A stretch of 36,154 bases of DNA, from assembly GCA_017511045.1 (NCBI GenBank), contig JAFWLM010000117.1:1-36154 (forward strand), in the 5' to 3' direction. The translations under genes were made by a program, and so were the position numbers. The stretch comes from Lachnospiraceae bacterium. GTDB taxonomy: Bacteria > Bacillota > Clostridia > Lachnospirales > Lachnospiraceae. Shown here in pieces: positions 1 to 36,154 of this stretch. Under the pieces are notes generated by a model. The model had not been told where the DNA came from. It worked only from the letters and a program-made list of their open reading frames with translations, and did not search any database. Each line of letters starts with the position of its first letter. Position 1 is the stretch's first letter.

Positions 1-909
1 ATTGAAGTTGAGCACGCTAAAGGAACAGATGCAGGAAACTATACCGGTGAGGTAAGTGTTCAGCTTCAACTTATGCAACGTGCAATGGGATATGACGTTG
101 ATTCAGAAGTGAAAAAGGCAACTCTGTCATTGACCATCAACAAGGCACCGCTTACGATTACGACTCCTTCCGCAACTAAGGTTGCTGATGGAACACCGCT
201 GACAGCGGGCCCCGCAACAATAACCGGACTTGTTAATGGGGAGACTGCAACAGTTACAGTAACAGGTCGCCAGATAGCAGTTGGATCAAGCCAGAATACG
301 TGTAGTCCTGAGATTACTTGGGGTAACGGAGGAAAAGAAGCTAATTATGCAATTACCAGAACCCTTGGAACCCTGACAGTAACAGCACCTGCAACACCAG
401 ATCCAGGCCCTGGCCCAGGTCCAGGCCCTGGCCCGGTAGTTCCGGTCGTAGTACCTGATGGCCCTGCACCGGCAGCTCCGGTCGTAGTACCGGATAACCC
501 GACACCGCAGGTAGAGCCGACAACACCGGCAGAGATCGATAATGATCCGACACCGAAGGCTAACACCAAGACATGGGCACTGCTGAACCTGATCCTTTCC
601 GCAATCACAGTGATCCTTGCAATCGTTATGATCATTACCTTCGCTACAGGCAGCAAGGATGACGAGGATGATGAGGAGAATCAGGATGGCGAGAACAAGA
701 AACACCGCAACGGACTTAAGTTCTTAGGACTTATCCCGGCAGTCGGAACCGTAGTATTGTTCTTCCTGACAGAGGACCTGACCGCTAAGATGGCACTTAC
801 AGATAAGTGGACGATCCTCACAGCAGTCATCACAGTGATCGGTATTGTACTCACAATCGTTATTAAGAACAAAAAGAAAAATAACGAAGAAGAGACACCT
901 GAAGCATAA
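1..909 (+). CDS. MBG-domain surface protein, 3' part only
   Basis: The reading frame is open from base 1, so the gene starts upstream of the window. The visible 302 residues begin with an MBG-type immunoglobulin-like domain of the kind found in repeats on bacterial surface proteins (it ends near YAITRTLGTLTVTA). A low-complexity Pro/Gly/Val linker follows (GPGPGPGPG, then VVVPD repeats), which probably spans the cell wall. The last ~110 residues hold three hydrophobic segments (starting WALLNLILS, LKFLGLIPA and WTILTAVIT) separated by an acidic DDEDDEEN stretch and charged loops, with a Lys-rich tail. No LPxTG sorting signal is present, so anchoring is probably by these membrane helices. The C-terminal module is clearly related to that of the protein encoded at 3862-6126. 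An adhesin or structural role is inference. Confidence 0.85.
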   Translation: MEVEHAKGTDAGNYTGEVSVQLQLMQRAMGYDVDSEVKKATLSLTINKAPLTITTPSATKVADGTPLTAGPATITGLVNGETATVTVTGRQIAVGSSQNTCSPEITWGNGGKEANYAITRTLGTLTVTAPATPDPGPGPGPGPGPVVPVVVPDGPAPAAPVVVPDNPTPQVEPTTPAEIDNDPTPKANTKTWALLNLILSAITVILAIVMIITFATGSKDDEDDEENQDGENKKHRNGLKFLGLIPAVGTVVLFFLTEDLTAKMALTDKWTILTAVITVIGIVLTIVIKNKKKNNEEETPEA

Positions 910-950
910 TTAACAAAATACTATTAGTATTGCATCACTAATAATAAATG

Positions 951-978
951 CCGGCCTCGGAAGAGGCCGGTGTTTTTT
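951..978 (+). terminator. Rho-independent terminator
   Basis: A perfect 8-bp GC-rich stem (CCGGCCTC / GAGGCCGG) with a GGAA loop is followed by TG and six T residues. It lies about 40 bp after the stop of the MBG-domain protein and separates it from the next gene. Confidence 0.9.
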
Positions 979-1030
979 GTGTAAAAGTATATCTGGCAGG
1001 ATCTTTTCTCCCAATCACATAAAATCACGC

Positions 1031-1116
1031 AATCACAAAAAAATTAAAAAACACCTTAAGAAATATGATTTTGTGATTAATGTGATGAGCACCCATTTGG
1101 CATAATATGGACATAG
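1031..1116 (+). promoter_or_regulatory. Conserved upstream element, copy 1
   Basis: This block precedes the LRR protein gene and recurs before the next surface gene (3620-3705) with identical internal spacing. It contains an inverted repeat, AATCACAAAA (1031-1040) and TTTTGTGATT (1069-1078); the sequence AAATATGATTTTGTGA (1061-1076) with ACC 8 bp before it; and ATTTGGCATAAT (1095-1106), whose CATAAT or TAATAT could serve as a -10. I see no good -35 at 16-18 bp, which would fit an activator-dependent promoter. The role is inferred from conservation and position only. Confidence 0.6.
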
Positions 1117-1163
1117 AAAAGAGAAAAAAACAACTAATCACATTAAACAAAAGGAGAAAAGAC

Positions 1164-3269
1164 ATGACCAGATTATTAAAGAAAAGCGTAATCACAATCT
1201 TAGCAGCAATCGTGGCAATGTGCGCAATGATCATCCCGATGGTCACTCCAGCCTTCGCAGCAGAAGAGCCCGACGAAGAAATCGAAACCACAATCGAGAC
1301 AGTTGAAGAAACAACTAACGAAGTAGCAGTTCTGGAAGATATCGCTCCAGATGCTGCCATCCCGGAAGTAGTTGTGGAAATCCAGAATACAGAAATCGTT
1401 GAAAACACAGAAACCAACTTAGAAGAAAACATCGCAGAAGAAGCGATTGACAATGAATACAAAGACCACGAAGAATACGGCACCTTCGTTGAATGGGGAT
1501 ACGGAAACGAGAACCAGAACATCAAATGGAAAACGTACGAAAAAGACGGCGTGACCACCCTCGTATTCAGCGTAGTAGATGACAGCCTTTCTGCAGCCGA
1601 CAAATCAGTCCTTCAGTTATTAGGCGAAGACGGCAAGACCTCTGTAAAAGACAGCTTAAGACCAGTTGTGAACCAGGCAGTTTTTGAAGAAGGAATCACA
1701 GGCATCGGCTGGATGTACCTTTATGACAGAAGCTCTTACGAACCGGTTTACTCCTCTGACTACACAGTAGACAAAACCAAAACAGACCTTTTCAAGAAAT
1801 TTACGAACCTTACAACAGTCGTTCCTTGCAGCACCTTAGAGAGAATCGGCTGGTCCGCATTCAACGAGTGCACGAACCTTGAAAACTTTGACTTCTCAGC
1901 TTGCCCGAACATTAAGGAAATCATGAACCAGGCATTCTACAAATGCAACAACCTGAACGTCGTAGACCTTTCCGCTTGCAGCGAGCTTGAGACGATTGCA
2001 TGGTCTTCCTTCTACGCAACAGGCAAAGGATCTGAAGTTTACATGGCACTCCCGGTACACGGACAGCTTAAGGTGATCGGCGGAAACGCATTCTATGAGT
2101 TCGGATATGGCTCTGGCGCAAGCTACGATGTAGACCTTTCCGGAAATGAGAACCTGACAGACATCATGCAGAACGCATTCGCAGGCAACAGCGCGTTAAC
2201 AAACATCTTCCTTCCGACAGGCGACCTTCAGCTTCCTGGAAACGCATTTAACCGCTGCGCAACACCGTTCAACAACATCAGAAGAGCAGCATTCGTAGAT
2301 GAGTACGGAGTTGTATACGAAATGATGACTGACGGCACTGCAAAACTGGCTTACTGCCCGGTAACCCTGGTTGACTACACGGTTCCTGAAATCGTAAACG
2401 GACGCCCGGTAACAGCAATGGCAAACTCCGCATTCGTAAAAGCAACTAACCTTGAAACGATTCGCTTTGAGAATGCTTCCAGTATTACGAATGTTGGCAG
2501 CAACACATTCCAAAACGTAAAGAGCCTGAAGAGAGTCAAAGATCTCGCAACCGGATTAAGCAGAAACTCTGTAAACGGCGCAAAGGCACTGTTCGGAGTC
2601 AAAGTAAACGACAACGTATTCAGAAACACAGGATTAGGAAAAGTTGAAGTTGAAGAGATTGAAGAAGTTATCGTAGAAGAGCCGGTCATCGAAGAGCCAA
2701 TCATCGAGGCACCTGTTGTTGAGAACCCAGTAGTCGCTCCGATCGAAAACAAAATTGATGAAACTCCGGTAGTAGAAACTCCGGCAGCAAATACAAACGA
2801 AACAGTAATCAAAGAAAACAATGCACCTGCAGCAGCACCGGCTGTTGAAGAGACAGAAATCGAAGTTCCTGTAGTGATCGCAGATGACAACACACCTGCA
2901 GCAGGAGAAGCAGAAGAAGTCAAAGCAGAAGCAGCAGTCGCAAATGACAGAACAGAAAATACAAACAATACAGTAGTAATGAACGACAACGCAGTTCCGA
3001 TGGCAATGGCACAGAACAATGCAATCGCAGCACCGGCACAGAACACAGCAGTTGCTCCGGCACAGGATAACATCCAGACAGCAGCAGTTGAGAACATGGC
3101 ACAGATCAATGATCAGGATGTTCCGCTGGCAGCACCGGCAAACGTAGCAGCACAGAGCGTTGAAGCACAGCAGACAGCAGCATGGCTCCCGATCGTACTG
3201 ATCATCGCAGCAGCTGCAGCAGTAGTCATCATCATCGCAGCTCGCAAGAAAGCAAACGCGAATGACTAA
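1164..3269 (+). CDS. BspA-type leucine-rich repeat surface protein
   Basis: The 701-residue protein starts at the ATG preceded by AAAGGAGAAAAGAC; an in-frame ATG 57 bp upstream has no ribosome site and would spoil the signal peptide. Residues 1-32 form a Sec signal peptide ending in TPAFA. An acidic Glu/Thr/Val region follows. Roughly residues 190-480 carry BspA/LRR_5-type repeats, seen as recurring units such as IGWSAFNECTNLENFDFSAC and IMNQAFYKCNNLNVVDLSAC. A long Pro/Glu/Val then Ala/Asn-rich linker leads to one C-terminal membrane helix (AAWLPIVLIIAAAAAVVIII) and the basic tail ARKKANAND. There is no LPxTG motif. BspA-like repeats are known in adhesins and proteins that bind host or partner cells; the ligand here is unknown. 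The gene is monocistronic, with a bidirectional terminator downstream. Confidence 0.88.
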   Translation: MTRLLKKSVITILAAIVAMCAMIIPMVTPAFAAEEPDEEIETTIETVEETTNEVAVLEDIAPDAAIPEVVVEIQNTEIVENTETNLEENIAEEAIDNEYKDHEEYGTFVEWGYGNENQNIKWKTYEKDGVTTLVFSVVDDSLSAADKSVLQLLGEDGKTSVKDSLRPVVNQAVFEEGITGIGWMYLYDRSSYEPVYSSDYTVDKTKTDLFKKFTNLTTVVPCSTLERIGWSAFNECTNLENFDFSACPNIKEIMNQAFYKCNNLNVVDLSACSELETIAWSSFYATGKGSEVYMALPVHGQLKVIGGNAFYEFGYGSGASYDVDLSGNENLTDIMQNAFAGNSALTNIFLPTGDLQLPGNAFNRCATPFNNIRRAAFVDEYGVVYEMMTDGTAKLAYCPVTLVDYTVPEIVNGRPVTAMANSAFVKATNLETIRFENASSITNVGSNTFQNVKSLKRVKDLATGLSRNSVNGAKALFGVKVNDNVFRNTGLGKVEVEEIEEVIVEEPVIEEPIIEAPVVENPVVAPIENKIDETPVVETPAANTNETVIKENNAPAAAPAVEETEIEVPVVIADDNTPAAGEAEEVKAEAAVANDRTENTNNTVVMNDNAVPMAMAQNNAIAAPAQNTAVAPAQDNIQTAAVENMAQINDQDVPLAAPANVAAQSVEAQQTAAWLPIVLIIAAAAAVVIIIAARKKANAND

Positions 3270-3400
3270 TCATAAAAGTAAAATAACTCAAAATGTGAAC
3301 CGACTCCTTAAACAGGATGACAAAAAGAATCACAGTTGACAATATACAAAGCAATTATCGAAAAGTTTCTTTTCTCCTTTTATACACGATTGCAAGAATC

Positions 3401-3440
3401 AAAAAAACGGGCGTGGACAAGATCCACGCTCGTTTTTTTA
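3401..3440. terminator. Bidirectional terminator
   Basis: An 11-bp stem (ACGGGCGTGGA 3407-3417 with TCCACGCTCGT 3423-3433, one G-T pair) has a 5-base loop, A7 on its left and T7 on its right. It can end the surface-protein transcript on + and the tRNA transcript on -. Confidence 0.85.
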
Positions 3441-3441
3441 G

Positions 3442-3515
3442 TGGAAGCGACGGGGCTCGAACCCGTGACCTCTCGCGTGTGAGGCGAACGCTCATCCCAG
3501 CTGAGCTACGCTTCC
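3442..3515 (-). tRNA. tRNA-Val (anticodon CAC)
   Basis: Read on the minus strand this is a complete cloverleaf: acceptor GGAAGCG/CGCTTCC, D-arm GCTC...GAGC, anticodon stem TTCGC/GCGAG with loop CTCACAC (anticodon CAC), variable AGGTC, T-arm ACGGG-TTCGAAC-CCCGT, discriminator A. A full CCA end is not encoded. It is the clear relative of the degenerate units at 6206-6463. Confidence 0.95.
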
Positions 3516-3526
3516 GTGCGAAGAAT

Positions 3527-3555
3527 ATGGTAGCACTTTTGCTCCCCATAGGCAA
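3527..3555 (-). promoter_or_regulatory. Candidate tRNA-Val promoter
   Basis: On the minus strand TTGCCT (plus 3550-3555) and TACCAT (plus 3527-3532) are 17 bp apart, with the tRNA 5' end 11 bp further on. The boxes are imperfect but the geometry fits a housekeeping promoter. Confidence 0.4.
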
Positions 3556-3619
3556 GCACCGAAGCGTTTTTGCTCATAGTTCTCTTAATTCCATAAAAAA
3601 CAATCACAAATCATCACAT

Positions 3620-3705
3620 AATCACAAAAAATAGTAAAAATACCTCAATAAATATGATTTTATGATTCATTCCATGAAGCATCATTTGGCATAATGTGGT
3701 CATAA
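3620..3705 (+). promoter_or_regulatory. Conserved upstream element, copy 2
   Basis: Second copy of the element at 1031-1116, before the InlB-like surface gene: AATCACAAAA (3620-3629), TTTTATGATT (3658-3667), AAATATGATTTTATGA (3650-3665) and ATTTGGCATAAT (3684-3695). Offsets between blocks (38 and 26 bp) equal those in copy 1, while surrounding sequence has diverged, which argues for selection on the blocks. An unusually C/A-rich leader of about 135 bp with repeated AAAAGAAAC and almost no T or G follows, up to the ribosome site at 3847-3856. Confidence 0.6.
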
Positions 3706-3861
3706 GATACAGCAAAACAAAAACAGAAGAAAAGAAACTTAACCAACAACAGTTAAAGAAACAACAAAAACAAAAGAAACAGCAACAGGAAAACAAAAGA
3801 AACCACGACAACAAAACGACAAAAGAAACCACAAACCTATTGATTTAAAAGGAGAATAAAA

Positions 3862-6126
3862 ATGAAAAAGCATCTATTCAAAAAATCAGCAGCTATCATG
3901 ATGGCTACCCTGGTCGCAACAACCGGCCTGAGCCTTCCAACACTCACCACCGTCTTCGCAGATGAAGACACCGCAGCAGAGTACACAGTTAACGCAGTAG
4001 AAAACGTTGCAGTAGAAAAAGCAGCAGAGAAGCCGGAAATGGCAGAGCAGGTAAAAATCGAAGAATCCGCTCCGCAGGCAGTCGAAGTTAAAGAAGCTCT
4101 TCCTGAGCAGGCAGCGATCACCGAGAGTGCACCGCTTGAAGAAAAAGCAAAAGAAGAAGCATCCAGCACAGAGGAAAAAGTTATCGTTCAGCAGACTGCA
4201 AACGAAGCAAAGAACACCCAGGCAGTTGAAGAAGAAGCACCGGTCCGCCAGGAAAAACTGACAGTCCATATCATCAACATCCTGAACAATTCCAAAAGCA
4301 GTGTTAATGGAAAAGCAGTTCCTTATGAAACCACAATGACCCTGTCAAAGGCTCAGACGAAATTAGCGACTGGCTTTAACAACTCTGTTGGCGGCAAGAA
4401 CTATTCCGGTTCAACTGCAGCAGGATCAATCAAATTCCTGAACGCATTTGTACTGACCAACGCAGGCGGCGATATCGTAACAACATCCGGTACAACCGCG
4501 GACGGTTTCCAGACAATAACAAAAGTGCAGTATAAAGACTATGGCCAGGTTATTCTGACATACGCAGACGGCTCAACACAGTCCATGTCAGGTGTGTATG
4601 ACATCTATATAGCTCCGGTTTATCAGATGATCCTGAACTCCAACCTGAACTACTATTACATCGACAATATCTCCACCGGATCAGGATCCTGGAGCAGCCA
4701 GAGCGGATTCAGCAGCTATAAGCACACCTTCTCTGATCCGTCAGTAAAAACACCGGTCAGCCATTACAAGTTCCTTTACTGGGAAAACACTGACAAAAAC
4801 ACGATCATTAACGCAGGACAGGCAGACTCCTACTCAAAGGCAGACGTTCCTCAGGGAACAACGAAGGATGTTTACACCTACGCAAATTGGCAGCCATCTG
4901 TAACAGTAAGATACTATGATTATGACGGCTCCCTGCTTTTCTCAGGCGAGATTGAAAGATACGAAGACATCGACATTTATGACAGCTATGATGCTCCGGA
5001 AATGGAAGGCGCAGACTTCCTCGGATGGTATGAAGGAACCGGCGCAGAAGCTGAGCAGATCGAAGAGACAGCAACAGCAACCCTTCCGGGAATCACAGTA
5101 GATCCGGTAGAGCGCAAGATCGTAGAAGCATATGCACACTACAACACCTCTTATACAGTAAAACATTTGCAGCAGAACATTAATGACGATGGTTATACAG
5201 AAGTGACCGAAGATCAGGAAGTGATCAAAGACGTACTTGCAGGAACATCAACCGAAGCCCTGGCAAAGGATTATGAAGGATTCACCGCACAGGAAGTTTC
5301 CCAGGCAACGATTGCAAGAGATGGCAGCACAGTAATCGAGATTAAATATGACCGCAACATGTATTCAGTAACCTACGCATACGATGAGGGTGCACCGGAA
5401 AACGCTCCGGAATTACCGGAAGACGCTTCCTACAGATTCGGCGCTGATGTAACGATCGCAGATGAACCAACCCTTGACGGATACAAATTCTCCGGATGGA
5501 GCTTAGAAGAAGATTTCGAAATGCCGGCAGAGGACATTGTGATCACAGGTTCCTTTACAGAGATCCCGAAAGTTGTTCCGGCAGCAGTAGTAACCAATCC
5601 GACTGCTCCGACAGCAACACCGACAAACACACCGGACGGACAGATCACCGCACCTACGACAACCACGAATACACAGGTTATCGCTGACAACCAGGCACCG
5701 CAGGTAAAACCGGCAGCACAGACGATCGCAGAAGTAGAAGAGGCAGCAGTTCCTCTGGCAGCAAGTTCCCAGTGGGCACTCATGAACCTGATCCTCTCTA
5801 TCGCATCAGCAGCAATGGCACTGATCATGGTCATCAGCTTCGCAATCGGAAAACGTCAGGAAGAAGATGAATATGCACAGACAGACGATCGCAAAGATCG
5901 CAGCCGCAACGGTCTGAAATTCTTAGGCCTGATCCCGGCAATCGGAAGCTTCATCCTGTTCCTTCTCACCGAGAACATGAGCAACCCGATGGTCCTGACA
6001 GACCGCTGGACACTGCTTACAGCAATCCTCTCAGCAGTTACCCTGGCTCTTATGATCCTCGTAAAGAATCGTAAGGACAAAAAGGACAGAGAGATCCGCG
6101 GCGAGAGAGCATTTGACAGCATTTAA
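3862..6126 (+). CDS. InlB/MucBP-repeat surface protein with 3-TM C-terminus
   Basis: The 754-residue protein starts at an ATG behind AAAAGGAGAATAAAA. Residues 1-33 form a signal peptide (TTVFA end). A long Glu/Ala/Val-rich segment follows, then a beta-rich region of about 280 residues. Around residues 430-570 it resembles MucBP and InlB B-repeats (YTVKHLQQNINDDGYTEV; then YSVTYAYDEGAPENAPELP...FSGWSLEEDF). A Thr/Pro/Asn linker (TAPTATPTNTPDG) leads to the C-terminal module: three hydrophobic segments beginning WALMNLILS, LKFLGLIPA and WTLLTAILS, with a charged tail. This module matches the end of the protein at 1-909 almost block for block, and no LPxTG motif is present. MucBP/InlB repeats occur in adhesins and internalins, so a surface-binding role is likely; the target is unknown. 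Confidence 0.88.
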   Translation: MKKHLFKKSAAIMMATLVATTGLSLPTLTTVFADEDTAAEYTVNAVENVAVEKAAEKPEMAEQVKIEESAPQAVEVKEALPEQAAITESAPLEEKAKEEASSTEEKVIVQQTANEAKNTQAVEEEAPVRQEKLTVHIINILNNSKSSVNGKAVPYETTMTLSKAQTKLATGFNNSVGGKNYSGSTAAGSIKFLNAFVLTNAGGDIVTTSGTTADGFQTITKVQYKDYGQVILTYADGSTQSMSGVYDIYIAPVYQMILNSNLNYYYIDNISTGSGSWSSQSGFSSYKHTFSDPSVKTPVSHYKFLYWENTDKNTIINAGQADSYSKADVPQGTTKDVYTYANWQPSVTVRYYDYDGSLLFSGEIERYEDIDIYDSYDAPEMEGADFLGWYEGTGAEAEQIEETATATLPGITVDPVERKIVEAYAHYNTSYTVKHLQQNINDDGYTEVTEDQEVIKDVLAGTSTEALAKDYEGFTAQEVSQATIARDGSTVIEIKYDRNMYSVTYAYDEGAPENAPELPEDASYRFGADVTIADEPTLDGYKFSGWSLEEDFEMPAEDIVITGSFTEIPKVVPAAVVTNPTAPTATPTNTPDGQITAPTTTTNTQVIADNQAPQVKPAAQTIAEVEEAAVPLAASSQWALMNLILSIASAAMALIMVISFAIGKRQEEDEYAQTDDRKDRSRNGLKFLGLIPAIGSFILFLLTENMSNPMVLTDRWTLLTAILSAVTLALMILVKNRKDKKDREIRGERAFDSI

Positions 6127-6176
6127 TAAAAATAAAAAACGGCTCCGGCTTGACAACGCAGGAGCGAGATAGAAAA

Positions 6177-6205
6177 AGCGGGTAGCATCATCTACCCGCT
6201 TTTTT
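6177..6205. terminator. Bidirectional terminator
   Basis: A perfect 9-bp stem (AGCGGGTAG 6177-6185 / CTACCCGCT 6192-6200) with loop CATCAT is flanked by A5 and T5. It can end the surface-protein transcript on + and any transcript through the tRNA-like array on -, repeating the layout seen at 3401-3440. Confidence 0.88.
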
Positions 6206-6463
6206 GTGGGAGTGCAGGGGCTCGAAGCCTGGAGACTCTCGAAGATGAGATAAACGCTCATCCAACTTGTGCACAGTGCAGTCGAACCCTAGACCCACTC
6301 GCGCGTGGGACGAACATGCTTTTCCAACTTGTGCACAGTGCCACTGAACCGTAACCCGCTCATGCGTGAGACGAACATGCTTTTCCAACTTGAGCGCAGT
6401 GCATTCGACCCGTGCCCCTCTTGCGCGTAAGGTGAACACTCATCCCGGCGGAGCTGCGCTTCC
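6206..6463 (-). repeat. Tandem array of four degenerate tRNA-Val-like units
   Basis: On the minus strand four consecutive units (6398-6463, 6337-6397, 6275-6336, 6206-6274) each align with the tRNA-Val at 3442-3515. Unit 1 keeps the acceptor 5' strand GGAAGCG, D-arm, and an anticodon loop reading TAC. Units 2 and 3 keep AAGTTGGAAAAGC and anticodon-loop-like CTCACGC and CCCACGC. Unit 4 keeps the 3' T-loop TTCGAGC. Stems are broken by mismatches and T-arms are shortened, so none looks like a working tRNA. Internal units begin near GTGCAC or GCGCTC and end near GCACT, so their ends can still pair (GTGC with GCAC). The array ends at a terminator like the real tRNA does. It may be decayed duplicates or a tRNA-derived repeat. 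Confidence 0.75.
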
Positions 6464-6478
6464 AAAGAAATATAACGA

Positions 6479-6560
6479 TGACTCTACAAAACAGTGCTGT
6501 CTAGGTAGATGTGTAACAATGATCTTTGCAAAACAGCGCTGGCTAGGTGTTTTTCTGATT
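6479..6560. repeat. Two degenerate 42-bp direct repeats
   Basis: CAAAACAG(T/C)GCTG(T/G)CTAGGT occurs at 6487 and 6529, and the flanking sequence is also similar, giving a 42-bp period just upstream (in minus-strand terms) of the tRNA-like array. No coding potential seen. Confidence 0.5.
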
Positions 6561-6575
6561 TGGAACAGGAAAAAA

Positions 6576-6611
6576 GCACAAAATCCTCCAGCATGCTAAA
6601 GGATTTTGTGC
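6576..6611. repeat. Hairpin repeat, copy 1
   Basis: GCACAAAATCCT (6576-6587) and AGGATTTTGTGC (6600-6611) form a perfect 12-bp stem with a 12-base loop. The right half, CATGCTAAAGGATTTTGTGC, recurs exactly at 6745-6764. Confidence 0.8.
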
Positions 6612-6721
6612 AGAGGCAATTTCAGCCTGAAAAAAGCGCAATTTAAACGTATTTTCTCGTTATTTTGACGATGTTTTGACCTTGTTTTTAGGCATTTTTA
6701 TCATCCGAAACCGGGTGGCGA

Positions 6722-6774
6722 GGACAAAACACAAAAACCTTTTGCATGCTAAAGGATTTTGTGCTTTTTTGTCC
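6722..6774 (+). repeat. Hairpin repeat, copy 2, possible terminator
   Basis: CACAAAAACCTTT (6730-6742) pairs with AAAGGATTTTGTG (6751-6763) with one mismatch and an 8-base loop. The stem is extended outside by GGACAAAA / TTTTGTCC. The T6 run at 6765-6770 would suit a terminator. A weaker third relative, ATGCAAAAGGATTTTATGATA, lies near 6816. No gene is visible between 6466 and 7118 on either strand. Confidence 0.65.
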
Positions 6775-6862
6775 CCGAAATCCGAGTATTCGTGGGAAGT
6801 AATTATCAATCAAAATATGCAAAAGGATTTTATGATATTATCTTTATCCCTATAAATATTAG

Positions 6863-6871
6863 TGCTATAAT
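6863..6871 (+). promoter_or_regulatory. Extended -10 promoter, transglutaminase-like lipoprotein
   Basis: TGCTATAAT matches an extended -10 (TGnTATAAT); TTTATC 17 bp upstream is a poor -35. It would give a leader of about 240 bp before the gene at 7119. Downstream, at 6913-6928, lies AAATATGATTTTGTGA with ACC 8 bp before it, the same core as in the two surface-gene elements. Confidence 0.5.
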
Positions 6872-7118
6872 TATCATCAAAGAATCATAAAGTAGGGCGA
6901 GTATACCCTCCTAAATATGATTTTGTGAGTGGGAGATTACAGCGTATCACAGAATGCTGAAACAGCGATAATTGCGGAGAAGAAGCAGCAACGCATCGGA
7001 GAAGCGCAAATCACTGGGACTGTGATAGATGCTGAGATGGCAGCAGAGACGCAGAACGCCAACAGAATAATAATTAGGAATAACATTTACAGAAACAAGG
7101 CAGGAAGTTTAAGGAACA

Positions 7119-8087
7119 ATGGCAAAGCAGGCACGGCCGATCATATCCAAAATCATATGGGTTATTGTTTTTGTGCTGGCGTTTGCACTTGTTCTTTCGA
7201 CAGGCTGTGGCGGCGAGACGCCTGGTGCGCAGAATCCGAACGCGCCTCAAAAAAAAGAAAAGAACAAGGACGAAAAAGGAACCTACGTGGCGCCGGAGTT
7301 TAAGGATTCCGCGTTTCATGCAGACCTGGCGCAGAGCAACGGAATCATGTCCGTTGATGTCTCTGCAGTCAATGAAGGCTATGTGGCGGTCAGCGGTAAC
7401 TCTTCTGTTCGGCTCAAGTTCCAGGTCATCAAAGATGACGTGACTTATAACTACGACCTTGCATCCGACGGAACTCCGTCCGTTTTTCCGCTCCAGTCCG
7501 GCAACGGATATTATGCTTTCCGCGTGATGGAAAACATCGTGGATAACAAATATGCGGTCGCCTTTGAGACCGGCGCGGAAGTTGCGATGGCAGATGAGTT
7601 CCAGCCGTATTTAAGGCCAAGCGATTACGCGGCCTATACAAGAGAATCAGAATGTGTGAAAAAGGCGCAGGAACTCGCATACAGCGCCGATAGCGCGGCA
7701 GATGTGATCGGTGCGGTATATGATTTTGTCTGCAAGACAGTTAAGTATGATACACCGAAGGCAGAGACAGTTGAGAGCGGCTATCTGCCGGATCCGGATG
7801 AGACGATGTCAACCGGCAAAGGAATCTGCTTTGATTACGCAACACTTGCCGCATCGATGCTCAGGAGTCAGGGGATCCCGACGAAGATCATCTTCGGCTA
7901 TGTGGCTCCGGATGATCTGTATCATGCGTGGAACATGTTTTACACGACAGAGGAAGGCTGGGTGACGGTCGAATTCAAAGTGGACCCGAACAACTGGACC
8001 CGTCTGGATCTGACCTTCTCGGCAAACGGTTCGAACAGCAAGTTCATTGGAGACGGCACAAACTACTCCGATGTATATGAATATTAG
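7119..8087 (+). CDS. Transglutaminase-like lipoprotein
   Basis: The 322-residue protein begins at an ATG behind TTTAAGGAACA. A hydrophobic signal ends in the lipobox LSTGC (Cys30), so it is probably a lipid-anchored extracellular protein. A Lys/Pro-rich linker follows, then a beta-rich region. Residues ~180-300 form a transglutaminase-like (papain-like) domain: STGKGICFDYATLAASMLRSQ supplies Cys237, DDLYHAWNMFY supplies His269, and VEFKVDPNNW probably supplies the Asp. Proteins of this superfamily act as proteases, peptide cross-linkers or non-catalytic binding modules; here the Cys-His pair is intact, so catalysis is possible. A cell-wall or surface-protein substrate is inference. Four 45-bp repeats begin immediately after the stop codon. 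Confidence 0.85.
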   Translation: MAKQARPIISKIIWVIVFVLAFALVLSTGCGGETPGAQNPNAPQKKEKNKDEKGTYVAPEFKDSAFHADLAQSNGIMSVDVSAVNEGYVAVSGNSSVRLKFQVIKDDVTYNYDLASDGTPSVFPLQSGNGYYAFRVMENIVDNKYAVAFETGAEVAMADEFQPYLRPSDYAAYTRESECVKKAQELAYSADSAADVIGAVYDFVCKTVKYDTPKAETVESGYLPDPDETMSTGKGICFDYATLAASMLRSQGIPTKIIFGYVAPDDLYHAWNMFYTTEEGWVTVEFKVDPNNWTRLDLTFSANGSNSKFIGDGTNYSDVYEY

Positions 8088-8088
8088 T

Positions 8089-8268
8089 AGTAAGGAAACC
8101 AGCAAGGCAGGAGCTCTGCCAAATAGATTTAGAAGTAAGGAAACCAGCAAGGCAGGAGCTCTGCCGAATAGATTTAGTAGTAAGGAAAACTGCAAGGCAG
8201 AGGACTCTGCCGAATAGATTAGAAGTAAGGAAAACAGCAGGGCGAAAAGCCCCTGCCAAATAATTAAG
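8089..8268 (+). repeat. Four tandem 45-bp repeats with hairpins
   Basis: Units begin AGTAAGGAAA at 8089, 8134, 8179 and 8224, exactly 45 bp apart. Each holds a small stem from GGCAG...CTGCC; in unit 4 it becomes GCAGGGC-GAAAA-GCCCCTGC. They lie between the lipoprotein gene and the pilus operon. Because 45 is a multiple of three, minus-strand frames stay open across the repeats, but those frames have no other gene-like feature. Confidence 0.9.
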
Positions 8269-8287
8269 AAAGATAGAGAGAACGGTT

Positions 8288-9334
8288 ATGGCAAGTCATA
8301 AGAAAATGGATCTTCTCGGAATCAGCGCATTTTGTGAAAGCCTTGGCATGATGGTCAAGGCCGGTATCCCGATCACAGAAGCGATCGGTCTGATGGCAAA
8401 GGGCAGCGAAAGCAAAGGTGCCCTGAAAGATGCGCTCATTGATATGGAAAAACGGATCGACACCGGAAGTTCACTTGCGCAGTCGATGAAGGAGACGGAC
8501 ATCTTCCCGGAGTACGCGGTGCGGATGATCGAAGCCGGTGAATCGACAGGAAAGCTTGAGGACATTCTGTTCCGTCTTTCCGATTATTACCGTGAGCAGA
8601 ACACGATCGCGAAAAAGATCCGCTCAGTGATCATTTACCCGACGGCAATGGTCGTGATGATCATCGTGGTCCTTCTGATCATGCTGTTTGCGGTGCTGCC
8701 GTCCTTCTCTGATGTATACCGGACGCTGACCGGAAGCCTTTCTTCCGGCAGCTACAGCTACATCAATATTGCCTATATTTTCTGCTGGGTCGTGCTGGCG
8801 ATCATGGTGATCCTCGTCGTGCTGATCCTGATCGGTTTTGCGATGTGGAAAGGCAACGGCAAGAAGTCGATCGAAAAGATACTGTCCAAGAATGCGACCT
8901 GCAGAGGCCTGTTAGAAGACATGGCTCTCTATCGTTTCACCTCTGCGTATGAGGTATTCCTTGCCAGCGGTGAGATGCAGGATGAGGCAGTTTTGAATGC
9001 GCTTTCCATGACAGATTACGAGCCGGTGGAAGAGAAGATCAAACAGGTGGCACGCCGCATGGAAGAGGGCGTTGGCTTTGCGCATGCGGCAAACGATGTG
9101 GAACTGTATGAGCCGATCTACGGCCGTATGCTGATCCCGGGAGAGCGCAGCGGTAACACGGATGATGTACTCCGCCGTCTGATCGAGCTTCTTGCAAAAG
9201 ACTGCTCCAACCAGACAGAGCGCCTGGTCAGCACGATTGAGCCATTGCTTTCCGGTATTCTGATGATCACAATCGCGATTGCACTTTTAAGCGTTATGCT
9301 TCCGCTCATCGGAATCATGAACTCGATTGGCTGA
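8288..9334 (+). CDS. Type II secretion/type IV pilus inner-membrane platform protein (GspF/PilC family)
   Basis: The 348-residue protein has the duplicated T2SSF architecture. The first cytoplasmic helical domain (about residues 10-115) contains GMMVKAGIPITEAI and RMIEAGESTGKLEDIL. Two hydrophobic segments follow (VIIYPTAMVVMIIVVLLIMLF and the one around IAYIFCWVVLAIMVILVVL). The second domain contains RMLIPGERSGNTDDVLRRL, and a C-terminal hydrophobic segment follows. GspF/PilC proteins form the platform that couples the assembly ATPase to pilin insertion or extraction. It is the first gene of a run that ends with a PilT-like ATPase. At 348 residues it is a little shorter than typical proteobacterial PilC (about 400). 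Confidence 0.92.
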   Translation: MASHKKMDLLGISAFCESLGMMVKAGIPITEAIGLMAKGSESKGALKDALIDMEKRIDTGSSLAQSMKETDIFPEYAVRMIEAGESTGKLEDILFRLSDYYREQNTIAKKIRSVIIYPTAMVVMIIVVLLIMLFAVLPSFSDVYRTLTGSLSSGSYSYINIAYIFCWVVLAIMVILVVLILIGFAMWKGNGKKSIEKILSKNATCRGLLEDMALYRFTSAYEVFLASGEMQDEAVLNALSMTDYEPVEEKIKQVARRMEEGVGFAHAANDVELYEPIYGRMLIPGERSGNTDDVLRRLIELLAKDCSNQTERLVSTIEPLLSGILMITIAIALLSVMLPLIGIMNSIG

Positions 9335-9411
9335 CAGGTTCTGCAATCATAAAAAGGTGGAAAAGTAAACAAAGGCAGCAGGGAAGACAGCTGCAAGTAG
9401 ATTTCAAGTAA

Positions 9412-9732
9412 ATGTACAAAGACAAAACAAGCAGTAAACTAAAGATCGTGCTATGGGCGATGGTGATCGTCATCTGCGTTTTCCTGGTATGGTTTTTTAT
9501 AACGAAATCTCCGGCGACGCGCAAGAACGCGAACGCAGAGGAATCGATCCGTACGGCGGTGCAGCAGAGTGCGCTTCAGTGCTATGTTGTCGAAGGCGCA
9601 TATCCGCCGGACCTGAAATATTTAGAGGACAACTACGGACTCCGCGTGAACACGACAGATTATTATGTCATCTATGACGCTTATGCGGAGAACCAGCTGC
9701 CGGATGTCCGCGTGACCAAGAGAGTCCACTGA
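9412..9732 (+). CDS. Small single-TM protein of the pilus operon
   Basis: This 106-residue protein has a short basic start, one hydrophobic segment (IVLWAMVIVICVFLVWFFI) and a small extracytoplasmic domain (AVQQSALQCYVVEGAYPPDLK, then NYGLRVNTTDYYVIYDAY). The order of membrane helix, helix, small globular domain is pilin-like, and the YPPDLKYLE pattern recalls the start of the globular part of pseudopilins. It lacks the GFxLxE prepilin peptidase site. No strong ribosome site is visible. I infer a minor pilin or assembly factor from its place between GspF/PilC and PilT. Confidence 0.75.
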   Translation: MYKDKTSSKLKIVLWAMVIVICVFLVWFFITKSPATRKNANAEESIRTAVQQSALQCYVVEGAYPPDLKYLEDNYGLRVNTTDYYVIYDAYAENQLPDVRVTKRVH

Positions 9733-9857
9733 AACAAAACCTCTTTGGCAGGCAGAAATATTAAAATAGTGAATCACAGAAAAACATTGGCAGACGGCGA
9801 GATAAGGCATTGAGTCGTAGCAAATAAACAAAAACAAAAAACAGTTAGAAAACCAAC

Positions 9858-10310
9858 ATGGGCAAAAAAGAAAAAGGACAAGCCTCAGGCATTTATATCA
9901 TTTTGATCACGGCGTTCTTCTTAGGGTGCTTCCTTCTTTTGGTGCTGTTCGGAACGAACATCTACCGGGGGATCGCGGGGCGCCAGGCGGCGAATAATGA
10001 TCAGCGTGCGATCTTGTCCTACCTTCTGACCACGACAAAAATGAACGAGACCGAGATCTCGAAAAAGACGGATGGTCAGTACGGGGAATTGCTTGTAGTA
10101 GAAGATACCGGAACGGGATACGGCAACCGGATCTATGTTGCAGAGGGCTATTTGGTAGAAGACTACGGAAAAGTGGATGGAGCATTGATGCCGGATTATG
10201 CGATCCGCATCGGAGAGACAGACACGTTTGAGATCGAAGAGATCGGTGACAGTCTGATGAAACTCAGCACCGATGAGGGCAGCGTGTTTATCCACGTTCC
10301 CGAGAAATAG
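9858..10310 (+). CDS. Pilus-operon membrane protein, possibly DUF4860-like
   Basis: The 150-residue protein has a basic N-terminus, one membrane helix (IYIILITAFFLGCFLLLVLFG), a short helix with NIYRGIAGRQ, and a beta-rich extracytoplasmic domain. It recalls clostridial DUF4860 proteins found in similar operons, but I cannot confirm that without a search. It is probably a pseudopilin-like or accessory component, since it sits between other single-TM proteins and upstream of PilT. The start has no clear Shine-Dalgarno sequence. Confidence 0.75.
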   Translation: MGKKEKGQASGIYIILITAFFLGCFLLLVLFGTNIYRGIAGRQAANNDQRAILSYLLTTTKMNETEISKKTDGQYGELLVVEDTGTGYGNRIYVAEGYLVEDYGKVDGALMPDYAIRIGETDTFEIEEIGDSLMKLSTDEGSVFIHVPEK

Positions 10311-10321
10311 AAGGAGCACAA

Positions 10322-10741
10322 GTGAAGCAGGGAAGAAACATCAGTTTTTATATTGAGATCGTGTTGATGCTGATCATTTCCGTACTGGCGATCAGTATCC
10401 TGGCAAACGCGTTCTCAAAATCTGACCTCAGCAGCAGGAAGGCAAAACAGCTTTCGGATGCTGTTACTCTGGCTGCTTCCGGCGCAGAAGTCTTTCTGGC
10501 ATCTTCCAGTGAAAATGATGTGCTCAAAACTCTGAACGAAGAAAACAATGCAAGCCTTGAGGGCAGCGATATTACCGCTAGTTACAACGACGACCTTCAG
10601 CCTGATGCGAACGGCAAAATGAAGATGACGATCCATTGGGATGACGCAGGGGAGTTTGTAAATGGAACCGTGACGGTCTTTTATGGCAGTGAACAGATCT
10701 ACGATCTTGAGACCGGGTTCAGTAAGGAGGGCGGACGATGA
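10322..10741 (+). CDS. Pilus-operon single-TM protein
   Basis: This 139-residue protein uses a GTG start 5 bp after an AAGGAG ribosome site. It has one N-terminal membrane helix (ISFYIEIVLMLIISVLAISI), a helical stretch rich in Ser/Lys/Ala and a small beta-rich domain (MKMTIHWDDAGEFVNGTVTV). The layout is pseudopilin-like without a canonical prepilin cleavage motif. Its end overlaps the next start by 4 bp (ATGA), a sign of translational coupling. Function is inferred from context only. Confidence 0.78.
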   Translation: MKQGRNISFYIEIVLMLIISVLAISILANAFSKSDLSSRKAKQLSDAVTLAASGAEVFLASSSENDVLKTLNEENNASLEGSDITASYNDDLQPDANGKMKMTIHWDDAGEFVNGTVTVFYGSEQIYDLETGFSKEGGR

Positions 10742-11103
10742 AGCATATTCCGATCAGACTTGGCCCGCTGGCGCTCCTTCTTACGGTGATCACGATCTGC
10801 TTAAGCGTTCTGGCGATGCTGTCCTTCTCGAACTCCGCAGCGGACATGCGCCTTTCCGAACGTTATGCAGACAGTGTTGAGACCCGTTACCTTTTAGAAA
10901 AGGACGGGCAGGAGTATTTAAATGAAATGATCAAACAGCCGGCGGCAGACGGCACGGAAGTATCAAAGACTTTCCAGAGAGAAGGCTATACACTGACCAT
11001 CGAACTGGAAGGTGAAGGCGGAGAATATACCGTAAAACGCTGGCAGATCAACAAAGACTGGGAAGAGTCCACAGACATGGGCAATCTTTGGCAAGGAGAA
11101 TAG
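10738..11103 (+). CDS. Pilus-operon single-TM protein
   Basis: The 121-residue protein overlaps the previous gene by 4 bp. It has one hydrophobic segment (LGPLALLLTVITICLSVLAML), then SFSNSAADMRLSERYADSVE and a short domain with YTLTIELEGEGGEYTVKRW. The pattern resembles type II/IV minor pilins or PilX-like proteins, but no family signature is certain. It is followed 2 bp later by the PilT gene, whose ribosome site lies inside this gene's last codons. Confidence 0.78.
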   Translation: MKHIPIRLGPLALLLTVITICLSVLAMLSFSNSAADMRLSERYADSVETRYLLEKDGQEYLNEMIKQPAADGTEVSKTFQREGYTLTIELEGEGGEYTVKRWQINKDWEESTDMGNLWQGE

Positions 11104-11105
11104 TT

Positions 11106-12164
11106 ATGAATATTCAGGAAGTATTACAGACTGCAGTACAGACAGGCGCCTCCGACATTTTTCTGATCGCCGGACTTCCGGTCACCTTAAAGTGCAAAGG
11201 CGAACAGAACCGCATTGGGGAAGCAAAACTTCTGCCTGATGATATCGCAGCTCTGGTCAATGAAATTTATGAAGTGAGTGGAAGAGAGCGCATCAACCTG
11301 GATAACCGCATTGATGACGACTTTTCATTTTCCATCGCTCAGTTCGGACGTTTCCGCGTGAACGTGTTCAGACAGCGCGGCTCCTTAGCAGCCGTGATCC
11401 GTGTGATCCAGTTCGGTCTTCCGGATGCAGCAAGTCTTTCAATTCCGGACAGCGTCCTTTCATTAGCGGATAACAAAAAAGGCATGGTCTTAGTTGCAGG
11501 AAGTGCCGGAAGCGGAAAGAGTACAACGCTTGCCTGCATGATCGACCGCATCAACAAATCGAGATCCTGCCATATCATTACCATGGAGGATCCGATCGAA
11601 TATATCCACCGCCATGAAAAAGCGATCGTAACGCAGAGGGAGATCTTTATTGATACACCGGGATACTTAGAGTCCCTGCGTTCTGCACTTAGGGAAAGCC
11701 CAGACGTCATCCTGCTCGGCGAGATGCGCGATTATGATACGATCTCTGCAGCGATCACGGCAGCGGAGACCGGAACCTTACTGTTCAGCACGCTGCATAC
11801 AAGCTCGGCGGCAAATACGATCAACCGTATCATCGACGTCTTCCCGGCATCACAGCAGCATCAGGTGAAGATCCAGCTTGCGCAGATCTTAAAAGGTATT
11901 GTCTGCCAGCAGTTGGTACCGGGCATCGACGGCGGACTCGTACCGGCATTTGAAGTCCTGAAATGCACCCCGGCGGTCCAGAACATGATCCGCGACGGAA
12001 AGCTGCACCAGATCGAATCTGTGATGCAGACCGGCGCAGCAGATGGCATGTTCACCATGGATGCCAGCCTGCTGAAACTGTACAGGGAGGGCAAGATCTC
12101 CAAGGAGACCGCGCTGATCTCCTGTGTACATTATGATGCCATGAGCAAACGTCTTGAGATTTAA
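11106..12164 (+). CDS. pilT: PilT-family type IV pilus ATPase
   Basis: The 352-residue protein starts at the ATG behind AAGGAGAATAGTT; an in-frame TTG 18 bp upstream overlaps the ribosome site and is rejected. Motifs: Walker A GSAGSGKST (132-140), Asp box region ITMEDPIEY, Walker B VILLGEMRD (201-209), His box LLFSTLHTSSA, and a C-terminal VQNMIRDGKLHQ that parallels the AIRNLIRE motif of retraction ATPases. PilT hexamers power pilus retraction. No PilB-type extension ATPase, PilD peptidase or PilM/N/O homologue is in the window, so either they lie elsewhere or this PilT-like enzyme is the only motor. An imperfectly terminator-like dyad (CTATTTGAT / ATCAAATAG, 12188-12218) without a T-run follows. 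Confidence 0.92.
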   Translation: MNIQEVLQTAVQTGASDIFLIAGLPVTLKCKGEQNRIGEAKLLPDDIAALVNEIYEVSGRERINLDNRIDDDFSFSIAQFGRFRVNVFRQRGSLAAVIRVIQFGLPDAASLSIPDSVLSLADNKKGMVLVAGSAGSGKSTTLACMIDRINKSRSCHIITMEDPIEYIHRHEKAIVTQREIFIDTPGYLESLRSALRESPDVILLGEMRDYDTISAAITAAETGTLLFSTLHTSSAANTINRIIDVFPASQQHQVKIQLAQILKGIVCQQLVPGIDGGLVPAFEVLKCTPAVQNMIRDGKLHQIESVMQTGAADGMFTMDASLLKLYREGKISKETALISCVHYDAMSKRLEI

Positions 12165-12257
12165 CTATCCAATTAAACGGACATAAACTATTTGATTTTG
12201 GGGAGAAGTATCAAATAGGGAACAGATAGAATGCTGTAGTAAATAAGGAATAAGGTT

Positions 12258-13451
12258 ATGGAAGAAGTATTAAAAGTCAAAATGTTCGGAACGTTTTCGA
12301 TGAGTTACGGCAACCAGTCGATCACGGGAAAAAGCAAATCGAACGAATCCAACTTTATCACCCTGATGGAAGCTCTGCTCCATGCCGGAAAAGAAGGCAT
12401 TGCCAGAGACGCGTTAGAGCAGGCGATCTTTCAGAACATCGATTTGAAGAACATCCACCATTCCACTCAGAATGTAATCTACAACGCAAAGAAACAGCTC
12501 CTGAAATACGGGCTGCCGGATGTGAACTTCATCGAACAGAAAGAAGGTGTCTACTACTTCACGGATGAGATCCCTGTCGTGGAAGATGCAAGAGAGTTTG
12601 ACCGTCTCTTTAAACTTGCGGAAGAAGAAAAAGACAAGACGAAAAAGATGAATCTCTATCTGGATGTGATTCATTTATATGACGGTGAATTCTTAGAGCA
12701 TCAGGCAAGTGTCGTCTGGATCGCGAAAGAGGCCCGCAGATACCGCGAGCTGTTCTGCGAAAGCGTGGAAAAAGCGGCGGAACTCTTAAGGGAAAAAGAA
12801 GAATGGTTCGTCCTGGAAGACCTTGGTTACTACGCTGCAAAGGTCCATCCGTTTGCAGAATGGGAGACGCTTACAATGGAAGCGCTGATCGCTACCAGCA
12901 GATACGAGGAGGCGATCCGCTTCTATGAGGATATTTCCGATTATTACATGAGTGTGATCGGCTTAAGGCCGTCCGCACGCATGCAGGAACTGATGGACTA
13001 TTTGGGAGACCAGATCAACCACAGCTATGAGGTGCTGGATGAGATCCAGGAAAAACTGATGGAAGAAGATCCGGATGCGCATGGCGGATATGCCTGCAGT
13101 TATCCGATCTTCCGGGGAATCTACCAGCTGACAGAACGCACGATGGAGCGTGGCGGACAGTCGGTATTCTTAATGCTGTGCACACTGGTGGACAGCAAAG
13201 GAAATCCGATGAGGGATAATGCGCAGATGACGGAACTGACAGACCGCCTAAAGGATGCCATCTTCCGTTCGATCCGCCGCAGCGATGTTGTCTGCAGATA
13301 CGGCAAGGGCCAGTATCTTGTGCTTCTTGCGAATACGACGATGGAAAACTGCAAGATCGTTCAAAAACGTATCAATCAGAATTTCCTGATCGGACGGCAG
13401 AGGACGGGCGTACAGTACTACGTCAACAGTGTCTTCTGCAGGTACGATTGA
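12258..13451 (+). CDS. SARP/BTAD-like regulator with degenerate GGDEF domain
   Basis: The 397-residue protein begins with a winged-helix domain of the SARP/OmpR type (VLKVKMFGTFSMSYGNQSI, a typical opening of BTAD regulators, then ALLHAGKEGIARDALEQAIF). Residues ~120-270 are helical, TPR-like BTAD sequence (EAIRFYEDISDYYMSVIGLR). The C-terminal ~110 residues look like a GGDEF domain that has lost its signature: RRSDVVCRYGKGQYLVLLANT stands where RxxDxxxRxGGDEFxxLL is expected, so the GGDEF box reads GKGQY. It should not make c-di-GMP but might bind nucleotide or protein. Placement between the pilus operon and a c-di-GMP enzyme suggests it regulates one or both; that is inference. Confidence 0.8.
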   Translation: MEEVLKVKMFGTFSMSYGNQSITGKSKSNESNFITLMEALLHAGKEGIARDALEQAIFQNIDLKNIHHSTQNVIYNAKKQLLKYGLPDVNFIEQKEGVYYFTDEIPVVEDAREFDRLFKLAEEEKDKTKKMNLYLDVIHLYDGEFLEHQASVVWIAKEARRYRELFCESVEKAAELLREKEEWFVLEDLGYYAAKVHPFAEWETLTMEALIATSRYEEAIRFYEDISDYYMSVIGLRPSARMQELMDYLGDQINHSYEVLDEIQEKLMEEDPDAHGGYACSYPIFRGIYQLTERTMERGGQSVFLMLCTLVDSKGNPMRDNAQMTELTDRLKDAIFRSIRRSDVVCRYGKGQYLVLLANTTMENCKIVQKRINQNFLIGRQRTGVQYYVNSVFCRYD

Positions 13452-13461
13452 GAGGTGGCGT

Positions 13462-13992
13462 ATGGCAGGAACACAAAGCTACATCGGCATTAAAAACGGA
13501 GTGGTGCTCTGCATAGATCATTATCTTGGCTATGATATGAATGGACTTTTTTACCACGGCTACAGCCTGGAACCGGTTCATTTTGGAGATGGTGCGGAGC
13601 TTCTGAGAAAACTGGAAAATCTTTTTGATATATTGAATTTTCCGTATGCTGCGACAAACGAGAGAAATTTTGAGGATGATGCGATCAGCTTAAAACGGAA
13701 AAGAAAACCGCGGGTTGTAGAACGACCCTATACAGTAAATAGGCTTCAGGATAAGGAGAGGGAAAAAGTAATGAGCGACCAAGATATTCTTACAAAGCAT
13801 GGAGATGCAGGAACCTTTATCGTACGAGTACAGCAGCGACAGAACAGCAGTTGGCAGGGCAGGATCACATGGGTGGATGAAGACAAGACCGTCTATTTCC
13901 GTTCGGTCTTTGAAATGATGAAATTAATTGACGCGGCCCTGAAACAGAGTGGTAACTCTGAAGATGAAGGCACGGAGATGAACTGGGAATAA
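13462..13992 (+). CDS. Hypothetical protein next to c-di-GMP enzyme
   Basis: The 176-residue protein starts at the ATG after GAGGTGGCGT, 10 bp beyond the previous stop; an upstream ATG in the same frame lies inside the preceding gene. No signal peptide or membrane segment is seen. A basic linker (LKRKRKPRVVERP, about residues 80-95) separates an N-terminal part from a C-terminal domain containing GTFIVRVQQRQNSSWQGRIT, WVDEDKTVYFRSVFEMMKLI. That C-terminal pattern is one I associate with small clostridial proteins near diguanylate cyclases, but I cannot name a family. Co-transcription with its neighbours is likely from the short gaps. Confidence 0.78.
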   Translation: MAGTQSYIGIKNGVVLCIDHYLGYDMNGLFYHGYSLEPVHFGDGAELLRKLENLFDILNFPYAATNERNFEDDAISLKRKRKPRVVERPYTVNRLQDKEREKVMSDQDILTKHGDAGTFIVRVQQRQNSSWQGRITWVDEDKTVYFRSVFEMMKLIDAALKQSGNSEDEGTEMNWE

Positions 13993-14040
13993 TTTCTGAT
14001 GTAGGCAGTACAGAACAGGCACAATAAAGGGGACAACGCA

Positions 14041-16731
14041 ATGCTGAAAAGTCATGAGAAATTTCATTCCAAGGACGGAAAGCGTTTGATCCTGATCGTC
14101 GACGACGAGATGATCAACCGCGAGATACTTGGAAACATCTTACAAAATGAATATGATCTTCTTTTTGCCAAAGACGGAAAAGAAGCGCTGGATCAGATCA
14201 GGGAAAACAAAGACTATCTGTCTTTGATTCTCTTAGATCTTCTGATGCCGGAAATCAGCGGCATGGAGCTTTTGAAACTCTTAAAAGACGATCCGGATAT
14301 GAGTCATATTCCGGTTATGGTGATGACGTCCGAAAAGGGTGCAGAGGTAGAAAGCCTTAATCTTGGCGCTAGTGATTTCCTCACAAAGCCGTATTCGCAG
14401 CCGGAAGTTGTAATGGCTCGTGTCTTAAAGACGATCGAGCTTTCCGAAGACCGTGAGATCATCCAGTCTACAGAACGTGACCCATTAACAGGACTGTATA
14501 ACCGCGAGTTCTTCTTTAGCTATGCTGAGCAGTACGATCAGTATCATAAAGAAAAAGAAATGGACGCCATTGTCGTGGATATCAACCATTTCCATATGAT
14601 CAATGAGCGCTATGGAAAAGAATATGGCGATGTTTTATTGAAGACGATCGGTGAGCGGCTGCGTGAGAAAGTGCAGGATAACGGCGGCATCGTCTGCCGA
14701 AGATCTGCAGATACCTTCCTTGTCTACTGTCCGCATGGAAAAGATTTTAAAGAGATCCTGGATCATGCATCGGAAGGTCTTGGGGAAGATATGCAGGAAA
14801 ACTCGAAAGGCCGCGTACGTCTTCGTATGGGTGTTTATCCAAGCTGCGATAAGAAGCTGAATATCGAACGACGCTTTGACCGTGCAAAGTTGGCTGCTGA
14901 CCGCATTCGTTCGGATTTTACCGCATCCATCGCTTTTTATGATAAGACACTTCACGATGCGCAGATTTATTCAGAACAGCTGATCGATGATTTTCCAAGA
15001 GCGATCAAGAATAAAGAATTCCAGGTATATTACCAACCGAAGTTTGACATTCGTACAGACACACCGGTGCTTGCAGGTGCGGAAGCGCTTGTCCGCTGGA
15101 TCCATCCGGAGCTTGGCTTCATTAATCCCGGAGTTTTTATTCCGCTATTTGAAGAAAACGGCCTGATCCAGCAATTGGACTACTATGTCTGGGAAGCAGC
15201 GGCAGCTCAGATGAAAGAGTGGAAAGAACGCTATGAATTTTCCCTTATCGTCTCTGTTAATATTTCCCGTATTGATATGTACGATCCGCTGCTGGTTGAT
15301 AAACTGAACGGTCTGGTTGAAAAGTATGGACTGACGGCGAAGGACTATGCGCTTGAGATCACGGAGTCTGCTTATACAGAAGATTCCGAACAGATCATTG
15401 AACAGGTCAACGTCCTGCGCAGCAAAGGCTTCCGTATTGAGATGGACGACTTTGGAACGGGATATTCTTCTTTGAATATGATCTCGAAGCTGCCAATCGA
15501 TGTGCTTAAAATCGACATGCTCTTTATCCGTGCTGCATTTGGTGACCGGCAGGATATGCGCATGCTGGAGCTGATCATGGATATTGCAGATTATCTGGAC
15601 GTCCCTGTGATTGCAGAGGGCGTGGAAACCGAAGATCAAGTTGAGGCACTTAGAAAATTAGGCTGCGACTATGCACAGGGCTTCTTCTTTTCGAAACCGG
15701 TTAAGACAGAAGAGTATGACGTATTTCTGGAAGAAAGAAAGAAATATCTGGAAGAACAGAAAAAAACAGCGGGAACGGAAAGTGAACTGCAAAAGCGCCT
15801 GATGGAAGATGAAAGACACAGACACATTTCATATTCCCGTATTGCCCAGGCCCTTGCGCAGGATTATTTCGGTATCTACTATGTTGACCTCGTTACGGAT
15901 GATTATATTGAATATAGTTCCGCTGAAGAATATAAAGGCCTGCATCTGGAAGAGAGCGGAAGAAATTTCTTCGAAGAAACAAGGCGAAATATTGAACAAG
16001 TGATTTACGAGGCTGACAAAGAGCAGGCACTTAAAGTTTGGACTAAGAGCAATATTCTTAAAGGACTTGAGGCTGCGACAAGTTATTCTGCTACGTATCG
16101 AATTGTTATGGGCGGCAAGCCGATCTTTATCAACACGAAAGCGATCCGGATGAGTAAGGATGATGACCGGCATATCGTTGTTGGTATCAGCAATGTCGAT
16201 GCACAGATGCGAAGAGAACAAGAACTTGTAAAAGCACAGGAACTCATCTTGAAAGATGCTCTTACCGGAGTTAAAAACAAAATGGCTTATCTTCAGTCGG
16301 AGAAAGATCTCAACATAAAGATCGCATCCGGACTGGCAAAGGATTTTGCGCTTGCTGTATGTGACTTAAATGACCTCAAAGAGATCAATGATACGAAAGG
16401 TCACAGCGCGGGTGATCAGTGCCTTGTAGAGGCATGCAGGATCATCTGTAACATCTTTAAACACAGTCCGGTATTCCGTATCGGCGGCGATGAATTTGTT
16501 GCCATTATGCGTGGACAGGATTATGAGAATCGGATGGAACTGCTGAAAGAGATGGAAGAGACGAACCGGAATAATGCAGCAGAACGAAAGGTGACGGTTG
16601 CCTGCGGCATGTCGGAATTTATTCAAGGCAAGGACCATACAGTGGCAGAAGTCTTTGACCGCGCAGATAGAGAAATGTATGCAAATAAGAGGTCCGGTCG
16701 ATTATCGAATTCCGAAGGGCTGACAGACTAA
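14041..16731 (+). CDS. Response regulator with GGDEF-EAL and a second GGDEF domain
   Basis: The 896-residue protein starts behind AAAGGGGACAACGCA. Receiver domain: acidic pair D21/D22, phosphorylatable D66 (LILLDLLMP), K117. First GGDEF-like domain (about 140-300): DPLTGLYNREFF is intact but the signature reads SADTF (RRSADTFLVY), so it is probably inactive. EAL domain (about 310-560): EAL at 348-350 in EALVRW, an NISR block, the ITE of LEITESAY, DDFGTGYSSL at 469-, a Lys in LKIDMLF and AEGVETEDQ, so phosphodiesterase residues look complete. A region of about 150 residues, perhaps PAS-like (GIYYVDLVTDDYIEYSSAEE), follows. The last domain has DALTGVKNK, CDLNDLKEIND and intact GGDEF (815-819), with no RxxD inhibitory site upstream. 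It could both make and degrade c-di-GMP. Confidence 0.93.
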   Translation: MLKSHEKFHSKDGKRLILIVDDEMINREILGNILQNEYDLLFAKDGKEALDQIRENKDYLSLILLDLLMPEISGMELLKLLKDDPDMSHIPVMVMTSEKGAEVESLNLGASDFLTKPYSQPEVVMARVLKTIELSEDREIIQSTERDPLTGLYNREFFFSYAEQYDQYHKEKEMDAIVVDINHFHMINERYGKEYGDVLLKTIGERLREKVQDNGGIVCRRSADTFLVYCPHGKDFKEILDHASEGLGEDMQENSKGRVRLRMGVYPSCDKKLNIERRFDRAKLAADRIRSDFTASIAFYDKTLHDAQIYSEQLIDDFPRAIKNKEFQVYYQPKFDIRTDTPVLAGAEALVRWIHPELGFINPGVFIPLFEENGLIQQLDYYVWEAAAAQMKEWKERYEFSLIVSVNISRIDMYDPLLVDKLNGLVEKYGLTAKDYALEITESAYTEDSEQIIEQVNVLRSKGFRIEMDDFGTGYSSLNMISKLPIDVLKIDMLFIRAAFGDRQDMRMLELIMDIADYLDVPVIAEGVETEDQVEALRKLGCDYAQGFFFSKPVKTEEYDVFLEERKKYLEEQKKTAGTESELQKRLMEDERHRHISYSRIAQALAQDYFGIYYVDLVTDDYIEYSSAEEYKGLHLEESGRNFFEETRRNIEQVIYEADKEQALKVWTKSNILKGLEAATSYSATYRIVMGGKPIFINTKAIRMSKDDDRHIVVGISNVDAQMRREQELVKAQELILKDALTGVKNKMAYLQSEKDLNIKIASGLAKDFALAVCDLNDLKEINDTKGHSAGDQCLVEACRIICNIFKHSPVFRIGGDEFVAIMRGQDYENRMELLKEMEETNRNNAAERKVTVACGMSEFIQGKDHTVAEVFDRADREMYANKRSGRLSNSEGLTD

Positions 16732-16764
16732 GCGCCGGAAAAAGAGAAACACGAAGATAATAAA

Positions 16765-16794
16765 ACTCCTGCAGAATGGTCTGCAGGAGTTTTT
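16765..16794. terminator. Bidirectional terminator
   Basis: A perfect 10-bp stem (ACTCCTGCAG / CTGCAGGAGT) with loop AATGGT and a T-run (T5 counting the stem's final T) lies between two convergent genes. The left side is A-rich (TAAAA), so it may also serve the minus-strand lipoprotein gene. Confidence 0.88.
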
Positions 16795-16841
16795 AATATG
16801 CTGTGTATGCGCGGATTATTTGTATTTACGCTGCCGGTTTT

Positions 16842-17417
16842 TTATTTGGTAACAACACTTTCTAAGATCGACTTCACCTCAGGATCTTCCCAGGTGATTC
16901 CTGTATCTTTTCCATCGGCGGAAATTAAGATGTTGAAATCGTACTGTGCATCTTCTGCTTCGTAGTGGATGAACTGATATACATAACCCATGGATTCGCC
17001 TTTGTATGCGGAGCATTCTTTTCCTTTGATCGTAACACCGCTGATGTCTACTACATCGTCGTAGAAGCTTCGGGAATCTAAGACATATGCATTCGGGCTG
17101 TACCAATAGATTCGTACGCTCGGTCTTGAATATGCATCGAACTCATCTTTTGCGCCTTTTGCAAGCAGGATCGTTTCCGGATCAACCGGATAGTTTCCTT
17201 CTGCATCTTTGTCGCCAAAGATATCATCCTGCGGGAATGCTGTCCATCCGGATGGAACGGATACTGTAAATACACCAACGTCATAAGTTTCTGCAGCACC
17301 ACCGCCGGAGTTTCCGCCTCCGCCGCCACCGGAGTTTCCACCTCCGCCGCCGCATGCGGAAAGGACGAATGCTGCTACACAAACAATTGCAATGATTGCA
17401 AGCAGTTTCTTTTTCAT
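16842..17417 (-). CDS. Putative lipoprotein of unknown function
   Basis: The 191-residue product has a signal ending in FVLSAC (lipobox Cys22), a flexible Gly/Asn/Ser linker (GGGGGNSGGGG pattern, about residues 23-40) and a domain beginning YDVGVFTVSVPSGWTAFPQ. That opening (F-V-P-GW) is common in small lipid-anchored proteins that resemble PsbP/LpqN-like folds, but I cannot assign a family. The ribosome site is GGAGG, 10 bp before the chosen ATG; a second ATG 7 bp upstream is in another frame. It is the only minus-strand protein gene I accept here, and it diverges from the cobalamin-riboswitch transcript. Confidence 0.85.
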   Translation of the reverse strand: MKKKLLAIIAIVCVAAFVLSACGGGGGNSGGGGGGNSGGGAAETYDVGVFTVSVPSGWTAFPQDDIFGDKDAEGNYPVDPETILLAKGAKDEFDAYSRPSVRIYWYSPNAYVLDSRSFYDDVVDISGVTIKGKECSAYKGESMGYVYQFIHYEAEDAQYDFNILISADGKDTGITWEDPEVKSILESVVTK

Positions 17418-17472
17418 AACTCATGTTCCTCCATATATTTTAGAAATATTAATAAGCATCAGTTGCAAAGTC

Positions 17473-17481
17473 ATTATATCA
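17473..17481 (-). promoter_or_regulatory. Extended -10 promoter of the minus-strand lipoprotein
   Basis: On the minus strand TGATATAAT gives an extended -10 (TATAAT at plus 17473-17478 with TG one base upstream). A -35 is poor. It would start transcription about 50 bp before the lipoprotein gene. Confidence 0.55.
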
Positions 17482-17613
17482 TGGCATTTCCTGAAACAAG
17501 GAAATCACAGATTTTTTTAACGTACTAAAATAATACAAAAAAGTGTGATTTTTGATACTGGAAGTGCAGTTTACTTTCGGCAAAAGATACATGGGATGTA
17601 GCTATCCAAACAG

Positions 17614-17642
17614 TTGACAAAACAGGCCTAAAGTGGTATACC
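17614..17642 (+). promoter_or_regulatory. Promoter of cobalamin-riboswitch transcript 1
   Basis: TTGACA (17614-17619), a 17-bp spacer and TATACC (17637-17642) form a sigma-70 type promoter that would begin transcription just before the riboswitch. Confidence 0.6.
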
Positions 17643-17663
17643 AAATTTTAATCGAACAAGTTT

Positions 17664-17845
17664 AAGTGCCGCTGTTTTTTTTAGCACGATTCAGCGGAGA
17701 ATAGGGAATCCGGTCAGAGTCCGGAACGGTGCCGCCACTGTAGGCGCGGAGGCTTCTTCTAAGGCAGTATGCAAGCCATTGGGATGATCCTGAGAAGGCA
17801 GAAGATAAGCTGATGATGCGCAAGTCAGGAGACCTGCTTAAATGG
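17664..17845 (+). ncRNA. Cobalamin riboswitch 1
   Basis: The conserved core is clear: ATAGGGAATCCGGT...AGTCCGGAACGGT, GCCGCCACTGTAGG (17701-17743) and, after a peripheral region, AAGTCAGGAGACCTGC (17822-17837). These are the hallmark blocks of the cobalamin riboswitch (B12-box). It precedes an exported CbiK-like lipoprotein gene. A terminator hairpin at 17905-17938 is the likely expression platform, so adenosylcobalamin or another corrinoid should shut the operon off. Exact ends were estimated by eye. Confidence 0.93.
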
Positions 17846-17904
17846 ATGTTTTGTATGCCTCGGCAAATGGGCAGAAGGAACTTTTGTATTGCGCAAATAC
17901 GGCC

Positions 17905-17938
17905 GCAGCAATCTTCTATAAGATTCGCTGCTTTTTTT
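17905..17938 (+). terminator. Riboswitch 1 expression-platform terminator
   Basis: GCAGCAATCTT (17905-17915) pairs with AAGATTCGCTGC (17920-17931) with one bulged C, followed by T7. It lies between riboswitch core and gene. About 110 bp further sequence without a credible gene, including a TGCGCC/GGCGCA hairpin near 18009-18030, precedes the ribosome site. Confidence 0.85.
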
Positions 17939-18047
17939 GTGCGAAAAAGTCCTTGGAGGCGGCGTGTTCGATAAGGCGAGCACTTTGTTTTATACGTGAA
18001 CCAAAATTGCGCCAGCTTATACCGGCGCAGTAAAGAAATAGGAGGTT

Positions 18048-19304
18048 ATGAAATTGAAAAAGCAAACAGTTAGCAAACTGATCGTTCTGTTAGCAGCTCT
18101 TACGCTTGTTATCGGAATGATCGCTGGATGCGGATCCAGCAACACACCTGCTGGCAGCGGTGCAGCTCCGGCTGGCAGCGCAGCAGTAGCAGACGCTGAT
18201 GCAGAAGCAGCAGCAAACGTTGACGCACTTATCGCAGCTATCCAGGTTCAGGAATGGACTGAAGGCAACGATGAGCGTTGTGCAGAAGCTAAAGCAGCAT
18301 GGGATGCTTTAACAGATGCTCAGAAAGAACTTGTTGAAGAAGCAGATTACTTCGGACGTGACACAGGTGATGCTTCCCTCGATGATCCTCGCAATCAGGA
18401 TGAGATCGGTGAGAACGAGCTCCTTGTTGTAAGCTTTGGTACTTCCTTCAACGACAGCCGTGTTAAAGATATCAAAGGCGTTGAAGATGCACTTGCAGCA
18501 GCATATCCGGATTGGTCTGTAAGAAGAGCTTTCACAGCTCAGATCATCATCAACCACATCCTTGCACGTGATGGCGAGAGCATTGACAATGTTGAGCAGG
18601 CTCTTGAAAGAGCAGTTGCAAACGGAGTTAAGAACCTTGTTATTCAGCCGACTCACTTAATGCATGGTAATGAGTATGAAGAGCTTGTTGGAACTCTCGA
18701 AGGATACAAAGACAAATTTGCAAGCGTAAAAGTTGCAGAGCCGCTCCTTGGTGAAGTTGGTGCTGATACTGCAGCAATCAACGCTGATAAAGAAGCAGCT
18801 GCAAAAGCTTTAGTAGCTGAGGCTGCTAAGGTAGCTGGTTATGATTCTGCAGATGCAGCAGCAGCTGACGGCGTTGCATTCGTATTCATGGGACATGGTA
18901 CTTCTCACGAAGCAGCTATCACATATGATCAGATGCAGACACAGATGGCACAGCTTGGATACAAGAACGTATTCATCGGAACTGTTGAAGGAAATCCGGC
19001 TGATACCGCTCTTCCGGAAGTTAAGAAAGCTGTTGAGGCTGCAGGTTTTACAAAGATCGTTCTTCGTCCGATGATGGTTGTTGCTGGTGACCACGCTAAC
19101 AACGACATGGCAGCAGACGAGGAAGGCTCCTGGTACTATGGATTTGTTAATGGCGGTGAATTCGAAGTTGAAGGCGCTGACGCACCTGTTGAAATCGGAA
19201 ATGGATTTGGTGCTGACAATGTAACTACCCAGATCGAAGGTCTTGGAAGAATCGCTGACATCCAGGCTATGTATGTAGCACATACACAGGCTGCAATGCA
19301 GTAA
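18048..19304 (+). CDS. Exported CbiK-like sirohydrochlorin cobaltochelatase lipoprotein
   Basis: The 418-residue protein starts 2 bp after an AGGAGG site. A signal with lipobox MIAGC (Cys28) is followed by a Gly/Ala/Ser linker, a short helical FIVAR-like segment (about 50-100) and a full CbiK chelatase domain from about 120. Metal ligands of the CbiK family are in place: His283 in FMGHGTSHE, Glu314 in GTVEGN and His349 in VVAGDHANND. CbiK inserts Co2+ into sirohydrochlorin, normally in the cytoplasm; a periplasmic form (CbiKP) is known in Desulfovibrio. Here the enzyme is lipid-anchored outside the membrane and sits under a cobalamin riboswitch, so cobalt or tetrapyrrole capture is as likely as biosynthesis. 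A cytoplasmic paralogue is at 29801-30586. Confidence 0.9.
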   Translation: MKLKKQTVSKLIVLLAALTLVIGMIAGCGSSNTPAGSGAAPAGSAAVADADAEAAANVDALIAAIQVQEWTEGNDERCAEAKAAWDALTDAQKELVEEADYFGRDTGDASLDDPRNQDEIGENELLVVSFGTSFNDSRVKDIKGVEDALAAAYPDWSVRRAFTAQIIINHILARDGESIDNVEQALERAVANGVKNLVIQPTHLMHGNEYEELVGTLEGYKDKFASVKVAEPLLGEVGADTAAINADKEAAAKALVAEAAKVAGYDSADAAAADGVAFVFMGHGTSHEAAITYDQMQTQMAQLGYKNVFIGTVEGNPADTALPEVKKAVEAAGFTKIVLRPMMVVAGDHANNDMAADEEGSWYYGFVNGGEFEVEGADAPVEIGNGFGADNVTTQIEGLGRIADIQAMYVAHTQAAMQ

Positions 19305-19350
19305 ATCGATCGATTTATAAATCCTAAATCGAATTATATGAACAAACAAT

Positions 19351-19380
19351 CGTCCCGTAAGGCTTTGGCCTTGCGGGGCG
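19351..19380 (+). terminator. Strong hairpin after the CbiK lipoprotein gene
   Basis: CGTCCCGTAAGGC pairs with GCCTTGCGGGGCG over 13 bp (two G-T pairs) with loop TTTG. There is no T-run after it, so it may attenuate or stabilise the mRNA rather than end transcription fully. Confidence 0.55.
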
Positions 19381-19495
19381 AATGTTGCGTTAATAGGAAT
19401 GGCAGAAAAAGCGGATTTTGTGTTTTTTTGATTGTTTTTCTTCAGAAAAGTAATGAGAAAAATATAAAATTATGAACAGGTATCGGAGAATAATT

Positions 19496-20044
19496 ATGAA
19501 AAAAATATTAGTTGGAATTTTTAGTCTTTCGCTGATCGCAATGCTTGCTCTTGCGGCTTGCGGAAATAACGGCGGCGGTGAAACGACGGGCGGTGCAGCT
19601 CCTGCAGGACAGGAAGTAAATGCAGGATCAGGCGCAGTAAATGGTGATGAGCAGACTGCAGATCCGAATGCGCTGGCAGACGGTGTCTATGTGGTCGATG
19701 TTGATACCGGAAGCAATATGTTCCATATCAACGAAGCAAAGGAAGGCAAGGGTGAACTCACTGTTAAAAACGGCGAGATGACACTTCATGTAACCCTTAC
19801 TTCAAAGAAGATCGTAAATCTCTTTGTCGGAACAACGGAAGAGGCAGAGGCGGCAGATGAATCTGAGCTTCTTCAGCCAACGACGGATGAAGTTACTTAC
19901 AGTGACGGCATGACAGATGAAGTCTATGGCTATGATATTCCATGCCCGGCAATTGGTGAGCCGTTTGATGTTTCCATTATTGGTACACATGACAACTGGT
20001 ACACCCATCCTGTAACTGTAACGAACCCGGTTCCGGTTGAATAA
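19496..20044 (+). CDS. A1-module lipoprotein
   Basis: The 182-residue protein starts at the ATG after GGAGAATAATT; an in-frame ATG 24 bp upstream would add basic residues before the signal and has no ribosome site. Lipobox LALAAC gives Cys22. After a Gly-rich linker, residues ~62-177 form a module I call A1: DGVYVVDVD, SNMFHINEA, ELTVKNGEM, VNLFVGTTEEAE and HDNWYTHPVTV. The same module is found in the proteins at 30590-31840 and 34019-36154. Its general order recalls NEAT-type beta-sandwiches, but the heme-binding YxxxY motif is absent. Position behind the riboswitch-controlled chelatase suggests a role in corrinoid or cobalt handling; the ligand is unknown. Confidence 0.82.
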   Translation: MKKILVGIFSLSLIAMLALAACGNNGGGETTGGAAPAGQEVNAGSGAVNGDEQTADPNALADGVYVVDVDTGSNMFHINEAKEGKGELTVKNGEMTLHVTLTSKKIVNLFVGTTEEAEAADESELLQPTTDEVTYSDGMTDEVYGYDIPCPAIGEPFDVSIIGTHDNWYTHPVTVTNPVPVE

Positions 20045-20121
20045 ATATAAAACATCAAAAACTGTAAATAAATGTCATGATTTTGATACAGAAAAGAACT
20101 TGGAATACAGTATGAATTTCA

Positions 20122-20150
20122 TTGTGCAAACATGGCAGAAATGATAAAAT
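20122..20150 (+). promoter_or_regulatory. Candidate hemA promoter
   Basis: TTGTGC (20122-20127), a 17-bp spacer and TAAAAT (20145-20150) lie about 90 bp before hemA. The leader then contains TTGAGGACG / CGCCCTCAA (20174-20182 and 20201-20209), a 9-bp stem with one mismatch. Confidence 0.45.
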
Positions 20151-20236
20151 TTAAAAGTTAAGTTTACGCATAATTGAGGACGCCAGGGAAAATCCTTAGA
20201 CGCCCTCAAACTATCGTAAAGGGGAGTAGAAACACT

Positions 20237-21469
20237 ATGGCAATCTGGATGGCAGGAGTCGATCATAATAAAGCAGACCTGGATGTAAGAAGCGTCTTTT
20301 CTTTTACATCCAAACGTATGGCGCTTGCGTATGAAACTTTTATGGACATGGATGAGGTGAATGGCTGCATCATGATCTCAACATGTAACCGTATGGAAAT
20401 CTGGTTCAGCGTAAAGCATACGGCGACATTCTCTCCGGTGCAGCTGCTTTGCGATCATATTGAAGTGGATGCCGAAAAGTACAGCCCATACTTCGTGGAA
20501 CGTGAAGACAGCGAAGCGGTCGATCACCTGTTCCGCTTAGCCGCAGGTCTGGAGTCCAAGATCGTAGGCGAAGACCAGATCATCACCCAGGTGGGTGACG
20601 CAGTGGCTTTTGCCAGAAGCTGTTACGCTACGGATAATGCCTTGGAGGTCCTTTTCCGTCAGGCGATCACTGCGGGAAAACGTGTCCGCACAGAAACAAA
20701 TCTTTCCACTGCAGACCGTTCCGTTATCCATACTGCACTCAGGATGCTCGGAGAAGAAGGCATTTCAGTAGATGGCAAGAAGTGCATGGTCATCGGCAAC
20801 GGCATGATGGGCAAACTTTCTGCCCAGACCCTGATGGACTACGGCGCAGATGTTACAGTTACTGTCCGTAAATATCATAGCGGAGTTGTTGATATTCCAC
20901 TTGGCTGCAAACGCATTGATTATGATGAGCGCTATGGGCTTCTTCCGGAATGCGATATGGTGGTAAGTGCAACCAGCAGTCCGAATTATACGATCACACT
21001 TGAAAAAATGAATGAACTTTCTGTCGATCATACGATCCCGATGATCGATCTTGCAGTTCCAAGGGATATCGATCCGGAAATCAAAGCACTTCCCTGGATT
21101 TCTCTTTACGATATTGATTCTTTCCATATCGATGTTCAATCTGAAAAATTTAAAAAGAATTTAGCAAAAGCAGAGGCGATCCTGAACGAAGAAAAGGAGC
21201 GCTTCTATGAATGGTATGAGGGACGCGATTTCGTCCCGATGATCCAGGAATTAAAGAAAAAGGCAGGCGGAGATGTCAGCGTCCGCATGACGCCATATAT
21301 GAAGCACGTTCCGCTTGAGAGCGAGGAAAAAGAGCAGCTGATAACGGAAGTGGAAGGGGCATCCGAAAGAATGATGAATCATCTTCTGTTCGGCCTTCGT
21401 GCAAAACTTCCGGATAAAACGTTCCGTGATGTTTTAGATGCGATGGAAGAACTCCTTTCAAAAGAATAA
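20237..21469 (+). CDS. hemA: Glutamyl-tRNA reductase
   Basis: This 410-residue enzyme reduces glutamyl-tRNA to glutamate-1-semialdehyde with NADPH, the first step of C5 tetrapyrrole synthesis. The nucleophile is Cys50 in STCNRMEIW, the same position as in E. coli; GEDQIITQV (111-119) and the nucleotide loop GNGMMG (187-192) are in place, and a helical C-terminal dimerisation part follows (from about 310). The ATG follows AAAGGGGAG; a longer frame to a TTG at 20174 has no ribosome site and covers a leader hairpin. It is the first of a run of tetrapyrrole genes and is followed 63 bp later by hemB. Confidence 0.96.
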   Translation: MAIWMAGVDHNKADLDVRSVFSFTSKRMALAYETFMDMDEVNGCIMISTCNRMEIWFSVKHTATFSPVQLLCDHIEVDAEKYSPYFVEREDSEAVDHLFRLAAGLESKIVGEDQIITQVGDAVAFARSCYATDNALEVLFRQAITAGKRVRTETNLSTADRSVIHTALRMLGEEGISVDGKKCMVIGNGMMGKLSAQTLMDYGADVTVTVRKYHSGVVDIPLGCKRIDYDERYGLLPECDMVVSATSSPNYTITLEKMNELSVDHTIPMIDLAVPRDIDPEIKALPWISLYDIDSFHIDVQSEKFKKNLAKAEAILNEEKERFYEWYEGRDFVPMIQELKKKAGGDVSVRMTPYMKHVPLESEEKEQLITEVEGASERMMNHLLFGLRAKLPDKTFRDVLDAMEELLSKE

Positions 21470-21532
21470 AAATGAAGATATCTTTTATTGGCAGATAAAA
21501 GTTGGAATATAAAACAAGGAGATGGATAAACA

Positions 21533-22516
21533 ATGGATTTAACAGTCAGACCAAGAAGATTAAGAAGTTCGGAAGCGCTCCGTAAAATGGTGCGTGAGAC
21601 AAGAATGGATGCAGCGTCGCTGATCTATCCGATGTTCGTTATGGATGGCGAAAATAAAGTGGAGGAAATCGATTCCCTTCCGGGACAGTTCCGCTATACG
21701 GTTGACCGCATGGATGAAGAAATCGAAAGACTCCTTGCAGCAGGCGTTCAAAATGTCATGCTCTTTGGCATTCCGGAGATTAAGGATGAAGTCGGAAGTC
21801 AGGCATATGCAGAAGACGGCGTTGTACAGAGAGCGCTCCGCCGCACGGCTGAAAAATATCCGGAGATGTATCTGATCACGGATGTTTGCATGTGTGAATA
21901 TACTTCCCATGGTCACTGCGGTGTTTTATGCGGTCACGACGTCGATAATGATAAGACCTTGGATCTTCTTGCAAAGACAGCGCTTTCTCATGTACAGGCG
22001 GGTGCACAGATGGTTGCTCCTTCTGATATGATGGATGGCCGCATCGCTGCTATTCGTGAGTGTCTTGATGCAAACGGCTATACGAATATCCCGATCATGT
22101 CTTATGCCGTTAAATTTGCTTCTGCGTTTTACGGACCGTTCCGTGAGGCAGCAGGATCTGCTCCTTCCTTTGGTGACAGAAAGAGTTATCAGATGGATTT
22201 CCACAACAGAAGAGAAGCTTTGAAAGAGGCAATGCTGGATGTGGAAGAAGGCGCAGACATCATCATGGTTAAACCGGCAATGAGCTATCTTGACCTTGTG
22301 CGTGAAGTGCACGACATGACAGATCTTCCGATCGCAACTTACAGCGTAAGCGGTGAATATGCGATGGTAAAGGCAGCTGCTGCAAACGGCTGGATCGATG
22401 AAGACCGCATCGTAAGCGAAATGGCAACTGCAGCATTCCGCGCAGGCGCAGATATCTATATCACATACTATGCAAAAGAAATTGCAAAATATATGAAAGA
22501 CGGCATCATTGGTTAG
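21533..22516 (+). CDS. hemB: Porphobilinogen synthase (ALA dehydratase)
   Basis: The 327-residue enzyme condenses two 5-aminolevulinate molecules to porphobilinogen. Residues for a zinc-type active site are visible: Cys119, Cys121 and Cys129 in DVCMCEYTSHGHCG. The Schiff-base lysines are Lys194 (YAVKFASAFYGPFREAAGSA) and Lys247 (MVKPAMSYLD). Length is normal for the family. The ribosome site is AAGGAG, 12 bp before the ATG. Gene order hemA-hemB-hemL here differs from the classic hemAXCDBL order of Bacillus. Confidence 0.96.
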   Translation: MDLTVRPRRLRSSEALRKMVRETRMDAASLIYPMFVMDGENKVEEIDSLPGQFRYTVDRMDEEIERLLAAGVQNVMLFGIPEIKDEVGSQAYAEDGVVQRALRRTAEKYPEMYLITDVCMCEYTSHGHCGVLCGHDVDNDKTLDLLAKTALSHVQAGAQMVAPSDMMDGRIAAIRECLDANGYTNIPIMSYAVKFASAFYGPFREAAGSAPSFGDRKSYQMDFHNRREALKEAMLDVEEGADIIMVKPAMSYLDLVREVHDMTDLPIATYSVSGEYAMVKAAAANGWIDEDRIVSEMATAAFRAGADIYITYYAKEIAKYMKDGIIG

Positions 22517-22618
22517 CTTTGGTGATTAGGCCGATAAATGGTATTGATTGAAAACATTATTCAGAAAAAATGAATCTGGATGACGGCTGGTAAATAAGAT
22601 TAAAGGTCAGGTAAGCAA

Positions 22619-23893
22619 ATGGGCAGATCAGAAGAATTATTTGAACGAGCAAAACAGGTGATCCCGGGCGGCGTGAACAGCCCGGTAAGAGCATTCGGCT
22701 CTGTCGGCATGACGCCTCGTTTTATTGAAAAAGGTTTCGGGTCCTACATCTGGGATTCCGAGGGAAATAAATACATCGACTTTATCGGCTCCTGGGGTCC
22801 GATGATCTTGGGCCACCAGAATCCGGATGTCATGGAAGAAGTGCGCAAGGCCATCTTTGACGGATTGAGTTTTGGTGCGGCAACCGAAAGAGAAGTGGAT
22901 ATGGCAGAGCTGATCTGCGAGATCGTTCCATCAATCGAAATGGTGCGTATGGTCAATTCCGGAACGGAAGCAGTCATGAGTGCGATCCGCGCGGCTCGCG
23001 GATTTACCGGGCGCGATAAGATCGTGAAGTTTGCTGGCTGCTATCACGGCCACAGCGATGCGCTTTTAGTTCAGGCCGGCAGCGGTCTCATGACACAGGG
23101 AATTCCTGGCAGCGCCGGAGTTCCGGAAGGATGCACGAAGGATACCTTAAGCGCAGTCTATAATGATCTGGATAGCGTAAAGGCTTTGTTTGAAGCAAAC
23201 CCAGGTGAGATCGCCTGCGTGATCGTTGAGCCGGTTGGCGCAAACATGGGCGTCGTTCTTCCGAAAGAAGGATTCCTTGAAGGACTCCGCAAGTTGTGTA
23301 CAGAGAATGGGGCTGTTTTGATCTTTGATGAGGTCATCACAGGCTTCCGTCTGGCACTGGACGGAGCTCAGGGATTTTACGGCATCACACCAGACCTTAC
23401 AACCTTCGGAAAGATCATCGGCGGTGGTATGCCAGTCGGCGCGTATGGTGGACGCAAAGATATTATGTCCTGTGTTGCTCCATTAGGCCCTGTTTATCAG
23501 GCGGGAACCTTGAGCGGAAACCCGGTCGCAATGGCGGCGGGCATCGCACAGCTTAAGGTGCTGAAAGATACGCCGGATATTTATAAAAACTTAAATGAAA
23601 AGGGCGACAGGTTCTTTGCAGAACTTGATAAGATCCTGACGGAAGCAGAGGTTCCGCATTGCCTGAACCACGTGGGCTCACTGGGCTGCATCTTCTTTAC
23701 AGACAAAGAAGTGGTTGATTATGAGTCTGCACAGACGAGCGACACCGCCCGTTTCACAGAGTATTTCAGACACATGCTGGGACAGGGCATCTACATTGCG
23801 CCGTCACAGTTTGAGGCCATGTTCCTCTCCACCGCACACACGGAAGAGGATCTGGCGAAGACGTTAGATGCGGTTAGAGGGTTTGTGAGGTAG
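22619..23893 (+). CDS. hemL: Glutamate-1-semialdehyde 2,1-aminomutase
   Basis: The 424-residue PLP enzyme converts glutamate-1-semialdehyde to 5-aminolevulinate, the step between the products of hemA and hemB. Diagnostic sequences: PGGVNSPVRAF near the start, MVNSGTEAVMSAIRAARG, FDEVITGFR and the PLP lysine Lys265 in TTFGKIIGGGMPVGAYGG. Length is typical. About 100 bp without recognisable features separates it from hemB, and a palindrome-rich gap separates it from hemC. Confidence 0.96.
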   Translation: MGRSEELFERAKQVIPGGVNSPVRAFGSVGMTPRFIEKGFGSYIWDSEGNKYIDFIGSWGPMILGHQNPDVMEEVRKAIFDGLSFGAATEREVDMAELICEIVPSIEMVRMVNSGTEAVMSAIRAARGFTGRDKIVKFAGCYHGHSDALLVQAGSGLMTQGIPGSAGVPEGCTKDTLSAVYNDLDSVKALFEANPGEIACVIVEPVGANMGVVLPKEGFLEGLRKLCTENGAVLIFDEVITGFRLALDGAQGFYGITPDLTTFGKIIGGGMPVGAYGGRKDIMSCVAPLGPVYQAGTLSGNPVAMAAGIAQLKVLKDTPDIYKNLNEKGDRFFAELDKILTEAEVPHCLNHVGSLGCIFFTDKEVVDYESAQTSDTARFTEYFRHMLGQGIYIAPSQFEAMFLSTAHTEEDLAKTLDAVRGFVR

Positions 23894-23930
23894 CTAGCTG
23901 TTACCGCTGAAAAAAACTCAAGGTGGCATT

Positions 23931-24073
23931 GCGGAAAAAGTGGCTTGGTGACGTCAAACGCAAAACAGTGTTGCGAAAAAAGTGGCTTGGTGACGTCAAA
24001 TAGGACGTCACGAAACGCGAAATGTTGCAAAAAAAACAGAAAAAATCGATTGATGACGTCAATAATGACGTCA
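23931..24073. repeat. TGACGTCA palindrome cluster with 42-bp direct repeats
   Basis: Perfect TGACGTCA sites lie at 23949, 23991, 24054 and 24066, with a fifth near-copy (GACGTCAC) at 24004. Two 28-bp near-identical copies containing TGGCTTGGTGACGTCAAA are 42 bp apart (23931-23958, 23973-24000). The sites can form hairpins: GTGACGTC-AAATAG-GACGTCAC (23990-24011) and TGACGTCA-ATAA-TGACGTCA (24054-24073). No T-run follows. Location between hemL and hemC suggests an operator array or mRNA-processing structure. Confidence 0.8.
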
Positions 24074-24129
24074 CCAAACAAGATTTTTGACAGGTATCCA
24101 TGTACATAAGTGGAGTAGATAGAACCTAA

Positions 24130-25092
24130 ATGAAAAAGATAATTGTAGGTAGCAGGGAAAGCCAGCTTGCGGTTGTGCAGAGCATGACGGTGGTCGATCA
24201 TATTAATGGGCTTTCTGAAAAAACAGGATACAGCGCCGATCTTCTGACAATGAAGACGACCGGCGATAAGATCTTAGACCGTACGCTGGATAAGGTCGGC
24301 GGCAAAGGTCTGTTTGTTAAGGAACTGGATCTGGCGCTTACGGAGAAAAGATTTGATCTTTCTGTACATAGCCTGAAGGACGTGCCGATGGAGATCGATC
24401 CGGCGCTTCCTTTGATCGCATTTTCCAAAAGGGAAGACCCGAGGGATGTTCTGGTGCTTCCGGAAAGTGCGCTTCAGAAAGTGATCGAAGAAGCGAAGGT
24501 CAGACATGACGAGCGAAGCCTGCAGTTTTTAATGCAGTCTGTAGAGCCGGATCCGAATCTTCCGATTGGCTCTTCCAGCCTTCGCCGTGTGATCCAGCTT
24601 CAGAAGATTTTTCCGAATCATAAGATCGAGCCGGTGCGCGGAAACCTTCAGACAAGACTTCGGAAACTGGACGAAGGACAGTATGGCGCATTGGTGCTTG
24701 CGGCCGCAGGCTTAAGACGTCTTGGCTTAGAGCATCGCATCAGCAGATTCTTTACGGTAGATGAAATGATACCGGCAGCAGGTCAGGGCATCATTGCCGT
24801 TCAGGGAAGAGCAGGTGAGGATTATTCCTATCTTGAGGGATATGCAGATAAAGAAACTGAGATTGCAGCGCTCTGCGAAAGAGCTTATGTGCGTGAATTA
24901 AATGGCGGATGTACTTCGCCGGTGTGCGCACATGCGCAGATCAAAGACGGAAAGATTTTCCTGAGCGCTTTATATTATGACGAGGCAAGCGGAAAGCATT
25001 GCATTGGTAATTCTGAGGGTGATACAGCGCATCCGGAAGAACTGGGAATAGAGCTTGCCAGACGCCTGCAGTCAGAGCTTAAGGGTGCATAA
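24130..25092 (+). CDS. hemC: Hydroxymethylbilane synthase (porphobilinogen deaminase)
   Basis: The 320-residue enzyme polymerises four porphobilinogens into hydroxymethylbilane. Visible signatures: GSRESQLAVVQ at the start, VHSLKDVP with catalytic Asp84, SSSLRRVIQL, RGNLQTRLRKL, AAAGLRRLG, and Cys261 in NGGCTSPVCAHA, which carries the dipyrromethane cofactor. Residues ~113-145 (between LVLPES and IGSSSLRR) form an extra helical segment compared with the usual short loop there, making this region longer than in E. coli. No strong ribosome site is seen before the ATG. Confidence 0.95.
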   Translation: MKKIIVGSRESQLAVVQSMTVVDHINGLSEKTGYSADLLTMKTTGDKILDRTLDKVGGKGLFVKELDLALTEKRFDLSVHSLKDVPMEIDPALPLIAFSKREDPRDVLVLPESALQKVIEEAKVRHDERSLQFLMQSVEPDPNLPIGSSSLRRVIQLQKIFPNHKIEPVRGNLQTRLRKLDEGQYGALVLAAAGLRRLGLEHRISRFFTVDEMIPAAGQGIIAVQGRAGEDYSYLEGYADKETEIAALCERAYVRELNGGCTSPVCAHAQIKDGKIFLSALYYDEASGKHCIGNSEGDTAHPEELGIELARRLQSELKGA

Positions 25093-25163
25093 AAACGCTG
25101 ATAAAGGAAAAAGAATTACAGAAAGGAAATCTGTACCAATAACAGGACAGATCGAAAACTGAT

Positions 25164-26675
25164 ATGAGCGGAAAAGTATGGCTGGTGGGAGCCGGACCGG
25201 GAGATGCAGGACTTTTCACCCTGCGTGGAAAAGAAGTATTAGAAGATGCCGACGTTGTAGTTTATGACGCCTTAGTTGGTCAGGGCATCTTATCCATGAT
25301 CCCGGATAAAGCAGAATTGATCTTTGCGGGGAAACGTTCCGGCAACCACTATATGAAACAGAGTGATACCAATGTCGTGCTTTTAGAAGAAGCAAAGAAG
25401 GGCAAGAAGGTAGTGCGCTTAAAAGGCGGCGACCCGTTCCTCTTTGGACGCGGCGGAGAAGAGCTCGAGCTGTTGGTTGAAAATAATATTCCGTTTGAAG
25501 TGGTCCCCGGAATTACGAGCGCGTTTGCGGTACCGGCTTATAACGGCATTCCGGTAACGCATCGTGACTTCTGTTCCAGTGTTCATATCATCACCGGACA
25601 CAAGCGCGCGGATCACAGCTATGACATTGATTTTAAAGCCCTTGTAAATACAAAAGGAACCCTGGTCTTCCTGATGGGAATCGCGGCGCTTCCGGATATC
25701 TGCAAAGGACTGTTGGATGCAGGGATGGATCCTGAAATTCCGGCAGCTGTTCTGGAAAAAGGAACGACCGCGGCTCAGCACAGGATCGCTGCAACACTTG
25801 GAACACTCGAAGAAGTCTGCAGCCGGACCGAAGTTATGACTCCGGCCATCATCGTTGTCGGGCAGGTCTGCTCCCTGGCTGATGATTTCGGCTGGTATGA
25901 GAAGCGCCCGCTTGCAGGCGTCAAGGTTGCGGTTACAAGACCGAAGGAATTAGTCTCCCAGCTTTCTTCCATGCTCAGAAAAGAAGGTGCGGAAGTTTTG
26001 GAGATGCCGGCGATCGCAGTGAAACCGGTAGAGGATATGAGTCCGCTCCATCAGGCGATTAAAGGTCTGGAGAATAAAAAGTATTCCTGGATCGTCTTTA
26101 CGAGTCCGTCCGGAGTGCGCATCTTCTTTGAGGAGATGTTTAAACTCAGCGACGTTCGTGCTTTGGCAGGCGTAAAGATCGCATCCATTGGAAAAGGCTC
26201 GGAAAAAGCACTGAACGGATATGGTCTCAAAGCAGACTTTATTCCGTCAGTATATGACGGGGAGACCCTCGGAAAAGAACTGGCAGAGCAGTGCAAGGCC
26301 GGCGACAATATCCTGATTCCAAGAGCGGCCATCGGAAACCCGGAACTTCCGGCAGAGCTTTCAAAAGTGGAAGGTGTTACGGTCACAGATATTGCAACCT
26401 ATGACACGGTCTATGAGTCATCGAAAGTGATCGATGAACACGCAGCAATGGAAGATGGCGATGTGGACTTTGCAGTCTTCACCAGCGCTTCAACGGTCAA
26501 AGGTTTTGCCGCGAGCCTGGACGGCCTGGACTTTTCAAAAGTAAAAGCAGTCTGCATCGGAAAGCAGACCAGAGCAGCCGCTGAAAGCTATGGAATGAAA
26601 ACCTGGATGGCAGAAAAAGCAACTCTGCCGGCACTGGTCGAGTGCGTTAAACAGGCGGCAGCAGAATTGAAATAA
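25164..26675 (+). CDS. cobA-hemD: Uroporphyrinogen-III C-methyltransferase / uroporphyrinogen-III synthase fusion
   Basis: The 503-residue fusion has a CobA/SUMT domain (about 1-245) and a HemD domain (about 255-503). SUMT motifs: GAGPGD (9-14), VVRLKGGDPFLFGRGGEE (83-100), VVPGITSAFAVPAYNGIPVT. HemD motifs are weaker, as usual for the family: VAVTRPKE at its start, SWIVFTSPSGVRIFFEE and FAVFTSASTVKGFA. HemD closes hydroxymethylbilane to uroporphyrinogen III and CobA methylates it at C2 and C7 to precorrin-2, so the fusion commits flux away from heme to siroheme and cobalamin. This fusion is common in Firmicutes. Two degenerate echoes of its last codons follow the stop. Confidence 0.95.
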   Translation: MSGKVWLVGAGPGDAGLFTLRGKEVLEDADVVVYDALVGQGILSMIPDKAELIFAGKRSGNHYMKQSDTNVVLLEEAKKGKKVVRLKGGDPFLFGRGGEELELLVENNIPFEVVPGITSAFAVPAYNGIPVTHRDFCSSVHIITGHKRADHSYDIDFKALVNTKGTLVFLMGIAALPDICKGLLDAGMDPEIPAAVLEKGTTAAQHRIAATLGTLEEVCSRTEVMTPAIIVVGQVCSLADDFGWYEKRPLAGVKVAVTRPKELVSQLSSMLRKEGAEVLEMPAIAVKPVEDMSPLHQAIKGLENKKYSWIVFTSPSGVRIFFEEMFKLSDVRALAGVKIASIGKGSEKALNGYGLKADFIPSVYDGETLGKELAEQCKAGDNILIPRAAIGNPELPAELSKVEGVTVTDIATYDTVYESSKVIDEHAAMEDGDVDFAVFTSASTVKGFAASLDGLDFSKVKAVCIGKQTRAAAESYGMKTWMAEKATLPALVECVKQAAAELK

Positions 26676-26780
26676 ATCATCGCGGCCTTGATCAAACGCG
26701 TAAAGCAGGCCGCAACTGAAATGGAATAAAAAACAGCGCGGCCATAGTCGAAAGTATAAAAGCAGGCCGTTGGAACAATT
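26634..26780 (+). repeat. Degenerate tandem echoes of the cobA-hemD 3' end
   Basis: The end of the gene (from 26634, coding VECVKQAAAELK and stop) is repeated at about 26687-26742, where the same frame reads IKRVKQAATEME and stop, and again, more decayed, at 26743-26780 (AAAGCAGGCCG at 26759). Periods are about 53 and 57 bp. No gene lies in this gap. Confidence 0.65.
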
Positions 26781-26801
26781 AGATAATACGGAGGAGAAAC
26801 A

Positions 26802-27500
26802 ATGAAAGGTATTGCATACGGAGTTGGAGTAGGTCCCGGAGATCCGGAGTTAATGACACTGAAGGCAGTCCGCCTGATCAAAGAGGCAGACGTCATTGCT
26901 GTTCCGGGAAGAGAACAGGATCTGAAGGAGGCAGTTGCGTATAAGATCGCAGCGGGTGCTGTTCCGGAGATCGCGGAAAAGACTCTGGTCCCGATTCATT
27001 TTCTCCATGTGAAAGACCGCGCTAAGACGGATGAAGAGCACAAAAAGGGTGCGAAGATCATCGAGGAATATCTCGACCAGGGAAAGAATGTTGTGTTCAT
27101 TACCCTTGGGGATTCCACGATCTATTGTACTTTCAGCTATCTGCAGCATTATCTTGAGGCTGACGGATATCAGGTGGAACTGGTGCCGGGAATCCCGTCC
27201 TTCTGTGCGGCTGCAGCAAGACTCGGCATTTCCCTGACGGAGTGGAACGAGCCTTTGCATGTAATTCCGGCAGCACATAAGACAGAAGAAGCCTTAGACC
27301 TTCCGGGAACCTATGTGCTGATGAAATCCGCAAGCTATATGAAGGACAGCAAACGACTGCTCCGTGAAAGCGGAAAAGAAGTTCAGTGTGTGGAAAACTG
27401 CAGCATGGAAACAGAAAAGGTGTACAGAAGCCTTGAAGAGATTCCTGACGATGCAGGCTACTTCTCACTGATCATCGCAAAAGACCCGTATCGCCCGTAA
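26802..27500 (+). CDS. cbiL: Cobalt-factor II / precorrin-2 C20-methyltransferase
   Basis: The 232-residue SAM-dependent methyltransferase has the tetrapyrrole methylase fold: GVGVGPGDPELMTLKAVRLI at the N-terminus, VFITLGDSTIYCTFSYLQ with the GD(S/P) pattern, and VELVPGIPSFCAAAARLGI. The long insertion with HFLHVKD and the GDSTIY variant fit the C20 class (CbiL/CobI) rather than SUMT or C17 enzymes. Since cbiK, the mark of the early-cobalt pathway, is nearby, cobalt-factor II is the likelier substrate, hence CbiL. The ribosome site GGAGG lies 7 bp before the ATG. Confidence 0.92.
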   Translation: MKGIAYGVGVGPGDPELMTLKAVRLIKEADVIAVPGREQDLKEAVAYKIAAGAVPEIAEKTLVPIHFLHVKDRAKTDEEHKKGAKIIEEYLDQGKNVVFITLGDSTIYCTFSYLQHYLEADGYQVELVPGIPSFCAAAARLGISLTEWNEPLHVIPAAHKTEEALDLPGTYVLMKSASYMKDSKRLLRESGKEVQCVENCSMETEKVYRSLEEIPDDAGYFSLIIAKDPYRP

Positions 27501-27532
27501 GAAAGTTACAGGTTTAGAGTTGGAAGCGGAAA

Positions 27533-27690
27533 GCTTTGAAAAAACAAAATTGAGTTTTTCTTGCCTGGAAGGTAGTTGAAAATATCTTGGTTGAAACATA
27601 GTTGAAAATATCTTGTTTGGAACGTAGTTGAGCCTATTCAGTTCCGGCTTTGAAAAATCAAAATTGCGATTTTCTTGTTTAGAGCATGTG
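27533..27690. repeat. AT-rich direct repeats after cbiL
   Basis: GCTTTGAAAAA(A/T)CAAAATTG plus following TTTTTCTTG-like sequence occurs at about 27533 and 27648, and TAGTTGAAAATATCTTG occurs twice near 27573-27615. No coding frame is credible here. Confidence 0.55.
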
Positions 27691-27869
27691 GAAGCCTATA
27701 GCTAACAAGAAAACATGGTTTTACTGGTTGTTAAGATGAAAAATAGGGGCTCTTTAAGGGCAGTTTTAGGGCATTTCTTGTTTTCACCGCTGCAAAGGCT
27801 ATAGCTAACAAGAAAACGATGACACTTTCTTGTTAACTACTGGGTTTATAGACGGCCAAACAAGAAAAT
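27670..27869. repeat. Three TTTCTTGTT-N24-AACAAGAAA dyads
   Basis: Inverted repeats at 27670-27713, 27774-27816 and 27826-27868 each have TTTCTTGTT and AACAAGAAA arms separated by exactly 24 bases. The first two loops also share CTATAGCTAACAAGAAAAC (27696-27714 and 27799-27817). Their centres are about 103 and 52 bp apart. They fill the gap before the ABC transporter genes. The rest of 27501-27994 holds no gene that I can see. Confidence 0.75.
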
Positions 27870-27994
27870 CCGAAATTGGAACTAATAATAAAGACAATTT
27901 AACAGTAAAGCTGCGTAGTTGTTATTCAGCATATCGTATTTAGTAGGTACTCGTTGTTGTGATTTTATATCATTATAGTATTTAACTTTTTAAT

Positions 27995-28837
27995 ATGATT
28001 GAGATCAAAGATCTGACAAAAAAATTTGGTGACTTTACCGCGGTGGATCATCTGAACATGACCATTAACACCGGTGAATTCTTCGGACTCTTAGGCCCGA
28101 ACGGTGCAGGCAAGACCACCACCATAAGCATGATGAGCACAGTTCTGCTTCCGTCGGAAGGAGAGATCTTAATCGACGGCAAAAAGCTGGACAGAAAAGC
28201 TTCTGCGGAGAAACGCAAACTCAGCGTGATCACGCAGGAGTATTCCATGCGCCAGGATATGACCATGGATGAAGTTATGGAATATCAGGGACGGCTTTAT
28301 TTCCTGCCTAGAAAAGTCATCAAACAAAAGAGCGATGAGCTGTTAGAGTTTGCAGGCCTTAAAGAGTTCCGCAAAAGAACAGTGCGTCACTTATCCGGCG
28401 GTATGAAGAGAAAGCTCATGATCTGCCGTGCATTGATGATCGAGCCGGAGATCTTGCTTTTAGATGAGCCGACCGCCGGCATGGATGCCTTAAGCCGCCG
28501 CCAGATGTGGAACCTGCTCCGTCAGGTCAATGTGCGGAACATGACGATCGTCCTTACGACGCATTACATCGAAGAGGCACAGGCGCTCTGCGACCGTGTG
28601 GCACTGGTCAACCGCGGAAAGCTTCAGAAGCTGGATACTCCGGACAACCTGATTCAGGAGCTCGGAGCCTTTGCAGTGGATGAGACCGGGAAAGACGGAC
28701 TTAAGAGCAGCTACTTTAAAAACAGAGATGAGGCGATCGCTTATCTTTCGCAGGCAGGACAGGATGCGACCTTCCGCATGACGACGCTCGAGGATGTGTT
28801 CGTGGATGTGGCAGGACAGACGTTGGAGAAGAAATAA
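27995..28837 (+). CDS. ABC transporter ATP-binding protein
   Basis: The 280-residue ATPase has Walker A GPNGAGKTTT (about 34-43), a Q-loop in VITQEYSMRQDMT, signature LSGGMKRKL, Walker B ILLLDEPTAGMD and the switch His in LTTHYIEEA. It belongs to the drug/polysaccharide/lipid exporter type (DrrA/NodI-like) that pairs with ABC-2 permeases. The ATG has no Shine-Dalgarno sequence; a possible -10 (TATAGT, 27974-27979) is only 15 bp upstream, so the message could be nearly leaderless. It pairs with the permease gene that follows. Its place between cbiL and cbiK suggests a link to tetrapyrroles, but the substrate cannot be read from sequence. Confidence 0.93.
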   Translation: MIEIKDLTKKFGDFTAVDHLNMTINTGEFFGLLGPNGAGKTTTISMMSTVLLPSEGEILIDGKKLDRKASAEKRKLSVITQEYSMRQDMTMDEVMEYQGRLYFLPRKVIKQKSDELLEFAGLKEFRKRTVRHLSGGMKRKLMICRALMIEPEILLLDEPTAGMDALSRRQMWNLLRQVNVRNMTIVLTTHYIEEAQALCDRVALVNRGKLQKLDTPDNLIQELGAFAVDETGKDGLKSSYFKNRDEAIAYLSQAGQDATFRMTTLEDVFVDVAGQTLEKK

Positions 28838-28953
28838 AGAGTCTCATGGACATAGATATTTTTTATCTTGAGCCGAAAGAGAAATCGACAAATACGAGAT
28901 AATAGATAACTGAGACAAGCAGAAAGAAAAGTTTAGGAAACAGGAAGACAAGT

Positions 28954-29685
28954 ATGGGCATAGTAACAGTACTTTGGGAAAAATGGGTAGAGTTCCGGCG
29001 TGACTTTTTTAAGATCACAGCCGCTGCTTTGATTACGCCTGTTATGTACCTGATCATTTTCGGATTGGGCATTCAGACGACGTCCCACGGCGAACCATAC
29101 TTGCACTTCCTGGTGCCGGGCGTTGTAGCAATGTCCACGATGACAGGAAGCTTTTCCGCGATCGCACAGAACATGAGCGTGCAGCGCCTTTATGAAAAAG
29201 CGTTGGATCAGGTCATGGTTTCCCCGACCCCGCTGTGGCAGTTTATCTTAGGCCAGGTCATCGGAGGAAGCCTTCGCGGCATGTACTCCGGATGCATGAT
29301 CCTTCTTCTTACGTTGCCGATCAGTACGGATCTGACTTTCAACGGGCTATCGTTCTTTATCATGTTCCTGAACGGACTGGTATTTTCGACAATTGCGCTG
29401 GTTCTTTCCTTCCTTGCAAAAAGTTATACGGATGCGCCGCGTTACACTTCCTACATCATCATGCCGATGTCGTTCCTGTGTAACACCTTCTTTTCTACGG
29501 ACCAGATGCCGATGGGCTTCCGTCAGATCATCTCATTTTTACCGCTGTCGCAGAGCTGCGATATGATACGAAAAATTGCGAACGGAGAATCCTCGGGATA
29601 TATCGGCTTTATCATCCTTGCTGCATATCTTGCAATTTTCGGATTCATTTCCGTGATGTTTATATACAAAAAGAAAAACTTGTAG
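28954..29685 (+). CDS. ABC-2 type transporter permease
   Basis: The 243-residue membrane protein has about six hydrophobic segments (including ITAAALITPVMYLIIFGLGI, GMYSGCMILLLTLPI and IGFIILAAYLAIFGFISVMF) and the ABC-2 layout: a short amphipathic start, YLHFLVPGVVAMSTM after the first helix, and a basic C-terminal tail. It should form the membrane half of an exporter with the ATPase upstream, from which it is separated by 116 bp with no recognisable signal. Export of toxic tetrapyrrole intermediates or of a surface component are both possible. Confidence 0.9.
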   Translation: MGIVTVLWEKWVEFRRDFFKITAAALITPVMYLIIFGLGIQTTSHGEPYLHFLVPGVVAMSTMTGSFSAIAQNMSVQRLYEKALDQVMVSPTPLWQFILGQVIGGSLRGMYSGCMILLLTLPISTDLTFNGLSFFIMFLNGLVFSTIALVLSFLAKSYTDAPRYTSYIIMPMSFLCNTFFSTDQMPMGFRQIISFLPLSQSCDMIRKIANGESSGYIGFIILAAYLAIFGFISVMFIYKKKNL

Positions 29686-29800
29686 GCGTTATAAGGCCGA
29701 GGTACTTTCCAGGTTCGGAATTTAGATTCTGCATGGATGATAGCTTAAGGTAAATTACTGAACATAGTAACTTGGAAAAGACAACAGAAAGAGGAACAAT

Positions 29801-30586
29801 ATGAGCGAAAACAAAGCGCTGGTCGTGATCAGCTTTGGAACTTCATATAAAGATACCTGTGAAAAAACGATTGGTGCGATTGAAAACGATTTCAAGAACA
29901 CATTTTCGGATCGCAAGTTTTACAGAGCTTGGACAAGCGGGTTTATTCGGAAAAAGATGCTAGAAAGAGATGGAGAAAAGATTCTCTCTCCGGAAGAGGC
30001 ATTACGGCTTGCAAAGGAAGAAGGCTGTGAAGACATTTTGATCCAGCCGACACATCTGTTAGCGGGGGAAGAGTTTGGGAAAATATTATCCGCGCTTGAG
30101 CCTCAGCTGAAATCCTTTGACGCTGTACATATCAGCAGACCGCTTTTAGAAACTGAAGACGATATAAAAGAAATGGCTGAAAAGCTGACGGAGATTTTTA
30201 AAGATATTAAAGACGATGAGATGGCCGCTTTCATGGGCCATGGCAGCAATAGTTTGAAACTCCCGGTTTATGAATTGTTTAACGAAACTTTTAAAGCACA
30301 GGGGCACGAAAACTTCTGCGTTGGAACAGTTGAATTTGAGCCGGGTATTGATCCGGCGCTTGAAAAAGTAAAAGAAAGAAAACCAAAGAAAGTTTATCTA
30401 TCTCCAATGCTTGTCGTTGCAGGCGATCATGCGAACAATGATATGGCAGGCGATGAACCGGATTCCTGGAAGAATCAGATCTCTGCACTTGGCACAGAAG
30501 TAGAGTGTGTCCTCAAGGGACTTGGCGAATATCCGGAAATACGTGGAATGTATTTAGAGAGAGCAAAAGACGCTTTAGAGAAATAA
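29801..30586 (+). CDS. cbiK: Sirohydrochlorin cobaltochelatase (cytoplasmic)
   Basis: The 261-residue protein is a complete CbiK without signal peptide. Co2+ ligands of the family are present: His147 in FMGHGSNS, Glu178 in GTVEFEPG and His210 in VVAGDHANND; LVVISFGTSYKDT is the usual N-terminal strand. CbiK inserts Co2+ into sirohydrochlorin, giving the substrate of CbiL encoded upstream. The ribosome site is GAGGAAC. Only 3 bp separate its stop from the next gene, so the surface protein at 30590 is translated from the same message. Confidence 0.94.
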   Translation: MSENKALVVISFGTSYKDTCEKTIGAIENDFKNTFSDRKFYRAWTSGFIRKKMLERDGEKILSPEEALRLAKEEGCEDILIQPTHLLAGEEFGKILSALEPQLKSFDAVHISRPLLETEDDIKEMAEKLTEIFKDIKDDEMAAFMGHGSNSLKLPVYELFNETFKAQGHENFCVGTVEFEPGIDPALEKVKERKPKKVYLSPMLVVAGDHANNDMAGDEPDSWKNQISALGTEVECVLKGLGEYPEIRGMYLERAKDALEK

Positions 30587-30589
30587 CAA

Positions 30590-31840
30590 ATGACAAAGAA
30601 AGCAACGATCCTCAAAAGAATAGCGACCCTCCTTTGCATGGTAGTTTTAATCCTTACCATGTTTGATCTTGCTGTCTTTGCGGACGAAGCAACGACAACT
30701 GCCAGTCAGAACGGAGCTGGTGGACAAAGCGCAGGAACTGAAAGTACGACCGGTGAAAATGGAACAGACGAAACATACTGGAAGTATGTCGCAGAGATCC
30801 AAAAGAGTATTCGCACGAGCAAAGTCGGGAAGTACGGTATGCTCCCGGTATATGGACAGGATGTCAAAGACGGAACCTATGAGATCGAGGCTGCTTCAAA
30901 TTCCCAGTATTTTAAAATCGCAAAAACAGAGCTCACTGTAAAAGATGGGGAGATGACGGCGAAGATCACGATTCCTAGTATGAGCTATCTCAATGTCTAT
31001 ATGGGAACCGCGAAAGATGCAGTTGCCGCAAAGAAATCTGAGCAGATCGGATTTAAAGAAGTCAATAACCAGACTGTCTTTACCGTTCCGGTAGAGGCAT
31101 TAGATAAAGAAATAGAGATTGCTGCATTCAGTAAAGCCCGAAAAAAATGGTATGACAGAAAGGTTGTCTTTGATGCTTCCTCACTTCCAGATGGCGCTCT
31201 CCTGATCGAGCTCCCGGATTATGAGCTGATCGAGGATGCGATTTCTGCTTATGGCGTAGACGAGGCTGCAGCCGCTGCAGCAATTGAAGAGCAGATCGCA
31301 GAAAATACAACTCCGGTCGATGAAGAAGATCCGGATGCAGATCCGGATGAAGTAAAAGAAGATGCGGTACTCTTAGAGGGTGACCCGGTACCGGTTGATA
31401 TCAACATGCCGGATGGAGAGTATTCCATTGAGGTCAACATGGTTGGCGGCAGCGGCCGTGCGAGCATCAGTTCACCGACTTGGATGTATGTGAAAGATGG
31501 TAAGGCATATGCGAAACTCTTGTGGAGCAGTGCGCATTATGACTACATGATCATCGGAGATAAAAAGTTTTTAAACGAGACAACAGACGGCGGAAATTCT
31601 ACTTTCACGATCCCGATCGTTATGATGGATGAAGCTTTCCCGGTGATTGCAGATACGACTGCGATGGGAGACCCTGTCGAGATCCGTTACGAAATGACAT
31701 TTTATTCTATGACGGTTGGCTCAAAGGGAAAGATCCCGCAGGAAGCAGCAAAGAAGGTTCTGATCATTGCAGTGATCATTTTGGTTGTAGGCTTTGTACT
31801 GAATCTCGTGATCAAGAAAACAAGGGCAAAGAAAAGATAA
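30590..31840 (+). CDS. Membrane-anchored A1-A2 module protein
   Basis: The 416-residue protein has a signal peptide (1-31, FDLAVFA end), a Gly/Thr/Ser linker, module A1 (about 86-200: DGTYEIEA, QYFKIAKTELTVKDGEM, LNVYMGTAKDA, VFTVPVEAL, KKWYDRKVVF), an Ala/Glu/Asp-rich spacer, module A2 (about 272-375: DGEYSIEVNMVGGSGRASI, VKDGKAYAKLLWSSAHYDYM, DTTAMGDPVEIRYEMTFY) and one C-terminal membrane helix (388-408) with a basic tail. The two modules recall NEAT-like beta-sandwiches by eye; A2 has no YxxxY. The gene lies 3 bp after cbiK and overlaps the next gene by 1 bp (TAATG), so it is tightly tied to tetrapyrrole synthesis. A receptor for corrinoid, heme or cobalt is my inference. Confidence 0.85.
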   Translation: MTKKATILKRIATLLCMVVLILTMFDLAVFADEATTTASQNGAGGQSAGTESTTGENGTDETYWKYVAEIQKSIRTSKVGKYGMLPVYGQDVKDGTYEIEAASNSQYFKIAKTELTVKDGEMTAKITIPSMSYLNVYMGTAKDAVAAKKSEQIGFKEVNNQTVFTVPVEALDKEIEIAAFSKARKKWYDRKVVFDASSLPDGALLIELPDYELIEDAISAYGVDEAAAAAAIEEQIAENTTPVDEEDPDADPDEVKEDAVLLEGDPVPVDINMPDGEYSIEVNMVGGSGRASISSPTWMYVKDGKAYAKLLWSSAHYDYMIIGDKKFLNETTDGGNSTFTIPIVMMDEAFPVIADTTAMGDPVEIRYEMTFYSMTVGSKGKIPQEAAKKVLIIAVIILVVGFVLNLVIKKTRAKKR

Positions 31841-32313
31841 TGAATAACACAGATAAATTATATTTTCCGATTTTTATTGATCTTTCGGAAAAACATATCG
31901 TAGTCGTTGGTGCCGGCAAGATTGCATCTCGCAGAGTTCGTACGCTCCTAGAGTTTGCAGGAAAGATCACGGTCATAGCGCCGGAAATCAGCGAAGAAAT
32001 TTTAGCGCTGGCTGGGAAAGGTCCTGTGCAGCTGAAAAGAAGAGCCTTTGAAGAGACAGATCTTGATAGCGCAGATATGGTGCTTGCTATCACGGACGAT
32101 AAAGAACTCAATAAAAAAATCGGAACGCTGTGTAAAGAAAAAAAGATTCCGGTCAATACCAGTCATGATAAAGATTTGTGTGACTTCTATTTTCCGGGAG
32201 TCGTGCAGAAAGACAATGTTGTGGTCGGCGTAACAGCCAGCGGTAAAGACCACGCACAGGCAAAAGAAGTGACGGAAAAGATCCGCGAGGCCTTAGATAA
32301 TATTGAGGAATAG
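31840..32313 (+). CDS. Precorrin-2 dehydrogenase / sirohydrochlorin synthase (short Met8/CysG-N type)
   Basis: The 157-residue protein has the Rossmann loop VVVGAGKIASRR (21-32) and the family block KKIPVNTSHDKDLCDFYFPGVV. It oxidises precorrin-2 to sirohydrochlorin with NAD+, giving the substrate of CbiK. It ends after VGVTASGKDHAQAKEVTEKI, so the helical C-terminal region of longer Met8/CysG proteins is absent or reduced; short forms are usual in Clostridia. By eye, His109-Asp110 occupies the place of the catalytic Asp region. The start codon overlaps the stop of the surface-protein gene. Confidence 0.9.
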   Translation: MNNTDKLYFPIFIDLSEKHIVVVGAGKIASRRVRTLLEFAGKITVIAPEISEEILALAGKGPVQLKRRAFEETDLDSADMVLAITDDKELNKKIGTLCKEKKIPVNTSHDKDLCDFYFPGVVQKDNVVVGVTASGKDHAQAKEVTEKIREALDNIEE

Positions 32314-32349
32314 ATTTTCCTACAAGTGGCCTTGCAAACGCATGTAAAA

Positions 32350-32375
32350 GTCAGAAAGGGAAAAATATTTCTGAC
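32350..32375 (+). other. Hairpin after the precorrin-2 dehydrogenase gene
   Basis: GTCAGAAA (32350-32357) and TTTCTGAC (32368-32375) form a perfect 8-bp stem with a 10-base loop. No T-run follows, so a terminator role is doubtful. Confidence 0.45.
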
Positions 32376-32520
32376 CTCATATCTCTATAAACGTTATTAT
32401 TAGTCAGAAAACATTAGATTTCTAAATAAAAAAGCTCTTCGATATTACATATTTAAAGTGGTTTCTGTTTTTAATATGGATTTGCGGGGTTGTAAGGAAG
32501 AAAAATAGAAGGACGAGTAT

Positions 32521-33507
32521 ATGAAAAAGATTTTTTTAATAATTAGTGCTATTTGTGTGATGGCCATGGTATTTGCAGGCTGTGGGAAAACGGAAACGGC
32601 TCCTGCCCCGACTGAAGAGCCTTCGGAAACGATGCCGCCTTTCATTGATGACACTGGAGACTTCTTATATGCAGATAAATTCTCTTTCTGCGGCGGCACG
32701 GGAAAGGTAGGAATCTCCTGTGAATCTATAACATATAACGGCGAAGAATATAATGCGCTGATCGTATTGGACAGTGATGCTTATACCTATGTGCGTGTCG
32801 GAGAAACAAAGTATAACTGCAGTCATGAAGAAGGAAAGAGCTGGGCTGCAATTCCTGTAACAATCAATGAGAATAACACAATCTATGCAGAGACAACAAA
32901 GATGTCCCAGCCTCATGAGATTAAATATGAGATTTTTATTTATATAAAAGGTGAAGCAGATAAGGACGATGATCCATATGCGCTGATGAAAACGACAACA
33001 CTTGATGAAACAGCTCCGTTTATTCCGGGATTTGAGATTGCGCAGAATGACGCAGTAAAGAGTGGGGATAACTACAGACTCTTTAGTTATGCAAACGGCG
33101 TTCAGCTGTTAGAAGTAAAAATGCATGATGCGGATGGTGCAGTTTTAGATGCTTTTGATTATGCAGCGTACTGTACAAAAGCACAGACCTGTGAAGATGC
33201 TCAGGCAAACCGTTACACCCAAAATGTTGTGAAATATATCCTTGCTCCGGAAGGGACTGTTCTTCCTGCTGGAATTGAAAAAGAATCAATCGTAATTACA
33301 ACTCCGGCAAGTCAGATCTATGCAGGCCCGATGGATGTTTCGCCAAAAACGATCGTGGGAGGAAAGTACGATCTGATCTTACTGAATTCAGATGTTTTAT
33401 CTGATGGCGGTGAAGCCTTCGAAAGCTTTGCATCAGATGCGGCAAGCTTAGGCGTTCCGGTGGTCGTTAATCAGGGACTTGATACAAGTATCTTTGCTGT
33501 TGAATAA
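32521..33507 (+). CDS. Lipoprotein with A2 module and truncated substrate-binding-like domain
   Basis: The 328-residue protein has lipobox VFAGC and a Pro/Thr/Glu linker. Residues ~45-150 form an A2 module: CGGTGKVGIS, NALIVLDSDAYTYVRVG and ETTKMSQPHEIKYEIFIYI. The rest recalls the N-terminal half of clostridial BtuF/FepB-like binding proteins: YRLFSYANGVQLLEVKM, YILAPEGTVLPAGI, IVITTPASQIYAG, then GGKYDLILLNSDV and ASLGVPVVVNQG. The stretch that normally separates the last two blocks is missing, and the protein stops where the second lobe would begin. It may be a reduced receptor or a decaying gene; the frame itself is intact. Confidence 0.8.
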   Translation: MKKIFLIISAICVMAMVFAGCGKTETAPAPTEEPSETMPPFIDDTGDFLYADKFSFCGGTGKVGISCESITYNGEEYNALIVLDSDAYTYVRVGETKYNCSHEEGKSWAAIPVTINENNTIYAETTKMSQPHEIKYEIFIYIKGEADKDDDPYALMKTTTLDETAPFIPGFEIAQNDAVKSGDNYRLFSYANGVQLLEVKMHDADGAVLDAFDYAAYCTKAQTCEDAQANRYTQNVVKYILAPEGTVLPAGIEKESIVITTPASQIYAGPMDVSPKTIVGGKYDLILLNSDVLSDGGEAFESFASDAASLGVPVVVNQGLDTSIFAVE

Positions 33508-33618
33508 AGCGAAAAACCTTAATATTTGGTATATAAAAATATTTCACTGCAAAAAAAATAAAACAAGAAAATAATTATAGAAAAGCTATTAATTAAACAG
33601 TTAAAATAAGCCGTCGTG

Positions 33619-33637
33619 CTTTAGAACTTTTCTAAAG
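33619..33637. promoter_or_regulatory. Operator-like dyad before riboswitch 2
   Basis: CTTTAGAA-CTT-TTCTAAAG is a perfect 8-bp dyad with a 3-base centre, about 40 bp before the riboswitch. I found no convincing -35/-10 pair in this AT-rich stretch (33508-33655), which holds no gene. Confidence 0.4.
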
Positions 33638-33659
33638 AAAAAATGATAATTAAATAGTG

Positions 33660-33868
33660 AGAGCAAATGGTGCTGATATTATTTGCAAACAAATGATTTC
33701 AGTTAAAAGGGAAACAGGTGAAAATCCTGTACGGTCTCGCCACTGTAATGGAACAGTCGGATCGGTGCAAATGTTTGTGGACACAGGCATAGAGCACAGC
33801 CACTGACGAAAGTTGGGAAGGCATCTGACAGTAAATGTTCCTGAGCCAGGAAACCTGCCACTTGTAAT
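33660..33868 (+). ncRNA. Cobalamin riboswitch 2
   Basis: Core blocks are present: AAAAGGGAAACAGGTG then AAAATCCTGTACGGT, CTCGCCACTGTAATGG (to 33750), CACTGACGAAAGTTGGGAAGG in the peripheral arm, and AGCCAGGAAACCTGCC (33844-33859). It precedes the large A2/FIVAR/A1 surface protein and is followed by a terminator platform, so corrinoid should repress that gene. Ends were set by eye. Confidence 0.93.
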
Positions 33869-33927
33869 GGTACCGGATTTGATGTCCTGATAACGAGTAA
33901 TTTATCGTACCTTAAACAGCAATGACA

Positions 33928-33964
33928 GCCTTATTCGTACTATGTGTATGAATAAGGCTTTTTT
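33928..33964 (+). terminator. Riboswitch 2 expression-platform terminator
   Basis: GCCTTATTC (33928-33936) pairs with GAATAAGGC (33950-33958), followed by T6. It lies about 55 bp before the start codon of the surface protein. Confidence 0.88.
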
Positions 33965-34018
33965 AATGCCTCTCACTAAAACCGAAAGTTGCAATCAAAA
34001 ATGTAGTTGGAGGAAAGT

Positions 34019-36154
34019 ATGAAAAAATTAGGAAGAATTGCTGCGGCATTTATGGCAAGCGTATTCTTTGTAACAGGAATACCAGCAATGACCGCATTCG
34101 CAGCAGATGGTTATTCAACAACCTTGGCAAATGGCGAATACACAACCGATGATTTTACATTTGCTTGGGAAGGTGGTACAGGTAAGGCCCATTTGGAGCT
34201 AAACAAAATAATAGTTACAGATGGACAAGCCCAAGGAGTTTTTACTGCCAGCAGTGAGTATATGACACATGTTTATTATTTGGGCCATACTTCCTCTGAG
34301 GTAGACGATCCAAATTATTATGATCCATCAACTGATACCTGCCAAAACGGTGTCGTTCCTATTTCTGGAAAACAGGTATCGTTTCCTGTTGCACTGAATG
34401 AAAAAACAGCAATTGCATGCAGGACTACAAGAATGGAAGAACCGCATTGGGTCCAATATTACTATACGATTACAATTGACGAATCCCTTGTTACAGATGC
34501 AGATTATACAGCGGTTGATGCTGCAATTGCGTCTGTACCAACTGATTTAAGCATCTATACAGATGAAAGTGCAACAGCAGTTACTACGGCAGTGAATGCT
34601 GTAGTAAGAAATCTTCCAGCAAGCCGCCAGGAAGAAGTTGATGCGATGGCGGCGGCTATAACAGCGGCAATCAATGGCTTAGAGTTGAAATCAGCAGAGG
34701 GAAAAGCTCTACATTTCATAATTGTGCCAGATGAACAAGATGAAAGTAAGAATATTGAAGATCCGACAAATTATTCCATTAATCTTGGAGCTGAATTGGT
34801 TTTTGAAATTATTTTCTCCTCTATGCCGAGTGCAGACTTTGAAACAACGTTAAATAACCAGTTGAGTGGACTCTTTACAAAAACGGGAGGCAAAGGTTGG
34901 CAGAACGAAGATGGTACAGTCACAGGTTTTTATCGATATAAGGCGGTGGCAACGGGTGAAGTGACTTTACCTTTAAATGATAATTATTCAGTGGTATTGA
35001 CAGTCGCTGATTCAGAGGAACCAGATGATTCACAAATTGAATTAACTATTGAAAACAAGACAGGAATGTTTAAGGCAGATACTGCAACGCTTGAAACTGT
35101 AGATGGGCAGAAAACTCTCGTTGTTGCGCTGTCCGGAACCGGATATCATGAACTGTTCAAAGGCACATATGAGCAGGCGGTAGCCAACGGGGCTAACACG
35201 GATAACTGGGTCCATGGTGAAATAAACGCTGAAGGGAAATGGGAATTCCGCATTCCTGTAGCAGACAACGAAAACTACATCCCGATCGTAGCGATCTCTG
35301 ACAGTTATTACAATAAGTATCTGAATGGCCAAAATACACTTGAGAGAGCATTTTATCCAAGACAAATGGATTTGGATGTTGAAGCGAAAACACTTGTTAC
35401 TGACGATTACCATTCCAGTAAAGAAATAACGGTGACAAACAATGTTTCCAAGTTCAAGGTTAACACTCCGGCAGTACTGAATACAGTGGGAGGTCCGAAC
35501 TCTAACAATTATAAATCTGATCTTGTTTTAACCATGGGAAGCAATTCCTATGATCAGGTTTTTGTTGGAACTTATGCAGAAGCAAATGAAGCGACAAAAA
35601 CAATTCAATTAGCAGAAGATAATTCTTTCGCAATCCCTGTTAAATGGGTTGAGACATTTGGAGACCCGACGACCTTAAAGACTTTAACAGATGGTCAGCA
35701 GTTTGCAATCTCATTCAGATCAGCAAGCAAACAAACATGGTATGAGCGGCTTGCAAAGCTGGATGAAGAAGCAGGAACACTCATTTTTGATCCAAGTACA
35801 GCAGACTATAGTGTAGTTGATGCTGCAAAAGCTAAAGTGCCGGCAGACTTGAGCATTTATACAGAAGAGACTGCGAAGGCTGTAACAGATGCAGTAGACG
35901 CAGTCGAGACCGGAAAGTTCGCAAGCCAGCAGGAGGAAGTTGATGCGATGGCGAAAGCTATCGAAGATGCAATTGCAGCATTAAAAACGAAGCCTGGAGT
36001 ATTGAAAGTCGTCAACAATGTCAAAATGTTCTCACCGGTAAGTGCAACCCTGGATTCGAATGATGGAAAAGAGATCGTAAATCTGACGATGAAATCAGAA
36101 AGCTTTGATAAGATATTCCTTGGAAAAGCAAATGCCGTTGATGATAGCAAGACG
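34019..36154 (+). CDS. Large secreted A2-FIVAR-A1 repeat protein, 3' end outside window
   Basis: The frame runs from an ATG behind GGAGGAAAGT to the window end without a stop (712 codons seen). Residues 1-29 are a signal peptide (MTAFAA end). Then: an A2 module (about 38-155: WEGGTGKAHLELN, ASSEYMTHVYYLG, RTTRMEEPHWVQYYYTITI); a FIVAR-like helical unit (160-222); a region of about 115 residues unlike the rest; A1 (340-455: TGMFKADTATL, YHELFKGTYEQA); A1 (470-592: VFVGTYAEA, KQTWYERLAKL); a second FIVAR-like unit (595-655, sharing DLSIYT and QEEVDAMA with the first); and a third A1 that the window cuts (from about 663). Multiple copies suit a wall-spanning binding protein. It is controlled by cobalamin riboswitch 2, so a corrinoid or cobalt ligand is likely. 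Confidence 0.88.
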   Translation, partial: MKKLGRIAAAFMASVFFVTGIPAMTAFAADGYSTTLANGEYTTDDFTFAWEGGTGKAHLELNKIIVTDGQAQGVFTASSEYMTHVYYLGHTSSEVDDPNYYDPSTDTCQNGVVPISGKQVSFPVALNEKTAIACRTTRMEEPHWVQYYYTITIDESLVTDADYTAVDAAIASVPTDLSIYTDESATAVTTAVNAVVRNLPASRQEEVDAMAAAITAAINGLELKSAEGKALHFIIVPDEQDESKNIEDPTNYSINLGAELVFEIIFSSMPSADFETTLNNQLSGLFTKTGGKGWQNEDGTVTGFYRYKAVATGEVTLPLNDNYSVVLTVADSEEPDDSQIELTIENKTGMFKADTATLETVDGQKTLVVALSGTGYHELFKGTYEQAVANGANTDNWVHGEINAEGKWEFRIPVADNENYIPIVAISDSYYNKYLNGQNTLERAFYPRQMDLDVEAKTLVTDDYHSSKEITVTNNVSKFKVNTPAVLNTVGGPNSNNYKSDLVLTMGSNSYDQVFVGTYAEANEATKTIQLAEDNSFAIPVKWVETFGDPTTLKTLTDGQQFAISFRSASKQTWYERLAKLDEEAGTLIFDPSTADYSVVDAAKAKVPADLSIYTEETAKAVTDAVDAVETGKFASQQEEVDAMAKAIEDAIAALKTKPGVLKVVNNVKMFSPVSATLDSNDGKEIVNLTMKSESFDKIFLGKANAVDDSKT

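Follow-up and report, generated by a model that had tools for sequence, protein, structure and literature searches.

Among the closest described counterparts of the system analyzed here are the Isd-type NEAT heme relays (IsdA/B/C/H, IsdX1/X2, Hbp2), in which a chain of exported NEAT-fold proteins, in anchored and secreted forms, ends at a binding protein and an importer. Our system follows the same plan, but differs in its cobalamin riboswitch context, in having an exported CbiK within the chain, in modules (those we call A1) that lack the aligned heme-ligand tyrosine and in sequences that stay under the Pfam NEAT cut-off. A second point of comparison is the chelatase family of CbiK, 2xvx (the periplasmic CbiK of Desulfovibrio) and FetB. 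The exported CbiK shares family and histidine motifs with all three, and FetB, according to the part of a review covered here, is a surface chelatase too; in our case, however, a cobalamin riboswitch precedes the chelatase, which adjoins, or is fused to, NEAT-like modules and an importer. With BtuFCD the system has in common a Peripla_BP_2 binding protein, a FecCD permease and an ATPase, whereas the modules and CbiK are additions, occurrence, among 116 genomes, was observed only with corrin-building genes and, in the one operon scored (L048), the B12-importer models are not reached over cut-off (BtuC 169 of 334 bits, BtuD 114.5 of 281 bits). Finally, comparative genomics has predicted bacteria able to complete B12 when starting from early tetrapyrrole intermediates. 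In the parts of the paper covered here, these tetrapyrrole precursor salvagers (Shelton et al. 2018, PMC6461909) resemble our genomes in having corrin genes without the early steps and are mainly Firmicutes; those parts name no uptake system, for which the present operon is a candidate. Precorrin-2 salvagers make up 0.6% of genomes, as quoted in the covered part of a review (PMC8123684).

The locus lies in a 36,154-nucleotide stretch from a Lachnospiraceae bacterium, referred to below, in its entirety, as the window. Its features are as follows; proteins are named by their first coordinate.

17647..17855, + strand: cobalamin riboswitch 1 (RF00174; cmscan 105.8 bits, E 1e-25)
18048..19304, + strand: exported lipoprotein of the CbiK cobalt chelatase family, 418 aa (PF06180, E 3.9e-62)
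19496..20044, + strand: lipoprotein with one A1 (NEAT-like) module (iterated profile, AF2, Foldseek)
20174..27500, + strand: upper tetrapyrrole genes hemA, hemB, hemL, hemC, cobA-hemD, cbiL
27995..29685, + strand: ABC ATPase and ABC-2 permease pair (PF00005, PF01061)
29801..30586, + strand: CbiK without signal peptide, 261 aa (PF06180, E 1.2e-74)
30590..31840, + strand: exported A1+A2 protein with a C-terminal membrane helix
31840..32313, + strand: precorrin-2 dehydrogenase (CysG N-terminal type), 157 aa (TIGR01470, 110.9 bits, cut-off 62.3)
32521..33507, + strand: lipoprotein with an A2 module, then a weakly binding-protein-like region
33651..33876, + strand: cobalamin riboswitch 2 (RF00174; cmscan 94.5 bits, E 1.8e-22)
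34019..36154, + strand: large secreted multi-module protein with A2 and three A1-like modules, truncated at the contig end

Both cobalamin riboswitches reported in an earlier note on this DNA are thus confirmed (17647-17855 and 33651-33876), as is the position of the 30590 gene, which has cbiK (29801-30586) on one side and, on the other, the precorrin-2 dehydrogenase gene, whose start overlaps the 30590 stop at 31840. No other regulatory RNAs were found in the window, and these two are the only cobalamin riboswitches found in the genome (81% complete). Among the upper-pathway genes, hemA was called by Pfam, while hemB, hemL, hemC, cobA and cbiL each score above an NCBIfam cut-off; the HemD half of cobA-hemD matches uroporphyrinogen-III synthase models below cut-off. 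The ABC-2 pair is a possible tetrapyrrole exporter. By reading, the lipobox cysteine of the 18048 lipoprotein is residue 28. The C-terminal helix of 30590 is predicted at residues 383-415. The second CbiK has no signal peptide and is therefore probably cytoplasmic. Four loci of the same genus (L063, L065, L066, L067) have orthologues of the 32521 lipoprotein, whose A2 module is at 32647-32961. Single-sequence BLASTP, being not significant, did not support the C-terminal part of this lipoprotein as a full binding protein; what remains is a weak partial likeness to an importer binding-protein profile (E 2.4e-5 in a five-sequence search, hhalign 91%). Another contig of the same genome (C36) encodes a further module protein, in a frame of 870 codons with three module matches; after it come a binding protein, FecCD, CbiD and additional cbi genes.

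The four exported proteins do share common modules, as the earlier note had it: one A1 in 19496, A1 and A2 in 30590, A2 in 32521, and A2 plus three A1-like modules in 34019, the last interrupted by the contig end. BLASTP among the eight module sequences connects A1 of 19496 with A1 of 30590 (E 1.6e-13), A2 of 30590 with A2 of 32521 (E 4e-12) and the latter with A2 of 34019 (E 6e-7), which rules out chance repeats. The A1-like modules of 34019 are weakly related in pairwise comparison (E 3e-4 to 30590, E 0.01 to 0.15 to 19496) and join clearly by iterated profile (E 1e-21, 4e-19 and 3e-7). Both A1 and A2 are real; as separate families they do not stand, for iterated profiles recover each other's members and hhalign relates the two at 98% (E 2.7e-13), making them two branches of one family. 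The predicted fold of this family is that of the NEAT heme-binding domain. For the 19496 module, AF2 gave block means of pLDDT of 90 or more and the leading Foldseek matches are NEAT domains. The A1 profile reaches NEAT chains 4h8q/4h8p (E 4e-4); the same search with the A2 profile found no NEAT chains. The window's best match to Pfam NEAT (PF05031) is A1 of 30590 (E 7.9e-5, 23.5 bits), no window module attains the gathering cut-off of 32.8 bits, and the three genome-wide NEAT matches at E<=10 all lie within 19496 and 30590. Overall, 10/34 A1 and 13/33 A2 modules match Pfam NEAT at E<=0.01. A match to a characterized family with an unrelated ligand had been named beforehand as evidence against a corrinoid or cobalt relay; such a match came out by half, in that the modules are NEAT-like, but the gene context is that of B12.

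The exported CbiK is assigned to the CbiK family (class II) by profile and by both catalytic histidines, which are named for the class II cobalt chelatase in the covered part of PMC7689651; insertion of cobalt into sirohydrochlorin is its predicted activity. In the PDB, the window's exported copy matches CbiK 1qgo, FetB 9b86 and 2xvx. Against the NCBIfam CbiK equivalog (cut-off 400 bits), it scores 170 and the signal-less copy 230, both below. The two histidine motifs are kept in 73/73 related loci, and a lipobox pattern precedes the CbiK domain in 66 of 72 copies. One genome (G053) has modules, and no CbiK was found in it, which counts against the role proposed below for the exported CbiK. 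CbiX was considered as a hidden second chelatase in the 33 genomes with modules and discarded: 31 of its 32 matches lie in CbiK frames, and the other is below cut-off.

An A2 search of one genome per species, covering 84,980 species, returned at least 588 matching stretches, some of which may share a genome. Because the stretches of the first 20 relatives had been picked for a nearby riboswitch, enrichment was judged on the best 80 of these, ranked by a profile of 12 operon-type A2 modules. The expected enrichment is borne out: a cobalamin riboswitch occurs in 67 of the 80 related loci of other genomes, and in 66 it lies upstream on the same strand. No riboswitch match was obtained in the stretches that supplied three of the 12 profile modules (L059, L060, L061). 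Two of the 80 loci (L142, L174) share their contigs with profile sources; leaving them out gives riboswitch counts of 65/78, 64 upstream, and 52/59 among well-flanked loci. Another two (L197, L198) are a near-identical pair. Typically, the riboswitch is followed by an exported CbiK, two modules, a binding protein, the FecCD permease, the ATPase and, often, cbi/cob genes. The 60 of 80 loci that have enough flank include a riboswitch in 53 cases, CbiK in 57, binding protein in 59, FecCD in 58 and ATPase in 58; in L040, Peripla_BP_2, FecCD and ABC ATPase are all present. Several operons run on into the nucleotide-loop genes cobT/U/S and cbiB, and some loci feature fusions (CbiK-module, module-binding protein, ATPase-CbiD).

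We propose that a riboswitch-controlled surface relay, an exported CbiK and an importer feed an external sirohydrochlorin-level tetrapyrrole into the corrin pathway, a reading to which we give slightly better than even chances. The NEAT-like A1 and A2 modules would hold the tetrapyrrole at the cell surface, where the exported CbiK domain, in many cases a neighbour of A1 or joined to it in one protein, would put cobalt into it before import. The loaded tetrapyrrole would then pass from A1 to A2, on to the binding lipoprotein and, through FecCD and the ATPase, into the cytoplasm, where Cbi enzymes would carry on corrin synthesis. Expression would be expected to drop when B12 is plentiful. In full-pathway genomes such as that of the window, scavenged precursor and cobalt would supplement the home-made precursor. 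That this amounts to an extracellular step of B12 synthesis, with cobalt inserted outside by a NEAT-wired lipoprotein chelatase and a cobalt-tetrapyrrole scavenged from neighbours imported to start or resume corrin synthesis, is a more tentative idea, which we place a little short of an even chance. The cargo itself is probably an incomplete vitamin B12 ring and not heme or the completed vitamin. Three observations together point to such a precursor: occurrence only with cbiD, linkage and sometimes fusion to an exported CbiK, and persistence in genomes where upper-pathway genes were not detected.

Among 116 related genomes, modules were detected in 33, and 33/33 have the corrin gene cbiD. In other words, they are present in 33 of 58 cbiD-positive and in 0 of 58 cbiD-negative genomes, absence being judged with a single query protein and gene sets being compiled by hand from separate searches. 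None of the 31 cbiD-negative genomes that bear a cobalamin riboswitch has modules; the modules are thus no general mark of cobalamin uptake. These 31 genomes, expected to be the neediest for corrinoid uptake, also weigh against a relay that takes finished or nearly finished corrinoids (cobamides, cobinamide) to a BtuFCD-type importer, with CbiK acting only as tetrapyrrole binder or metal remodeller. The cobalamin riboswitch and the FecCD-type importer would fit such a relay, as would the L048 permease, whose best score is to the BtuC model, though under cut-off, and the extension of several operons into cobT/U/S and cbiB. Retention of both histidine motifs in the exported CbiK (73/73) would not, and we consider this alternative unlikely. 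Of the Isd-like corrinoid or cobalt relay suggested earlier, the module chain, the predicted NEAT folds and the riboswitch context hold, but the finished-corrinoid or cobalt-ion cargo is not supported, as the system, among the 116 genomes, is found only with corrin-building genes.

The importation of a precursor is consistent with the gaps in the upper pathway. In nine module genomes the only CbiK is an exported one, and HemC, CobA and an over-cut-off precorrin-2 dehydrogenase were not detected (the TIGR01470 search covered the 33 module genomes, the TIGR01469 search the 58 cbiD-positive ones); their corrin genes are kept, and they contain no CbiX outside CbiK frames. In all, twelve module genomes are without HemC and CobA; against precursor import, two of these (G007, G010) have precorrin-2 dehydrogenase, and G007 has a CbiK of cytoplasmic length. 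In the operon stretches, as distinct from whole genomes, read from ten HemC- and CobA-negative genomes, no cbiL was found. If cbiL were missing genome-wide there, this would shift the cargo to a later intermediate and make the role of CbiK less clear. Among 19 stretches with >=5 lower cbi genes, cbiL is present in 8 and HemC or CobA in none; CbiL exceeds the cut-off in three loci, two of Faecalibacterium and one of Oscillibacter. Since HemC, CobA and cbiL are clustered together in the window, their joint absence may reflect one event or one missing contig. Elsewhere (L182, L192), hemA, hemC, cobA, hemD and cbiL stand beside the module system, which speaks against the proposal. So does a genome without HemC, CobA and modules (G113, 96% complete), in which a cytoplasmic-type CbiK lies close to a FecCD gene and cbiM is riboswitch-linked.

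The distribution of the cobalt permease gene cbiM speaks for the proposed import of a cobalt-loaded precursor, but also for another alternative, a loop in which the cell's own sirohydrochlorin is sent out (the ABC-2 pair being a possible route), receives cobalt from CbiK outside and is taken up again, in place of a cobalt ion importer and a cytoplasmic chelatase. Indeed, cbiM within 2.5 kb of a riboswitch is present in only 2/33 module genomes versus 18/25 other cbiD-positive genomes (p 1.4e-7, Fisher, kinship ignored); for any CbiM match, linked or not, the contrast is weaker (13/33 versus 21/25, p 0.001, Fisher, kinship ignored). Four genomes (G015, G042, G050, G062) also fit a loop: their CbiK is exported only, yet HemC and CobA are present and, therefore, no outside precursor is needed, which counts against the main proposal. 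However, their precorrin-2 dehydrogenase-type gene might itself insert cobalt. The window has the ABC-2 pair close to the A1A2 gene, and in a second genus (L062) the two adjoin, but no more than 4 members of the ABC-2 permease cluster occur in 37 stretches. The nine module genomes above are unable, by the genes tested, to make the ring. Such a loop appears improbable.

The predicted NEAT fold suggests scavenging of heme or another porphyrin, in which the exported CbiK would remove or swap the metal, as reported for FetB, its PDB relative described as a surface chelatase in the covered part of a review. The cobalamin riboswitches and the linkage to cbi/cob genes argue otherwise. So do the A1 modules. 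The NEAT heme-ligand tyrosine stands four residues before a second tyrosine. At this place, set by profile alignment to NEAT, 28 of 34 A1 modules have K or R and none Tyr (K 22, R 6, H 2, N 2, V 1, Q 1). In A2, the presumed place holds H in 23/33 and Tyr in none, in a register not fixed by structure. We regard heme as a very unlikely cargo. Capture of cobalt ions, with lipoprotein CbiK and modules binding Co(II) and the importer bringing in a cobalt chelate, would agree with the anticorrelation between modules and cbiM, but no His, Cys, Asp or Glu occupies an invariant column in either the A1 or the A2 alignment, and FecCD importers usually carry chelates or corrinoids, leaving this the least credible reading, with a very low probability.

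Within limited open-licence literature, we found nothing that combines NEAT with a cobalamin riboswitch and, judging by titles and the start of abstracts, no description of this operon; the covered parts of PMC6593275, PMC12583661, PMC11477304 and PMC12888040 do not describe it either. The operon is a candidate uptake route for the predicted tetrapyrrole precursor salvagers. With at least 588 A2-matching stretches, including records from Faecalibacterium, Butyrivibrio and Oscillibacter, the candidate is widespread and concrete, and it lends itself to tests with purified proteins. By inference, genomes whose only CbiK is exported may be mis-scored as complete B12 producers. If the proposed uptake of an external tetrapyrrole is true, it would represent a new use of the NEAT fold, with NEAT-fold relays reaching beyond heme, and a dedicated route of B12-precursor uptake in gut bacteria, and it would point to a metabolite traded among gut microbes.

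The four exported proteins with common modules (genes starting at 19496, 30590, 32521 and 34019) were confirmed at the positions claimed in the earlier note. When the eight module sequences were compared by BLASTP and phmmer, E-values for the core pairs were far under chance level, including A1 of 19496 against A1 of 30590 (1.6e-13) and A2 of 30590 against A2 of 32521 (4e-12). The modules of 34019 showed weaker pairwise links and clear membership by iterated profile. Because iterated profiles seeded from A1 or A2 each pick up members of the other set, and because profile-profile comparison relates A1 to A2 with 98% probability (E 2.7e-13), the two are branches of a single family. At 32521-33507, A2 is fused to a partial binding-protein-like region, as it also is in same-genus loci L063, L065, L066 and L067. 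Both cobalamin riboswitches noted in the window were likewise borne out (105.8 and 94.5 bits; cut-off 31.5), and they are the only ones found in this 2.04 Mb genome, estimated to be 81% complete. Elsewhere in the window, sequence reading suggested two further features ahead of the cobalamin region: at 73-6126, large exported proteins that are rich in repeats and end in hydrophobic C-terminal segments, and at 8288-12164 a cluster resembling genes for type IV pili or type II secretion, with PilC-like, pilin-like and PilT-like members.

The link between the modules and B12 riboswitches, proposed from the window, holds in other genomes. The 30590 query had matches in 33 of 116 related genomes, on 41 contigs, 24 of which carry a cobalamin riboswitch at most 5 kb upstream on the same strand; one further module contig (G010:C6) has one within 5 kb. 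For a broader set, at least 588 relatives in genomes of named species were ranked and the best 80 taken. Searched with a nucleotide profile made from 25 riboswitches, 67 of these 80 loci showed a cobalamin riboswitch, upstream on the same strand in 66 (median distance 2.0 kb before A2), and the profile gave zero matches to their reversed sequences; excluding two loci whose contigs had already been used in profiles leaves 65/78 and 64/78, respectively. Among record titles Lachnospiraceae are commonest, with Oscillospiraceae, Faecalibacterium, Butyrivibrio, Oscillibacter and two Atopobiaceae also present; many give Clostridia or Clostridiales alone, and the one Muribaculum record is perhaps a mis-binned contig.

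The modules belong to a recurrent operon. In the 60 loci with more than 3.5 kb upstream and more than 4.5 kb downstream, we found the riboswitch in 53, CbiK in 57, the binding protein in 59, FecCD and the ATPase in 58 each, and at least one cob/cbi query match, on either strand, in 39. In one operon, Pfam matches verified Peripla_BP_2, FecCD and ABC ATPase, and after them a CobQ/CbiA-type protein, CobT, CobU, CobS, a phosphatase, CbiB and an aminotransferase. The operon CbiK is predicted to be exported, since a lipobox pattern precedes its domain in 66 of 72 copies; both histidine motifs are kept in all 73 copies examined. Fusions link members of the module-importer chain: CbiK is joined to one or two modules in L039, L046, L047, L051, L053 and further cases, and a module to the binding protein in L039, L055, L171, L179 and L209. 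Fusion of the importer ATPase to CbiD, found in L048 (6832-8781) and others, couples import in L048 to a corrin-ring enzyme. In the window's own genome, contig C36 encodes a module protein (870-codon frame, three module matches), then a binding protein, FecCD, CbiD and cbi genes; the window therefore probably carries the first half of that system, on a contig separate in the assembly. A possible tetrapyrrole exporter is the pair of ABC ATPase and ABC-2 permease encoded at 27995-29685, not far from the A1A2 gene; the pair adjoins that gene in L062, from another genus, and also occurs in L063 and L067.

Modules were found in 33 of 58 cbiD-positive and 0 of 58 cbiD-negative genomes (Fisher p 3.5e-13; the test ignores phylogeny). 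None was found in 31 genomes that have a cobalamin riboswitch and lack cbiD, a result that speaks against a plain importer of completed cobamides. Cobalamin-riboswitch-linked cbiM, for a cobalt permease, is rarer in cbiD-positive genomes with modules than in those without (2/33 versus 18/25; p 1.4e-7), also inside the window's family (2/32 versus 11/16; p 1.2e-5), and the contrast is weaker for any CbiM match (13/33 versus 21/25; p 0.001), phylogeny being ignored throughout. Shorter CbiM frames often follow a cobalamin riboswitch; longer ones (about 335-380 aa), mostly without one, are perhaps for nickel.

HemC and CobA are jointly absent from 16 of the 58 cbiD-positive genomes, with no discordant genome. 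In the window the genes for HemC, CobA and CbiL form one cluster, so losing them together does not count as independent evidence. Modules are present in twelve of the 16; the others are G012, G031 and G065 (78-84% complete) and G113 (96%). In 13 module genomes the sole CbiK is an exported one, as indicated by a lipobox pattern in 11 and a signal-like N-terminus judged by eye in two. Nine of these (G006, G009, G013, G017, G022, G036, G047, G056, G088; estimated completeness 60 to 100%) yielded neither HemC, CobA nor an over-cut-off precorrin-2 dehydrogenase, and thus appear unable to make sirohydrochlorin by the genes tested. They retain lower corrin genes, as far as their stretches extend, and the sole CbiK/CbiX-type chelatase found in them lies outside the membrane. 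Of the remaining three of the twelve, G007 and G010 have precorrin-2 dehydrogenase and G053 lacks CbiK.

We favour a mechanism in which a sirohydrochlorin-level tetrapyrrole would be captured outside the cell and loaded with cobalt by exported CbiK; the cargo would then be handed from A1 to A2 and on to the binding protein, be imported and be used by Cbi enzymes. CbiL is described as acting on cobalt-sirohydrochlorin (PMC8123684), and cbiL lies inside 8 of the 19 stretches with at least five lower cbi genes, none of the 19 containing HemC or CobA; two Faecalibacterium loci and one Oscillibacter locus have a CbiL that passes the curated cut-off. Several results run against this mechanism. No cbiL was seen in the operon stretches of ten genomes without HemC and CobA (the nine plus G053); if it is absent from those genomes, the imported intermediate would be later than cobalt-sirohydrochlorin. 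G015, G042, G050 and G062 have exported-only CbiK despite possessing HemC and CobA, L182 and L192 carry hemA, hemC, cobA, hemD and cbiL beside the system, and in G053 there are modules but no CbiK. G113, where modules, HemC and CobA are all missing, has a cytoplasmic-type CbiK and a FecCD gene near its cbi genes; this locus (L224), where the pair lies near cbiD and cbiL, perhaps represents a second design for precursor uptake.

We found no description of the module-CbiK-importer operon among the open-licence papers searched. Tetrapyrrole precursor salvagers were defined by Shelton et al. (PMC6461909), the consulted passages of which name no uptake system for them. FetB, an exported chelatase that according to a review inserts manganese into porphyrin (PMC13402209), is the closest precedent for a relative of CbiK located outside the membrane. 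With Isd-type relays the module system shares its logic and its predicted fold.
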